From: Bacillota bacterium
Lineage (GTDB): Bacteria > Bacillota > Sulfobacillia > JAJZIM01
DNA length: 64,000 nt
Direction of reading: 5' to 3'
Assembly: GCA_021810565.1 (NCBI GenBank)
Contig: JAJZIM010000001.1
Span: 55,422-119,421, forward strand
A program made the position numbers and the translations under genes. Under the pieces are notes generated by a model, which made no database searches, was not told the DNA's origin, and saw only the letters and a program-made list of their open reading frames with translations. Every line of letters starts with the position of its first letter. Position 1 is the first letter of the stretch. Shown here in pieces: positions 1 through 64,000 of this stretch.

Positions 1-384
1 TTGGCCCAACCCGCATCGGCCGCCGTCCGTTCCCTCCTTCCCAACGACCCGGCCCTCATAGTCTGGTGGGCGAGTCCCATGGAGTGCTGGTCGGCCTTTG
101 CACGCCTGAAACGGGAAGGGGTGCTCACCAGCACGCAGGAAAAGGCGGTCCTGCACCGGCTGGAACTGCTGCGAAACGCCTGGGCGGAGGTGCTGCCGGG
201 AGAGGCGGTGCGCAGCCACGCCGCCCGCCTGCTGAGGCTCCATCCGCTGCGTGCGGCAGATGCACTGCAGCTGGCAGCCGCCCTGGTTTGGGCCGGCACC
301 CCGCCCGGCGGGGCGTCCTTCGTGACCCTTGACGAGCGCCTAGGCCAGGCGGCGCAGTTGGAGGGATTTGAGGTCCTGCCCTAG
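1..384 (+). CDS. PIN-domain (VapC-like) protein, possibly 5'-truncated by window edge
   Basis: ORF opens at base 1; C-terminal 'LRAADALQLAAALVWA...FVTLDERLGQAAQLEGFEVL' resembles the PIN-domain C-terminal motif. Confidence 0.55.
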   Translation: MAQPASAAVRSLLPNDPALIVWWASPMECWSAFARLKREGVLTSTQEKAVLHRLELLRNAWAEVLPGEAVRSHAARLLRLHPLRAADALQLAAALVWAGTPPGGASFVTLDERLGQAAQLEGFEVLP

Positions 385-974
385 CGGAGGGACGGAAAGC
401 ATTCCGGCCATGGATGTTGTCAGTTGCCGGTCGCCTTCGCTGCCGGCGCCATCACGGCGATGATGCTTGATGGCACGCGGGAGAGTTGTTCATCTTTTGT
501 ACCTGCCAAGGTTTTTGGCACCGCCATTTCCGAGTGACAATGCCCTCGGCCGTCCACCTTGGCCGGTGGCAATATCATCGGCCATCTACACCCCCCAGCC
601 AAGACTCTCCACCGCAAGGTTTTTGAGTTGCCGGGGACCGTCCTTCTCACCCAGACCAAGATCATCGTGACCCCGAACAAACGTGCTCCCAATCCGCTGC
701 CGGCCACCGCCGGCTCCATGGACCGGCCCGTAGCCGTGCCGTGGCTGGGCGGCAAGGAACTCATGGTTAGGCTATCATAAAGGCAATAAGCTGGTAGGAG
801 TGTTAGCTGAATTCGTTACCGTGGAAATCGAGGCCAGGCACAACACCAGCCTTTGTTGAGGCCCATGAAAACCGGCGCCACGGCAGCCCATGCCGCTTCG
901 CACCGCCGCGGGCCGGTGCCGCCCTGGGACCCGCGGCTGGCATCTCGGCCATCCTCCCCGCTTCCCGTGCGGTA

Positions 975-1024
975 TTAACCTAACCTTAATTGCAGGTTAA
1001 GCCCTCCTTAACGGCAGCTTAAAC
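975..1024 (+). promoter_or_regulatory. PHO-box-like direct-repeat array (five TTAAnn hexamers at exact 11-bp spacing) upstream of ABC transporter
   Basis: TTAACC(975) TTAATT(986) TTAAGC(997) TTAACG(1008) TTAAAC(1019); TATTCG at 1042 is 17 bp after the last hexamer. Confidence 0.7.
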
Positions 1025-1078
1025 CCCCGCCGATAGCCTTCTATTCGACGACACTGCCGTGAAGAAGGAGTTGATCGC

Positions 1079-2110
1079 ATGCCTTACCGCAAGACCCTGG
1101 TCGTGGCGGTGGCCGCCACCGTAGTGTTGGCGGGAGCGGGTTGCGGCATCCGGAGCGCCGCCGCTCCGGCCAAACAGCAGCTCGTCTTCTACTCCGCCCA
1201 GGGTTATGACAAGGCGGAGGCCGCCGCGTTCCAAAAGGCGACGGGGATCCAGGTGAAGCTGGACGACACCAGCACCGGCCCCCTGATCGCCAAGGTGGAG
1301 GCGGAGCGCTCCAACCCCCGCTGGGACGTGATCTGGTTCGACGGCAACGGTCCCATATACGCCTTGGACCAGCAGCACCTTCTGCTGCAGCACTGGCTCC
1401 CCGCCGCCGCCAAGAACTACACCTCGCTCGGCCGGTCGCTCTTGCCTCCCGGCGACGGCTACTATCCCACCGGGGTGACCGCCGCGGCCGCCATCGCCTA
1501 CAACACCAAGCTGGTGCCCGCTTCCCAGGCCCCCGCCACCTGGCACGATTTGCTGAAGCCCTTTTTCCGCGGCGCGGTGGCCATGAACAACCCGGCCATC
1601 TCCGGACCCACCTATCCCTTCGTGGCCGGCATCCTCCACCGCATGGGCGCCAAGAAAGGAGATGCCTTCTTCCAGGACCTCAAGGCCAACGGGCTCAAGA
1701 TCTATCCCACCAATGGCCACACCCTCAAGGCCCTGGTCACCGGGGCGGTCAAGGTCGCGATGTTCCAAGACTCCGCCGAGACCAAGGCCATGGTGACCGG
1801 AGACCCCGTCAGGATCGTCTACCCCCCCGCCGGCGTGACCATGCTGCCCAGCGACATGGCCATCAACGCCCACGCCCCGGATCTGGCGGCAGCCAAGCAG
1901 TTCGTGCAGTTCGTACTCTCCCCGGCGGGACAGCGGATCATGCTCACCGAGGGCGGCGGCGACTCCTATTTCAATCCCCTCATCAAGGGGGAAAAGCCCA
2001 ATCCGGCGCGCCCGCAGCAAGGCATTACCTGGCAGAACGTTCCCGTTGCTTGGCAGGCCGCCAAGATGAACGGCATTCAGAAGTGGTTCTTGGACCACAT
2101 CACCCGGTGA
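1079..2110 (+). CDS. ABC transporter extracellular solute-binding protein (Fe3+/2-aminoethylphosphonate-type family)
   Basis: Lipoprotein signal 'VVLAGAGCG', SBP fold motifs ('LVFYSAQGYDKAEAAAFQKATGIQVKLDD'); RBS AAGGAG; followed by permease and ATPase. Confidence 0.85.
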   Translation: MPYRKTLVVAVAATVVLAGAGCGIRSAAAPAKQQLVFYSAQGYDKAEAAAFQKATGIQVKLDDTSTGPLIAKVEAERSNPRWDVIWFDGNGPIYALDQQHLLLQHWLPAAAKNYTSLGRSLLPPGDGYYPTGVTAAAAIAYNTKLVPASQAPATWHDLLKPFFRGAVAMNNPAISGPTYPFVAGILHRMGAKKGDAFFQDLKANGLKIYPTNGHTLKALVTGAVKVAMFQDSAETKAMVTGDPVRIVYPPAGVTMLPSDMAINAHAPDLAAAKQFVQFVLSPAGQRIMLTEGGGDSYFNPLIKGEKPNPARPQQGITWQNVPVAWQAAKMNGIQKWFLDHITR

Positions 2111-3819
2111 GCACCGTGCGGGCGGAACGTTGGGCGGCGGCCGGCGCCGTCGCCCTCCTGCTGCTCCTGGTGGCCTACCCCATGGCCACCGTGGCGGGCC
2201 AGGCCTTCTTCCCGCACGCCTTTGCCCGCCACCCCTCTTGGGCCTTCGACCCCCTCCCCCTGCTCCACGTCTTCACCCGCCCCTGGGACTACCGGATGCT
2301 GGCGGACTCCTGTCTGCTGAGCGCCGCCGCGGCGCTCCTCGCCACCTGCTGCGGCACCGCCCTGGCCATCTTGACCCGACGCACCGACGTTCCCGCTCGC
2401 GCCCTGTGGGCAGGCCTGGTGTGGGTGGTGCTGCTCACCCCGTCCTTCCTCCTGGCGCAGGGCTGGGAACTGCTGCTGCAGCGCGGCGGTCTCTTGGACT
2501 CCCTGCTGGCGGTGCCGCCGCTGGTGCGCCATCTGTTCTTCTCCCCCTGGGGCCTGGCCCTGGTGCTGGCCGGCAAGTTCTTCCCCTTCGCCTATCTGGC
2601 CGTGGGCGCCGCCCTGCCCTGGCTGGGCGGGGAGCAGGAAGCCGCGGCGCGGGTGCTGGGGGCCGGTCGGGGGCAGGCCTGGCGGCGGATCTACCTGCCC
2701 TTGCTGCTGCCTTTCCTGGCCAGCGGAGCCACCCTGGTTTTCGCCGACGTCCTGAGCGATTTCGGCATCGCGGCCACCGTGGCCCAAAGCGCCCATTTCC
2801 CCCTCCTCACCTACCAGATCTACGCGGCCTTGTACACCGTGCCCACCGACTATCCCGGGGCCGGTGCCCTGGCCCTCCTGCTCACGGCCGCCGTGGGCGG
2901 CGCCCTCTTGGTTCAGCTGGCGCTCTTGCGCCGCTACCGCTACGCCACCGTGCACGGGGGCTTTCGCCCTCCCCCTCCGATCCCCTTGGGCCGCGCCCGC
3001 CCCTTGGCCGCCGCCGCCCTGGGCCTTTTCTTCGCCGCGGCGCTGGGAGCGCCCCTGGCCGCCAGCCTGCTGGTGTCCTTCCTCACCCATCTGGGCGCCC
3101 CCCTGGCCCTGGGAAGCCTGACCCTGGCCCACTACGCCGCCGTCCTGCGAGGCGGCTCCCAGTCCTTGGGCGCCCTTTTCTTCTCCCTGCGCCTCGCCGC
3201 CGTGGCGGCCACCGCGGCGGTGCTCCTGGGCAGCTTCCTGGCCTGGGCGGGAATCCAAGGGTCCGGCGCCTTCCGCGCGGCTTTGCAGGGCATCTCCCTT
3301 TGGATCATCAGCCTGCCGGGCATCGTCCTGGCCGCGGGATACATCTTCGCCTGGAACCAGCGCTGGCTCGCCGCCGCGCACCTGTTGCTGTACGGCACGG
3401 CCTGGGCCCTGGTCCTGGCCTACCTGGCCGGCGGCCTACCCTACGTCCTGCGCCTGCAACTGGGTGCCATGACCCAGCTGGATCAAAGGCTGGTGGCCGC
3501 GGCCAGGGTGCAGGGGGCCGGCGTGGCGGCGCTTCTCCGGCGGGTGATCCTGCCCCTCCTGGCCGACGGCTCCCTGTCCCTGTGGCTCTTCGTCCTGGCG
3601 GGAACCGCCTTCGAACTGCCCGCCTCGGAGCTCTTGTACCCGCCGGGACAGCCCACCTTGGCGGTGGAGATCCTGCACCGGTTCGACGGCTTTGCCTACG
3701 GACGCGGCACGGCCCTCACCGCCTTGGCCGCCGCGGCGGTGCTGGGTCTGGTGCTGGTGGCGCATCTCGGATTGCGGCGACGGATCACCGGCGCCCCCCG
3801 GGCGGAAAGGCAGGGATGA
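2107..3819 (+). CDS. ABC transporter permease (double-domain, ThiP/FbpB/PhnV-like)
   Basis: Hydrophobic, two BPD_transp_1-like domains; GTG start overlaps upstream stop (GTGA); ORF track start at 2050 is probably too early. Confidence 0.85.
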   Translation: MSTVRAERWAAAGAVALLLLLVAYPMATVAGQAFFPHAFARHPSWAFDPLPLLHVFTRPWDYRMLADSCLLSAAAALLATCCGTALAILTRRTDVPARALWAGLVWVVLLTPSFLLAQGWELLLQRGGLLDSLLAVPPLVRHLFFSPWGLALVLAGKFFPFAYLAVGAALPWLGGEQEAAARVLGAGRGQAWRRIYLPLLLPFLASGATLVFADVLSDFGIAATVAQSAHFPLLTYQIYAALYTVPTDYPGAGALALLLTAAVGGALLVQLALLRRYRYATVHGGFRPPPPIPLGRARPLAAAALGLFFAAALGAPLAASLLVSFLTHLGAPLALGSLTLAHYAAVLRGGSQSLGALFFSLRLAAVAATAAVLLGSFLAWAGIQGSGAFRAALQGISLWIISLPGIVLAAGYIFAWNQRWLAAAHLLLYGTAWALVLAYLAGGLPYVLRLQLGAMTQLDQRLVAAARVQGAGVAALLRRVILPLLADGSLSLWLFVLAGTAFELPASELLYPPGQPTLAVEILHRFDGFAYGRGTALTALAAAAVLGLVLVAHLGLRRRITGAPRAERQG

Positions 3820-3823
3820 TCCC

Positions 3824-4900
3824 ATGGCTGGCTGCTTGACGGTGGAAGGACTGCACCGGCGGTTCGGCAACCTGGCGGTGGCCGATGACCTCACCTTTCG
3901 GGTCGACGGCGGGAGTTACGGTGTCCTCCTGGGCCCCTCCGGCAGCGGCAAGACCTCCCTCTTGCACATGATCGCCGGCCTGTTGCGTCCCGACCGGGGC
4001 TCCATCCGCCTGGGAGACCGGGTGCTGGACGGCCCTGGGACACACCTGGCCCCGGAGCTGCGGCGCATGGGGTTGGTGTTCCAGGACTATGCCCTTTGGC
4101 CCCACCTGCCGGTCTTCGAGCAGGTGGCCTTCAGCCTCCGCCTGCGGCGCGCGCCGCGGCGGGAGCTGACCCAGGCGGTGCGCCGCTGGCTCGCCACCTT
4201 GCGGCTGGAGGGCTTGGAACGCCATTTCCCCCACCAACTGTCGGGAGGACAAAAGCAGCGGGTGGCCATCGCCCGCGCCCTGGCGGCCGAGCCCGCACTG
4301 CTGCTCCTGGACGAGCCCTTCTCCAATCTGGACCTGCCCTTGCGGGAATCGCTGCGGGAGGAGCTGGCAAAGCTCCATTCCCGCTTGGGCCTCACGGTGC
4401 TGCACGTCACCCATGATCGGCAGGACGCCCTGGAGGTGGCCGACCGGGTGCTGGTGCTGTCCCGAGGCCGGCTGCGTCAGGAGGGCAGCCCCCGCCAGCT
4501 GTACCAGGAACCGCACGACCCCTTCGTGGCCCGCCTGCTGGGGGCGGCCAACCTGATCCCCGGTCCTTTGGAGCGCGGGAACGGTACACTGGCCGTGGCG
4601 GAAGCTGACCGCCGCTGGGTGGGCCTCCCGACCGGGACGCTCAACGGTCACGGGGTGGCCTGCTTTCGCCCCGAGGCGGTACGTCTTATGGCGGAGGCGC
4701 CAGCCGCCCCGCCTCCCAACTGCTTCCCCGCCACCCTCCTGCGCAGCGCCTGCCAGGGACTTCATTGGCGGCACCGCCTGCAGCTGGGCGACCGGGAACT
4801 GGCCGCGCTGGGACCGCAAGTATTGCCGGTCGGCTCAAGGGTGTGGATCCACGTGCCGCCGGAGTCCTGCCGCATCCTGCCTCCGGAAGATGCGATCTGA
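3824..4900 (+). CDS. ABC transporter ATP-binding protein with TOBE-like C-terminus
   Basis: Walker A 'GPSGSGKTS', signature 'LSGGQKQRVAIARAL', Walker B 'LLLLDEPFSNLD'; internal ATG at 3824 preferred. Confidence 0.93.
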   Translation: MAGCLTVEGLHRRFGNLAVADDLTFRVDGGSYGVLLGPSGSGKTSLLHMIAGLLRPDRGSIRLGDRVLDGPGTHLAPELRRMGLVFQDYALWPHLPVFEQVAFSLRLRRAPRRELTQAVRRWLATLRLEGLERHFPHQLSGGQKQRVAIARALAAEPALLLLDEPFSNLDLPLRESLREELAKLHSRLGLTVLHVTHDRQDALEVADRVLVLSRGRLRQEGSPRQLYQEPHDPFVARLLGAANLIPGPLERGNGTLAVAEADRRWVGLPTGTLNGHGVACFRPEAVRLMAEAPAAPPPNCFPATLLRSACQGLHWRHRLQLGDRELAALGPQVLPVGSRVWIHVPPESCRILPPEDAI

Positions 4901-5289
4901 ACCGCCAAGGAAAGGCAGGTGATAGCTACGCCAAGATGAGTGGGCCCCTTCCAACCGACGACTCCCCCAGCTTGCGCCCGGGGTCACCCGGGCACTTTTT
5001 TGTGCGGGGTCTGGCGACCCTGAAGCCTTATCCCGGTCCTGCCGCCAACGGCCTGAGCGCCTCGCCGGCAGGACACTTTTGACGTCCGTGAGGTGGGAGA
5101 TAGAACTGGCCATCCGGTGGCCGAAGAAAGGCGGCAGGCGATGAGCGACCGCGAGTCTCGGACGCAGGCTGCGGCTTATTCCTCGACGACATGGACCACT
5201 GGAACTGCGAGCGCAAAGGCGCGCCCGTGGTCGGGTCCACCCAGGCGCCGCCGCCTCGGGAACGGTGCGTAGGCTTGCCTCCGGGTGCA

Positions 5290-5435
5290 CGGTGCGACTC
5301 CCCGCGGGTTGCCCATCCAAACTGGCGCAACGGAGGATTGGCCCGGAAACGGTCCCCGCGCCGGGGCGGCGCGAACGACTGTCGGTCAGCTTTCAGGCCT
5401 TCCCGGCCTGAGGAATGGCAACAGTTGACACCACT
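5290..5435 (+). mobile_element. Solo right-end (omegaRNA/RE-like) fragment of an IS200/IS605-type element, inverted relative to the copy at 63547-63692
   Basis: About 145 bp near-identical to the reverse complement of 63547-63692; ends TCAGGCC-TTCCC-GGCCTGA hairpin then ...CAACAGTTGACACCACT. Confidence 0.6.
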
Positions 5436-6360
5436 ATTTGAGGGTTCCGGTCCAGGAGGTCGAGGCCCCGGTCGCGGAATTGGTCACCTGGACGGTAACG
5501 GAGTCGCCGCCGCCCAACGCGTGGTTGCCGTGGAAGGAACCCAGCACGATCCGGGTGTCGGTCCAACTCCGAAAGGAGGGAATGACCGCGGAGGTGCCCT
5601 GGCCGCCGGTCTGCCAGTTCGACGTGTTGTCTTTGAACGAGAAGCCGACGACGTTGCCGACGATGGACCGGTCGGAGGACAGTCTGGCGAAGGGGGACGG
5701 CCCGAAGCCCGAGCCGTCGATGGTGATCCGGGGATTCATCTGGGAGTTGAAGTTGAAGCTAACCGACCGGATCACGGGCCCGCCGGCGGCCGTCCCGGAA
5801 GCCGCGCCCGAGAGAGCAAGGTCGCCGTTCCAAAGGGTGGACCGCCCGTTCTGCGCGTTGCGCACCGCGACAGTCAGGGAGTCCCCCTCCGCCAGGATCC
5901 AGCTGCCGCCGTAGGCGTGGCCGAAGCCTTGGATCACGATCCGCCGGTCGGACCAGGACCGGTAATGCAGCGTCACCGCGTTGCCCGAGCCGACACCGCA
6001 GGGTCCCGGGCTGCCCCGCCAGGTGCCGTCGCACCCCGCCTGCCAACCGCCCTGGGTGTTGTCCATGACCGAGAAGTCGGCGATGTTGCCGGCATAGGGC
6101 ATGGCGACCGGGGCGGAGCCGAAGCCGGAACCCTCCACGGTTATGGTCAGGTTCTGCAGGTTTCCCGGCTGGCCGCTGAAGGAGACCGAGCGGACTGCCG
6201 GCCCCTCGGCCTTCGTGGCCTGGCCCGCGTGGTTTGGGGAGCCGTTGGCCGGCTTGCCGACCACGGAGGACCCCTTCCCGCCGAGGCTGATCTCACAGCC
6301 GGCCGAGGCGGCCAACAAGGCGCTCAGCCCTAAAACCAGCCACATTCTCGTCCCGTTCAT
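5434..6360 (-). CDS. Secreted lipoprotein with two related beta-rich repeats (SVSFxxxxxNxxITVxGSGFG)
   Basis: Signal peptide and lipobox 'ASAGC'; duplicated repeat; frameshifted paralog at 33374-34314. Confidence 0.7.
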   Translation of the reverse strand: MNGTRMWLVLGLSALLAASAGCEISLGGKGSSVVGKPANGSPNHAGQATKAEGPAVRSVSFSGQPGNLQNLTITVEGSGFGSAPVAMPYAGNIADFSVMDNTQGGWQAGCDGTWRGSPGPCGVGSGNAVTLHYRSWSDRRIVIQGFGHAYGGSWILAEGDSLTVAVRNAQNGRSTLWNGDLALSGAASGTAAGGPVIRSVSFNFNSQMNPRITIDGSGFGPSPFARLSSDRSIVGNVVGFSFKDNTSNWQTGGQGTSAVIPSFRSWTDTRIVLGSFHGNHALGGGDSVTVQVTNSATGASTSWTGTLK

Positions 6361-6779
6361 CGCCGCTCATCCCCTTCCCCATTAGGAAGCCGTGGCCGCC
6401 GGCAGCCTGGCCGGCGGGGCCCCAGGAGAGACCGCATCCCGCGCATCTTGAACATCGCCATCCCTCCTTGTCAGCCGGTACACTCTCCGGCTTCGCCTCC
6501 GCTGGCGCCCTCCCCGCCCGCGGCCTGTCGTCGCCCTCCTGTTCAGGGCGCCGCGACCCTCGGGTCGCCCCGGCCTGCCCGTGCACTCCCCCGGCGCCGC
6601 GCCCTCTCGCAGATCACCCCGGGATCGGGTCTGGGCGCTTCCCCGCGATCCCAGGCGAGGGGCTCCCCGTTTCCTCGCCGCCCCCCCGCTTCCCGTGGGA
6701 CGGTGCCACTCCTACGCCCCGCCCGTGGGCCTGGCGCGGCCGGTGGGTCCCCCCGCACCTTGCGGCGGGGGAAGCGAGC

Positions 6780-6935
6780 CGTCCGTGACGCCCATGGAGA
6801 GGGCGTCGCCCCCCATGGCGCCAAAGCCTGCGTGGCTGGACCGTCGGGCCGCAAACCCCCTCGGCTCCGATCCGCGCCTCTGGTCTCTTGCTCCACCTCT
6901 TGCACCAAGAGGCCATGTCCTCCGCCGCTTGGCGG
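6780..6935 (-). pseudogene. Decayed YbjQ-like gene fragment
   Basis: 'VQEVEQETRGADRSRGGLRPD' aligns to 'LQDVEQEIRGVDRSRGAFTSD' of intact YbjQ-like paralogs at 23-24 kb; frame is broken. Confidence 0.55.
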
Positions 6936-6976
6936 GGGGAGCCTCCCGACCGCCTGCGCCGGCCTCGACCCCGCCC

Positions 6977-7225
6977 CTACCGGGATTGGCGAAGCTGCCG
7001 GCGCACCGGCCAGTCTACGAAGGCGAAGACGAAGAACATGATCAGGTTGATGACGGGCACGAACCCGACCAGGACCCACCATCCGGAGTAGCCGGCCTTG
7101 TTCAAGATCCGCACCCACGCGATGATGTTCAGCACCGTCAGGACCAGCATCACCACCACCACGCCGCCGATGGCCAGGACGCCGGTGGCGCCGTTCAAAC
7201 CTGGCACTGCGTTCACTTTCCACAC
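6977..7225 (-). CDS. Small membrane protein, cassette component (paralog at 12299-12538)
   Basis: Two TM helices 'GVLAIGGVVVVMLVLTVLNIIAWVRILNKAGYSGWWVLVGFVPVINLIMFFVFAFVDWPV'. Confidence 0.7.
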   Translation of the reverse strand: MWKVNAVPGLNGATGVLAIGGVVVVMLVLTVLNIIAWVRILNKAGYSGWWVLVGFVPVINLIMFFVFAFVDWPVRRQLRQSR

Positions 7226-7238
7226 CTCCCCCCTCTGG

Positions 7239-7562
7239 TCATCGCAGCAGGCTCCACAGGATCCACAACAAGGCCAGACCGCCCAAGAACCACCAGGTGA
7301 TTCGCCCAGCTTGGAAGTTGACCCGGTCCACCAAGAGTTGCCCCGTGGAGCGGTTGCGGCACAGCATCACCGCTTCCCCCGCCGGGCTGCGGGCCACTTT
7401 GGCCTCCAGCACGTCCCCCGGGGCAAGGCGCAGATCCCGCCGGGTGACCGTGAAGCGCAACACCCGCCGAGCACCGCCTGCGACGTCCAAGGCCACCGTG
7501 TACACGGCGGAGACGTCCCCCAGGCACTCCAACTCCTCCACCCTGCCGCGCACGGTCTCCAC
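7239..7562 (-). CDS. Hypothetical protein with C-terminal TM helix, cassette component (paralog at 12561-12884)
   Basis: METVRGRVEELECLGDVSAVYTVAL...WWFLGGLALLWILWSLLR; near-identical second copy. Confidence 0.7.
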   Translation of the reverse strand: METVRGRVEELECLGDVSAVYTVALDVAGGARRVLRFTVTRRDLRLAPGDVLEAKVARSPAGEAVMLCRNRSTGQLLVDRVNFQAGRITWWFLGGLALLWILWSLLR

Positions 7563-7597
7563 GGTTCACCCACCCTTTCGCGCTGCCGTGATCAGGG

Positions 7598-7990
7598 CTA
7601 GACGCTCCCGCCATACCGCTCGGCCATGGCCCCGATGACCGGCAGGGACACCTGCTGCCCCTGGAAGGCGCGGATCATGACCCACAGCCACAGGGCAAAC
7701 AGGGCCTGGCGGACCAGGGCGCTCAGAGCATAGACCAGGAACCACAGGTGGACCGCGAACCGGAGCCCCACCAGCGCCCCCAGGACCATGGCGATCAGGA
7801 TGTACGCCACCGACCAAAGGATCGACTGCATGGCCGCGAAGCGCACCACGGGTTGCCGTCCCTCGATGATCAGGAAGATGATGCCGGTGATGAAGCCCAA
7901 CCGGTAGCTGAGTCCCGCCGCCGTGTTGGGAGCCAGGCCGCTGCACCCCGCAGCCCCGGGTCCGGGATAATTGCCGCCCCTGTCGCCCAC
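7598..7990 (-). CDS. DUF4870-like small membrane protein, cassette component
   Basis: 'GLSYRLGFITGIIFLIIEGRQPVVRFAAMQSILW' pattern typical of DUF4870; GTG start after AAAAGGAG. Confidence 0.75.
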   Translation of the reverse strand: MGDRGGNYPGPGAAGCSGLAPNTAAGLSYRLGFITGIIFLIIEGRQPVVRFAAMQSILWSVAYILIAMVLGALVGLRFAVHLWFLVYALSALVRQALFALWLWVMIRAFQGQQVSLPVIGAMAERYGGSV

Positions 7991-8154
7991 TCCTTTTATG
8001 GTGGATGGCCTTCAACCGCGCTGACTGCGGTGGAGGAACGGGGGCCGCCGGGACCCCGTTTCCCGCCGTCCGCACCTGGAGCCCCGGGCCCCCGCGGCGG
8101 CCAGGCAGATTCCCCAGCCGCCATCGGGCCCCGGGTCATCTGGGGCGGAAGCCC

Positions 8155-10914
8155 TTACGGGTTGTAAGTGAAGTTGGGGGCTCGCGCGGAGCAGGTGCCG
8201 GCACCGCACACTTGGACGTCGACCGATCCGGCGTAGCCCGTCGCGGGCATGGTCGCCGTGATCTCAGTGGCAGACACCACCTGGACATTCGTAGCCGGTA
8301 CGGGGCTGCTGAGGTTGGCATAGGTGACCGTCACGGAGTCCCCTGCGGCGAACCCGCTGCCGGTGATGGTCACCGGCGTGCCGCCATAGTACGAGCCGCT
8401 GTCCGGGCTGATGGAGGTCACCACCGGCCCCTGGCTGGTTCCCGACCCGCCGCTGGTGCCGTTGTAAGTGAAGTTGGGGATTCGCTCGGAGCAGGTGCCG
8501 GCGGCGCACACTTGGACGTCGACCGGTCCGGCGTAGCCCGTCGCGGGCATGGTCGCCGTGATCTCAGTGGCAGACACCACCTGGACATTCGCAGCCGGTA
8601 TGGTGCTGCTGACGTTGGCATAGTTGACCGTCACGGAGTCCCCCGCGGCGAACCCGCTGCCGAAGATGGTCACCACCGTGCCGCCATAGTACGAGCCGCT
8701 GTCCGGCCTGATGGATGTCACCCACGGTCCCTGGCTGCTTCCCGACCCGCCGCTGGTGCCACTCCCACCGCTGCCCACCACCACGAAGTAGTTCTGCAAT
8801 TTCAGGAGCACCGCCGCCACCTGGGCCCGGTTCAGGATCGTCTGAGGCTGGAAGCTGCCGTCAGGGAAGCCCGCCATGATCCCGGCCTGGACGGCCGTGG
8901 CCACGTAGGGCTGAAGGGCCGGCGCGATGCCCGAGGCGTCGGTGAATTTCCCCAGGATCGCCTGGGTCTGAGCCGCCGAGGCGAGCTGCAGCTTGCCGGA
9001 CTGGACCAGGATGCGCACGATGACCGTGGCCACGTCCTGCCGGTCGAAGCCCTGGTCGGGATGGAAGGCAAAGCCGCCCCCGGGAAGCTGGTAGTAGTCG
9101 TAGTAGGGTGCGGCCGCCTCCACGCACGGGTACGCCCAGGCTTGCGAACCGCTGGCGGACACATCGGCGAAGGCGACGGGGCTGGCCGGCTGGGGCAGGG
9201 CGAAGGCGTGCTGCATCAGGCAGGCGAACTGCGCCCGGGTGACGTTGCCCGCAGGATCGTACTGAGCGTTGCCCACCCCGTGGATGATTCCCTCCTTGGC
9301 CAGGGTGTCGATGGCGTTCTTAGCCCAGGCGTAGCCGCCCAGATCGGTGAAGCCGGTCGTACCGGTGCCGCCGGAAGCCTGGTAGGTGAACTGATCCGCG
9401 GCGACCGCGGCGCTCTCACCGCCCGGGGTCAGCACCCGCACGTCCACCGTGCCCGAGCCGGGGGGTGACGTGGCGGTGATTTGGGTGTCCGAAACCACCT
9501 GGAAGGAGGCCGCCGCTCCACCGGAGCCGGCGTTGCCCAGGGCCGTGGAGCCGGCGAAGACGACCGCCGTCGCCCCGGTGAAGCCCGAGCCGTTGACGGT
9601 GATCTGGGTGCCTCCGGCCGCGGGGCCGCCGGTCGGACTCACCGAGGTTACCACCGGCCCGGCGCTCGTGCCGCAGGTGGCCGTGGCGGCATATAGCTCC
9701 GGAGAGGAACCGTCGTTATTCACGTATAGGACATCCATGCCCCCCGGAGCCGCGGCCACCGACACGAACTGCAGCGGGTCACCGCTGGTGGAAGGCGCTC
9801 CCACCGCCACGGGGCTCCATTTGCCGCCCGCGAAGGTGGCCACGTAGGGGGTATCGCCGACTGGATTGCCGCTGGCATTGGGACTGGAGTTGTAGGCCAC
9901 GACGGGACCGCAGGCCGCACTCACCGCCGCCGATGGGCTGTCAGTATTGTCTGTGACGACTCCAGGGCTGGGACCCATCTGGGTATCCGCCCAACTGCCG
10001 CCGGCATCGGTGGCCACGTAGGCGGTGCCAATGGTGCCCCCGGAGAAAACCGCGGCGACATGCACCGGGTTGCCGTTTACCAGGCCCACGGCTATCTGCC
10101 GCATGGAGCCGAAGTCGTTCGGAGGGGTGAACACGGTCTGCGCCTGGCCAGCAGCAACATCGCTCATGAACTGCAGAGTTCCATAGTTAAGGTCCCAGGC
10201 CAAGCTGACGGTTTGGCCGTCGGAGGCCAAGACGGGCATTCCCGCATTGCCTGCGGCGGCGGCCACGTTCTGGATATTCCAGGCGGCGGTGCCGCCGGCC
10301 TGCGGCAGGGAGGCCAAAGAGACCGAGGCCAGATAAACCGAGCCGGCGCCGGAAACCGTACAGGGACTTCCGTCCTGGAAGGCCACATACAGGGTATTCC
10401 CGGCGATGGCCGCCGACGGATCGTTGGTTTCAGTACCCAAGCCGCACGAGGCGCTGCTGTTGGGCGTCACGATGCTCGCCTGGACCCAGGGTCCGCCGGG
10501 ATTCCCCGACGGGTTGTAGTCCAGGTTGAGGCTGCCGTCGGAGGCGATGTAGGGGACGTAAACCGTACCGTTCTGCACGGCGATGGTCTCGGTGGGGGCG
10601 AACCCTCCGCCGGTCTTGAGCCCCGATACCCCCAGGTTATAGCTCTTCCAGGTGCCCCCGGCGTTGGTGGCCAACCAGAGGGCGGGGTTCACGTATACCC
10701 AGTACTGGTTGCTGCCGCTGACCACCAGATTGCTGGCCCAGTCCACTCCCGCCGTGCCCTGCAGGGTCAACACCGGTTGGCTCTGGGACCAGGTCACTCC
10801 GCCCCCGCCGGCCAAGGCCGGTAACGGGGTCACGCCCAGCGCGGCCGTGGCCGCCAGCACCAGGGCGGTCCCGCCGGCCCCCAAGGAACGCCACAATCTG
10901 CCTAAACGCATCAT
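8155..10914 (-). CDS. Secreted surface protein with TIG/IPT domains and SLH repeats (paralog A)
   Basis: Signal peptide; 'VTSVSPTGGPAAGGTQITVNGSGFTGATAVVF' TIG motif; SLH motif 'FTDLGGYAWAKNAIDTLAKEGIIHGVGNAQYDPAGNVTRAQFACLMQHAF'. Confidence 0.88.
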   Translation of the reverse strand: MMRLGRLWRSLGAGGTALVLAATAALGVTPLPALAGGGGVTWSQSQPVLTLQGTAGVDWASNLVVSGSNQYWVYVNPALWLATNAGGTWKSYNLGVSGLKTGGGFAPTETIAVQNGTVYVPYIASDGSLNLDYNPSGNPGGPWVQASIVTPNSSASCGLGTETNDPSAAIAGNTLYVAFQDGSPCTVSGAGSVYLASVSLASLPQAGGTAAWNIQNVAAAAGNAGMPVLASDGQTVSLAWDLNYGTLQFMSDVAAGQAQTVFTPPNDFGSMRQIAVGLVNGNPVHVAAVFSGGTIGTAYVATDAGGSWADTQMGPSPGVVTDNTDSPSAAVSAACGPVVAYNSSPNASGNPVGDTPYVATFAGGKWSPVAVGAPSTSGDPLQFVSVAAAPGGMDVLYVNNDGSSPELYAATATCGTSAGPVVTSVSPTGGPAAGGTQITVNGSGFTGATAVVFAGSTALGNAGSGGAAASFQVVSDTQITATSPPGSGTVDVRVLTPGGESAAVAADQFTYQASGGTGTTGFTDLGGYAWAKNAIDTLAKEGIIHGVGNAQYDPAGNVTRAQFACLMQHAFALPQPASPVAFADVSASGSQAWAYPCVEAAAPYYDYYQLPGGGFAFHPDQGFDRQDVATVIVRILVQSGKLQLASAAQTQAILGKFTDASGIAPALQPYVATAVQAGIMAGFPDGSFQPQTILNRAQVAAVLLKLQNYFVVVGSGGSGTSGGSGSSQGPWVTSIRPDSGSYYGGTVVTIFGSGFAAGDSVTVNYANVSSTIPAANVQVVSATEITATMPATGYAGPVDVQVCAAGTCSERIPNFTYNGTSGGSGTSQGPVVTSISPDSGSYYGGTPVTITGSGFAAGDSVTVTYANLSSPVPATNVQVVSATEITATMPATGYAGSVDVQVCGAGTCSARAPNFTYNP
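8161..8755. repeat. Two tandem 300-bp direct repeats, each encoding one TIG domain, in paralog A
   Basis: Matching sequence begins at 8161 and 8461 (GTTGTAAGTGAAGTTGGGG...), exactly 300 bp apart, with few mismatches. Confidence 0.9.
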
Positions 10915-10931
10915 TCTCTCTCTCCTTTCCG

Positions 10932-11142
10932 CTAAAAGAAGCCGCCGACCAAGACAAGGGGCGACAAGCTACCCGCCGCGCCGCTTGGCGTAATCGCCTT
11001 CCGGGGCCGCGACCAGCTCCGGCCGCCCCCGCCCCCCTCCCGCCAGTGCCGACGCCGGAGCAATGCCGGCGACCCGGCTGCCTGCCGGGAATAGGGCGGT
11101 CAAGGTTCACCGGAAGGAACGCATCCTGCGGATCTCTTGCAT
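10932..11142 (-). pseudogene. Decayed 5' end of another SLH/TIG surface gene
   Basis: RBS-ATG 'MQEIRRMRSF', then frameshifted 'APASALAGGG' and 'SWSRPRKAIT...GSLSPLV', matching the start of paralogs B/C ('MFKMREMRSL...PPALAGGGGSGWSAPQQALT...VSPLV'). Confidence 0.5.
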
Positions 11143-11231
11143 CGCAGTCTCTCCTTTCGTCCGGCGCCGCCTCGCGCGCCGGGTCCTCCCACCGGCTCCA
11201 CCTCCTCCCCTGTTCCTGGCCTACCGCCGGA

Positions 11232-11311
11232 GGATAATCATCCCTGCCGACACACTCACTAGTATTATCGACAAAATCTCTGCCTACATAGTATATCGGG
11301 ATGATCATCCC
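11232..11311. promoter_or_regulatory. Pair of palindromic operator-like sites flanking an AT-rich promoter-like segment
   Basis: GGATAATCATCC (11232-11243, one mismatch from palindromic) and perfect palindrome GGGATGATCATCCC (11298-11311); AT-rich spacer. Confidence 0.45.
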
Positions 11312-11316
11312 CGCCG

Positions 11317-11649
11317 TCACCCTCCCCCCGGCGTATCGTAAACCCATCGTTGCTCGGCAGGATCCAGCACCCGCGGCGGGTCCAGGACGGTATGCATCCG
11401 GCCTTGGTTTGCGCCCGCGCCCAGGTGGGTCACCGCCCCGGACGTATCGGCTTCCCGGAAATGACTGCCCGGAAGCGGCCCATCCGTCCCCGCGGGGGAA
11501 CCCGCCCAAGGGGCCGTGCCCGCCAGTTTCCGGGCCGATCCACGAGGGCCGCCACCAGGCACGGCGGAATGCCCAAAGCTAGGAAGGCGAATCTTCGGCC
11601 ACCATCTTTTCCAGCCACCTCTCGCGGTCGGTCCGGGAGCTTTCCCCAA
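11317..11649 (-). pseudogene. Decayed paralog of the 149-aa hypothetical protein at 16089-16538
   Basis: 'SHFREADTSGAVTHLGAGANQGRMHTVLDPPRVLDPAEQRWVYDT' aligns to 'IHFREANAPCAAPHLDAGGNPGAMHSILDVLRMLDPAEQRRLFGGT'; N-terminal half scrambled by frameshift. Confidence 0.55.
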
Positions 11650-11774
11650 GGGAAGCGCCTGCCTGCCAAATGTTGACCTGCAAGTCCGCGGGCGCCCTTC
11701 ACCTACGTCTCAAACCCCGCCGCCACCGGCCCCATACCCGGGCCCCAGGGGAAGGGGAAGAAACCCCGCCCCGG

Positions 11775-12232
11775 TTATCCCTGCACCATCACCTCGGCCT
11801 GGGAGCCCGGGGCCGACTGGCCGGTCTGCTTGACGGCGGCGCCCACGGCCCAGACCTCCATGACGTCGGTGCCGTGGTGGATCACCTGGAAGTCGACCCC
11901 CACCACTCCGTCGGCCCCCAGTTCGTCGGCCTCCCGCTTCATGCGGGACAGGGCCAGCTGGCGCGCGTCGTACATGAGCTCCGTGTACTCCGTGAGCCCC
12001 CCCCGCACCAGGCCTCTCAGCGCCGTGGTCAGCCCGCCGGTAACCCCATGGAGAACACGCTGTTGCTCATGACCGACCTCGCCGGGATGTACCCTTGGCT
12101 CTGGAAAAGCCCCAACTCCTGGACCGTCAGGTCCGGGGTGAAGGCCCCCCGGCTCCGGTCCACGCCCTTCATCTCCTGCTCCACTTCCTGCAGGGAGCGG
12201 CTTCGCCCCCCGCCGCCGCCAAACAGCGGCAT
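11775..12232 (-). pseudogene. YbjQ-like gene split by a frameshift
   Basis: ORFs 12029-12232 (N-term) and 11775-12008 (C-term) together match the intact 153-aa protein at 23127-23588. Confidence 0.75.
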
Positions 12233-12298
12233 GCGATCCCCTCCTCTCGACCTGCGCTTCCGCAGCCGCCCGCCCGCCCCTCGGCCCTGACCCCGCCC

Positions 12299-12538
12299 CT
12301 ACCGGTGCTGCCTAAGCTGTCGGCACACCGGCCAGTCTACGAAGGCGAAGACGAAGAACATGATCAGGTTGATGACGGGCACGAAACTGACGAGGATCCA
12401 CCATCCGGAATAGCCGGCCTTGTTCAGGATCCGCACCCACGCGATGATGCTCAGCACCGTCAGGACCAGCATCACCACCACCGTGCCGCCAATGGCCAGG
12501 ACGCCGGTGGTGCCGTTGAAACCTGAAACTCCGTTCAT
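12299..12538 (-). CDS. Small membrane protein, cassette component (second copy)
   Basis: Near-identical to 6977-7225 product. Confidence 0.7.
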   Translation of the reverse strand: MNGVSGFNGTTGVLAIGGTVVVMLVLTVLSIIAWVRILNKAGYSGWWILVSFVPVINLIMFFVFAFVDWPVCRQLRQHR

Positions 12539-12560
12539 TTTCCATGCCTCCTCCCTTTTA

Positions 12561-12884
12561 TCAGTGCAGCAGGCTCCACAGGATCCACAGCAAGAGCAGG
12601 CCGCCCAGGAACCACCAGGTGATTCGCCCGGCCTGGAAGTTGACCCGGTCCACCAGGAGTTGCCCCGTGGAGCGGTTGCGGCACAGCATCACCTCTTCCC
12701 CCGCCGGGCTGCGGGCCACTTTGGCCTCCAGCACGTCCCCCGGAGCGAGGCGCAGGTCCCGCCGGGTGGCCGTGAAGCGTAGCACCCGGCGGCCGCCACC
12801 TCCGACGTCCAGGGCCACCGTGTACACGGCGGAGACGTCCCCCAGGCGCTCCAGCTCCTCCACCCTGCCGCGCACGGTCTCCAT
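12561..12884 (-). CDS. Hypothetical membrane-anchored protein, cassette component (second copy)
   Basis: Near-identical to 7239-7562 product. Confidence 0.7.
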   Translation of the reverse strand: METVRGRVEELERLGDVSAVYTVALDVGGGGRRVLRFTATRRDLRLAPGDVLEAKVARSPAGEEVMLCRNRSTGQLLVDRVNFQAGRITWWFLGGLLLLWILWSLLH

Positions 12885-12919
12885 GGTTCACCCACCCTTT
12901 CGCGCCGCGCTGGTCTGGC

Positions 12920-13303
12920 CTAAACGCTCCGACTGTACCGCTCGGCCATGGCCCCGATGACCGGCAGGGACACCGGCTGCCCCTGGAAGGCGCGGATCAT
13001 CACCCACAGCCACAGGGCGAGGAAAGCCAGGCGGATCAGCAGACTCAGGTAATAGACGAGGATGTAAAGGCCGGAAGCGATCAGGATGCCGAAGAACACC
13101 CCCAGGACGATGGAGATCAGGATGTACGCCACCGACAAGAGGATCGACTGCCACGCCGCGTAGCGCACGATAGGATCGCGCTTCTCGATGACCAGGAATA
13201 TGATGCCGGTGATGAAACCGAGCAAGTAGCTGAGTCCCGCCGCCACGTTGGGAGCCAGTCCGCTGCCGGCCGGAACGCCGGGTCCGGGAGCATTGCCGCC
13301 CAT
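12920..13303 (-). CDS. DUF4870-like small membrane protein (second copy)
   Basis: 'NVAAGLSYLLGFITGIIFLVIEKRDPIVRYAAWQSILLSVAYILISIVLG'. Confidence 0.75.
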   Translation of the reverse strand: MGGNAPGPGVPAGSGLAPNVAAGLSYLLGFITGIIFLVIEKRDPIVRYAAWQSILLSVAYILISIVLGVFFGILIASGLYILVYYLSLLIRLAFLALWLWVMIRAFQGQPVSLPVIGAMAERYSRSV

Positions 13304-13410
13304 CGTTCGTCACTCCTTTGAGATCTCGGTCCGGTCTTCGCCGTGGCCGCCAAGGCGGTGGGGCGGGGGCCCCGCGGGGCCCCCCCTCCCGCCGTGCGCC
13401 CCTGGAGCTC

Positions 13411-15936
13411 TTACTTGCTGTAAGTGAATTGGGGGGTGCTGTTTGCGCAAACAGAGCCGGTGGCGTTGCATATGTCGATCCAGTACACGCTACCCACGCC
13501 CAAGCCCGCCGGGGTGGTCGCCGTAATCTCGCTGGAGGACACCACCTGGACGTTGGTGGCCTGTTGGATGACGGTACCACTTTGGTAGGGGATGAAGGTC
13601 ACGGAATCCCCCTGGGCGAAACCGCTGCCGGTGATGGTTATGGCCGTGCCACCGCTCACCGGGCCGCTGTCAGGAGTGATGGATGTCACCGCCGGGCCCT
13701 GGGTGGTCCCCGACCCGCCTCCGGTACCGCTCCCACCGCCGGTACCACTCCCGCTACCGGCCCCGCTACCGCCGCCTCCCACCACTACGAAGTAGTTCTG
13801 CAATTTCAGGAGCACGGCCGCCACCTGGGCCCGGTTCAGGATCGTCTGGGGCTGGAAGCTGCCGTCAGGGAAGCCCGCCATGATCCCGGCCTGGACGGCC
13901 GTGGCCACGTAGGGCTCGAGGGCCGGAGCGATGTCCGAGGCGTCGGTGAATTTCGCCAGGATCGCCTGGGTCTGAGCCGCCGAGGCGAGCTGCAGCTTGC
14001 CGGACTTGACCAGGATGCGCACGATAACCGTGGCCACGTCCTGCCGGTCGAAGCCCTGGTCCGGATGGAAGGCAAAGCCGCCTCCGGGAAGCTGGTAGTA
14101 GTCGTAGTAGGGGGAAGCAGCCTCCACCGGCTGGTACTCCCAGGCTTCCGGACCGCTGGCGGACACATCGGCGAAGGCGATGGGGCTGGCCGGCTGGGGC
14201 AGGGCGAAGGCGTGCATCATCAAGGAGGCGAACTGCGCCCGGGTGACGTTGCCCGCAGGATCATATTGCCCGTTGCCCACCCCGTGGATGATCCCCTCCT
14301 TGGCCAGGGTGTCGATGGCATTTTGGGCCCAGGCGTAGCCGCCCAGATCGGTGAAGGTGGGCGTACCGGTGCCGCCGGACGACTGGTAGGTGAAGGCGTC
14401 GGCCCCGGCCTCGCTGACGGCGCTCTGGCCCGCCGGGGTGGTCACCACGATGTAGACCGTCCCGCCGCCCGGAGGAGATACCGCCGTCAACTGGGTGTCG
14501 GACACCACTTGGAAGCTGGCCGCCGGTCCGCCCGTTCCCGAGGCGCCGTTAGCCTGGCCCGAGGCGTTCTGCCCCTGGAAGGTCACCGCCGTGGCCCCGG
14601 TGAAGCCCGAGCCGGTGACGGTGATCTGGGTGCCCCCGGCCGCGGGGCCGCTGTTGGGACTGACCGCGGTCACCACGGGCGCCGCCGCGGATGAGCAAGT
14701 CTCGCTGGATGCGTAGAGCACCGGTGAGCCGCTGTCGTCGTTGAGCCATACCAGGTCGAAACCGTTGGCCGTTGCCGCGATGCCGGGGCTCATGGGGTCT
14801 AGGCTCTGTTCAGGGGCGCCGACGTTCTGGGGCGTCCACTGGCCGCCCGAAAGGGTGCTCACCACCACTTGGGCCGCCGTTGCGTTTTGGCTGGGCAGAT
14901 GGGTATACGCCATCGCTTGGCCGCAGGCCCCCACCGCCGCAGTTGGCCGCTCGTTACCCGTCACGTTGCTCTGCTGGAGTTCCGAGGACTGCCAGCTGCC
15001 GCCGGCGTTGCTCGAAACCCAGATGTCCACGACATTGCCGCCGGCACCCAGGGCCGCCAGGTCGACCCCGCCCGAGGCGGCCAGGGTCATCTTCGACCGG
15101 TCCATGCCCTGACCCGACACCGTGGCCGCAACCTGGGGGGAGGCCGGCCAAGTGAAGCCGTTCGCTCCGCCCGGCGTGCCTTTCACGAAGCCGATGACGC
15201 CGCCGTAGCCGCCTAGCTGATATGCCAGGTCGAGGCTGCCGCCGTCCGCAGCGAGGGCTGGGTAATAGCCGCCGTTGGCATAGCCGCCGGTCGCCGCCGA
15301 GAACTGCCAGGCCGGCGAGCCGCCCGCCGTCAGCGCACTGATGGGCGCGGCGGCCACGTACACGTCGTTGGTCGCGGTGCCGCCGGCGCGGTTGCACGCT
15401 GAAGCGTCATCGAAAGCCACCGCCAGGACGCCGCCCACCACGGCCGCCTGGGGATCCGCCGCCTCGAGGCCCATCCCGCAAAAGCCGGAATTGCCTTTCG
15501 GCAACACCGTCACGTCCGCCCAGGTACCGGAGGGTCCCGCAGGATCAAAGGCCAGTTTCACGTCGCCATTGGTGTCCATGTAGGGGATGTAGGCGACCCC
15601 GCCGGATACGGCCAGTCCGTAGGGCCCCTCGCTGTTGGTAGCAGTGGCGTCGGCGACACCCGTCTGATACTGCCGCCAGCTGCCGCCCGCGTTGGTCAAA
15701 AGGGCATAGGTGCCGCCGAACTGCGCCACCAGGTACTGGCTGGTGCCATCCACCACCAACGGGGACACGGTGGTCGGCGTGCCTTGCAAGGTCAATGCCT
15801 GCTGGGGCGCCGACCAGCCGGAACCTCCCCCGCCCGCCAGGGCTGGCGGGGGGACCGCTCCCAGGGCAGCCATGGCTGCCAACAGCCAGGCCAGCGTCAC
15901 CCCTAAAAGAGACCGCATCTCGCGCATCTTAAACAT
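13411..15936 (-). CDS. Secreted surface protein with TIG/IPT domains and SLH repeats (paralog B)
   Basis: Signal peptide ending 'PPALAGGGG'; TIG motifs; three SLH-like repeats nearly identical to paralogs A and C; RBS AAGGAGG. Confidence 0.88.
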   Translation of the reverse strand: MFKMREMRSLLGVTLAWLLAAMAALGAVPPPALAGGGGSGWSAPQQALTLQGTPTTVSPLVVDGTSQYLVAQFGGTYALLTNAGGSWRQYQTGVADATATNSEGPYGLAVSGGVAYIPYMDTNGDVKLAFDPAGPSGTWADVTVLPKGNSGFCGMGLEAADPQAAVVGGVLAVAFDDASACNRAGGTATNDVYVAAAPISALTAGGSPAWQFSAATGGYANGGYYPALAADGGSLDLAYQLGGYGGVIGFVKGTPGGANGFTWPASPQVAATVSGQGMDRSKMTLAASGGVDLAALGAGGNVVDIWVSSNAGGSWQSSELQQSNVTGNERPTAAVGACGQAMAYTHLPSQNATAAQVVVSTLSGGQWTPQNVGAPEQSLDPMSPGIAATANGFDLVWLNDDSGSPVLYASSETCSSAAAPVVTAVSPNSGPAAGGTQITVTGSGFTGATAVTFQGQNASGQANGASGTGGPAASFQVVSDTQLTAVSPPGGGTVYIVVTTPAGQSAVSEAGADAFTYQSSGGTGTPTFTDLGGYAWAQNAIDTLAKEGIIHGVGNGQYDPAGNVTRAQFASLMMHAFALPQPASPIAFADVSASGPEAWEYQPVEAASPYYDYYQLPGGGFAFHPDQGFDRQDVATVIVRILVKSGKLQLASAAQTQAILAKFTDASDIAPALEPYVATAVQAGIMAGFPDGSFQPQTILNRAQVAAVLLKLQNYFVVVGGGGSGAGSGSGTGGGSGTGGGSGTTQGPAVTSITPDSGPVSGGTAITITGSGFAQGDSVTFIPYQSGTVIQQATNVQVVSSSEITATTPAGLGVGSVYWIDICNATGSVCANSTPQFTYSK

Positions 15937-16088
15937 CACCCTGCCTCCTTCTCATTCGGTACCTTCGCCACCCGTGCCGTCCCTGGCGCCCCGCCGGCGC
16001 CGCGTCTCGCCGGCCTTTTCCACCGGCTCCACCTCCCCTCTTGGTCTTCGCCTTCCGAGCGGGTTCGCCACCCTCCCCGCCCGCTCAG

Positions 16089-16538
16089 TCACACCGTCCC
16101 GCCGAACAGTCGCCGTTGCTCGGCGGGATCCAGCATCCGCAGCACGTCCAGGATGCTGTGCATCGCGCCCGGGTTTCCCCCCGCATCCAGGTGGGGCGCC
16201 GCGCACGGCGCATTGGCTTCCCGGAAGTGGATGCTCAGAAGCGGCACCTGGGTCCCCGCGTGGGAGCCCGCCCGGGAGCGGCTGCCGAAGACCTCCGCCA
16301 TGGCGTAGCCCCAGAAGCCGCACTTGTGGGCATGGCGGGCATAGATCTGCCACCGCTCGAACTCGGCGAACCGGGAGACGTCCATCAGGCGTACCGCCTC
16401 CGGATGATCCTTCGCCGCCCGCTCCAACAGGGCCAAGGCCTTGGAGAACCCCGCGTTGGCCGGGACCTCCCGCGCCTGCCCCGGGGCGTACCAAAGGTCC
16501 AAGGCCACCACATGCCACCCGCCGATATCCTTGCGCAC
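16089..16538 (-). CDS. Hypothetical protein, 149 aa, family not recognised
   Basis: RBS GGAGGTG 7 nt before GTG at 16538; decayed paralog at 11317-11649 supports a genuine gene. Confidence 0.6.
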   Translation of the reverse strand: MRKDIGGWHVVALDLWYAPGQAREVPANAGFSKALALLERAAKDHPEAVRLMDVSRFAEFERWQIYARHAHKCGFWGYAMAEVFGSRSRAGSHAGTQVPLLSIHFREANAPCAAPHLDAGGNPGAMHSILDVLRMLDPAEQRRLFGGTV

Positions 16539-16718
16539 TTGCCCACCTCCGCCGCTGGAACCTTTTCCGGATCGTGCCGCTTCCCCGGTCGGCTTCCCGG
16601 GGTCCGGGATCACCCCTCTCACCTCTTCCTCGTACTCGGAGCGCCGCGCAAGGGCCGCACCGGCCCCGGAGGAGGCTGGACCGGGGCGTCACCCTCTCCC
16701 CCGGCACCGGCCGTCGGC

Positions 16719-18362
16719 TCAGTGGGTGACGGTCACCTGCTTGGCGGCGCCGTTCCACTTCACATGGTAGCCGAGGGCTTCGCTGGCGAAGCGCACCGGC
16801 ACCATGGTGTAGCCGGCACCCGCCACATAGGGGGCGACGTCCATGGTCCGGGCACCGCCGTTCACGGCGTACCCCGTCTGCCCCTCGGTCATCACCACCG
16901 TCTGCCCGTTCTGGCTGATGGTCACCTCCCGCGTGACCGCGTCCCAGGACACCTTCGCCCCCAGGGCCTCGCTGACGAAGCGCAACGGCACGAAGGTGCG
17001 GCCGTCGACGATCTGGGCGGGCATCGGAAGGGTCTCCTGCCGACCGCCCACCTGGGCATTGGTTGAACCGATGGTCAGCACCACGGCGAAACCGCAGCTT
17101 TCGCTGGCCAGGTACAACACCGCGGCGCCGCTGTCGTCGTTGACGTAGGTTAGGTCGAAGCCGCCCGGGATCGCCGCGATGCCAGGCCACATGGAGTGGA
17201 GGCTCTGCTCGGGGGCGCCCACGCTCTGGGGGGTCCACTGCCCGCCCGCCAGGGTGGCCACCGTCACCTGATTCGCAGATGCGCCGCTGGGCAGCAAAGT
17301 GTAGGCCACCGCCTGGCCGCAACTCGCTACCGCCGTGGTGGGCCGCTCGGATCCGGTGCCGTTGTCCTTGGCCAAGGTCGAGGAACTCCAGGTGCCGCCC
17401 GCATTGCTCAGCGCCCAGGTGTCCACCACGTTGCCGCCGGCGCCCAGGGCCGCCAGGTCGATGCCGCCCGAAGCCGCCAGGGTCATCTTCGGCCGATCCA
17501 TGCCCTGGTTGGACACCTTGCCTGCCGCCTGGGGGGAGGCTGGCCAGGTGAAGCCGTTGGCCCCGCCCGGCGTGCCCTGCACGAAGCCTATGGCTCCGGC
17601 GTAGCCGCCCATCTCGTAGGTCAGGTCGAGGTGGCCGCCGTCCGCGGCCACGGCCGGGTAAGCGCCGCCGTTGGCGTAGTCCGCGGTCACCGTCGATTTC
17701 TGCCAGGTAGGCGAACCGCCCGCCGTCAGCGCGCTTATGGGTGCGGCGAACACGTACACGTCGTTGGTCGCGGTGCCGCCGGCGCGGTTGCACGCTGAAG
17801 CGTCATCGAAGGCCACCGCCAGGACGCCGCCCACCACGGCCGCCTGGGGTGCCTCAGGCTCCGTGCCCAGCCCGCACGCGGCACCGCTGCTACGCGGCTC
17901 CACCGTCACGTCCGCCCAGGTGCCGGACGGCCCCGCGGGATCAAAGGCCAGCTTCACGTCGCCCTTCGTGTTCAAGTAGGGGATGTAGGCGATCCCGCGG
18001 GACACGGTCAGCCAGTACCTTCCCTCCTCGTTGGTGGCCTCCGCGTCGCTGACGCCCGTCTTGTACTGGTGCCAGCTGCCGCCCGCATTGGTCAGCAGGG
18101 CATAGGTGCCGCCGAACTGCGCCACCAGGTACTGGCTACCGCCATCCAGCACCAGGGGGGACATGGTCTGCGGTTGGGCGCTCAGGGTCAGCACCGCCCG
18201 GGGGGACCACGCTGGTTGGCCGGCGCTCGGAGCCGGGGTGGCGACAGGCGGAGCCGCGGTGGTGCCGGACGACGGCTTGGAAGCCGCCGGGGTGGTTGTT
18301 TTGCCGCAACCGGCCACCGCCAGGATCAGGACCAGTCCCAGGAGCCACTTCCTGCGTTTCAT
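16719..18362 (-). CDS. Lipoprotein: N-terminal domain shared with paralog B fused to copper-amine-oxidase-N-like (PF07833-type) repeats
   Basis: Lipobox 'LAVAGC'; C-term 'VDGRTFVPLRFVSEALGAKVSWDAVTREVTI...MVPVRFASEALGYHVKWNGAAKQVTV'. Confidence 0.82.
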   Translation of the reverse strand: MKRRKWLLGLVLILAVAGCGKTTTPAASKPSSGTTAAPPVATPAPSAGQPAWSPRAVLTLSAQPQTMSPLVLDGGSQYLVAQFGGTYALLTNAGGSWHQYKTGVSDAEATNEEGRYWLTVSRGIAYIPYLNTKGDVKLAFDPAGPSGTWADVTVEPRSSGAACGLGTEPEAPQAAVVGGVLAVAFDDASACNRAGGTATNDVYVFAAPISALTAGGSPTWQKSTVTADYANGGAYPAVAADGGHLDLTYEMGGYAGAIGFVQGTPGGANGFTWPASPQAAGKVSNQGMDRPKMTLAASGGIDLAALGAGGNVVDTWALSNAGGTWSSSTLAKDNGTGSERPTTAVASCGQAVAYTLLPSGASANQVTVATLAGGQWTPQSVGAPEQSLHSMWPGIAAIPGGFDLTYVNDDSGAAVLYLASESCGFAVVLTIGSTNAQVGGRQETLPMPAQIVDGRTFVPLRFVSEALGAKVSWDAVTREVTISQNGQTVVMTEGQTGYAVNGGARTMDVAPYVAGAGYTMVPVRFASEALGYHVKWNGAAKQVTVTH

Positions 18363-18474
18363 GCGTCTGTCCTCCTTGCAAGCGACCGCAGCCGACTGGG
18401 CCGTGCGCCCAGTTCCCCCGCGAGACCGGAACCGCCCCCGGGCTTCCTGCGAAACCCCGGGGGATCGCCTGGCC

Positions 18475-21400
18475 TCACCGATACGTGAACTGGTCGGCGC
18501 CGCCGGTGGGGCTGGTACCGCCGGGGGTGGTCACCGTGACGTCCACCGCGCCGCTGCCGGGCGGCGCCACCGCCGTGATCTCCCCGTCCGACACCACCTG
18601 GAAGCTCGTCGCCGCGGCGCCGCCGAAGGACACCGCCGTGGCGCCCGTGAAGCCGATGCCGCCGATGGTCACCTGGGTGCCGGTCGGACCCGTAGCCGGG
18701 CTCACCGACGAGACTGCGGGCTGGGTCACGATCTGCCCCTGCCCCGCATTGGCCGGGAACAGCTTGGCCGCGCCGTCGAGCAGCACCGCCGCCTGGGCCC
18801 GGTTGAGGATCGCCTGGGGCTGGAAGCTGCCGTCCGGGAAGCCCTTCATGATCCCGGCCTGGATGGCCGTGGCCACATAGGGCTCGAGGGACGGGTCCAC
18901 GGCGCCGGCATCGCTGAGCCGGGCCAGGACCGTCTGGGCTTGCTCCGGACTCAGCAACGTCAGCTTGCCCTGCCGGACCAGCACGCGCACCATGGCCGCC
19001 GCCACCTCCTGCCGCTGCATGCCCTGGTCGGGCTCAAAGGCGTAGCCGCCCCCCGGCAGCGGATAGTTGTCGAAGTAGGGCGACGCCGCCCCCACCGCCT
19101 GGTACTCCCAGGAACCTGCCCCCACGTCCTGAAAGGCGGGCGGCTGGGACGATGGGGGCAGTTGGAAGGCGTGCATCATCAGGGAGGCGAACTGGGCTCG
19201 GGTTACCTGTCCGCCCGGATCGAAGCGCCCGTCCCCCACCCCGTGGATGACGCCCTCCTGCGCCAGGGAGTCGATGGCGGGCGCGGCCCAGGCGTAGCTG
19301 GACAGGTCTTGGAACGAGTTGGTGGAACCGCCGGCGCCCCCACTGGCTCCGCTGCCTTGGGATGGGCAGATCGGCGGACACCCGAGGTGTTCGCGTTGCA
19401 GCTCCTGCAGCCGGAGGATCTCCGGCAGTATCTGCTGCAGTGTCACGGGCAATGGCTGGTTCAGTTGGGGATTTAAGAAATGGCGAGGAGCGTTGGGATC
19501 GACGAACATGAAGCTGCCGAACAGGTTGTCCAGATAGACACTTACCTCACCCTGCTTGGGATCGTTGATCGTGTACGACAGCTGGGTGACCGTGCCGTTG
19601 GAGACGGCGTTGGAATCCGACTCGGTCACGGTGGTCGCCTGCGCGTTGGTCTGACTCTGCCCGCTGGTGCTGCCGGCGCCGACGATGCCGAAGGGCTCCG
19701 TCCCCCCTGCTCCCTGGGTGCTGCCTTGGGTGGCGCTGACCCCGGAGATGCTGGCCCCGCTGCCGCCGGTTTGGACCGTTTGGATCTGGGTGTTCGTCAC
19801 CGTACGGGGAATGCCGCTACCCGGCACACATTTCCCATCCTGGGTGTAACTTTGGCAGCCGCCGTAGCTTACCTCCAGCGGGTTGCCCTCATTATCCGAG
19901 GCCGGAGTAGCCCTCAGGGGGTCGAGGGTGATGTTTTGGCTCAAGGCGACGTAGAAGGGATCCAGTTGGAGCAGCGACTGGGCCTCCTGGGACGAGAGGA
20001 CCAAAGAAACGCCCGATACCCCATGGATGGTTTGGCAGGGCGACGACCCGTCGGGATTGGTCAGCCCCGTGGCGCAGGCCGCCAGTGCGGCCACGCTGAT
20101 CTCGGCGGTGTGGTCCACGCCGCCTGAGTCCATCAGCACCGTGCGGGCCTTGCCGCCTTGGTCGAAGACGGCGAACTGCGGATCGACCAGCAGCTCAAAT
20201 CTGTCGAACCAGAAGGGCTGTTGGGCCAAGGTTCCGCCCCCGGGAACCAGGCTGCTAATGGCCGTCGCCGCATTGCCGCTCATGTTCTGCCACTGGTTTG
20301 AGTCGGTAGCCGATGCGCTGGCGGTGACATCCGTGCCGGTCGTGGTGCCGTTCTGCCACGATCCCGTGTTGGTATAGCCAAATCCCATTCCCTTGTATTT
20401 GAGCCCGATGGTCCACGAGTTGCTTAAGGAATGGGTGTTGGTGATCAGGTTGCTCTGGGCGACGCTGTTGCCGGCGGTGACGGCCGTGGCGAAGGTGTTG
20501 CCCACCTCGAAGCTTGCCGTGCTCAGGCTGCCCGGGGGCTGGTAGACGATGGTGAAGGGGATCTGATCCAGCTGGAAGCCGCCGATGGGCGCCACCTGCA
20601 CCTCCCAGGCCCCGTACGTCCCGGTGAATTGGGTATTCCAACTCCCATCCGTGGTCTCCAATTGGTCTATGGACAGCTGCACCTGGAGGTAGTTGGGGCT
20701 GACGGCATGCTCAAGCTGCACGGGCACCTGCAGCGTTTGGGACACGGTGGCGTTGTTGGCCGCCTGGTTGTTGGCGTTGGCGCCGTCCTGGGCGGTGGCC
20801 TGTGGACCGAAAAGGTCGGTGGTGGCGCTGCCGCCAGGAAGGTTCACCCAACTTCCCACGTTGCCGTCAGGGGAGCGATCGTTTATGGCGTTGGTGTCGG
20901 GGGAGGCGGGGTTTCCGTCCTGCCATTCCTGCACCGTGGCCACCAGGTGGATGTGGTTGCCCTCGGACAAGTAGTTGTACGGCTCGCCCTGGTACGTGAA
21001 GATATTCGGCGTGAAGGATACCGTGAGGGGCAGGAAGGTGTCGGTGTTGGCCGTGACCAGTAGTTGCGAGGCGTCGACGTAGGTGGTGTACCAGTTGTAG
21101 TTGAGGTTCTGGGGAACGATTCCGGGACCCGAACCCTCCCCCCATTGGGGAGCCCCGCCGGAGGGGAGCGCGTTCAAGGCGTTCACCTGGACGAAGTTGT
21201 TGTACGGAATGTTTGGGCACAGATTATCTGATGAATGTGGTGGTTGAGTACAGCCTGATGGTGAGTTGGGGAGATTGTTCTCGGAGCTGTAGGTGTCTAC
21301 GGAAAGCCCGGTATAAGGGCTCTGGCTCAAGTTCTCGACCGCTTGGGCGGCGGTGTCGGCGACCAGCAGGGGGGCGGAGGTGGGCAGTGGCGCCGCGGCC

Positions 21401-22512
21401 CAGCTGCCGGATGTACCGGGACGATAGACGTAGAACAGCACCTGGGGGGTGGCGGCCCCGGATCCGGTGACCACCTGCAGGGCGTACTGTCCGGGATTGA
21501 GGTCCCCAGGCAGTTGGAAGGAGATGTCGGTGGCCGTCCAAGACGTCACCTGGGCGACTCGGACATTCGCCAGCTGCTGGGAGCCGTTGCTTTGCGTGAC
21601 CAAGGTGCCGAGCGGCGTGAGCAGAATGTACCCCTGGCCTTGGCTGGGGCCGAATCCCTGGCCGTCCACCGCGTAAGGAGAGCCGGGGGTCGCGGGAACC
21701 GGAGTGCCTCCTGCGTTGTAGTACCCCCAGGAGGTGATCACCGGGCCGGCGATGGTCAAGGAGAGTTGGTTGCTGCTCAAATTGCCTGCCTGCCAGAGGA
21801 TGGTGTAGGAACCGGGCGCCAAGGGTGCGCCGGTACTGGTGCCGTCCGCGGTGAGATAGAAGCTCCTGATCAGCGGCGGCACCGACACGGGGATGGTGGC
21901 CGAGGGTGTGGTTTGGCCCACCGGAGTGATCTCCAAATTACCGCTCACGCCGCCCACGCCGCCGCTGGTCCCAAAGGTTACCTCCATCTGGTCAGCCGGG
22001 AAAACCGGATTGCCATGCTGCCCCCCGGGGCCCACGTCGCTAAGCCCCACGAGCCTCAACGAGGCGGGTGGTAGCTGGATCTGCGGCGTGACGGTGAAGG
22101 AAACCGCTGCGCTCTTCCCCCCGTTGCCGTTGATCACGGTCAGGGTGTAGGCTCCCGCGGCCAGAGTGGAGGGCAAAGTGAAGTCGATGCCGCCCGCGCC
22201 CCAAAACCACCCCGCCCCGCCGCTGATGGTCTCCGTCGCCCCGCCGGCCTCGGTCAGCGTCACATTTCCCGAGCCCTGGTTCGCGCCGAAGCCGCAGCCG
22301 TTGACGGTGATCTGGTCCCCCGCCGCCGGAGTGGGCCAGGAGTTGGCGCTCAAGTCGACGATGCCGTTGACCGCCGGGAACAGACAAGCTTGCTCCGGTG
22401 TAATGATCTGGGGCGGTATGTATACCGCCAACGCCGCAGCCGCCGGCGCCCCCGCCAACACCGCCGCCATGCCCACCGCCAGGACCCAGCGCCTGAACAT
22501 CCCGCCTCGCAT
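18475..22512 (-). CDS. Very large secreted surface protein with multiple TIG/IPT domains and SLH repeats (paralog D)
   Basis: RBS GAGGAGG before ATG at 22512; signal peptide; SLH 'FQDLSSYAWAAPAIDSLAQEGVIHGVGDGRFDPGGQVTRAQFASLMMHAF'; terminal TIG. Confidence 0.87.
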   Translation of the reverse strand: MRGGMFRRWVLAVGMAAVLAGAPAAAALAVYIPPQIITPEQACLFPAVNGIVDLSANSWPTPAAGDQITVNGCGFGANQGSGNVTLTEAGGATETISGGAGWFWGAGGIDFTLPSTLAAGAYTLTVINGNGGKSAAVSFTVTPQIQLPPASLRLVGLSDVGPGGQHGNPVFPADQMEVTFGTSGGVGGVSGNLEITPVGQTTPSATIPVSVPPLIRSFYLTADGTSTGAPLAPGSYTILWQAGNLSSNQLSLTIAGPVITSWGYYNAGGTPVPATPGSPYAVDGQGFGPSQGQGYILLTPLGTLVTQSNGSQQLANVRVAQVTSWTATDISFQLPGDLNPGQYALQVVTGSGAATPQVLFYVYRPGTSGSWAAAPLPTSAPLLVADTAAQAVENLSQSPYTGLSVDTYSSENNLPNSPSGCTQPPHSSDNLCPNIPYNNFVQVNALNALPSGGAPQWGEGSGPGIVPQNLNYNWYTTYVDASQLLVTANTDTFLPLTVSFTPNIFTYQGEPYNYLSEGNHIHLVATVQEWQDGNPASPDTNAINDRSPDGNVGSWVNLPGGSATTDLFGPQATAQDGANANNQAANNATVSQTLQVPVQLEHAVSPNYLQVQLSIDQLETTDGSWNTQFTGTYGAWEVQVAPIGGFQLDQIPFTIVYQPPGSLSTASFEVGNTFATAVTAGNSVAQSNLITNTHSLSNSWTIGLKYKGMGFGYTNTGSWQNGTTTGTDVTASASATDSNQWQNMSGNAATAISSLVPGGGTLAQQPFWFDRFELLVDPQFAVFDQGGKARTVLMDSGGVDHTAEISVAALAACATGLTNPDGSSPCQTIHGVSGVSLVLSSQEAQSLLQLDPFYVALSQNITLDPLRATPASDNEGNPLEVSYGGCQSYTQDGKCVPGSGIPRTVTNTQIQTVQTGGSGASISGVSATQGSTQGAGGTEPFGIVGAGSTSGQSQTNAQATTVTESDSNAVSNGTVTQLSYTINDPKQGEVSVYLDNLFGSFMFVDPNAPRHFLNPQLNQPLPVTLQQILPEILRLQELQREHLGCPPICPSQGSGASGGAGGSTNSFQDLSSYAWAAPAIDSLAQEGVIHGVGDGRFDPGGQVTRAQFASLMMHAFQLPPSSQPPAFQDVGAGSWEYQAVGAASPYFDNYPLPGGGYAFEPDQGMQRQEVAAAMVRVLVRQGKLTLLSPEQAQTVLARLSDAGAVDPSLEPYVATAIQAGIMKGFPDGSFQPQAILNRAQAAVLLDGAAKLFPANAGQGQIVTQPAVSSVSPATGPTGTQVTIGGIGFTGATAVSFGGAAATSFQVVSDGEITAVAPPGSGAVDVTVTTPGGTSPTGGADQFTYR

Positions 22513-22666
22513 CTTCCCCGCCTCCTCTTCTCTTCTCCATCCTTTCACGCCGATCCGCGGCAAGGCCGTCCGCCGTTGCAGGCTTCGCTTTGAGCGTCGG
22601 CGGTGCCCCCGGGCACCTTCCCGGAGCTTTTCCCCCGGCCACCGTCCCGAGGGGGGTGCCGGGGTC

Positions 22667-23000
22667 TCAATATCCCATGGGCGAAGGGCGGTGCCCCCGG
22701 GCGCCGGCCGGGGCCGCAATTGGGGGAACGTTCCCGATGCCGGTGATGCGGAAGGTGTCTTCATAGCCGCTCCCCTGGAGGTCTCCGGTGAGGAGGGCTC
22801 CCGTGGCCGCATCCGCGCAGACGGTGGCCCGGACGCCGCTCAGGCGGAAGGAGTACCCCGCCCGCCCGGCCGCCCGGCAGGCCCCGGCGTAGCCGGCGCC
22901 GTTCTTCAAGACGCCCTGCCAAAGGGAGGCGGCCGTCTGCAAACCGCCGGCGGCGGAACCCGGAGCCGTGGGGCCGTAGTCCACCGGACTACGCCGTTCC
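22667..23000 (-). pseudogene. C-terminal fragment of a lipoprotein paralogous to 26924-27670
   Basis: 'VCADAATGALLTGDLQ...DTFRITGIGNVPPIAAPAGA' vs 'ACVDSATGAPLSSTFE...DSLQVTGVGNVPPIAPPAGA'; no N-terminal/signal region. Confidence 0.6.
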
Positions 23001-23126
23001 AAGCGGGGTCCTCCGGGGCCGCACTGCTTGATCTTGAGCGATCGGCAAGGCGCGATCCCTCCACCGGCCCAGGTCGGTCCAGGCGGCACCCTGCTCCCGG
23101 CAGGGCGGGCGAATCCCCGCCCCCTC

Positions 23127-23588
23127 TTATCCCTGCACCATCACCTGGGCCTGGGAGCCCTGGGCCGACTGGCCGGTCTGCTTGACGGCGGTGCCCACCG
23201 CCCACACCTCCATCACGTCGGTGCCGTGGTGGATCACCTCGAAGTCGACCCCCACCACCCCGTCGGCCCCCAGTTCGTCGGCCTCCCGCTTCATGCGGGA
23301 CAGCGCCAACTGGCGGGCATCGTACATGAGCTCGGTGTACTCGGTGAGCTCTCCCCGGGCCAAGCCCCGCAGCGCGGTGGCAATGCCTCCGGTGATGCCC
23401 ATAGAGAACACGCTGTTGCCCATCACCAGCCCCACGGGGGTGTAGCCCTGGTTGCGCAAGAGCCAGAACTCCTGGGCCGTCAGGTCCGAGGTGAAGGCAC
23501 CCCGGCTCCGATCCACCCCTCTTATCTCCTGCTCCACGTCCTGCAGGGAGCGGCTTTGCCCCCCGCCGCCGAAAAGCGGCATGTCCAT
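23127..23588 (-). CDS. YbjQ/heavy-metal-binding-domain-like protein
   Basis: 'LMYDARQLALSRMKREADELGADGVVGVDFEVIHHGTDVMEVWAVGTAV' typical of YbjQ family; RBS AAGGAGG. Confidence 0.75.
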   Translation of the reverse strand: MDMPLFGGGGQSRSLQDVEQEIRGVDRSRGAFTSDLTAQEFWLLRNQGYTPVGLVMGNSVFSMGITGGIATALRGLARGELTEYTELMYDARQLALSRMKREADELGADGVVGVDFEVIHHGTDVMEVWAVGTAVKQTGQSAQGSQAQVMVQG

Positions 23589-23601
23589 CTCCTCCTTACT
23601 C

Positions 23602-24192
23602 TCACTTGTTGGTCAGGTCGTCCAGCATGTTGAGCATCGTTGCCAGGTCTCCGCCCGCCTTGGACATCGGCCGCGCGTTGGCCACGGCAGCCTCCATGGG
23701 CAAAGGCTCCACCCGGGCTGTGGTCCGGCCGCCGGAGTCGGTGGAGATCACCACCTTGACCCCCTCCGCTTCCATCTGCTGGCCGGTCTGCTTGACGGCG
23801 GTGCCCACGGCCCACACCTCCATCACGTCGGTGCCGTGGTGGATCACCTCGAAGTCCACGCCCACCACCCCGTCGGCCCCCAGTTCGTCGGCCTCCCGCT
23901 TCATGCGGGACAAAGCCAACTGGCGGGCATCGTACATGAGCTCGGTGTACTCGGTGAGCTCTCCCCGGGCCAAGCCCCGCAGCGCGGTGGCGATACCTCC
24001 GGTGATGCCCATGGAGAACACGCTGTTGCCCATGACCAGCCCCACGGGGGTGTAGCCTTGGCTGCGCAAGAGCCAAAACTCCTGGGCCGTCAGGTCCGAG
24101 GTGAAGGCACCCCGGCTCCGATCCACCCCTCTTATCTCCTGCTCCACGTCCTGCAGCGGGCGGCTTTGCCTCCCGCCGCCGAAAAGCGGCAT
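23602..24192 (-). CDS. YbjQ-like protein with extra C-terminal extension (tandem paralog)
   Basis: Near-identical N-terminal 145 aa to the 23127-23588 product, then 'MEAEGVKVVISTDSGGRTTARVEPLPMEAAVANARPMSKAGGDLATMLNMLDDLTNK'; RBS GGAGGG. Confidence 0.75.
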   Translation of the reverse strand: MPLFGGGRQSRPLQDVEQEIRGVDRSRGAFTSDLTAQEFWLLRSQGYTPVGLVMGNSVFSMGITGGIATALRGLARGELTEYTELMYDARQLALSRMKREADELGADGVVGVDFEVIHHGTDVMEVWAVGTAVKQTGQQMEAEGVKVVISTDSGGRTTARVEPLPMEAAVANARPMSKAGGDLATMLNMLDDLTNK

Positions 24193-24296
24193 GTCGTCTC
24201 CCTCCTGCTCGGGACACCGCGACCCTCGGGTCGCCCCAGCCTGCCCGGACGCTCCCCCGGCACCGCCCCCTCTCGCGGATCGCACCAGGGTGCCGT

Positions 24297-24680
24297 CTAG
24301 GCGCTTCGGCTGAACCGCTCGGCCATGGCCCCGATGACCGGCAGGGACACCTGCTGCCCCTGGAAGGCGCGGATCATCACCCACAGCCACAGGGCGAACA
24401 GGGCCAGGCGGACCACGGCGCTTAACGGATAGACCAGGAACCACAAGTGGACCGCGAACAGGATCCCCACCAGCACCCCCAGGACGATGGAGATCAGAAT
24501 GTACGCCACCGACAAGAGGATCGACTGCATGGCCGCGAAACGCACCACGGGTTGCCGTCCCTCGATGATCAGGAAGACGATGCCGGTGATGAAGCCCAAC
24601 AGGTAGCTGAGTCCCGCCGCCACGTTGGGAGCCAGGCCGCTGGACCCCGCAGCCCCCGGTCCGGGATAATTGCCGCCCAT
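24297..24680 (-). CDS. DUF4870-like small membrane protein (third copy)
   Basis: 'MGGNYPGPGAAGSSGLAPNVAAGLSYLLGFITGIVFLIIEGRQPVVRFAAMQSILLS'. Confidence 0.75.
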   Translation of the reverse strand: MGGNYPGPGAAGSSGLAPNVAAGLSYLLGFITGIVFLIIEGRQPVVRFAAMQSILLSVAYILISIVLGVLVGILFAVHLWFLVYPLSAVVRLALFALWLWVMIRAFQGQQVSLPVIGAMAERFSRSA

Positions 24681-24769
24681 GTCGCCCACTCCTTTCAGGA
24701 TCTCGGTTACGTCTGGGCCGGTGTGGCGGGGCGGGAGCCCCGCGGGGCCCCCGCCTCTCACCGCCCGGG

Positions 24770-26893
24770 TCAGGAACCCGTGACCACGAAGTAGTTCTGT
24801 AGCTTCAGAAGCACCGCCGCCACCTGGGCCCGGTTGAGGACCGTCTGGGGCTGGAAGCTGCCGTCGGGGAAGCCCGCCATGATCCCGGCTTGGACGGCCG
24901 TGGCCACGTAGGGCTGCAGGCTCGGCGCGATGTCCGAGGCGTCGGTGAATTTCGCCAGGATCGCCTGGGTCTGAGCCGACGAGGCCAGCTGCAGCTTGCC
25001 GGACTTGACCAGGATGCGCACGATGACCGTGGCCACGTCCTGCCGGTCGAAGCCCTGGTCCGGATGGAAGGCAAAGCCGCCCCCGGGAAGCTGGTAGTAG
25101 TCGTAGTAGGGTGACGCCGCCTCCACCGGCTGGTACTCCCAGGAGCCCCGGGACACGTCGGCGAAGGCGATGGGGCTGGCCGGCTGGGGCAGGGCGAAGG
25201 CGTGCATCATCAAGGAGGCGAACTGCGCCCGGGTGACGTTGCCCGCAGGATCATATTGCCCGTTGCCCACCCCGTGGATGATCCCCTCCTTGGCCAGGGT
25301 GTCGATGGCATTTTGGGCCCAGGCGTAGCCGCCCAGGTCGGTGAAGCCGGGCGTGCCGGTGCCACCGGACGCCTGGTAGGTGAACTGGTCGACGGCGACG
25401 GCGGCGCTCTCACCGCCCGGGGTCAGCACCCGCACGTCCACCGTGGCACTGCCCGGCGGGCTGACGGCGATGATTTGGGTGTCCGAAACCACCTGGAAAG
25501 AGGCCGCGGGACCGCCGGAGCCAGAGTTGCCCAGGGCCGTGGAGCCGGCAAAGACGACCGCCGTCGCGCCGGTGAAGCCGGAGCCGTTGACGGTGATCTG
25601 GGTGCCCCCGGCTGCGGGACCGCTGGTCGGGCTGATCGAGGTGACCACCGGTCCGCCGGAGCAGGTCAGGCTGGTGGCGAAGAGGTCGGAAGACCCGCTA
25701 TTGTCGTTGAGGTAGGTCAGGTCCAGGCCGTTTGACGTTGCCGCCAGCCCCGGCCACATGGGATTGTCGGGGTTCTCGACCGGGCTCACGTTCTGCGAAT
25801 TCCAGGCACCGGAGGCGAAGGTGGCTACGGCCACCTGGTCTCCCGTGGAGGTGGTGGTGTTCTCCTCAAAGGCCACGGCCGGGCCGCACGGGCCCAACGC
25901 CACGGTGGGCCGCAGGTGTTCGACGATGTCTTGGCTGAAAAGCTGTTGCGTGCTCCAGGTACCGCCGAGATTCGTGGCCGCCACCACGTTCGCCGTGCCG
26001 CTCGTGTACAGCGCCAGCACATCAACCCCGCCCTGGGCGGCCAGGGTCAGCTTCGCCTCGTCCATGCGGTCGTTGGTGCCCAGGCTCGTGACCACCTGGG
26101 GCTGGGTGGGCCAGGTGAAGCCGTCGGTGCCGGCCTCCCCCCGGACGAACAGGATGTCCCCAGGGCTGTCCTGGTACGCCAGGTCGGCGAAGCTTCCGTC
26201 GCCGGCCAAGGCCGGATAATAGCCGCCGTGGGTATAGCCCGCCGTCACCACGCCGACCTGCCACTGGGGCGTCGCGCCGGCGGACAGCGCGGTCATCGGC
26301 ACGGTGGCCACGTACACGTCCTGGCCGTGGGTGCTGCCGTTGGCGTTGCACGCCGGAGCGGCTTCAAAGGCTACCGCCAGCGTCCCGCCGATCACCGCCG
26401 CCGACGGTGCGGTGGGGTCGACGCCGGGTCCGCAGGTCTGGCCGGGCGTGGCGGCCACGATGGTCGCCGTGCTCCAGGCGCCCGCCGGCCCCGCGGGGGC
26501 GAAGGCCAGCTTCAGGTCGTTGCCCGTGTCCACATAGGCGATGTATGCTATGGCACCGGAGACGGCCAAGGCGTAATGCCCCTCTCCCGCACCCGCGTTG
26601 TAGTCGGTGATGCCGGTGTTGTACGCCTGCCAGGCGCCGCCCGCGTTGGTCAATAGTTCCGGCGCGCCGTTGATGGTCGCCACCAGGTAGTCTAGGCCGC
26701 CGCTGGAGACCAGGGGCGAGAGGGTGCCCGGCGCGGCGCTCAGGGTGAGCACCTGCTGCGCCGGGGACCAGCCGGAACCGCCACCCCCCGCCAAGACCGG
26801 CGCCGGAGTGACCCCCAGAGCGACCGCGGCCGCGAGCCAAAGGCTCAGCCCGCCGGAGCGCAACGGGCGTCCGAGTTTGCCTAAGCGCATCAT
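24770..26893 (-). CDS. Secreted surface protein with TIG/IPT domain and SLH repeats (paralog C)
   Basis: Signal peptide; TIG motif; SLH repeats at C-terminus; RBS GGAGGG. Confidence 0.88.
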   Translation of the reverse strand: MMRLGKLGRPLRSGGLSLWLAAAVALGVTPAPVLAGGGGSGWSPAQQVLTLSAAPGTLSPLVSSGGLDYLVATINGAPELLTNAGGAWQAYNTGITDYNAGAGEGHYALAVSGAIAYIAYVDTGNDLKLAFAPAGPAGAWSTATIVAATPGQTCGPGVDPTAPSAAVIGGTLAVAFEAAPACNANGSTHGQDVYVATVPMTALSAGATPQWQVGVVTAGYTHGGYYPALAGDGSFADLAYQDSPGDILFVRGEAGTDGFTWPTQPQVVTSLGTNDRMDEAKLTLAAQGGVDVLALYTSGTANVVAATNLGGTWSTQQLFSQDIVEHLRPTVALGPCGPAVAFEENTTTSTGDQVAVATFASGAWNSQNVSPVENPDNPMWPGLAATSNGLDLTYLNDNSGSSDLFATSLTCSGGPVVTSISPTSGPAAGGTQITVNGSGFTGATAVVFAGSTALGNSGSGGPAASFQVVSDTQIIAVSPPGSATVDVRVLTPGGESAAVAVDQFTYQASGGTGTPGFTDLGGYAWAQNAIDTLAKEGIIHGVGNGQYDPAGNVTRAQFASLMMHAFALPQPASPIAFADVSRGSWEYQPVEAASPYYDYYQLPGGGFAFHPDQGFDRQDVATVIVRILVKSGKLQLASSAQTQAILAKFTDASDIAPSLQPYVATAVQAGIMAGFPDGSFQPQTVLNRAQVAAVLLKLQNYFVVTGS

Positions 26894-26923
26894 CCTAACT
26901 CCCTCCTGGTATTTCTCAAGGTG

Positions 26924-27670
26924 CTACCCGCCGAACCCCGGCATGGGTTTGGCTCCCGCCGGCGGCGCGATGGGCGGAACGTTGCCCACCCCGGTCACCT
27001 GCAGGCTGTCCTTGTCGGTCACGCTGCCTTTGCTGGTGCTGACGGTGAATTCGAAGGTCGAGCTAAGCGGCGCCCCCGTGGCCGAATCTACGCAGGCGCT
27101 GCCGCGCTCGCTCTCGCTGACTCCCGAGATGCCGACGGCCGCTGATGCCAGCTGGAACGAGTTGCCCGACCGGCCCGCCACCGAGCACGGCCCGGTGTAG
27201 GTCCCCTTGGCTCCCGACCAAAGACTGCCCCAGCCGCCGATCCCCTCCGCGGCCATGCTCTCGAAGGAGTTGGGCTTCTTGGTCCCCATGTCGTAGTTCA
27301 CGCCGGTCGCCTGGTAGTAGTAGTGCCCGTCGTCGGCGGCGATCAACGTCACCTGGGCCGGAGTCCCCGGACTGACCACCAGCTTGTATTGCGTGGGGCT
27401 GTGGTAGTAGCCCTCCACGATCATGGCGGTGCCCTGCTTCCCCTGCACACCCAAGCTGATGTTGCTGCGATAGGAGTAGTTGCCCAGTTTGCTCAACCGC
27501 TGGGAGGTGCCGTTTCCATTCCAACTGGGGCTGTTGGCTACTGATCCGCCGCCGGAACTGTTGGCGGCGGGTGGAGCGGCCGCCGGCTTGGACGGACCGC
27601 ATCCTGCAGCCGCCAGCACCAGGGCCAAACCCGCTACCGCCACCGCACCGATCCTTTTCATCCCCGCCAC
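26924..27670 (-). CDS. Lipoprotein, hypothetical (intact copy of a family with two relics in this window)
   Basis: Signal/lipobox 'LVLAAAGCGPS'; C-terminal 'VTGVGNVPPIAPPAGAKP' shared with 22667 and 34311 fragments. Confidence 0.7.
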   Translation of the reverse strand: MAGMKRIGAVAVAGLALVLAAAGCGPSKPAAAPPAANSSGGGSVANSPSWNGNGTSQRLSKLGNYSYRSNISLGVQGKQGTAMIVEGYYHSPTQYKLVVSPGTPAQVTLIAADDGHYYYQATGVNYDMGTKKPNSFESMAAEGIGGWGSLWSGAKGTYTGPCSVAGRSGNSFQLASAAVGISGVSESERGSACVDSATGAPLSSTFEFTVSTSKGSVTDKDSLQVTGVGNVPPIAPPAGAKPMPGFGG

Positions 27671-27882
27671 TCCTCTCCAAATTGAACCCTTAAAGCCCGC
27701 ATCCGATCTGCCCGCGCTCCACCTCCTCAGGTAACCTCGCCTAAGAGTCGCCCGACTGCCCGCGATCCGACCGCCGCCGGAAACCTCACCCGCCCAGCGT
27801 TCCGGGCCTTAAACCGGGGTTCCCCGCCGTCCACGCTAGACATAAACCTCCAGTCGTATAAAGTCTAAAGCTGTCGAGACCC

Positions 27883-27907
27883 AAAAAAAATCGGGGGGGT
27901 ACCCCCG
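27883..27907 (-). terminator. Intrinsic terminator (duplicated copy)
   Basis: Minus strand CGGGGGTACCCCCCCGATTTTTTTT; same context as 34631-34655. Confidence 0.75.
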
Positions 27908-27938
27908 TCCCACCCGGATCTTAAGTTAATACCCCCCC

Positions 27939-28170
27939 CTAGATTAAGGGGCATTCTGGGAGCGTGCCGCGAAGTAGTCCCGAAGCGCCTCCCGCGAACT
28001 CCCCACCGGCTGCTCGCACAGATGGTGCAGTTGGGTCTCCACAGTCTTGGGGCTGATCAGGAGCAGGCGCGATCTGGCGGTTGGAGCAACCCTGGCTGAC
28101 CAGCTCGGCGATCCGGTATTCCTGCGAAATCAACCGTCCCAGCTGCACCCGCCACCCGCCGCTTACCGGT
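27939..28170 (-). pseudogene. Orphan 3' end of LuxR-family regulator gene (duplicate of 34686-34930)
   Basis: 'VQLGRLISQEYRIAELVSQGCSNRQIA' then frameshift; matches '..LLGRLTPQEYRIAELVSQGSSNRQIACLLLISPKTLETHL' of the intact gene. Confidence 0.85.
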
Positions 28171-28239
28171 GCACGACAGATTTGTAAGGTGAAATTAGGA
28201 ACCGCCGTGTGCAACCCTTCGATCCGTTACCAGGCTTCA

Positions 28240-28400
28240 TCAGGAGCGGTTGCCGAGGAGGATGCCGCATCCCAGTGCTGCCAAGGTGTTTGCCCCCCGC
28301 TCGCTCCAGAACATCCCGGAGCACTGGAAGCGTTGGACGATCACGGCACTGCAACCGGCTTCCACCACGCCCGGGCCTGCGCAAAAGCCCTTCGACCAAC
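28240..28400 (-). pseudogene. C-terminal remnant of a transposase, ISKra4-like
   Basis: Minus-strand translation 'KGFCAGPGVVEAGCSAVIVQRFQCSGMFWSERGANTLAALGCGILLGNRS*' resembles the ISKra4 tail pattern GVVEAxCKxxVxxRxxxSGMxWxxxGAxxVLxLR. Confidence 0.5.
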
Positions 28401-28404
28401 CCAC

Positions 28405-28790
28405 TGACGCTCTCCCACGGCTGAAGCCGTGGGGTTCTGCCTGAGGACCGCACCACGCCTTTCCCAGGCTCTCCTGGCCCCGTGGCCCCCGTACAACATC
28501 CTGGACCTCAGCACGGTGGCTTCCACGATTTCCGACCGTGGCTCAGGCTTTCGCCGCGACGGACTCCGACCCCTCGCAGGGTGTCCCGGTTTAGCCGGGA
28601 TCTCGTCCGTTGTTGCCGCCCATGCGCCGCGTGCGGGAGGGCGTCCCCACCATCATTTCTTCGCGCATGGGCCGCCTGTTCACCTCGCTTTCGGTTTTCT
28701 TTATGCCAATTATATCTCTTAACATCAAAAAACACAAGGGGCGGGCGCTTCATCCCACCCCTGAAGGAGTGGGCTTTCGCGCTGGGTTTC
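28405..28790. mobile_element. Non-autonomous IS200/IS605-like element (PATE-like), bounded by two hairpins, no ORF
   Basis: CCCACGGCTGAAGCCGTGGG hairpin (about 28411-28435) and CCCACCCCTGAAGGAGTGGG with flanking GGGCGC/GCGC (about 28740-28785). Confidence 0.5.
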
Positions 28791-28804
28791 TGTAACCGTG
28801 CGAC

Positions 28805-30353
28805 TCATCCCCCAGGGCTTTGGAACGTGAACTGCAGGTATTTGTCGATCACCTCCGCCGCCTCAGCACGGGTGGCCGTCCCCAGAGGCCGGAAACTGCC
28901 GTCGGGGAAGCCAGCGAGCAGTCCTGTCGCAGCAGTCGCCGCCACGCTGCCTTGCGCCCAGGAAGCAATCCTGGAGGCATCGGCGAAGTTGGTGGCGCCG
29001 CCCGGCGCCCCTGGTGGGGGCAGGAGGCGGGCCAACATGACCGCCATCTGCTCCCGCGTGACCGGGGCGTCCGGAGCGAACGAGGTGTCGCTGACGCCGC
29101 GCACCATCCCGGCGTAAAAGGCGGCAGCCACGTAAGGCCCGTACCAGGCGCCGGGGTCCACGTCCGCGAAGGGGGTGGCGGCTGGAACTGGCGCCGGGGT
29201 CAGCCCGGCCGCCTTAACCAGCAAGGTGGCGAATTGGGCCCTGGTCAGGGTTCCTTGGGGGGCGAACACTCCCGGCGCCAGACCGCTGACTATGTTCTCC
29301 CGCAGCAGGGCGCCGACGGCCTTCTCGGCCCAGGACGCCTGGGACAGGTCCGGGAAGGCGGTGAGCGGCGAGGTGCCCCAAACTCCAGCCTTGCCCACGG
29401 CCCAACAGGCGGCGGAACCAGGGACACAGGTGGCTCCAAACAGGTCGCTTTGGGTTCCGACGTTCTGGGATTTCCAGATGCGCCCGCCGTCCAGGGTGAA
29501 CAGGACGGTGCCGGCTCCGCCTACCGCCCAACCATCCCACCGATCGGAGAAGGTCACCCCGCTGAGGAAGGCACCGGTACCGGAGGCTTGGGTCTTCCAG
29601 GTCTTGCCGCCGTCAGTCGTGGTCAGGATGACGCCGTCCACCCCCACCGCCCAGCCGTGGGCTGGGTCGGCGAAGAAGATACCCGTAAGGGGATGGGGCA
29701 CGCTGGTTGTCTGCACCGACCATGTCCCGCCGGCATCGGACAGGATTACGCCGTGGGCCGACGATTGATCGTAACCCACGGCCCAGCAGGTTCCGGTTCC
29801 CAGGCAGAAGGCCCCGAACAACTGAGGCAAGGGTTGACCGTCGGCAGCCGAAGACCAAGTGGCGCCGCCATTGTTCGTGAACAGCAGGGTGCCTTGCCCG
29901 GAAGCCGGATCGTATCCGACAATCACGCACCGCCGCAGGTCCGAACAGGCCACGCCGCTCAGGTCACCTTGGCTTCCCGAGACCTGGGGGAGCCAGGTTT
30001 TGCCGCCGTCGGTCGTCGACAGGACGGTTCCGTTTGCGCCGACGACCCAGCCGTGTTGGGCGTCGGGGAAGGAAACGCCGGTCCAGGAGGCATCCGGCCC
30101 CGGCTGGGTGACGGACCAGCTTTGGCCGCCGTTGACCGTACTCAAGACCTCTCCCCGCCCGGTGGAGGAATCCTGGCCCACGGCCCAGCAGTGGGCCGGG
30201 TCGGGGCAGGAAATGCCGCGCAGGACCGGCACCGGACCGGGAGGCAGGGTGACCCAGGCGGCGTCGGTCGGCGCCGCCGATGCCGCCTGAACCAGGGCGA
30301 ACAGGGAGAGCAGGGAAGCCGCCAGGGCGATGGTCCATTTAGTCCAGGTCATG
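28805..30353 (-). CDS. Secreted YCF48/BNR-type beta-propeller protein with C-terminal SLH domains
   Basis: Repeats 'DPAHGWAVGVDGVILTTTDGGKTWKTQ'; SLH 'FPDLSQASWAEKAVGALLRENIVSGLAPGVFAPQGTLTRAQFATLLVKAAG'. Confidence 0.85.
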
Positions 30354-30357
30354 GCCC

Positions 30358-32772
30358 TCAACTCCCTTCGTTGGCGGCGTTGAAGTAGGCTTCACCCGCC
30401 AGGACCGCCGGCCAGTAGGTATTCGTGAAGGGATCCGTTCCGTTGGCCGCATCCTCCTGGGCCTGGAGCAGTTCGGCGGCGTCGACCGCCTGGGCCTGGG
30501 TGGCCGCGGCGGCGGAGCAAACCCCGCCTGCCTGCTGTTCGTATTGGTTACCGTAGGCTTGCCAGGCGGTTTGATAAGTCTGGTTTGCCGCCGCCAACTC
30601 CCCTTCCTCGTCCTGGATGTCGGCATTTATTTCGTTTTGGATTTGGGTCAGGGTCTCCTTCCATAAGGTTGAATTGGATTTTAGGGCGTTCCCCTCTTCG
30701 GTGGCGTACATTTCATACCGGAAAATGGCCGCGCACTGTTGGCTCAGAGCCTTGTTGCCGTTGGTTTTCTTGCACTGGGAGTAGAGGCTGGCGATATAGT
30801 CCGTAATCTGGTTGTATTGATATTCCCAGACGAAGGGGTCAGTGGTAATGCCCGCGTCTTTAAGGGCCGCATCCACTTGTGGCCCGAATGATTTGGAAAT
30901 GGAAGCCGCTGCCTTGGAATACAGGTTGTCTTTGGCCGACTCTTCGGCATACAGGGCCGCAAACTCGGCCTGGTACTTTTGGGTGATGCTTTGGACTTGC
31001 TGCTGGTAGGCTTGTTGGATGGCTTGACCTTGGGAGTGGTACGCATCTTGCGCCTGTTGGCATTTTTTCTCCAGGGCCGCCGCCAAGGCGGCGCTGTCCT
31101 GGGCGAAGGACTGGTAGCCGGCCAGGTTGTCCGGATAGTGCTTGGAGATGGTCGTCGCTCCTCCGCCTCCGCCGGTTGGCACCAAAGTTACGGTGAAGCT
31201 CGCACTGGTCCCCGAGGTCAGGCCGGTGGCGGCGGCGGTGAGGGTGTAGCCCGTCCCCGCCTCGTTGATCCCGCAGCCGCTGAAGGCCGCGGTGCCAGCC
31301 GAGGTACTCAGGGGATCGGTGGCGCAGGTCAGGGTGGCAGCGGCGCTGCCGGTGCCGGAGGTGATGGACAGGGCCACGGAGTAAACGACCGAGGTCACGG
31401 TGTTGCCGTAGGCGTCCTCCACGGCCACCTCCGGTTGGGTTGCCCAGGCGGACCCAGCGGTTCCGCCGCCGGGTTGGAGCAGGAAAACCAGCTTGGTGGG
31501 AACCGAGACCACCACGTTGAAGGAGGAACTGACGGCCGAGGCAAGGCCGGTGGCCGCGGCGGTGAGGGTGTAGCCGCTGCCCGCCTGGTTGATCCCGCAG
31601 CCGCTGAAGGACGCCAATCCCGACGAGGTGCTCAGGGGATCGGTGGCGCAGGTCAGGGCGGCTCCGGCCGCCCCGGTGCCGGAGGTGATGGACAGGGAGA
31701 CGGCGTAGACGGCGGAGGTCACGGTGTTGCCGTAGGCGTCCTGGACGATCACCGCCGGCTGGGCCGACCAGGCGCTGCCCACGGGGCCGCCCCCGGGCTG
31801 GGCGGTGAAGGCCAACTGGCTGGCCGCCCCCGGGACGATGTTGTAGGCTGGCGACTGGACCACGGTGGAGTCGGCGGCGGTGTAAACCCCCAGGCTGTAG
31901 CTGCTGCCGGCCGTTTGGGGATTGGTGACGGTATGTCCCGCGCCGTCATTGTAGACCTCCGCGGTCACGGTCCCGCCGCTCGAAACGGACACCGGGCTGG
32001 CGAAGGAAAGGTCGGTGCCCGAGACGTTCACCGTCCCGGTCACCGCCGTTCCGTCCACGGCGATGTCGCTCCCGGCCAGGGTGGCCGGGAGGCTGCTTCC
32101 GAAAGGAAACTGCAGGTAAATGTTGGAGCCTGCGGTCATGCCGCTGGTGGCGGTGAAGCCAACGCTGTAGGATGACGACCCGCCGGCGACCGGATTGCCC
32201 AGGCTGGGGGCGATGACGTTGCCCACGGCGGAGCCGCCGATGGTGTAGTTGGTCGTGGCCAGCGTCGTGTCCTGGGAGGTGGAGACCGTCAGGACTTCGG
32301 AATAGGGCGGGGAAGGGCCGCCGCAGGTGTACGAATCCGGGTTGGTCACCGATGAGACGGCGACGGATAGGGCATCACCGGCCATGACGTTGTTTGGGAC
32401 GGTGAAGGTCACGGGGTCGCCGCCGCTGTTGCTCACCGGTTGGGTGACCGTGCCGCTGCCGGAGTGGGTGGTCTGATCGGTGACGACGTAGTCGCTTCGG
32501 GCGTAAGGGAAGTTGGAACTACAATAACCGGCTACGTTCGGTGGCTCGGTGGACTTGAGGGTGATGGTGTCCGTTCCGCCAACCAGGGCGCTCGCCACCT
32601 TGAAGTCAACGGTGTAGGTGGCCGTCGCCCCCGCCGTGGTCGGGTTGACCGTCAGCGTCAGATTGGTGACGGAGGTGGCGGCCAGGGCCGGCGGGGGCGC
32701 AACAGCCAGGACTGCCACCGCCAGCAAGTTGAACGCAATGAGGGACGCGATCCAAGTTCTCGTCTTGCGCAC
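30358..32772 (-). CDS. Large secreted protein with repeated Ig-like domains and C-terminal coiled-coil region
   Basis: GTG at 32772 after AAAGGGGA; signal peptide; two about 102-aa repeats 'LVFLLQPGGG..GSAW..QP.V.V.DAYGNTVTS'; Q/A-rich coiled-coil-like C-terminus. Confidence 0.78.
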   Translation of the reverse strand: MRKTRTWIASLIAFNLLAVAVLAVAPPPALAATSVTNLTLTVNPTTAGATATYTVDFKVASALVGGTDTITLKSTEPPNVAGYCSSNFPYARSDYVVTDQTTHSGSGTVTQPVSNSGGDPVTFTVPNNVMAGDALSVAVSSVTNPDSYTCGGPSPPYSEVLTVSTSQDTTLATTNYTIGGSAVGNVIAPSLGNPVAGGSSSYSVGFTATSGMTAGSNIYLQFPFGSSLPATLAGSDIAVDGTAVTGTVNVSGTDLSFASPVSVSSGGTVTAEVYNDGAGHTVTNPQTAGSSYSLGVYTAADSTVVQSPAYNIVPGAASQLAFTAQPGGGPVGSAWSAQPAVIVQDAYGNTVTSAVYAVSLSITSGTGAAGAALTCATDPLSTSSGLASFSGCGINQAGSGYTLTAAATGLASAVSSSFNVVVSVPTKLVFLLQPGGGTAGSAWATQPEVAVEDAYGNTVTSVVYSVALSITSGTGSAAATLTCATDPLSTSAGTAAFSGCGINEAGTGYTLTAAATGLTSGTSASFTVTLVPTGGGGGATTISKHYPDNLAGYQSFAQDSAALAAALEKKCQQAQDAYHSQGQAIQQAYQQQVQSITQKYQAEFAALYAEESAKDNLYSKAAASISKSFGPQVDAALKDAGITTDPFVWEYQYNQITDYIASLYSQCKKTNGNKALSQQCAAIFRYEMYATEEGNALKSNSTLWKETLTQIQNEINADIQDEEGELAAANQTYQTAWQAYGNQYEQQAGGVCSAAAATQAQAVDAAELLQAQEDAANGTDPFTNTYWPAVLAGEAYFNAANEGS

Positions 32773-33373
32773 AGCCGATTCCCCTTTCAACTGAGATTTT
32801 GTGATCAGTCAATGCGCAGCCCGGCGGTGACTCGGAAGGTGGACAGTCGTTCCATAGATTGCCGTCATTCCCATGACCGTCAGCCAGGCGGTGAGGAAGA
32901 CCAGGCCAAGATCAACCGGGCGAGGGTGGCCAAAACCGTGGCGTCAGGGCGGCAAAGGACGCGGTAAGGGGCGAAAACACCTTTCCGGCTAAAACGCCCC
33001 CTACACTCCGCGAGGCGTCTTCAATGCCGGCGAGACGCAGGATAAAGGAGCGTCGGCGGAGGAAGACGGTGACGACCACCGCGAGGGCAAGGCCCAGGAA
33101 GCAAAGAGTCAGGCCGGGAAGTCCCCCCGGCAAACGGCGATGACGGTCTCCCATGCTTTCCGAATCTGTCCCGCAAGGCGACGTCGCGCCGGTGGTCGGG
33201 GACCGGTCCGGTCGCCGCCGGATCAACCCGGCCAGGGCCGCGCTTAGGCCCATAGTCTGGATGAAATTCTTATCTCATGGCATTTTATCCCTACTTTCCT
33301 ATAAAACCTTGTTCTTTGGCGGCTGCTTAGCAGCCTTCGCGACCAGCCTTGCGCCGCCTGCCGCCCGGCGCCG

Positions 33374-34314
33374 AGCCTATTTGAGCACTCCCGTCCAGGA
33401 GGTCGAGGCACCGGTGGCGGAATTGGTCACCTGGACGATGATGGAGTCGCCGGAACCCAACTCGTGGTTACCGTGGAAGGAGCCCATCACGATCCGTCCC
33501 TCGGTCCGGGTCCGAAAAGATGGGACAGCCGCGACCGAGTCCTGGCCGCCGATCTGCCAGTTCGACGTGTTGTCTTTGAACGATAAGCCGACAACGTTGC
33601 CGATGATGGACTTGTCGGAAGACAGGCCGGCGACAGGGGAGGGGCCGAAGCCCGAGCCGTCGATGCTGACGCGGGAATTCATATTCGGGGTGAAGCTAAA
33701 GGTCACCGGCCGGATGACCGGGCCACCGGCGGCCGTGCCGGAAGCCGCGCCCGAGAGAGCCAGCTTGCCGTTCCATAAGGGTGGACTGCCCGTTATTCGC
33801 GTTGCGTACCGCGACGGTCAGGGAAGCCCGCGCCGCCTGGATCCACCTACCGCCGTAGCCATTGCCAAAGCCTTGGATCACGATCCGCTGGTCGGACCAG
33901 GACCGGTAATTCAGCGTCACCACATTTTGAAAGCCGGTACCGCAAGGTCCCGGGCTGCCCCGCCAAGTGCCGTCGCACCCCGCCTGCCAACCGCCCCGGG
34001 TGTTATCCATGAGTGAGCAGTCGGCGGTGTTACCGGTATAGGGCAGGGCGACCGAGGCGGATCCGAAGCCGGAACCCTCCACGGTTAGGGTCAGGTTCTG
34101 CAGCTTTCCCGCCTGGCCGCTGAAGGAGACCGATCTGATTACCGTTCCCCCGGCCTTCGCGGCCATGCCTGCGGCGTTCGGGGAACCCTTGGCCGGGGTA
34201 CCGACGACGGAGGAGCCCTTCCCGGAAAGGCTCACGGTGCAGCCGGCAGCCGAGGCGGCCAACAGAACACTCAACCCGAAAACCAGCCATTCTGGTCCGC
34301 CTCATCGCCTTCAT
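33374..34314 (-). pseudogene. Frameshifted paralog of the lipoprotein at 5434-6360
   Basis: ORFs 33377-33706 and 33696-34274 cover the full-length homolog; 1-nt deletion just after the start and 1-nt insertion near 33776 (TTCCATAAGG vs TTCCAAAGG). Confidence 0.85.
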
Positions 34315-34550
34315 CCCCTTTTCCGGTGCTCCCGCTGTGCCGCCCGACCGGGTCCTGGCGGACCGGAGCGCTCCATCAAGGTTCTCCGGCAGGGGCCTTT
34401 TGCCCCCGCCGGCGCGGCGATGGTCGGCACGTTTCCCCTTCGGGTAACCTCCCTGCTGTCCCGGTAGGTCACGGTACCGCTGCTAGTTTTCATGGCGGAT
34501 TGGAGTTCCGGGCCCAAGGGCGCTCCCGTGGCCTCATCCGCCCCGTGTTC
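34311..34550 (-). pseudogene. C-terminal fragment of the lipoprotein family at 26924-27670
   Basis: 'EATGAPLGPELQSAMKTSSGTVTYRDSREVTRRGNVPTIAAPAGAKG'; abuts sequence that lies upstream of the intact gene in the other copy. Confidence 0.6.
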
Positions 34551-34630
34551 CGAGCCTTAAATAGGGGCTCCCCGCCGCCCATGCTCGACCCAAACTTCCA
34601 TTCATATAAAGTCTAAGGCCGCCGAGACCC

Positions 34631-34655
34631 AAAAAAAATCGGGGGAATACCCCCG
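34631..34655 (-). terminator. Intrinsic terminator downstream of LuxR regulator
   Basis: Minus strand CGGGGG-TATT-CCCCCG-ATTTTTTTT. Confidence 0.85.
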
Positions 34656-34685
34656 TTCCACCCGGATCTTAAGCTGATACCCCCC

Positions 34686-37535
34686 TTAGATTAGGGGGGC
34701 ATTCTGGGCCGGCGTTGCGGCCGGCTGCGGCGCGTGGGCCGCAAAGTAGTCCCGAAGCGCCTCCCGCGAGGTCACCTCCAGCTTCTCGTACAGATGGTGC
34801 AGGTGGGTCTCCAAAGTCTTGGGGCTGATCAGGAGCAGGCAGGCGATCTGGCGGTTGGAGCTACCCTGGCTGACCAGCTCGGCGATCCGGTATTCCTGCG
34901 GGGTCAATCGTCCCAGGAGCACTCCCTCCCGGGGTCGAGCCCGCCGCCGTCCCCCCGCCGCCCGGCGTTCACCCTCCGCCAGCCGCTGCCAGTAGGCGGC
35001 ACCGCAGGCCTCGCAGACTACCACGGCCTCGTCCAAAACCCCGCGGGCACGCCGCAGATCCCCCTCTTGACGCAGAAAGGTCCCGTAGGCCAAGAGGGTG
35101 CGCGCCCGCTCCAGGGACTCGTCAACCGTCCGGTGGAGCGCCAGCGCGGTGCGGAAGCGCTCCTCCGCCCCCTCGCGCCGTCCCCGGACCGCCTCCAGCA
35201 TGCCCTGCCCCCGCAGGGCCGCCGCTTCCATCCCCCCCCGCCCGAAGCTGACCGCCGCCTCGTGCAGCCCGGTTATCATGCGCTGCGCCTGGGCCAACTC
35301 CCCCGCCCTGATCCAGGCCTCGGCCGCCTCCTGCTGCCAGCGGAAGCTGTTCGGGTCGGCGATGCCCATGACGCCGGCCGCCGCCCCCTCCCGCCGGAAC
35401 AGCTCCGCCGCCCGCGCCGCGTCGCCGCGCCGCGCGGCCAGCGCCGCCCGACCCCAACCACACCACAGCAGCGCCAGGCCCAAGGCCGCCTGGCGGCACT
35501 CCGCCTCCGAGCGCACGAAGCTGGCCTCGGCCCCCTCCAGATCTCCCATCTCGAGCAGGATCCGCCCCCGGACGCTGTAGGCCAGGGCGGTGACCCAAGG
35601 AACCCCCAGGGGATACAAGGCAGCGTCGCCGCTGTACCGGAAAGCGTCCCGCAGCCGTCCCCGCCGCCATTCCAGTTCGGCCAGGAAAGTGGAGGCCCAG
35701 GCGAAGGCATATCTGGCCCGCCTGCTCCGGGCGGCCTCCTGGGCCGCCCGGAGCAACTCCTCGGCCTCGCCGTAACGCTCCGAGCGCATGGCGATCATGC
35801 CCAAGGCCACCCGGGGCGACCAGCCCCACAGCAGTTCCACGTCGTCGGGCGGAACCTCCGGCAGGTCCCGGAGGGCTTTTTGGGCCACCGCGTGAGCCTG
35901 GCGGTCCCCCAGCTGGAAGGCCACGTTGGCCCATACCGCTGAGGCCTTGGCGTGGTCGGCGGCGCTGCCTGATTCTGCCAAACGCATGGCTTCCTGCGCC
36001 GCCTCCCGGGCCCGCAACATCCCGCCGGTGGTCATCTCCAGCACCACCCGCGCCACGGCGGCCTCCACCGCCAGGGAGCGCTCCTCCCCGGCGGCGGCCA
36101 CGGCGCGGTCCAGGTGCTCCCGCGCCCCGGCAGTGTCGCCGGCCAGGGTGAGGGAAAAACCCCAGCAGCAATGCACCCGGCACGCCGGCGCTCCTCCCCA
36201 GCCCTCGCCGCCCTCGGCGGCGGCAAAGGCGGCACAGGCCTCGCCGTGCTCCCCCGCCCGCTGGCAGGCCCGCCCCAATTCGTAAAGGGTAAGCACCCGC
36301 TCCGGCCCCGGCGGGGTCAGGTCCGCCGCGCTGCGCAGGTGCGCCGCCGCGGCCTCGTAGGCGCCCAACGCCGCCGCTTCCGTCGCCGCGGCCCTAAGCT
36401 CCCGAACCGCCGCCAGGTCCCCGGGCGAGGCGGCCTGCACCAGATGGGGCGCCAGCTCCGCCGGTCGCGCCCCGCCGGCCCGCAAAAGCTCGGCCGCCCG
36501 CCGGTGCAACTCGCGGCGCGCCCGGAGGGAAAGCCCCTCGTAGACCGCCTGGCGCAGCAGCGGGTGGACGAACGCCGCGCGTCCCTCCTCCCGCTCCCGT
36601 AAAAGCCCCAGCCCCAGCAGCGGCGACAAGGCGTCCTCCGGCTCCGCCACCCCGGACAGTTTCCAGGCCGCGGCCAAGGGGAACTCGGAGCCGAAGACGC
36701 TGGCCGCTTCCAGCAGAGCCAGGCTGGAGGCCGGCAGTCCCGCCAGGCGGGTGAGGACCAGGGCGCTCCCCTCCGCCGCCCGCGGCAGGTCCTCCGTCTG
36801 CCAGATCCTTGCCATCTCCTCCAGGAGGAAGGGGTTGCCGCCGGTTAGCCGGTGCGCCTCATCCACCCGAGCGGATGTCGGCTTGCCTTCCAGACACTGG
36901 CCCAAGAGGCCGGCCGCCGCCTCGCGGCCCAGGGGCTTCAGGTCCCACAGCTCGGCCCGGTCCTCCCTGCGCAGCCGCTCCGCCACCTGTCCGGCCAAGG
37001 GGGGCCAGGGCCGCAGCCCCCCCACCACCGCCATGGGCAGCGCCTCGGTCCGGGCGGTGAGGAAACGCACCGCCTCCAAGGAGTCCGGGTCGCTCCAGTG
37101 CAGGTCGTCCAGGCACAAAAGCAAGGGCTGGCGTTCGGCGAGGCTGGCCAGGAGCCAGTACAGGGCATAGACCACCTCGAAGCGCGCCGGGGCATCCCCC
37201 ACCCCGCCGCCTTGCAGGGACCGCCGCAGCAGGGCCCGCAGGGGCTTCAGCCCCCCGGCCAGCTCCTCCGAAGCGGCGCCGTACACCCTCGGCAGGGCCT
37301 CGGCCACCTGCTGGGCCACCGCAAAGGGATAGGACTGCTCCAACTCGTGGGCGCCCACCCAGATGACGGCGAACCGCTCCTGGGCGCGGGTTGCCGCCAG
37401 GGCCAAGAGGCGCGTCTTGCCCAGGCCCGGCTCTCCCCGGAAGAACAGGGCCGTACCCCGCCCCCCCGCCGCCCCCTCCAGGGCCGCGGCGATGGCCGAG
37501 CACTCCTCCTCCCGCTCCCAAAGCGGCCCTTCCAT
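34686..37535 (-). CDS. Large ATP-binding LuxR-family regulator (LAL/MalT-like) 1
   Basis: N-term P-loop 'GEPGLGKTRLL'; C-term LuxR HTH 'LTPQEYRIAELVSQGSSNRQIACLLLISPKTLETHLHHLYEKLEV'. Confidence 0.92.
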   Translation of the reverse strand: MEGPLWEREEECSAIAAALEGAAGGRGTALFFRGEPGLGKTRLLALAATRAQERFAVIWVGAHELEQSYPFAVAQQVAEALPRVYGAASEELAGGLKPLRALLRRSLQGGGVGDAPARFEVVYALYWLLASLAERQPLLLCLDDLHWSDPDSLEAVRFLTARTEALPMAVVGGLRPWPPLAGQVAERLRREDRAELWDLKPLGREAAAGLLGQCLEGKPTSARVDEAHRLTGGNPFLLEEMARIWQTEDLPRAAEGSALVLTRLAGLPASSLALLEAASVFGSEFPLAAAWKLSGVAEPEDALSPLLGLGLLREREEGRAAFVHPLLRQAVYEGLSLRARRELHRRAAELLRAGGARPAELAPHLVQAASPGDLAAVRELRAAATEAAALGAYEAAAAHLRSAADLTPPGPERVLTLYELGRACQRAGEHGEACAAFAAAEGGEGWGGAPACRVHCCWGFSLTLAGDTAGAREHLDRAVAAAGEERSLAVEAAVARVVLEMTTGGMLRAREAAQEAMRLAESGSAADHAKASAVWANVAFQLGDRQAHAVAQKALRDLPEVPPDDVELLWGWSPRVALGMIAMRSERYGEAEELLRAAQEAARSRRARYAFAWASTFLAELEWRRGRLRDAFRYSGDAALYPLGVPWVTALAYSVRGRILLEMGDLEGAEASFVRSEAECRQAALGLALLWCGWGRAALAARRGDAARAAELFRREGAAAGVMGIADPNSFRWQQEAAEAWIRAGELAQAQRMITGLHEAAVSFGRGGMEAAALRGQGMLEAVRGRREGAEERFRTALALHRTVDESLERARTLLAYGTFLRQEGDLRRARGVLDEAVVVCEACGAAYWQRLAEGERRAAGGRRRARPREGVLLGRLTPQEYRIAELVSQGSSNRQIACLLLISPKTLETHLHHLYEKLEVTSREALRDYFAAHAPQPAATPAQNAPLI

Positions 37536-37538
37536 GCG

Positions 37539-38807
37539 TCAGCCGCCTCCCGTCGCCAGCAGCCGGCCCAAGGGCCGGACCCGCACCAAGAGGATCAGGA
37601 GCAGGGTCCCCCCCGCCATCACCGCCGCCGCCACGCGGAAGGGCAGCGTGAAGCTGCCGGTGGCGGCCACCAGGTATCCGGTGGTCAGCGGCGCCGCCAG
37701 GGCCCCCAGGCCGCCGCAGAAATTCATCCAGCCCGAGACGGTCCCCGCCTGGCGCGCCGTGATGTCGGAGACGATGGTCCAATATTGACCGGTGATGAAG
37801 CTCAAGCCCAAGTTGGCGGCCACGATCATCGCCGCCGCCCAGGACGCCGCGGGGATCACGGCGGCGACGAGGATCGCACCTATATAGGTCACCGCCCCCA
37901 GGAACACCGGCAGTTTCCGGTGCAGCCCGTCCCAGGTCCACCCCCGGCGGGCCAGGCAATCGGAAAAAAGGCCGGCACCGATGGATCCGAAGCAGGCGGC
38001 CAGGAAGGGCAGCGCGCTCAGGATGCCTGCTTGGACCAGGGAGAAGTGGCGGTACCGGGTGAAATACACCGGCAGCCAGGTGGAGAACAGCATCAGGCAA
38101 TAGGGCACCGAAAAATAGGCGAGCAGCAGCGCCCCGATGCTGGGCAGAGCCAGGATCCGGCCCAAGGAGGCCGCCGGTTCGTCGGCCCGTTCCAATGCCT
38201 CGCTCGTCCCGGCGCTGTCCCCGGGGGCCGGATCCGCCCGCCGGGCGGCATAGAGCCACCATCCCCCGGCCAGCAGCACTCCGGCACCCCCGAACAGGAG
38301 GAAGATCCAGACCACGCCCAGGTTCTTGGCGATGAGGGCGGCCAGAATGGTTCCCAGGGCCGGACCCAGGCTGGCGCCGGAGTTGATCAGGCCGCTGTAG
38401 CGGCCGCGGCGGTGCCGCTCGGGCACGGCCCGGGCCACGGCGGCGGTGGCCGCAGGGAAGAAAGGCGCCTCGAAAAGCCCCAACAGGGTGCGCAAGAACC
38501 CGGTCAGCCAGAGAGCGGAAGGGGCCCAAGGCACCAGGAGCACCGACACCGACCAGCCGCCGCAGGCGGCGGCCAGGGTCCGCCGGGTTCCCAGCCGGTC
38601 GCTCATCCATCCGCCCAGGGGCTGCAGCACCAGGTAGCCCAGGGAGAAGGCGCTGAACAGGGCTCCCAAAACCGCGGGAGTCCAATGCAACTGCCGGCGC
38701 CACACCGCGGCGGCCACCGAGAAATTGGTCCGGTCCGACCAGACCAGGATGTCGGCCAGGAAGATCACCACCATGGTGGCGGTCCACCCCACCGGTCGCC
38801 GTCCCAT
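37539..38807 (-). CDS. MFS transporter
   Basis: 12-TM hydrophobic profile; 'GGWMSDRLGTRRTLA' MFS loop motif. Confidence 0.88.
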   Translation of the reverse strand: MGRRPVGWTATMVVIFLADILVWSDRTNFSVAAAVWRRQLHWTPAVLGALFSAFSLGYLVLQPLGGWMSDRLGTRRTLAAACGGWSVSVLLVPWAPSALWLTGFLRTLLGLFEAPFFPAATAAVARAVPERHRRGRYSGLINSGASLGPALGTILAALIAKNLGVVWIFLLFGGAGVLLAGGWWLYAARRADPAPGDSAGTSEALERADEPAASLGRILALPSIGALLLAYFSVPYCLMLFSTWLPVYFTRYRHFSLVQAGILSALPFLAACFGSIGAGLFSDCLARRGWTWDGLHRKLPVFLGAVTYIGAILVAAVIPAASWAAAMIVAANLGLSFITGQYWTIVSDITARQAGTVSGWMNFCGGLGALAAPLTTGYLVAATGSFTLPFRVAAAVMAGGTLLLILLVRVRPLGRLLATGGG

Positions 38808-38948
38808 CCGTCCCCCCCCATGCCCGTCGAGGCCTTCCCAGCGGCCTCCCAGCCCGGACCACCCCTAGAATGCCACCTGCTTTCCCTGCTATTTCGACAG
38901 CTTCGGCCCGCTTTCCTCCCGCCGACCTCCCACGTTCCGTCCGTCCCG

Positions 38949-41774
38949 TCAGGCCTCCTGGCGGAACCGGTCGCGCAGCGCCTCCCGGGAGGATACCCCG
39001 AGCTTCTGGTAGATGTGGTCCAGGTGGGTGGCCAAGGTCTTGGGGCTGATGACCAGGGTCCGGCCGATCTCCCGGTTGGTGCGCCCCAGGCTCAAAAGCT
39101 CCGCGATCCGGTACTCCTGGGGAGTCAGTTCCTCCCCTCGGGAGCCTGGCGCGGCCTTCCGGCGCCCCCCTGCCACCAGCCGTTCCGCCTCGGCCTGGTG
39201 CCGCCAAAGAGAACTACCGCAGGCCGCGAAAACGGCGATGGCCTCGTCCAACACGGACCGCGCCCGCTTCAGACGCCGTCGCCGCAGGAAAGAGCCGTAG
39301 GCCAAGAGGGTCCGGCCCTGCTCCAGCGCCTCATCCGCCGCCTGGTGCAAAGCCAGGGCGGCCGTGAAAGCCTCCGCCGCGGCGGCCGACTCCCCTCGGG
39401 CCTCCTCCAGCAGACCCCTGCACCGCAAGGCGGTGGCCTCGAGCCCCGGGCGCTTGAGGCGGTGCGCGGCATCCGAAAGCTCCCGGGCCAAGGCGGCGGC
39501 CTGAGCCGGCCGGCCCGCCCGGGCGCATGCTTCAGGCGCTTCCGCCATCCAATGGAAGCGCCCCGGCCCGCCCGCGTAGGGATCGGCACCCTCCCCGGCC
39601 TGCAGGAACAAATCGGCGGCCACGGCGAAGCGACCGCGCCGCGCCTCCAAGGTCGCCCGCGTCCAACGGCTGACGGCTTGCATGACCCCCAGATCGCCCC
39701 TGCGGGCGCCCTCCTCCGCCCGGTCCAAGGCCTGGGCCGCCCCCTCCAGGTCCCCAAGCTCCAAGAGGATCCGGCTGTGCAGGTTGAAGAGCAGGGCACC
39801 GACCCAGGGCAGTTCCGGCAGGTGGGCAGCCACATCCTCGCTGTGCCGGTATGCCTCGTGCAACCGCCCCCGGCGCCACTCCAGCTCGGCCAGGAAGATA
39901 TGGGCCCACACCACGCTGAACAGGGAGTGGATGGCTTCACCCCGCTGCAGGATGGCCGAGAGGGCGGCCGACGCCTCCGCGTAGTGCCCCGAGCGCATGG
40001 CCACGATGCCGAAGCTGAGCTTGGGGCTCCACCCCCATTCCCGCTCCATCTCGTCCGGCTCCCCCCACTGGGCCCACTGGTCGGCCTCCCGCGCCGCCGC
40101 AAAGGCGTCGGGCTCCCCCAGGTTGAAGGAGGCGTAGCTTCGGACGGCCAGGGCTTTGGCCTCCAGCCGCGGGTCGCCGCTGGCCGCCGCCAACTTCCGG
40201 GCCTCCTCCGCCAACCGCAGGCAGGACGCCATCCCGCCGCCGTGGGTCTGGATGACGGCCATCCCGATGGCGATCTCGGCGGCCAGGGAGGGGTCCCCGG
40301 TCCTGGCCTCGGCCATGGCCAGTTCCAACTGGCGCCAGGCGGCGCTCGAGGCCCCACCGATCAGCAGCGAGTAGGCCCAGGAGCGGTGGATAAGATAGCG
40401 CAGCCGCGGCTCCAGGCCCGGTACCTGGCGGGCCAGGGCAAAGGCCTCGCCGGCCGGGCCCGGGGAGCCGGCGCCCAGGCGGGCGCGTCCCAGCTCGTAG
40501 AGCAGCCTTTCCCGCAGCGGCGAAGGGGGATCCAAAGCCAAAGCTCCTTCGAGGTGCACCACCGCCGTGTCGAAGGCCCCCAGGGCCGCCGCCTCCGCCG
40601 CCGCGGCCCCCAGGCCTTGGACGGCGTCCAGGTCGCCCCGGGGTGAGCCCAGGGCCAAATGGGCCGCCAGCACCGAGGCTGGCGCCCCGCGTTGGCGCAA
40701 AAGCGCCGCGGCCCGCCGGTGCAATTGTCGCCGGCGCTCTTCCGGCATATCCTCGTACACGGCTCGCCGCAGCAGGGGATGGCCAAACTCCAGCAGGCCC
40801 TCTCCCCCCCGGCGCAGCAGCCCCATCTGCAGCAGGAGTTCCGGGGCGCCCTCCTGGATATCCCCACCCGCCAATTGTGCCGCCAGGTCGTCCGAAAAGG
40901 CGGTGCCCAGGACGCTCCCCGCCTCCAGATGGCGACGGCACTCCTCGGGCACGCCGGTCATGCGGGCCAGGATCAAGGCGCGTTCGGAGGCGGGCAGGGG
41001 AGCCGCCCCCGCCCCGCCCTCCCGCAGCACACGGCCCAATTCCTCCAGCAGAAAGGGGTTCCCCCCCGTGAGGCGGAAAGCCTCCGCCGCCGTGGCGGGG
41101 TCGGGCGCCTCCCCCCAGCCCCCGGCCAGCAAAGCCGTGCTGGCGTCCGGGCTCAGGGCCGCGAGATCCCGCACCACGGCCCCGACTTCCGAGCCCAGGC
41201 TCTTCGCCCAGCGGTCCGCCGGGAACGGCCAGGGGCGCAACGTCCCCAGCAGCGCCACCGACAGCGACGCCAGGCGCCGGACCACAAAGTGCAGGAGGCC
41301 CAGAGAGTCCGGATCGCTCCAGTGCAGGTCGTCCAGGCATAAGAGCAGCGGGCGGTGCTCCGCGGCGTTGGCCAAAAGCCAATAGAAGGCGAAGATCAGC
41401 TCGCGGCGGATCGCGGGGCCGTCCGGCCCACCGACCTCCAGGGAACGGCGCAGAAGCCCGCGGAAGCGCTCCCGCTCACCCCCCACCTCCTGCAGATCCC
41501 CCAAGCGGCGCACCACGCCTTCCACCACCTGCTGCGCCAGGGCGTAGGGATAGCCCCGCTCCAGCTCCTGGCCGCCCGAGGGGACCACCGTGAAGCGCTC
41601 CCCCGCCAGCCGGGCGGCCAGGGACAGGAGGCTCGTCTTGCCCAACCCCGGCCCGCCGCGAAAGAGCAGGACCACTCCATGCCCGTCGACCGCCCGGCCC
41701 AAGGCCGCCTCCACAGCCGCCTGCTCCGCTTCCCTTTCCCATAGCAACGGGCCATCCACCTCCTCGGCGCGCAA
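38949..41774 (-). CDS. Large ATP-binding LuxR-family regulator (LAL/MalT-like) 2
   Basis: P-loop 'GGPGLGKTSLL'; C-term HTH 'LTPQEYRIAELLSLGRTNREIGRTLVISPKTLATHLDHIYQKLGV'; true start may be an internal TTG near 41753. Confidence 0.92.
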   Translation of the reverse strand: MRAEEVDGPLLWEREAEQAAVEAALGRAVDGHGVVLLFRGGPGLGKTSLLSLAARLAGERFTVVPSGGQELERGYPYALAQQVVEGVVRRLGDLQEVGGERERFRGLLRRSLEVGGPDGPAIRRELIFAFYWLLANAAEHRPLLLCLDDLHWSDPDSLGLLHFVVRRLASLSVALLGTLRPWPFPADRWAKSLGSEVGAVVRDLAALSPDASTALLAGGWGEAPDPATAAEAFRLTGGNPFLLEELGRVLREGGAGAAPLPASERALILARMTGVPEECRRHLEAGSVLGTAFSDDLAAQLAGGDIQEGAPELLLQMGLLRRGGEGLLEFGHPLLRRAVYEDMPEERRRQLHRRAAALLRQRGAPASVLAAHLALGSPRGDLDAVQGLGAAAAEAAALGAFDTAVVHLEGALALDPPSPLRERLLYELGRARLGAGSPGPAGEAFALARQVPGLEPRLRYLIHRSWAYSLLIGGASSAAWRQLELAMAEARTGDPSLAAEIAIGMAVIQTHGGGMASCLRLAEEARKLAAASGDPRLEAKALAVRSYASFNLGEPDAFAAAREADQWAQWGEPDEMEREWGWSPKLSFGIVAMRSGHYAEASAALSAILQRGEAIHSLFSVVWAHIFLAELEWRRGRLHEAYRHSEDVAAHLPELPWVGALLFNLHSRILLELGDLEGAAQALDRAEEGARRGDLGVMQAVSRWTRATLEARRGRFAVAADLFLQAGEGADPYAGGPGRFHWMAEAPEACARAGRPAQAAALARELSDAAHRLKRPGLEATALRCRGLLEEARGESAAAAEAFTAALALHQAADEALEQGRTLLAYGSFLRRRRLKRARSVLDEAIAVFAACGSSLWRHQAEAERLVAGGRRKAAPGSRGEELTPQEYRIAELLSLGRTNREIGRTLVISPKTLATHLDHIYQKLGVSSREALRDRFRQEA

Positions 41775-41973
41775 ACAGTCCGTTATTGGCGCCGCCTTGG
41801 TTTGTTGGGCCCAAACCCACGACTTGCCAGTACCCTGTTGATTCTAACAGAGCCGCGCAATTTTGAATAGTGGCCCCCCCTTAACTTTACTCCCTGCCCG
41901 CGGTCCGTCCGATCGCCTTGGCCGACGGAGCGGACGGAGCATCCAGCGGGCATGCGCCGCCTCCCGGTCCCGC

Positions 41974-42804
41974 CTAACGCAGGGAGAGCAAGGCCGCGAG
42001 TCCTGCCAAGGTGCAGTACCAGGCAAAGGGATCCAGGGCGTCCACCTCGCGGCGGCGGAAGTAGCGCATCAGGAAGGCGGTGCTCAAATAGGCTGCCAAG
42101 CCCGCCATGCCGCCGCTGACTATGGCCACCCCCAATACACCGTGGAGCCCGGCATGCAAGAGCCGGGGTACCTCCAGCACTCCGGCCCCCAGAATGATGG
42201 GCGTGGCCAGAAGGAAAGCGAAGCGGGCCGCCGCGGCGTGGCGCAGCCCCAAGAGCAAACCCCCGACCATGGTGACCCCGGAGCGGGAGAAACCGGGGAG
42301 CAGGGCCATGGACTGGATCAGGCCGACCAGGAGCGCCGCTTTCCAGGTCAGTTCCTCCAGGGGGCGGCTGCCCCGCCGGCGCAGCCGCTCCGCGGCGAAG
42401 AGCACCAGGCCGTTCAAGATCAGGAAACCCGCCGCCGCCGTCGGGGAAGCGAACAGCTCTCGGAACCTGTGCTGGAAGGCGAAGCCGATGGCCGCAGCCG
42501 GCAAGGTGGCCAGAATGATCAGCCAAAGCAAGTGCCGCTCGGGATCGGCAGCCGTCCCTCCGCCCCGCAGGCCTTGCCATCCGGATCGCAACAGCCCAGC
42601 CCAGTCCCGGCGGAAAAAGAGGAACAGCGCCGTGGCCGTCCCCAGGTGCAGCACCACCACGAAGGGCAGGAAGGATGCGGCGCGCTGATCCACCTGCCAC
42701 CCCAACAAGCGAGGCAGGAGCACCGCGTGCCCCACGCTGGAGACCGGGAAGAGCTCCGTCACGCCCTGCACCAAGGCGAAGACCACACCCTGTAGGAAGG
42801 TCAA
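41974..42804 (-). CDS. uppP: Undecaprenyl-diphosphatase (UppP/BacA family) 1
   Basis: 'ALVQGVTELFPVSSVGHAVLLP' and 'LLPGFSRSGVTMVGGLLLGL' motifs; TTG start after GGAGGAGG (ORF track start 42861 lies beyond the terminator hairpin). Confidence 0.85.
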   Translation of the reverse strand: MTFLQGVVFALVQGVTELFPVSSVGHAVLLPRLLGWQVDQRAASFLPFVVVLHLGTATALFLFFRRDWAGLLRSGWQGLRGGGTAADPERHLLWLIILATLPAAAIGFAFQHRFRELFASPTAAAGFLILNGLVLFAAERLRRRGSRPLEELTWKAALLVGLIQSMALLPGFSRSGVTMVGGLLLGLRHAAAARFAFLLATPIILGAGVLEVPRLLHAGLHGVLGVAIVSGGMAGLAAYLSTAFLMRYFRRREVDALDPFAWYCTLAGLAALLSLR

Positions 42805-42832
42805 CCGCAAAACCTCCTCCAGCGACAAGAGA

Positions 42833-42860
42833 GGGAGGCCGCGGTGGCCTCCCTTTACCA
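42833..42860 (-). terminator. Terminator-like hairpin downstream of pstS
   Basis: AGGGAGGCC-ACCGC-GGCCTCCCT perfect 9-bp stem; weak T tract. Confidence 0.5.
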
Positions 42861-42868
42861 AACTCTCG

Positions 42869-43948
42869 CTATTTCCCGATCTGATCGATCTGGCTCAGGC
42901 TCAGCTTCACCACCGAGGCGGGCAGGGGCAGGAAGCGGACCCGGTCCAGGAAGGCCGCGGTGCTGCCTCCCCGGGAACTCACCGCCCATTTCAGGAAGGC
43001 CGTCAGGGCCTGGGCGGCCCGCGGATCGGGCTGTTTGCGGTTGACTATGGCGTACTCGTAGTTGATGATGGGGTAGGAGTCCTTGCCCGGAGCAAACACC
43101 AAGGAGATGCGCTCGTCCGCCGGGGTCTGGCTCACCTTGGCGGCGGCCGCCGCCTCGATGCTGGCCCGGGTGGGCAGCACGAAGTTGCCGGCGGCGTTCT
43201 TGAGATAGGCGTACCCCAGGTGCGCCGCATCGGTGCGGTCCAGCCAGCTGATGCCCACGTAGGCGATGGTGTAGGGGCTGCTCTCCAAGGCCTGCACCAT
43301 CCCCGGGTTGCCCTCCATGGCCACCCCGCCGGGCACGCTGGGCCAGCCCACGGTGGTGCCGTAGCCTACCTGATGCTGCCAGGCGGGGTCGGAGAAGGAC
43401 AGGTATTGGGTGAAGATGAAGGTGTCGCCGCTGCCGTCGGCCCGGTGCACCGGGATGATCACGTGGTGGGGCAGCTTCACCCCCGGGTTCAGGCCCTTGA
43501 TGGCCGGGTTGTCCCAATGGCGGATCTTGCCCAGGTAGATGCCCGCCAGCACCGGCCCGCTGAGCTTCAGGTGCGTGGCGTTGAGGCCGGGCAGGTTGTA
43601 GTTGATCTGCTGTGCCGAAATGGCCAGGGGGATGTTCAAAAGTCCCGGGTTTTGGGTCACCTGAGGTCCGCTCATGTAGGCGTCGGAGGCGCCGATCTGC
43701 GCCGTACCGGCGATGGCGTCGGCGATGCCCTCGCCGCTGCCGGTGCCCGCCGTGGTGATCTGGACCTGCGGATGGAGCTTCTGGTAGGCGGGAACCCAGA
43801 TGTTGAACAGCGGGTAGAGCAGGGTGGAGCCCGTCTCCAGAAGCTTGATCTTGCCCCCCGTCTGGGTCGCCGCCCCGCCGCATCCCGCCGCCGCGGCCAG
43901 GATCACGACTCCCGCCGCCGCCGCAAACCAACGCTGCCACCGTTTCAT
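42869..43948 (-). CDS. pstS: Phosphate ABC transporter substrate-binding protein
   Basis: Lipobox 'AAAAGCGG'; PstS motifs 'GSTLLYPLFNIWVPAYQK', 'GTGSGEGI', 'IHRADGSGDTFIFTQYLS'-like 'PVHRADGSGDTFIFTQYLSF'. Confidence 0.93.
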   Translation of the reverse strand: MKRWQRWFAAAAGVVILAAAAGCGGAATQTGGKIKLLETGSTLLYPLFNIWVPAYQKLHPQVQITTAGTGSGEGIADAIAGTAQIGASDAYMSGPQVTQNPGLLNIPLAISAQQINYNLPGLNATHLKLSGPVLAGIYLGKIRHWDNPAIKGLNPGVKLPHHVIIPVHRADGSGDTFIFTQYLSFSDPAWQHQVGYGTTVGWPSVPGGVAMEGNPGMVQALESSPYTIAYVGISWLDRTDAAHLGYAYLKNAAGNFVLPTRASIEAAAAAKVSQTPADERISLVFAPGKDSYPIINYEYAIVNRKQPDPRAAQALTAFLKWAVSSRGGSTAAFLDRVRFLPLPASVVKLSLSQIDQIGK

Positions 43949-44016
43949 TCCTGTTGGTGCCCCCTTCGCAGTCCCATCCAGCCGACCAGAATTCTATCGG
44001 ACCGGGGGGCACCCCA

Positions 44017-44066
44017 GGTTAAGCTGGTATTAAGTTCTGATTAAACCCCGGTTAAGGCCTCCTAAC
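44017..44066 (-). promoter_or_regulatory. PHO-box-like array upstream of pstS
   Basis: Minus-strand hexamers at exact 11-bp spacing: TTAACC(44050-44055), TTAATC(44039-44044), TTAATA(44028-44033), TTAACC(44017-44022), degenerate GTTAGG at 44061. Confidence 0.8.
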
Positions 44067-44111
44067 GTCTCCCGGCGGGTAGGAGCCCGTGCCGGTGCGG
44101 GAGGTGATGTC

Positions 44112-44345
44112 GTGCTGACCGTCTTCGGCGCCGTGGCCGTCACGGCGATGATGCTGTGCTACGCCCTGGAGAGTCGCTCCCCTTGGTTCACCCTCGGCTT
44201 CGCCTGGTCCTGCCTGGCCTCCTCCGCCTACGGCTGGGCCAGCGGCACCTGGCCCTTCGGGGTGGTGGAGTTGGTGTGGGCCCTGGTGGCCTTTCGCAAG
44301 TGGCGGGTCCTGATCAGCCGAAAAGCAGTCCCGCCAGGGCTGTAG
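44112..44345 (+). CDS. Small membrane protein, hypothetical
   Basis: GTG preceded by GGAGGTGAT; hydrophobic 77 aa. Confidence 0.65.
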   Translation: MLTVFGAVAVTAMMLCYALESRSPWFTLGFAWSCLASSAYGWASGTWPFGVVELVWALVAFRKWRVLISRKAVPPGL

Positions 44346-45219
44346 CGATGGCCACGGCGGCGATGATCACGGTGACCAGGGAGGTGCGCAGCCGGCGGGC
44401 CCAGCCCAAGACGGCCCCGATGGCCAGGAAGCTGACCAGGGCGGCCGTCACCAGCATCACCAGGGTGGTCCCCACTCCCAGGTCCCGAACCGCGCGCACG
44501 CCGCCGTGGCCCAGCACCATGGGTACCACCCCGGCCCCCAGCAGGGCCGGCACGTCCAGCAGGAAAGACAGCCTAAGCGCCGCGGCGGCATCGAAGCCCA
44601 GGCCCAAAAGCGGCGTCACCGTGACCCCGCTACGGCTGATGCCCGGCAGGGCGGCCAGCCCCTGGCACGCCCCGGTGAGCAGGCTCTCCCAGCCCCTGGG
44701 GTTCCGCCGGAGGCCCGGCGCCCCCGCCTGGCGCAGGCGCCGCTCCCGGTGCCGGGCCAAAGCCGCGGTGATCAGGAGCAATAGACCCACTATCAGCATG
44801 CCCGCCGACCCCCCGACCAGGGTGAAGGTCCGCCGCATGCCGATATACAGCGGCAACCCCACCACCCCGGTCATCAGGGTAGCCAGGACCAAATAGCGCA
44901 ACAGCGCCGGCCCCTCCCCTGGCCCCAGGGGGCGGCGCAGGGCGCCTAGGGCCGTGCCCAGGTCCCGGCGGAAGTAGAACACGGCGGCGAAGAAGGAGCC
45001 GAAGTTGGCCACCAGCCCCAGGGCGTAGGCCTGTCCCAGGGGCAGGCCCGCGCCGGCCAGCAACAGGGTCACCAGGGTCTTGGAGCTGACCGGCAGCCAT
45101 TCCACGACGCCCTGCAGGATCCCCGCCCCCAGGCCCAATCCCCAATCGATGGGATGCAGACCGGCATCCTCCCCTTTCCGTGGCGAAAGCCAGCAGGCTG
45201 CCGGCTTTCCGCGTCGCAT
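44314..45219 (-). CDS. uppP: Undecaprenyl-diphosphatase (UppP/BacA family) 2
   Basis: 'GILQGVVEWLPVSSKTLVTL' and 'ALPGISRSGVTVTPLLGLGF'; precise start uncertain. Confidence 0.85.
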   Translation of the reverse strand: MRRGKPAACWLSPRKGEDAGLHPIDWGLGLGAGILQGVVEWLPVSSKTLVTLLLAGAGLPLGQAYALGLVANFGSFFAAVFYFRRDLGTALGALRRPLGPGEGPALLRYLVLATLMTGVVGLPLYIGMRRTFTLVGGSAGMLIVGLLLLITAALARHRERRLRQAGAPGLRRNPRGWESLLTGACQGLAALPGISRSGVTVTPLLGLGFDAAAALRLSFLLDVPALLGAGVVPMVLGHGGVRAVRDLGVGTTLVMLVTAALVSFLAIGAVLGWARRLRTSLVTVIIAAVAIATALAGLLFG

Positions 45220-45335
45220 CTATCTTAAACGGAGGTGTCTTGGCTCCCGGGGCTTGCTCCCCGGGCGGAGCGAGGGGCGCCGACCTTAAGGCTCCCACCG
45301 CCCGCTTCTGGGCCCTCCGCGACCCTGCCCTGGGG

Positions 45336-45530
45336 TCAGGCCTTTCGCCGCGAGGCCGCGCGCACCCGGCGGAAGAATTCCCGCACCCGCTCCAGACGAG
45401 ACCGCCGCTCGCGGTCGTCCAGCCCCTGGGCCGCCAGGTGCCGCTCGTAGTCCTCCAGCTCCAGCGCCAGGAAGACCTGCTGCGACTGCCAGACCATAAA
45501 TTGCTCGACCGCCTGCTCCTCCACGGGCAT
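45336..45530 (-). CDS. Small hypothetical protein
   Basis: ATG preceded by GGGAGGG; 'MPVEEQAVEQFMVWQSQQVFLALELEDYERHLAAQ'. Confidence 0.55.
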   Translation of the reverse strand: MPVEEQAVEQFMVWQSQQVFLALELEDYERHLAAQGLDDRERRSRLERVREFFRRVRAASRRKA

Positions 45531-45561
45531 CCCTCCCTCCCGGTCTACCCTAGCATATCGT

Positions 45562-45600
45562 GATGAAGGCCCCATTAAGAAGCTGTGAACGGCAAGTTAA
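45562..45600 (-). promoter_or_regulatory. PHO-box-like array upstream of small ORF and uppP 2
   Basis: Minus strand TTAACT(45595) TTCACA(45584) TTAATG(45573) TTCATC(45562), exact 11-bp spacing. Confidence 0.6.
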
Positions 45601-46652
45601 GGATTCCCCGCCTCGTCCAGCAGGGCGTCCACTCCGGCCCAGTCCAGCCCCGCCTCCACCAGCTCCCGCACCCGCCGGGCCCGCTTGGGATGGCGCAGGT
45701 GCATCCGGCCCCACTCCTCCTCCAGACGCTCCACGGTCTGCAGGGTGTCCGCGGCCACCAGCAGCATCGGCACCCCCTGGTCCGCCGCGCGTCCCAGGAC
45801 CGCCGGGGCGGGAGGCAGGTTGCCGGTGAGGATCAGGCAGCGCGCCCCCGTCTCCAAGGCGGCCAATTGGATGTCCGAGCGGTCCCCGCCCGTGATCACC
45901 GCCTTGGCCGGGGTGCGCCGGAAGAAGCGCAGGGCGCTCTCCACATGCATGGCGCCCACCAAGTAGTGCTCCACCCAGGCGTCGGTTCGATCCGAAGCGC
46001 ACAGCACCTCGCCTCCCAGGATCTCGGCCAGCTCGGCCACGGTGAGGGAGTTCAGCAGCCGATCCTCCGGCAGGATCCCCAACAGGGCCGGGCCAGTCCG
46101 GGCCAGGAGCCGTCGGGCGTCCTCCCTGAGCGACGCCACCCGGGGTACCGGCACCCGGTTGTACACCACCCCCCCCAGCCGCTCCCCCAGCAGCCGCCGG
46201 GCCAGGCAGATCCAGTCCGCCCCCAGACAGGCGTGGTCGTCCACCACCAAAACCGCCCGGGCACCGGCGCGCTGGGCCAAATTGACGGCATCCAGACCCA
46301 GGGAGCAGCCGGCAGCCAGGTCCGCCGCCCCCTCCACCAGGAGCGTCCCCGGACGCGCCAGCAGCTGCTCCAAGGCCCGCTCCCCCGGCGCCACCGCCGC
46401 CGCTCCCTCGCCCCGGAGCAGGGCGGCCAGGAGCTCGGGTCCGCCGCGCAACGGTGACAAAAGCTCGGGCGGATCGGCAAGCTCCAGCATCGCTCCCAGG
46501 AAGGCGGCGTCCGCGGCCCCCTCCCCGGAGAGGTCCCCCACCAGCTTCAGGTAGCTGAAGGGCCGTCCCTGCTTTTTCAGATGATACCCCAGGCCCAGGC
46601 ACAGGGCGCTCTTGCCCGCGTGGGGTTTCGGCGACAGGATCGCCAGGTTCAT
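45597..46652 (-). CDS. BioD/CobQ-like P-loop plus DRTGG-domain protein (Pta N-terminal-like)
   Basis: 'MNLAILSPKPHAGKSALCLGLG' P-loop; 'AVITGGDRSDIQLAALETGARCLILTGNLPPAPAVLGRAADQGVPMLLV' DRTGG-like. Confidence 0.75.
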   Translation of the reverse strand: MNLAILSPKPHAGKSALCLGLGYHLKKQGRPFSYLKLVGDLSGEGAADAAFLGAMLELADPPELLSPLRGGPELLAALLRGEGAAAVAPGERALEQLLARPGTLLVEGAADLAAGCSLGLDAVNLAQRAGARAVLVVDDHACLGADWICLARRLLGERLGGVVYNRVPVPRVASLREDARRLLARTGPALLGILPEDRLLNSLTVAELAEILGGEVLCASDRTDAWVEHYLVGAMHVESALRFFRRTPAKAVITGGDRSDIQLAALETGARCLILTGNLPPAPAVLGRAADQGVPMLLVAADTLQTVERLEEEWGRMHLRHPKRARRVRELVEAGLDWAGVDALLDEAGNP

Positions 46653-48766
46653 TCTCCCTCACCTCCCTGCATCTGTGCCGCCAGGCCCAGGCGGCTGTCC
46701 GCCACCACCGCGCCGCGGCCCCGTTCCCGCACCAGCACCGGATTAAGATCCAATTCCACCACCTCGGGCAGGTCCACGGCCAGCCGGGCTACCCGCAGGA
46801 TGACCTCCTCCAGGGCCGCCACATCCGCGCCAGGCCGTCCCCGCACCCCGGCCAGGATGGGGTAGCCCTTGAGCTCCCGCAGCATCTCCCGGGCGTCGTC
46901 GGCACCCAAGGGGGCCACCCGGAAGGCCACGTCGGCCAGCACCTCCACGAATATGCCGCCCAGGCCGGCCATGACCACCGGCCCGAATTGGGGGTCCCGG
47001 GTCATGCCCACCACCATCTCCACCCCGCCGGGTACCCATTCCACCACCTCCACTCCCGCCAGGCGGGCGCGGGGGGCCAGGCGGCGCACCCGCCCCAACA
47101 GGCGGTCGTAGGCGTCGATCAGGGCCGCCTCGTTCGCGATGGCGCCCGCCACCCCGCCCACGTCGGTCTTGTGCAGGATGTCCGAGGAGACCACCTTCAG
47201 TCCCACGGGATACCCCAGCTCCCGGGCGGCCGCGGCGGCCTCCTCCCGGCCGGCGGCCAGACGCGCCCGGGTCAGGGTGAGCCCGTAGGCCTCCAGCACG
47301 GGCCGGGCGGGCCAGTCCCCCAACAGGTACTCCCCCCGCTCGGTGGCCGCGGTCAGGGCGGTCCGGGCCGCCGCGGCGTCCACGCTGAGGGACGGCGCCG
47401 GATGCGCCGGCCTCTCCCTGCCCTCGCGGCACCGTATCATGGCCGCCAGGCTGTCCACGGCCCGCTCCGGGAAGGGGTAGTTGGGCACGCCGCCCCGAGT
47501 AAGCACCGCCACCCCCTGGGCCACCGCCGTCCCGCCCATGAAGCAGGCCAGCACCGTCCCGCCTCCCCGGGCCGCCTCCACCACCGCCTGCGCCGTCTCC
47601 GGTATCTGGGTCACCGTCTGCGGCGTGAGCAGCACCAAGGTGGCGTCCGCGGCCCCGGCGGTGATCTCCAGCGCCGCCCGGTAGCGGTCGGCTCCGGCGT
47701 CCCCCACCAGGTCCACCGGGTTGTACACGTTGGCGGTGGGGGGAAGCACCCGGCGCAGCCTGGCCGCCGTGTCCGCCTCCAGGGAGGGTACCTGGAGCCC
47801 GCCCCGCTCACAGGCGTCCGCCGCCATGATTCCCGGTCCGCCGGCGTTGGTGACGATCAGCACCCGGCGACCGGCAGGCAAGGGCTGGCGGGACAGGGCC
47901 AGGGCCTGGTCGAAGAGTTCCTCCATGGAGGTTACCGCCACCACCCCCACCTGGCGGAAGGCGGCACGGTAGGTGGTGTCGGCGCCGGCCAGGGCCCCGG
48001 TGTGGGAGGAGGCGGCCCGCGCCCCCGCCCCGGTGCCGCCCGCCTTCAGCACCAGCACCGGCTTTTCGGCGGTGATCCGGGCGGCCACCTGCAGGAAGCG
48101 TTGCCCCTGCACCACGTTCTCCAGGTACATGGCCACCACCCCGGTGGCCGGATCCTCCGCCAATAGCTCCAAGAAGTCCGCCTCGTTGAGGTCGGCCTTG
48201 TTGCCCAGGCTCACGAACTTGGCGAAGCCCATGCCCAGGTCCCGGGCCATCCCCAGGGCCGCCGTGCCCACCGCCCCCGACTGGGACAGGAAGGACACGT
48301 TGCCGGCGGCAGGCATGCCCTGGGCGAAGCTCAGGTTCAAGGCCGCCCCGGTGTCGATGAGGCCCAGGCAGTTGGGACCCAGGAGGCGCATGCCGCTCTC
48401 CCGAGCAACGGCGACCAGCTCCCGCTCCGCGGCCTTGCCCGCCGGACCTGCCTCGCCGAAGCCGGCGGTGATCACCACCAGGCCTCCCACCCCCTTGGCG
48501 GCGCACTGCCGGGCCACCGCGTTCACCGCGGCCACCGGCACCACCACCGCCGCCAGATCCACCTCCCCCGGCACGTCCAGGACCGAGGGGTAGCAGGGCA
48601 GGTCCAAGAGCCGCCGCGCGTGGGGATTCACCGGGAAGACGCGACCGCGAAAGTCTCCGGCCACCACGTTTTGCAAGACGTCGCGGCCCAGCTTTCCCCG
48701 CTCCCGGGCCGCCCCGATCACCGCCACCGAGCGGGGTGAGCGGAAGGCTTGCATGCCCATCGACAC
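46649..48766 (-). CDS. Acetate/acyl-CoA ligase (ADP-forming), fused alpha-beta
   Basis: CoA-binding N-term 'RSVAVIGAARERGKLGRDVLQNV', 'GPNCLGLIDT', ATP-grasp C-term 'GYPVGLKVVSSDILHKTDVGGV'. Confidence 0.92.
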   Translation of the reverse strand: MSMGMQAFRSPRSVAVIGAARERGKLGRDVLQNVVAGDFRGRVFPVNPHARRLLDLPCYPSVLDVPGEVDLAAVVVPVAAVNAVARQCAAKGVGGLVVITAGFGEAGPAGKAAERELVAVARESGMRLLGPNCLGLIDTGAALNLSFAQGMPAAGNVSFLSQSGAVGTAALGMARDLGMGFAKFVSLGNKADLNEADFLELLAEDPATGVVAMYLENVVQGQRFLQVAARITAEKPVLVLKAGGTGAGARAASSHTGALAGADTTYRAAFRQVGVVAVTSMEELFDQALALSRQPLPAGRRVLIVTNAGGPGIMAADACERGGLQVPSLEADTAARLRRVLPPTANVYNPVDLVGDAGADRYRAALEITAGAADATLVLLTPQTVTQIPETAQAVVEAARGGGTVLACFMGGTAVAQGVAVLTRGGVPNYPFPERAVDSLAAMIRCREGRERPAHPAPSLSVDAAAARTALTAATERGEYLLGDWPARPVLEAYGLTLTRARLAAGREEAAAAARELGYPVGLKVVSSDILHKTDVGGVAGAIANEAALIDAYDRLLGRVRRLAPRARLAGVEVVEWVPGGVEMVVGMTRDPQFGPVVMAGLGGIFVEVLADVAFRVAPLGADDAREMLRELKGYPILAGVRGRPGADVAALEEVILRVARLAVDLPEVVELDLNPVLVRERGRGAVVADSRLGLAAQMQGGEGE

Positions 48767-48772
48767 CGCCCC

Positions 48773-50053
<1,281 letters not shown>

Positions 50054-50221
50054 GCCCCCTTGCCCGTTTTGAGCCGGCCGGGAGCCCCGCTCGGCAGCGC
50101 CCCGGTCCCCCAAGGCTTCGGCGCCGGACACCCTAGCTCCTGCCTCCCCACCCGTCCCGCTCCGCTCCGGTGGCCCTGGCCGATCGCGGTCCTGAGCAAT
50201 TCCGGCCTCGCCGCGGGGAGG

Positions 50222-51658
50222 TCAACGCCACGGCGGCACGATCACCCAAAAAGAGGCGCCAAGCGGCCGCAGCCAATACGGATTGTTCAGGGTCAGCACA
50301 TAGCCGCCGGAGGCAAGGGGGACGGGCAGCTTCGCCGCCGCCGCGGCGGGGCCGGCCACCCGGATGGGAAGGGAGCTGCTCCCTGTCGGGCCGCGCAGGG
50401 TCGCCGTGAGGCCGCCCGGCAAGTTGAAGGCCGTGGCCGTGCCGGACAGCCGGAGGGAGGCCCCCCCCTTGGCCACCCGCACCGTGAACTTCCCGGGGGT
50501 GAGCGTCTGGGCCGCCAACTCGTCCCCGTAGACCACATCCCGGCGCAGGGCGGGGATGCGATATTGGTCTATCATTTGGAACGAGAACAGCCCGGCGGCG
50601 CCCTCCCTCAGATATATCCTGGTCTGGCGCAGCGACAGGCCGGGAGAGGGAATGGCATGGTCGTTGCGCGCCCCGAGGTTGGCCTGCAGCACACCCACCC
50701 AGGGCAGGCGCGGGCCGTACCGGTGCAGCCCCCGCAGCAGGGTGGCCAGCTGCCGCCGGAAGGTCGCCAGATCCTTCGCCGCCCCGGTGTGCTTCTCGAA
50801 GGGATACAGGTAGATGAAGACCAGATCCGCCATCCTCGGGCCGTAGGCGGAGGCGATGAGCCGCCGGCTGGGTGCCCCGTAGCCCGCCACCACCGGGTAG
50901 CCGGGGAAGGAGGCCTTGATCTGAGCGTACTCCTGCTGCAGGGCCGCCAGCTCCTGGTCCCCGTAGAAAAAGTCGTCCTTGGCGTAGAAACCCCACAGGT
51001 TGGACCGATGGTAGGCGGCGATCCGCGCCAGGTGGGCCGCCAGTCCCGGGCTGTTCAGCACCATGGTGCGGGCGGGCACCGGGTTCTGCGGTCCGGTCAC
51101 GGTGCAGCCGGTGAGGGCGGAGTAGGTCTGGCCGTTCAAAGTTCCGTAGTCGGCGACGATGCCAGTGTAGCGCACGGTGTCGCCGCCGATTTGCAGGGTG
51201 CCGCGGGACGGCAGCGGCTTCCCGTTACGCGTCACCGGCCGCAGCTTGAAGACGGAGGTCCCCGCCACGGTGTGGGCGATGGGCACCGTGGTCTGGCCGG
51301 GATGCACGGGGAAGGGCAGCACGTCCCGGATGAAGGCCGTGGTGTTGTCCAGGAGCATGATGCGGCGGCGCCGGAAGAGCGACCCGATGGGCGTGCTCGG
51401 ATCGAGCAGCATGGCTTGGTCCTGGCCGTAGGTCACCGCCAGGTTCATGCCGGCCGCCACGGCGTCGTGCATCTCCCCTGCCGCCATGGACAGGTCGGCT
51501 CGGCCATGCAGGTAGTCCGCCCCCAGATCGTAGGCCCCCACGATCACCTTGCCGTGCACCCGGAAGGCGGGGGCGGTGGCGGGGGTGGTGCCGCAAGCCG
51601 CCAGCACCGCGAGCGCGGCCAGCAGCCGGATCGGGGTGGCCGCCGCGAAACGGGGCAT
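50222..51658 (-). CDS. Secreted hypothetical lipoprotein, possible glycosidase-like fold
   Basis: Lipobox 'AVLAACG'; family not recognised. Confidence 0.6.
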   Translation of the reverse strand: MPRFAAATPIRLLAALAVLAACGTTPATAPAFRVHGKVIVGAYDLGADYLHGRADLSMAAGEMHDAVAAGMNLAVTYGQDQAMLLDPSTPIGSLFRRRRIMLLDNTTAFIRDVLPFPVHPGQTTVPIAHTVAGTSVFKLRPVTRNGKPLPSRGTLQIGGDTVRYTGIVADYGTLNGQTYSALTGCTVTGPQNPVPARTMVLNSPGLAAHLARIAAYHRSNLWGFYAKDDFFYGDQELAALQQEYAQIKASFPGYPVVAGYGAPSRRLIASAYGPRMADLVFIYLYPFEKHTGAAKDLATFRRQLATLLRGLHRYGPRLPWVGVLQANLGARNDHAIPSPGLSLRQTRIYLREGAAGLFSFQMIDQYRIPALRRDVVYGDELAAQTLTPGKFTVRVAKGGASLRLSGTATAFNLPGGLTATLRGPTGSSSLPIRVAGPAAAAAKLPVPLASGGYVLTLNNPYWLRPLGASFWVIVPPWR

Positions 51659-51965
51659 CCGGCTCCTCCTTCATGGGTAACTTCGCTCCGGGGCGCCGGC
51701 TCCTAAGATATGTTCGGCAATCACGCCTGAAATTCCTTCCAGGCCGCACCGGAAGGCCGCGGCAAACCGGCTCGTGCTTCCCTGGGTCGGGCGGTGCAGC
51801 GGCTCCCATCTGCATGGGTATAGAGGGCCTCCCCCAAGGAAAGCCCCCTCGCCCCTGCCGGACCGCACCACGCACGGGCGCGGTGCTTCGCAGTGCCCGC
51901 TCCGTGGGCGCCGGCGGCACCCGCCGCACGGCGGCGGGCCCAGGCGGCCGCCCGCTCCCCCGGTC

Positions 51966-53024
51966 TCAGCTCCCCTTGGCCACGTTGAACCGGAAGTTGA
52001 TGATGTCCCCGTCCTTGACGGGATAGTCCCGGCCCTCCAGGCGCAAAAGGCCCTTGTCCCGCAGGACGGCCAAACTGCCCTCCCGCTCCAGGTCGGTGAA
52101 GGAGGCCACCTCGGCCCGGATGAAGCCCCGCTCGATGTCGGAGTGGATCTTCCCCGCCGCTTGGCGGGCCGGCGTATCCTCGGCCACGGTCCAGGCCCGC
52201 ACCTCGTCCTCCCCCGCGGTGAGGAAGGAGATCAGCCCCAGCCGTCGATACACGGCGCGGCACAGCCGCTGCACCCCCGGCTCGGTGAGCTTCAGGTCCT
52301 CCAAAAAGGCTTGGCGGTCCGCCCCCTCCAGCTGGTCGATCTCCAGTTCGATGCGGGCGGCCACCGTCAGCAGGGGATATCCCTTCTCGCGGCAGGCCGT
52401 CTCCAACGCGGCCCTTCCCGGGAACTCCCCCTCCCGAAAGGCCGCCTCGTCCAGGTTGGCCACCACCAGGGCGGGCTTGCCGGTCAAAAGCTCGTAGCCG
52501 CGCAAACGGCCGGCGTCCTCCTCGGAGAGGCCGGCGGCGAAGACGGCCCGCCCCCCTTCCAGCGCCTCCCGGCAGCGCTCCAGCACGGGCAACTCCGCTT
52601 TGTCCGCCTTCCGGTCGGCGTGCACCCGCTCCAGGCGGCGCTCCACCACCTCCAAGTCGGCCACCACCAGCTCCATCTCCAACTCCTCCAGATCGCGCGC
52701 CGGGTCGGGATCGGGCAGACCCTCCCGGGGGAAGCCCCGCAAGACGTGCAGCAGCGCGTCGCTCTTCCTGGCCTCGGACAGGAGCCGGTTGGCCGCCGTC
52801 CGATCACCGCCCCCCGGCGGCAGGCCGGGCAGGTCCAGAAACTCGATCTGGGCATAGGTGGTCTTGCGCGGGTGATACATGCGGCTCAAGAAGTCCACCC
52901 GGGCGTCGGGAACCGCGGCCACGCCCCGGCCGGTGCCGTAGCCGGCGGCCCGAGCCTTGGTCAAGAGCTCGAACAGGGTGGTCTTGCCGCCTCCGGAGAG
53001 TCCGATCAGTCCACAGTTCAACAT
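51966..53024 (-). CDS. ychF: Ribosome-binding ATPase YchF/OLA1
   Basis: G1 'GLSGGGKTTLFELLT', 'DARVDFLSRMYHPRKTTYAQIEFLDLPGL', TGS-like C-term 'GRDYPVKDGDIINFRFNVAKG'. Confidence 0.92.
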   Translation of the reverse strand: MLNCGLIGLSGGGKTTLFELLTKARAAGYGTGRGVAAVPDARVDFLSRMYHPRKTTYAQIEFLDLPGLPPGGGDRTAANRLLSEARKSDALLHVLRGFPREGLPDPDPARDLEELEMELVVADLEVVERRLERVHADRKADKAELPVLERCREALEGGRAVFAAGLSEEDAGRLRGYELLTGKPALVVANLDEAAFREGEFPGRAALETACREKGYPLLTVAARIELEIDQLEGADRQAFLEDLKLTEPGVQRLCRAVYRRLGLISFLTAGEDEVRAWTVAEDTPARQAAGKIHSDIERGFIRAEVASFTDLEREGSLAVLRDKGLLRLEGRDYPVKDGDIINFRFNVAKGS

Positions 53025-53094
53025 GCTTGCGTCCCCGCCCCCTCCGCCCCCATTCTAACCGGCGGCGAAGGACGTGGCAAGAAACGGTTTGCCC

Positions 53095-53733
53095 TTAGAA
53101 CCCCTTCTGGAAGCGGCGCACCAGGCGCTGCAGCCGACCGACCTCCCGGCTAACCCCGCTCCAATTCTTCGCCGCCACGTCCGCGTTCAGCCGGTGGGAG
53201 AGGGAGCCGAGTTGCGCGATGCCGGTGGGCGTGGTCACGGCCGCGTAGGCGCTCTCCAGATCTCCCAAATTGGCCTGCAGTGTGCGCACGTCGTGGTCCG
53301 CCCGGGCGGTGTCCTGGGCGTTGACCGCCGCCGCCAAGTCGCTCAGGGTGGCCGAGAAGCCGTTGACCGCGCCCACCGTCACTCCGTCCTTGGCCAGCTC
53401 CCCGGAGAGGGTGTTCCAGGTGCCCTGCAGGATGCCCAGGGCGGCGTCGGCGTTCAGCCACTCCCCTTTGGGCAGGCCCTGGGCCACTTGATCCAGCCCC
53501 TCCCGCAGGGTGGCGAACTGCATGGATACCCCCGGTTGCACCGGCGCCGTGGGCACCGGACCGGAGCCGCCGCCCAGCCAGGCGGTTATCTCCCGCTGCA
53601 GTCGGTGCCCGGAGCTGCCGTGGAAGGCGACGGCCAGCCCGATCAGCAGCAGCACCCCCACCAGCATCCAGGGCGGCACGCTGTGCCGCCGACGCCAGGC
53701 GGGATCGGGGCCCTCGTTCCATCCTCCAGGCAT
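53095..53733 (-). CDS. Hypothetical single-pass membrane protein
   Basis: ATG at 53733; TM 'WMLVGVLLLIGLAVAF'; helical extracytoplasmic domain. Confidence 0.6.
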   Translation of the reverse strand: MPGGWNEGPDPAWRRRHSVPPWMLVGVLLLIGLAVAFHGSSGHRLQREITAWLGGGSGPVPTAPVQPGVSMQFATLREGLDQVAQGLPKGEWLNADAALGILQGTWNTLSGELAKDGVTVGAVNGFSATLSDLAAAVNAQDTARADHDVRTLQANLGDLESAYAAVTTPTGIAQLGSLSHRLNADVAAKNWSGVSREVGRLQRLVRRFQKGF

Positions 53734-53845
53734 CGTCAACCCGCCTCCTCTCCCTTGGTCCCAGCCCAAGCTTATGCCCCTGTCCCAGAGATGATGCCGC
53801 AGCGGGAAGGCCCCCTCTCGCCAGACCACCAAAAAGGGGAAGTGC

Positions 53846-53968
53846 TCACTTCCCCTTGGGCGCCTTTTCCGGTAGCTTCTTCGGATCTACCCCGATCTCC
53901 TGGGCCACCTCGTACTTGAACTGCTCCTTGTTCAACTTGGGCGGCGGTGCTTGCTTCTTCCCGACCAC
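53846..53968 (-). CDS. Short alpha/beta-type small acid-soluble spore protein-like ORF (40 aa)
   Basis: GTG after canonical GGGAGGTGA; translation 'VVGKKQAPPPKLNKEQFKYEVAQEIGVDPKKLPEKAPKGK*' carries the alpha/beta-SASP-like '(L/F)KYEVAQEIGV'; absent from ORF track because short. Confidence 0.7.
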   Translation of the reverse strand: MVGKKQAPPPKLNKEQFKYEVAQEIGVDPKKLPEKAPKGK

Positions 53969-54009
53969 GGGCTCACCTCCCGCCCCTAGCTTGCCCCACG
54001 CCGTGGCGG

Positions 54010-55200
54010 CTATGTGCCGCCGCGCAACTCCTGGCGCGCGGCGTGGCGCAGGGCGCCGTCCGTCAGCACGTCCAGCCCGGTGAGGGCCAGGGCCTGGGCG
54101 GCCGTGCGCAGCACCTGCTCCGCCCGAGGGGACACGGCGGCCGCCGCGAACTGGGGGGTGTGGGGCGCCACCTCCTCGGGAGCGACGGCCAACTGCGGCT
54201 GAATGCAGGGCACCACCTGGCTCACGTTGCCCAGGTCGGTGGATCCTCCGGGCCGCGGCGGGGCTTCCGGCTCCTGCCAGCCCGCCCGGGCCAGGTTGGC
54301 CCGGAAGACGTCCAGGAGGATCTGGTTGTTGCGCATGGGCTGGTATACAGGACCGTCCGGCTCCAAGTCCAGGGCGGCCCCCGTGGCCTGCGCCGCGCCC
54401 CGGGCGCAGTTCTTCACCTTCTCCAGCACCTCCTCCAGGTAGGAGGCGGTGAGGGCCCGCACCAGGAAGCGGGCCTCGGCCTCCTCGGGCACGATGTTGG
54501 GGGCCACGCCGCCCTTGCTGATGATCCCATGGATCCGGGCCTCCTCCCGCAGGTGCTGACGCAGGGCGTTGATACCCAAAAAGGTGAGGATGACGGCCTC
54601 CAGGGCATTGATGCCCTCGTGGGGCGCCGACGCCGCGTGGGCCGCCCGTCCCCGGAAGCGGATGCGCAGCGGATAGGCCGCCCGGGCCTGGAACTCAAGC
54701 TCGTTGCGCCGGTGGGGATGGAACATCAGGCAGGCGTCCAGGTGCCGAAACACCCCCCGCTCCACCATTTGGATCTTCCCCCCGCCGCCCTCCTCGGCAG
54801 GCGTGCCCAAGAAGACCACTCGGCCCAATTCGCCTCCCGTGGTCCGGGCCAAGCCGACGGCCGCCCCCCAGGAGGCGGCGGCGATGAGGTTGTGTCCGCA
54901 GGCGTGGCCCAGATCGGGCAGCGCGTCGTACTCCCCCACGAAGGCCACCGCCGGGCGCTCCGGCCCGGGATACACGGCGCGCAGCGCGGTGGGCAGGCCT
55001 CCCACTCCCCGCTCCACCTGGAAACCGGCCTCCGTCAGGCGTGCGGCCAGCAGCCGGGACGCCTCCCGCTCGGCGTGCCCCAGCTCCGGGTGGTCGTGGA
55101 TCTCCCGGCTCAGCTGCACCATGGCCGCCGAGTGCTCCTCCACCCGCTCCAAAACCGCCTCCCGCAGCCGAGTCAGGTCCCGCTCCAAGCCGCCCACCAC
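54010..55200 (-). CDS. M20-family amidohydrolase/peptidase (AbgB-like)
   Basis: 'REIHDHPELGHAEREASRLLAARL', 'GEYDALPDLGHACGHNLIAAAS', 'GTPAEEGGGGK'. Confidence 0.9.
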   Translation of the reverse strand: MVGGLERDLTRLREAVLERVEEHSAAMVQLSREIHDHPELGHAEREASRLLAARLTEAGFQVERGVGGLPTALRAVYPGPERPAVAFVGEYDALPDLGHACGHNLIAAASWGAAVGLARTTGGELGRVVFLGTPAEEGGGGKIQMVERGVFRHLDACLMFHPHRRNELEFQARAAYPLRIRFRGRAAHAASAPHEGINALEAVILTFLGINALRQHLREEARIHGIISKGGVAPNIVPEEAEARFLVRALTASYLEEVLEKVKNCARGAAQATGAALDLEPDGPVYQPMRNNQILLDVFRANLARAGWQEPEAPPRPGGSTDLGNVSQVVPCIQPQLAVAPEEVAPHTPQFAAAAVSPRAEQVLRTAAQALALTGLDVLTDGALRHAARQELRGGT

Positions 55201-55284
55201 CTTTGCCCGCAGACTCCCGCCTCGCGACCCGACCTACTTCGTCCTACCCGCCGCCATCTCCTCCCGGGGCCGAGCGCCGGCAGA

Positions 55285-55315
55285 CGAAAAGGCGAGCGGC
55301 ACCCAACCGCTCGCC
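55285..55315 (-). terminator. Intrinsic terminator of ilv/leu operon
   Basis: Minus strand GGCGAGCGG-TTGGGTG-CCGCTCGCC-TTTTCGT. Confidence 0.85.
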
Positions 55316-55332
55316 CGTCGGCCGCCTGCCCC

Positions 55333-57075
55333 TCAGGCGCCCAGGATGATCTCCTCCAGGGGCCGGCCGGGGGGCACCATGGGGTACACGTTCTCCTCCG
55401 GGGTCACCCAGCAGTCCACCAAGGCCGGTCCCGGCGCCTGCAGGGCCCGGGCCAGGGTGGGGGCCAACTCCTCGGGCCGCTTGGCCCGCCAGGCCGGGAT
55501 GCCGTAGGCCTCGGCCAGCTTGACGAAGTCCGGCACGCTGGTGTTCTGGGGCGGGGTGGCGCTTTGGGCCTCGGCCCCCGCCGCCTGGGCCAGGGCCTGC
55601 ACCGCCTGCAGGTCCACCGAGGAGTAGCGGTGACGATAGAACATCTCCTGCCACTGGCGCACCATGCCCAGGTAGCCGTTGTTGATGACCACGATCTTCA
55701 CCGGCAGCCGCTCCTGCACCACCGTGGCCAACTCCTGCAGGGTCATCTGCAGGCTGCCGTCCCCGGCCACCTGCACCACCAGCTTGTCGGGCCGGCCCAC
55801 CTGGGCGCCCAGGGCGGCGGGCAGCCCGAAGCCCATGGTGCCGAGCCCCCCGGAGGTCACGAAGGTGCGCGGCTCCCGCACCGGGTAGTACTGGGCCGCC
55901 CACATCTGGTGCTGCCCCACGTCGGTGCAGATCACCGCCTCCCCCTTGGTCTGCCGAAAAAGCTCCTGGATCACCGCCTGGGGCATGATCTGGGCGCCGC
56001 TTTGCCGGTAGGTCAAGGGATACTCCCGCTGCCAGGCCGCCACGGTCGCTTGCCACGCGGCGGTGTCCGCCGGCTTGAATTTGGCCAACAGCCCGGGCAG
56101 CACCCGGCGGACGTCGCCCACGATGGGCACCGCCACCGGCACGTTCTTGCCGATCTCCGCCGGATCCACGTCCAGGTGGATGATCCGGGCCTGGCGGGCG
56201 AAACGCTCCACCATGCCCGTCACCCGGTCGTCGAAGCGCACCCCCACGGCGAAGATCACGTCCGCCTCGCTCACGGCTAGGTTGGCCGTCTTGGTGCCGT
56301 GCATGCCCAACATCCCGGTGCAAAGGGGGTGGTCGCCGGGAAAGGCCCCCAGGCCCGTGAGGGTCAGCCCCACCGGGATGCCCCCCCGCTCCGCCAGCTC
56401 CCGCAGCCCGGCGGCCGCCTCGGGGTTGTTCACCCCGCCCCCGGCATAGATGAAGGGGCGCTCGGCCTCGGACAGGAGCTTGGCCGCCCGCTGGATCTGC
56501 ATCGGGTGCCCCTCCAGGTTGGGTTTGTAGCCGGGCAGATGCACCGCGCGGGGAAAGCGCGGCTCCGTCGTCTGCTGCGTCACGTCCCGCGGCAGGTCGA
56601 TGAGCACCGGGCCGGGCCGGCCCGTGGCCGCGATGTGGAAGGCCTCCCGCACGATCCGAGCCAGGTCCGCCACGTCCCGCAGCAGGTAGTTGTGCTTGGT
56701 GACCGGCATGGTGATCCCCACCGTGTCCGCCTCCTGGAAGGCGTCCCCCCCGATGAGGGGGGATGCCACCTGACCGGTGATGACCACCAGGGGCACCGAG
56801 TCCATGTAGGCGTTGGCGATCCCGGTCACCGCGTTGGTGGCCCCGGGACCGGAGGTGACGATGCACACCCCCACCCGCCCGGTGACCCGGGCGTAGGCGT
56901 CGGCGGCATGGGCCGCCCCTTGCTCGTGGCGGCACAGGATGTGGCGGATGGGCGCGTCGTAGAGGGCGTCGTACAAGGGCAGCACCGCGCCGCCGGGGAT
57001 ACCGAAGAGCACCTCCACCCCTTCCCGGATCAGCCCCTCCACCAGGATCTGGGCTCCCGTTTTCTGATTGCTCAT
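55333..57075 (-). CDS. ilvB: Acetolactate synthase large subunit
   Basis: '[14 protein letters not shown]', '[38 protein letters not shown]', ThDP motif '[39 protein letters not shown]'. Confidence 0.97.
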
Positions 57076-58730
57076 CGCAGCACCGCCCCCTGGCTGGCCG
57101 AGGTGACCGAACGGACGTAGCGGGCCAAGTATCCCGTCTTGATCCTAGGCTCCGGAGGCTGCCAGGCGGCCCGACGCCGGGCCAACTCGGCCTCTTCCAC
57201 CAACAGGTCCACCCGCCGCGCGGGGATGTCGATGCGGATCGGATCCCCCTCGGCCACCAAGGCGATGGGGCCACCCTGGGCCGCCTCGGGAGACACGTGG
57301 CCGATGCAGGCTCCCCGGGTGCCGCCCGAGAAACGCCCGTCGGTCAAGAGGGCCACCTCCCGGTCCAGCCCCATCCCGGCCAGCACCGAGGTGGGAGTGA
57401 GCATCTCCCGCATCCCCGGTCCGCCCCGGGGACCCTCGTAGCGGATCACCAGCACGTCCCCGGGCCGGACCTTCCCCTCCATCAGGGCCTGGGTCACCGC
57501 CTCCTCGGATTCGAACACGCGGGCCGGTCCCTGGTGCACCAACATGGCCTGGTCCACCGCCCCCTGCTTGACCACCGCCCCGTCGGGAGCCAGGGAGCCG
57601 CGCAGCACCGCGATGCCCCCCGTGGCGTTGTACGGGTTCTCCAAGGAACGAATGACCTCGCGTCGACGCACCTGAGCTCCCGCGATGACCTCCCGCAGGG
57701 AGCGGCCGGTCACCGTCAGGGCCGACAGGTCCAAGAGATCCCGGCGTGAAAGTTCCACCATGACCGCGCTGACCCCCCCCGCCTCGTCCAGGTCCTGCAG
57801 GTGCTGCGGGCTGGCCGGGCTCAGCTTCACCAGTTGGGGTGTTTTCAGGCTCGTCTCCTCCACCCAATCCAGGTCCATCCCGATTCCGGCGGCATGGGCC
57901 ACCGCCGTCAGATGCAGCACGGTGTTGGTGGAGCAGCCCAGGGCCATGTCCACCGTCAGCGCGTTCTTGATGCTGCGTTCGGTGACGATCTGCGACGGGC
58001 GCAGGTCCTTTTGCCAAAGCTCCATGACCGCCCGGCCCGCTTCCTTGGCCAGGCGGACCCGGGCGGCATGCACCGCGGGAACGGTGCCGTTGCCGGGCAG
58101 GCCCAAGCCCAAGGACTCCGTGAGGCAGTTCATGGAGTTGGCGGTGAACATGCCGGAGCAGGAGCCGCACCCGGCGCAGGCCACCTCCTCCAGGGCGGCC
58201 AATTCCGTCTCGGACATCTTGCCGGCCAGGGTCGTTCCCACCGCCTCGTAGACGGAGATCAGGTCCACGTCCCGTCCCTGGTAGCGTCCGGCCAGCATGG
58301 GACCACCGCTCACCACCACGCAGGGCAGGTCCAGGGCCACCGCCGCCATGAGCATTCCGGGCACGATCTTGTCGCAGTTAGGTATGAACACCAAGGCGTC
58401 CAGGGCGTGGGCACGCACCATCACCTCGACGGAATCGGCGATGAGCTCGCGGCTCGGCAAAGAATAGAACATGCCCTCGTGGTTCATGGCCAGGCCGTCG
58501 CACACCCCGATGACCGGGAACTCCAAAGGCGTGCCGCCGTGCATGCGCACCCCGGCCTTTACGGCGGCGGCGATCTGGTCCAGGTGCAGGTGGCCCGGGA
58601 TCAGCTCGTTCTGGGCGTTGACGATCCCGATCAAGGGCCGGGCCATCTCCTCGTCGGTGAGGCCCAGGGCCTTCAGCAGCGCCCGGTGGCCCGCCCGGAC
58701 CACACCCTTCTTCACAGCGTCGGAGCGCAT
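57072..58730 (-). CDS. ilvD: Dihydroxy-acid dehydratase
   Basis: '[27 protein letters not shown]', '[32 protein letters not shown]', '[21 protein letters not shown]'. Confidence 0.97.
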
Positions 58731-59644
58731 CAGCTTCCCCCCTTGAGTCCGGCCTGCAATGCCTCCTCCACGAAGATCTCCGTGCCCTCGTGGTTCACCA
58801 GTTCCCGATAGGCGTCGATGAGCTGGCGGGTCACCGTTCCCGGTTGGCCCTCGCCCACGCGCCGCCCGTCCACCTCCACCACCGGCACCACCTCCGCCGC
58901 CGTCCCCGTCAGGAAGCACTCCTGGGCGTTGTACACGTCATGGGCGGTGAAGGGCGCCTCCACTGCGGCGATCCCCCGCGCCTTGGCCAACTCCAGCACG
59001 GTGCGCCGGGTGATTCCTTCCAAGATGCCCAGCCAGGTGGGCGGGGTCACCAGATGGCCGCGGCGCACGATGAAGACGTTGTCCCCCGTGCCCTCCACCA
59101 CCAGCCCCTCGGCGTTCAGCAGCAGCACCTCCGGCTTGCCGGCCAGATTGGCCTCCAGCTTGGCCATGATGCTGTTGAGGTAATTCAGGGTCTTGATCTG
59201 GGGATTGAGGGCATCGGTGCGGCTGCGTCGGGTGGCCACGGTGATCACGGACATGCCCTCCCGGTAGACCTCCTCCGGGAAGATGCTGATGACGTCGGCG
59301 ATTACCACCACCGTGGCCCGTGGGCACTTGCGGGGGTCCAGCCCCAGGTCCCCCTTCCCCCGGGAGACCACCACCCGGATGTAGCCGTCGCGGATGGCGT
59401 TGCGGCGGCAGGCCTCCACCACCGCCTCGGCCAGATCCTCCTTGAGCACCGGTATCTCCAGCAGGATGGACTTGGCCGACTCGTACAGCCGGTCGATGTG
59501 CTGCGCCAACCGGAACACCCGACCGTTGTATGCGCGGATGCCCTCGAAAACCCCGTCCCCGTAGAGAAAACCGTGGTCGTACACCGAGACCCGGGCCTGC
59601 TCCTCGGGGACGAACTCGCCGTCAAGGTAGATCTCGAGGCTCAA
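58730..59644 (-). CDS. ilvE: Branched-chain amino acid aminotransferase
   Basis: '[19 protein letters not shown]', '[19 protein letters not shown]'; TTG start after GGAGGTG; TGATG overlap with ilvD. Confidence 0.95.
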
Positions 59645-60144
59645 GGATCCTGCACCTCCTTCGCAAGCTTCTGCCGCGTGTAGGGGACCAGGCCCCCCGC
59701 GGCGATGATCCGCTGCATGAACTCCGGGAAAGGGGCGACCCGAAAGCTCGCCTCCCCCGCCCTGAGCACCCCGGCCCCCAGGTCCACGGCGATCCGGTCT
59801 CCCTGGGCCACCGCCCCCGCCGCCTCGGGACACTCCACGATGGGCAGGCCGATGTTGATGGCGTTGCGGTAGAAGATCCGCGCGAAGCTGGCCGCCACCA
59901 CGCAGGCCACCCCCGCCGCCTTGAGGCTGAGGGGCGCCTGCTCCCGGGAGCTGCCGCAGCCGAAGTTGCGCCCCGCCACCAGGATGTCCCCCGGTCGCAC
60001 CTTCCCCGGAAACTCCGGGTCGGCGTCCTCCATGCAGTGGGCCGCCAGCTCCGCCGGATCCGTGGTGTTGAGATAGCGCGCGGGGATGATCTGGTCCGTG
60101 TCCACGTTGTCCCCGAAGCGCCACACCCTGCCCTCCAGCAGCAT
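59641..60144 (-). CDS. leuD: 3-isopropylmalate dehydratase small subunit
   Basis: 'FGDNVDTDQIIPARYL', 'GRNFGCGSSREQAPLSLKAAGVACVVAASFARIFYRNAINIGLP'. Confidence 0.95.
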   Translation of the reverse strand: MLLEGRVWRFGDNVDTDQIIPARYLNTTDPAELAAHCMEDADPEFPGKVRPGDILVAGRNFGCGSSREQAPLSLKAAGVACVVAASFARIFYRNAINIGLPIVECPEAAGAVAQGDRIAVDLGAGVLRAGEASFRVAPFPEFMQRIIAAGGLVPYTRQKLAKEVQDP

Positions 60145-61406
60145 CACGCCACCTCCTCGGGGCTCGAGATGCGGCCTCTGACGGCGGTGGCCGCCGCCAC
60201 GGCCGGCCCCGCCAGGTAAACCTCGCTCTTGGGATGGCCCATGCGGCCCACGAAGTTGCGGTTGGTGGTGGCCAAGGCCCGCTCCCCCTCGGCCAGCACC
60301 CCCATGTGCCCGCCCAGGCACGGCCCGCAGGTGGGCGTGCTGACGATCCCGCCGGCATCCACGAACACTTTCAGCAGCCCCTCCTCCAGGGCCTGCCGGT
60401 AGATCGCCTGGGTGGCGGGGATGACGATGAGGCGCACCCAGGGATGCACCTTCTTCCCCGCCAGGATCTTCGCCGCCACGCGCAGGTCCTCCAAGCGACC
60501 GTTGGTGCACGAGCCGATGACCACCTGATCCACCGCCACGTCCCCCACCTGGGACACCCCCCGCGCGTTCTCCGGCAGGTGTGGCAACGCCACCTGCGGC
60601 TCCACCTGGCCCACGTCGATCTCCAGGGTCGCCTCGAAGGGGGCGTCGTGATCGCTGCGGACCACCTCGTAGGGCACGTCGGTGCGCGCATCCACCCAGG
60701 CCAGGGTGGCCTGGTCCGGCTCCATGAAAGCGTTCTTGGCCCCCGCCTCGATGCCCATGTTGGCCATGGTCAGCCGCCCCTCCACGGACACCTGCGCCAG
60801 GGCCTCCCCGGTGAGCTCCAGGGTCCGGTAGTTGGCTCCCTCCACCCCCAGCCGTCCGATGGTGTGGAGGATCAGGTCCTTGCCGCCCACCCAGGGGCGC
60901 AGCTTCCCGCGGTAGACCACGCGGATGGCGGCGGGCACCTTGAACCAGGCCTTGCCGGTGGCCATGGCCACCGCCAGGTCGGTGGATCCCACCCCGGTGG
61001 AGAAGGCGCCCAGGGCGCCGTAGGTGCAGGTGTGGGAGTCGGCCCCGATGATCAGCATCCCCGGCCGGGTAAGGCCGCGCTCCGGCAGCAGGGCGTGCTC
61101 GATGCCCCCGTCGCCTCCCTCGTAGTAGTGGGGGAGCTGGTGAGCCCGGGCGAAGTCCCGCTGCCGCTTGCTCTGCATGGCCGACTTGATGTCCTTGTTG
61201 GGCACGAAGTGGTCCGCCACCAGGACCACCCGCTCCGGGTCGAACACCCGGGTGGCCCCCAGCTTCTCGAACTCGATGATGGCCAGGGGAGCGGTGATGT
61301 CGTTGCCCAGCACCAGGTCCAGCCGGGCCTCGATGAGCTGCCCGGCCTCCACCCGCTCCAATCCGGCGTGCCGGGCCAGGATCTTCTGGGTCGCGGTCAT
61401 CGCCAT
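60144..61406 (-). CDS. leuC: 3-isopropylmalate dehydratase large subunit
   Basis: '[28 protein letters not shown]', '[18 protein letters not shown]', '[16 protein letters not shown]'. Confidence 0.95.
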
Positions 61407-61425
61407 GGGGACAAGCCTCGCTTTC

Positions 61426-62430
61426 TCATTCGGTCTCCGGTCGTTTCAACCAGGACATCATGGCCCGCAGCTTTTTGCCCACCCGCTCGACGGGATGCTC
61501 GGCCTCCCGCCGGGCCAAGGCGTTGAACACCGGACGGTGCGCCTGGTTCTCCAGGATCCACTCCTTGGCGAACTCGCCGTTTTGAATCCGCTCCAGCACC
61601 TGGCGCATCCGCTCCCGCGTGCCCTGGTCGATGATCTGCGGCCCCACGGTCATGTCGCCGTACTGGGCCGTGTCGGAGACCGAGTAGCGCATGTAGGCCA
61701 AGCCGCCCTCGTAGATCAGGTCCACGATGAGTTTCAGCTCGTGCAGACACTCGAAGTAGGCGCTCTCGGGCTGGTAGCCCGCTTCCACCAGGGTTTCGAA
61801 GCCCGCCTTGATCAGGGCGGACACCCCGCCGCACAGGACCACCTGCTCCCCGAACAGATCCGTCTCCGTCTCCTCCTGGAAGGTGGTCATGAGCACCCCC
61901 GCCCGGGTGCAGCCGATGCCCTTGGCGTACGCCAAGCCCAGGTCATGCGCCTGTCCCGTGGCGTCCTGCTGCACGGCCAAGAGGCCCGGGGTACCCGTCC
62001 CCTCCTGGTACAGGCGGCGCACCATGTGCCCTGGCGACTTGGGGGCCACCATGAACACGTCCACGTCCTGGGGCGGGACGATCTGGTGGTAGTGGATGTT
62101 GAAGCCGTGGGAGAAGCCCAGGGCCTTGCCCGCCGTCAGGTGCGGCGCGATCTGGTCCCGGTACACTTGGGCCTGCGCCTCGTCCGGCAGCAGGATCTGG
62201 ATCACCTGGGCGGCCTCGGCCGCCTCGGCCACCGGGGCCACCGCCAGGCCGGCCCGCTTAGCCTTGTCCCAGGAGGGCCGGCCCGGACGCAGCCCCACCA
62301 CCACGTCCACGCCGCTGTCGCGCAGGTTCTGGGCCTGGGCGTGCCCCTGGCTGCCGTAGCCCATCACCGCCACCCGCTTGCCCCGGAGGTGCTTCAGATC
62401 CGCGTCCGCATCGTAGAACATCTTGGCCAT
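61426..62430 (-). CDS. ilvC: Ketol-acid reductoisomerase
   Basis: '[29 protein letters not shown]', '[39 protein letters not shown]'. Confidence 0.97.
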
Positions 62431-62939
62431 CAAACCGTCTCCCCTTTCGCTGATCTCACCACGCGGGCGCCCCGGGCCATGGCGATCCGACCCGTGCGCA
62501 CCACCTCCCGCACCCCGAACTCCCGCAAAAGCTGCAGCAGGGCCTCCACCTTCTCCTCGTCCCCGGTGATCTCCACCACCAGGCTGCGTTTGCCCACATC
62601 CACGATCTTGGCCCGGAAGATGTCCACGATCTGCAGGATCTGCGAGCGCACCTCCGGCTCCGCGTTCACCTTGATCAGCACCAGCTCCCGGGCCACGCAC
62701 TCCCCCGGGGCCAGGGTGCTCACCTTCAGCACGTTGATCAGCTTGTTCAGCTGCTTCTCCACCTGCTCCACCAGCCGCTCGTCCCCGTCCACGACGATGG
62801 TCATGCGGGAGACGGCGGGATCCTCGGTCACCCCCACGGCCAGGCTGTCGATGTTGAAGCCGCGCCGGGAGAACAGACCGGCCACCCGGGTCAGGACCCC
62901 GGGGGAATTCTCCACCAGCACCGCCAGGGTATGGCGCAA
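62430..62939 (-). CDS. ilvN: Acetolactate synthase small subunit
   Basis: ACT-domain start '[36 protein letters not shown]'; TTG start after AAAGGAGGG. Confidence 0.93.
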
Positions 62940-62959
62940 GCCGCGTTCCCTCCTTTCCG

Positions 62960-63235
62960 CAAAAAAACCTAGCCCCCAGCCCCTTCGGTACACAGGGGCG
63001 GGAGGCCAGCTCCCGCGTTACCACCCCGGTTCGCCGCCGCCTCGCAGCGTCGGCCTCAGGGGGTGCCGCAGCACCCGCACAGGATAACGGCTGCCAGCCG
63101 GCGCCGCCTACTTGGCTTCGACGGCGCAGCTCCGGAACGACCTTCGGCCGGAGGGCGGGTACCGGTTCGCAGCTTTCGCCCGGCTCTCTGGGACCCGCCA
63201 GGTCCGCCTACTCTTTCCCTCAAGGCTTTTTAAGA
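62960..63235 (-). ncRNA. T-box leader plus terminator/antiterminator upstream of ilv/leu operon
   Basis: Minus strand 'AGAGAGCCGGGCGAAAGCTGCGAACCGG', 'AAGTAGGCGG', 'GCAGCCGTTATC', T-box-like 'GGGGTGGTAACGCGGGAGC..CTCCCGCCCCTGTG', GC stem then TTTTTTT. Confidence 0.88.
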
Positions 63236-63305
63236 TGTTGAGCCTTCTATATTCGCCGCCGCCGGGCGCGTTCCTGCCGGCCTCCGCGGAAAAAAAGACT
63301 TTTGT

Positions 63306-63546
63306 TCAAAGATAATCTTCCCGCAGCGGGGTGAAGCCGTCCACGTCCACCGTGTCGTCCTCCAGGGCCACGGCAGAGTGCTCGGCGTTCCCCGGCACCA
63401 CCAAGGAGTCCCCGGGGCGCAGCACCACCTCCCGACCCGCGATGTCGTAGCGCAAGGATCCTGAGACCAGATAGCTGGACTGCTCGTAGGGATGCCGGTG
63501 CGGTGGCACCCGGGCCCCCTGGCGGAAGCGAAAGCGCACCACCATC
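63306..63546 (-). pseudogene. Cupin-domain protein gene with 5' end replaced by IS200/IS605-like right end
   Basis: 'VVRFRFRQGARVPPHRHPYEQSSYLVSGSLRYDIAGREVVLRPGDSLVVPGNAEHSAVALEDDTVDVDGFTP'; homology to copy at 5.3 kb begins immediately upstream at 63547. Confidence 0.7.
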
Positions 63547-63839
63547 AGTGGTGTCAACAGTTGCCATGCCTCAGGCCGGCAAGGCCTGAAAGCGGGCCGA
63601 CAGTTGTTCGTGCCGCCCCTGCGCGGGGACCGTTTCCGGGCCGATCCTCCGGTGCGCCAGTTCGGATCGGCAACCCGCAGGGAGTCGCGTTGTGCCTCTG
63701 GGGGCATGCCCTTGCACCATTCACACAACGCCAACACCAGCCCCACCACATTGCGTGAGGACCTTGCGGCCCTCGGGCTTTGGGCTTCCGCCGGAAGTGT
63801 TCCGGCTCCGCCGATCGGTTCCGGGACCACCGAAACCCA
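63547..63839 (-). ncRNA. Putative omegaRNA/right-end region of IS200/IS605-like TnpB element
   Basis: Between TnpB-like stop and element end; shared with 5290-5435; CAGGCC-TTGCC-GGCCTG hairpin 20-30 nt from end. Confidence 0.5.
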
Positions 63840-63998
63840 TCAGGCCGGGAGGGCATCCGCCATTCTGTCGTTAGCCCTCGAAGCTGCGCCTCCGTTTCCG
63901 GCGCGTCTTGGTTCAGCCGCCGCCTTGACCTCCTGTTTCGTGGGATACCGGAAGGTACGATCCCACTTCTTTTTCAGGTTCAAGGCCGCCGCCACGTT
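63840..63998 (-). CDS. tnpB: C-terminus of TnpB/OrfB-like protein (continues off window)
   Basis: Minus-strand translation '...NVAAALNLKKKWDRTFRYPTKQEVKAAAEPRRAGNGGAASRANDRMADALPA*'; 'N(V)AAxNLKK' is the TnpB C-terminal motif. Confidence 0.55.
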   Translation of the reverse strand, partial: NVAAALNLKKKWDRTFRYPTKQEVKAAAEPRRAGNGGAASRANDRMADALPA

Positions 63999-64000
63999 CG

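Follow-up and report, generated by a model that had tools for sequence, protein, structure and literature searches.

A conserved, modular surface-protein locus in a Sulfobacillia genome, with heads alike between families and anchors alike within a genome

Do surface proteins that are repeatedly accompanied by the same small envelope genes form one functional unit with them, or were all of these genes merely copied together? The question is raised by a stretch of 64,000 nucleotides (the window; positions 55422-119421 of contig C14) from a genome of 3.18 Mb in 115 contigs, belonging to the class Sulfobacillia, for which an original prediction had described cassettes of a secreted SLH/TIG protein, a DUF4870-like protein, a 107-aa protein, an 80-aa protein and a YbjQ-like protein. 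Our class sample comprised 154 genomes, in which the source order is represented by two families: that of the source genome, which is its sole member, and that of the order-mate G001, used for the main cross-family comparison. G091, G088 C13 and G094 were counted once, their DNA being 99.6-99.7% identical.

The predicted minus-strand order at 10.9-6.8 and 15.9-11.8 kb holds for the surface protein, DUF4870-like, 107-aa and 80-aa genes, but not for an intact YbjQ (Table 1). The reduced cassette at 26.9-23.1 kb, consisting of propeller-TIG-SLH, DUF4870-like and two YbjQ genes, was confirmed, as were the further SLH and propeller proteins alongside. Pfam matches in the cassettes include SLH (3.8e-24), TIG (9.9e-33), YbjQ_1 (2.1e-21) and, in the 80-aa protein, DUF805 (4e-7), and the SLH surface proteins combine a signal-peptide-like N-terminus with SLH domains. 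All coding copies have dN/dS <1, with purifying selection in every small-gene family (in comparisons involving G001, 0.09-0.31 for YbjQ, 0.37-0.50 for the 107-aa, 0.29-0.33 for the 80-aa and 0.53-0.59 for the DUF4870 genes); therefore, the small ORFs are real genes and not chance ORFs. The frameshifts near 12.04 and 33.7 kb could be assembly errors. Promoter and terminator signals at the locus showed no clear excess over shuffled sequence. Several elements were absent from the original prediction, namely the LAL regulators (34.7-41.8 kb) and a LAL remnant (27.9-28.2 kb), a lipoprotein gene (26.9-27.7 kb) with its remnants, and a further partial cassette on contig C83 of the source genome, where a 107-aa gene and two YbjQ genes have SLH genes on both sides.

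Table 1. Features of the surface-protein locus and the LAL regulators in the window
Feature	Position	Strand	Evidence or relatives
W308, secreted protein, lipobox-like SAGC + two GSGFG repeats	5434..6360	-	relative inside giant SLH ORF beside LAL in G086
YbjQ remnant, copy 1, 47 aa, degenerate	6801..6941	-	tblastn
80-aa DUF805-like membrane protein, copy 1, two hydrophobic segments	6977..7225	-	Pfam DUF805, 30.9 bits
107-aa protein, copy 1, beta-rich domain + C-terminal membrane helix	7239..7562	-	predicted model
DUF4870 (HOTT)-like membrane protein, copy 1	7598..7990	-	Pfam, below cut-off
Surface protein copy 1, type I head + TIG + SLH + TIG repeats	8155..10914	-	Pfam, head tree
W177 remnant	11320..11709	-	HMM E 1e-14
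YbjQ copy 2, frameshifted near 12.04 kb	11775..12232	-	tblastn
80-aa protein, copy 2	12299..12538	-	similarity
107-aa protein, copy 2	12561..12884	-	similarity
DUF4870-like, copy 2	12920..13303	-	similarity
Surface protein copy 2, type III head + TIG + SLH + TIG	13411..15939	-	head tree
W177	16089..16622	-	relative directly after LAL in G086 (E 3e-54 in L222)
Head-bearing lipoprotein, type III head + Cu_amine_oxidN1 domain	16719..18362	-	Pfam; 58% identity to the G001 protein, full length
Large secreted protein, SLH + TIG at end; start as called (22500) provisional	18475..22500	-	Pfam
Truncated LolA-like lipoprotein	22667..23089	-	66% identity to the G001 protein over 108 aa
YbjQ, intact	23127..23588	-	Pfam 2.1e-21
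YbjQ, intact, longer C-terminus	23602..24192	-	similarity
DUF4870-like, copy 3	24297..24689	-	similarity
Surface protein copy 3, type III head + TIG + SLH	24770..26893	-	head tree
Lipoprotein, predicted LolA/LprG/RseB-like fold	26924..27670	-	predicted structure
Remnant of LAL regulator C-terminus	27942..28226	-	profile match
YCF48/BNR-type propeller + SLH protein	28805..30361	-	Pfam
W810, secreted protein	30358..32790	-	relatives follow LAL or LAL-DUF4870 in G088, G091
W308 second copy, frameshifted	33377..34274	-	similarity
Lipoprotein remnant	34314..34556	-	E 1e-11
LAL regulator, AAA_16 ATPase, TPR, LuxR-type HTH	34686..37535	-	Pfam
Second LAL regulator, 48% identical	38949..41774	-	similarity

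Tandem copies within one genome are little proof of a unit, because a single duplication carries all of the genes. In G001, contig C4 carries on one strand the genes for a lipoprotein, the 80-aa protein, a propeller protein with a Cu_amine_oxidN1 domain, DUF4870, YbjQ, the 107-aa protein, a 110-aa coil protein and another YbjQ, with identities to the window of 49% (107 aa), 68% (80 aa), 41% (DUF4870), 75-76% (YbjQ) and, over the full length of the propeller protein, 58%. A second G001 contig, C253, contains SLH, DUF4870, lipoprotein, propeller-TIG-SLH, lipoprotein, propeller-TIG-SLH and TIG-SLH genes. Gene content is preserved between the window and G001 and gene order is changed; at the sequence level this supports reading the set as a conserved gene unit, known in complete form from a single lineage split (source genome versus G001), since the 107-aa family was found in two genomes only. 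The C4 propeller protein is without SLH and TIG, and thus the constant partner is the propeller-like head rather than SLH/TIG. The proposal of one functional unit therefore gains from the shuffled recurrence of the set in G001, but it has to be revised with respect to SLH/TIG and to YbjQ, the least faithful cassette member.

The head in question is an N-terminal domain of ~390 aa common to the surface proteins at 8.2-10.9, 13.4-15.9 and 24.8-26.9 kb and to the 16.7-18.4 kb protein, in which a C-terminal Cu_amine_oxidN1 domain stands in place of TIG-SLH; the propeller at 28.8-30.4 kb, with SLH, is of a different type. The shared head is read as a putative propeller from its repeats, its profile finding no match among solved chains and the Pfam BNR/propeller models no match in it; probably, the heads bind ligands. 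The head tree contains three clades that cross families, with support of 100/100, 100/100 and 100/99: clade I includes copy 1, G001_b and G078_340, clade II G001_a and G078_143, and clade III copies 2 and 3, the Cu_amine_oxidN1 protein, and the G001 C4 and G086 heads. The SLH anchors share 92-95% nucleotide identity among the source-genome copies and 65-72% with other genomes. AU tests of groups picked post hoc, after the tree had been seen, rejected a single clade of source-genome heads (p 8.6e-47), a single clade of G001 heads (p 1.7e-6), and anchors grouped by head type (p 8.4e-58 for the type-I clade, p 9.8e-4 for the type-II clade). The boundary between head and anchor lies near 9.7, 14.7 and 25.7 kb in the three copies, and identity in copy 1 climbs near 9.7 kb from about 0.5-0.6 to 0.8-0.96. 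Heads are alike between genomes by type, whereas anchors are alike within a genome, which is the Bab-type pattern of concerted evolution. Either the anchors may have been homogenised by gene conversion, or heads may have moved onto resident anchors.

These trees bear on a simpler explanation, hitch-hiking, in which tandem duplication of a block took in the small genes together with the surface genes although they share no function. Copies 1 and 2 repeat each other in direct orientation at a distance of about 5.0-5.3 kb, so that part of the predicted co-amplification amounts to tandem duplication of one block, and this explanation would also suit the decay of YbjQ and lipoprotein copies and the occurrence of YbjQ alone elsewhere; however, it does not account for the reordered set in another family, for purifying selection on the DUF4870, 107-aa and 80-aa genes, or for heads that are older than the anchors of the copies, and therefore the history was not simple whole-cassette copying. 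We consider hitch-hiking unlikely, yet a serious competitor.

YbjQ provides most of the exceptions. The family assignment is firm (YbjQ_1, PF01906, 76.9 bits versus a cut-off of 23; solved relatives 2gtc and 1vr4), and all YbjQ matches of the source genome fall inside cassette loci, in the window and on C83. The gene is broken in two of the three window copies, and it occurs in 85 of the 154 class genomes. Outside the source genome, DUF4870 stands with YbjQ on G001 contig C4 and with SLH/TIG-type genes on C253. In the named loci examined, YbjQ is found among unrelated genes, and on this ground Alicyclobacillus, Sulfoacidibacillus and other bearers of short YbjQ genes were rejected as cassette carriers. 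The family name 'putative heavy-metal-binding' and the Cu_amine_oxidN1 domain might suggest a metal-related envelope system. We regard this as very improbable: neither name stands for a tested function, YbjQ is lost in two of three copies, and a recurring metal transporter or redox gene is absent from the neighbourhoods examined.

The remaining small genes are more restricted. A search with the 107-aa protein, proposed originally, recovered the G001 gene within its module and no match in any other of the 154 class genomes; the family was found in the source genome only among 399 genomes of a phylum-wide sample, which shows no G001 match and may not have included G001, and the search of named genomes gave no match. 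A weak match in G046 lies within a P-type ATPase frame and was taken as chance. Tight profiles for the 107-aa, 80-aa and DUF4870 proteins, run across 77 named loci, matched the sister contig alone. In the structure model of the 107-aa protein, six strands are accompanied by a C-terminal helix of hydrophobic character, and the protein is predicted to be tail-anchored; the model matched no PDB fold at E<=0.001, and a TOBE/OB-fold assignment was rejected on this ground and on a TOBE score of 20.7 bits, below the cut-off of 22.3. The 80-aa protein exceeds the DUF805 (PF05656) cut-off of 25.7 bits over part of the model. The DUF4870 (PF09685) match of copy 1 (E 0.0018, 18.7 bits) is below the curated cut-off of 25, and the DUF4870-like copies have 2-4 hydrophobic segments each. 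This DUF4870 subtype is present in 11 of the 154 class genomes, and the DUF4870 genes on G000 contigs C30 and C59 lie outside surface-protein loci.

The lipoprotein family is present in 9 of the 154 genomes. In G093 and G113 it adjoins DUF4870 beside a STAND-type ATPase gene, where the rest of the set does not recur. The structure model of the lipobox-carrying protein (pLDDT 73) has 29 PDB matches at E<=0.001 (best E 8.4e-6), nearly all of them LolA, LprG, RseB, MucB or other lipid carriers, and a LolA/LprG/RseB-like fold is predicted. On a bolder reading, the small genes would make up a dedicated membrane-level insertion or hand-over system for surface proteins, in which DUF4870, the LolA-like lipoprotein, a tail-anchored 107-aa adaptor and YbjQ deliver a set of interchangeable heads to the wall under LAL control; in this strong form we find the idea rather improbable.

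The LAL protein at 34.7-37.5 kb has AAA_16 (3.1e-19), GerE (8.4e-13) and TPR_12 (7.3e-11) domains, which agrees with the architecture of LuxR-family LAL regulators, an N-terminal AAA ATPase, a TPR region and a C-terminal LuxR-type HTH within about 900-1000 aa. Among relatives with at least 40% identity, nine loci are resolvable, others being hidden by contig ends, and seven of the nine adjoin module-type genes. Besides the window LAL, these are G086 C268 (W177, lipoprotein and a giant W308/SLH ORF), G078 C338 (lipoprotein and SLH), G078 C340 (lipoprotein remnant and propeller-SLH), G091 C10 (DUF4870 and W810-like), G088 C208 (W810-like) and G093 C60 (giant SLH ORF). No module genes were found beside the second window LAL, next to an MFS-like gene, or beside the G086 C150 LAL. 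Since 66 SLH matches fall in a few tens of ORFs in ~3 Mb, chance adjacency is expected at a few per cent per LAL by a rough, post hoc estimate, and seven of nine is far higher.

This association might also indicate a sensing unit, in which the propeller and LolA/RseB-like lipoproteins detect an external ligand or damaged parts of the envelope and pass a signal to LAL by way of DUF4870, the 107-aa protein and YbjQ. The adjacency at seven of nine loci, the predicted tail anchor of the 107-aa protein and the stress sensors RseB and MucB among the fold matches are in line with it. A signalling role is, however, not known for DUF4870 or YbjQ, SLH-anchored heads are distant from the membrane, and LAL is absent from both G001 cassette contigs and C83, which are short. 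We judge a sensing unit improbable. Of the roles suggested earlier, export or surface display is putative, and no specific pointer to envelope stress was found.

The explanation that we favour, and to which we give an even chance, is a modular surface-coat locus in which the heads are distinct, the anchors have been homogenised and envelope genes act as dedicated helpers. Each secreted protein would consist of a propeller-like head, of which there are several old and distinct kinds, and an exchangeable anchor; this would be SLH for attachment to the cell wall or, in the Cu_amine_oxidN1-ended protein, a lipid anchor. Recombination between copies would keep the anchors alike, together with the small genes that follow them, while the heads stay distinct. 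The lipoprotein, DUF4870 (Tic20 superfamily), the 80-aa protein, the tail-anchored 107-aa protein and the soluble YbjQ most likely constitute a membrane-side set, which we infer may help to deliver, fold or attach the heads, and the LAL ATPase regulator probably controls some such loci.

Individual components of this set resemble known proteins. DUF4870 corresponds to the HOTT family, a member of the Tic20 superfamily; magnetosome formation depends on the MamF-like branch of this family (PMC11628618). Like the HOTT and MamF-like proteins, the DUF4870-like proteins of the window are small multi-helix membrane proteins, but the MamF-like branch serves an organelle, none being present in the window case, and HOTT translocation is putative. 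The lipoprotein resembles the LolA, LprG and RseB-MucB superfamily in its predicted fold and lipobox and differs in sequence (identity 6-15%, with low TM-scores of 0.2-0.45); lipid binding is putative. A settled role for YbjQ or DUF805 was not found in the literature searched, nor was a joint description of the members of the helper set. No role is known for three widespread families, YbjQ, DUF805 and, apart from its magnetosome branch, DUF4870 (HOTT); the locus offers testable partners for them in the recurring, defined surface proteins and the fold-assigned lipoprotein.

For the surface proteins, the Campylobacter fetus sap and Clostridioides difficile S-layer cassette systems have alternative surface proteins with a common attachment logic that are changed by recombination, and their features include inversion or switching machinery and expression of one gene at a time. 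The window, known from sequence alone, is similar in its alternative surface proteins on a common attachment logic. The C. difficile S-layer cassette types are named in PMC6254364. The Helicobacter pylori adhesin genes babA/babB and homA/homB resemble their counterparts of the same type in other strains over one part of their length, and in the 3' part they resemble each other within the strain (PMC3960876); this concerted evolution of the anchor end is what the SLH anchors of the window display. The bab and hom genes encode outer-membrane proteins of a Gram-negative bacterium and were compared across strains, whereas the window encodes SLH wall anchors in Bacillota, was compared across families and, unlike bab and hom, has its anchors accompanied by a small envelope gene set. 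We conclude that the surface-protein locus is real, conserved and modular, with head and anchor behaviour like that of babA/babB. Its split between heads and anchors offers a second instance of concerted evolution in adhesin-type anchors, remote from the first and seen across bacterial families.

The stretch of 4-6 kb that contains a LuxR-type regulator (LAL) gene, a DUF4870 gene and a gene similar to that of the window secreted protein W810 shows 99.6-99.7% identity among loci L189, L190 and L232, which come from three genomes that differ in genus or family. This near-identity may reflect either recent transfer or mixed bins. In the window itself, a PstS-like gene (read by eye) is located between the two putative undecaprenyl-diphosphatase genes near the LAL regulators that are listed below.

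Genes near the LAL regulators of the window, read by eye
Gene	Position in window
Putative UppP/BacA undecaprenyl-diphosphatase	41974-42861
Second putative UppP/BacA undecaprenyl-diphosphatase	44314-45219

On contig C83 of the same genome, genes that by eye look FHA-like, Ser/Thr-kinase-like and M16-peptidase-like come after the partial cassette (locus L038, 7487-12800).

A PLP-dependent aminotransferase-like gene is found near a short YbjQ gene at 13 loci of Ktedonobacteria (within the set L061-L076, L128). Double-YbjQ-domain genes (~280-330 aa) form adjacent pairs at about 45 loci (L078-L126) from cyanobacteria, Streptomyces, Solirubrobacterales, Myxococcales and Ktedonobacteria, 26 of which also carry a conserved ~134-aa gene.
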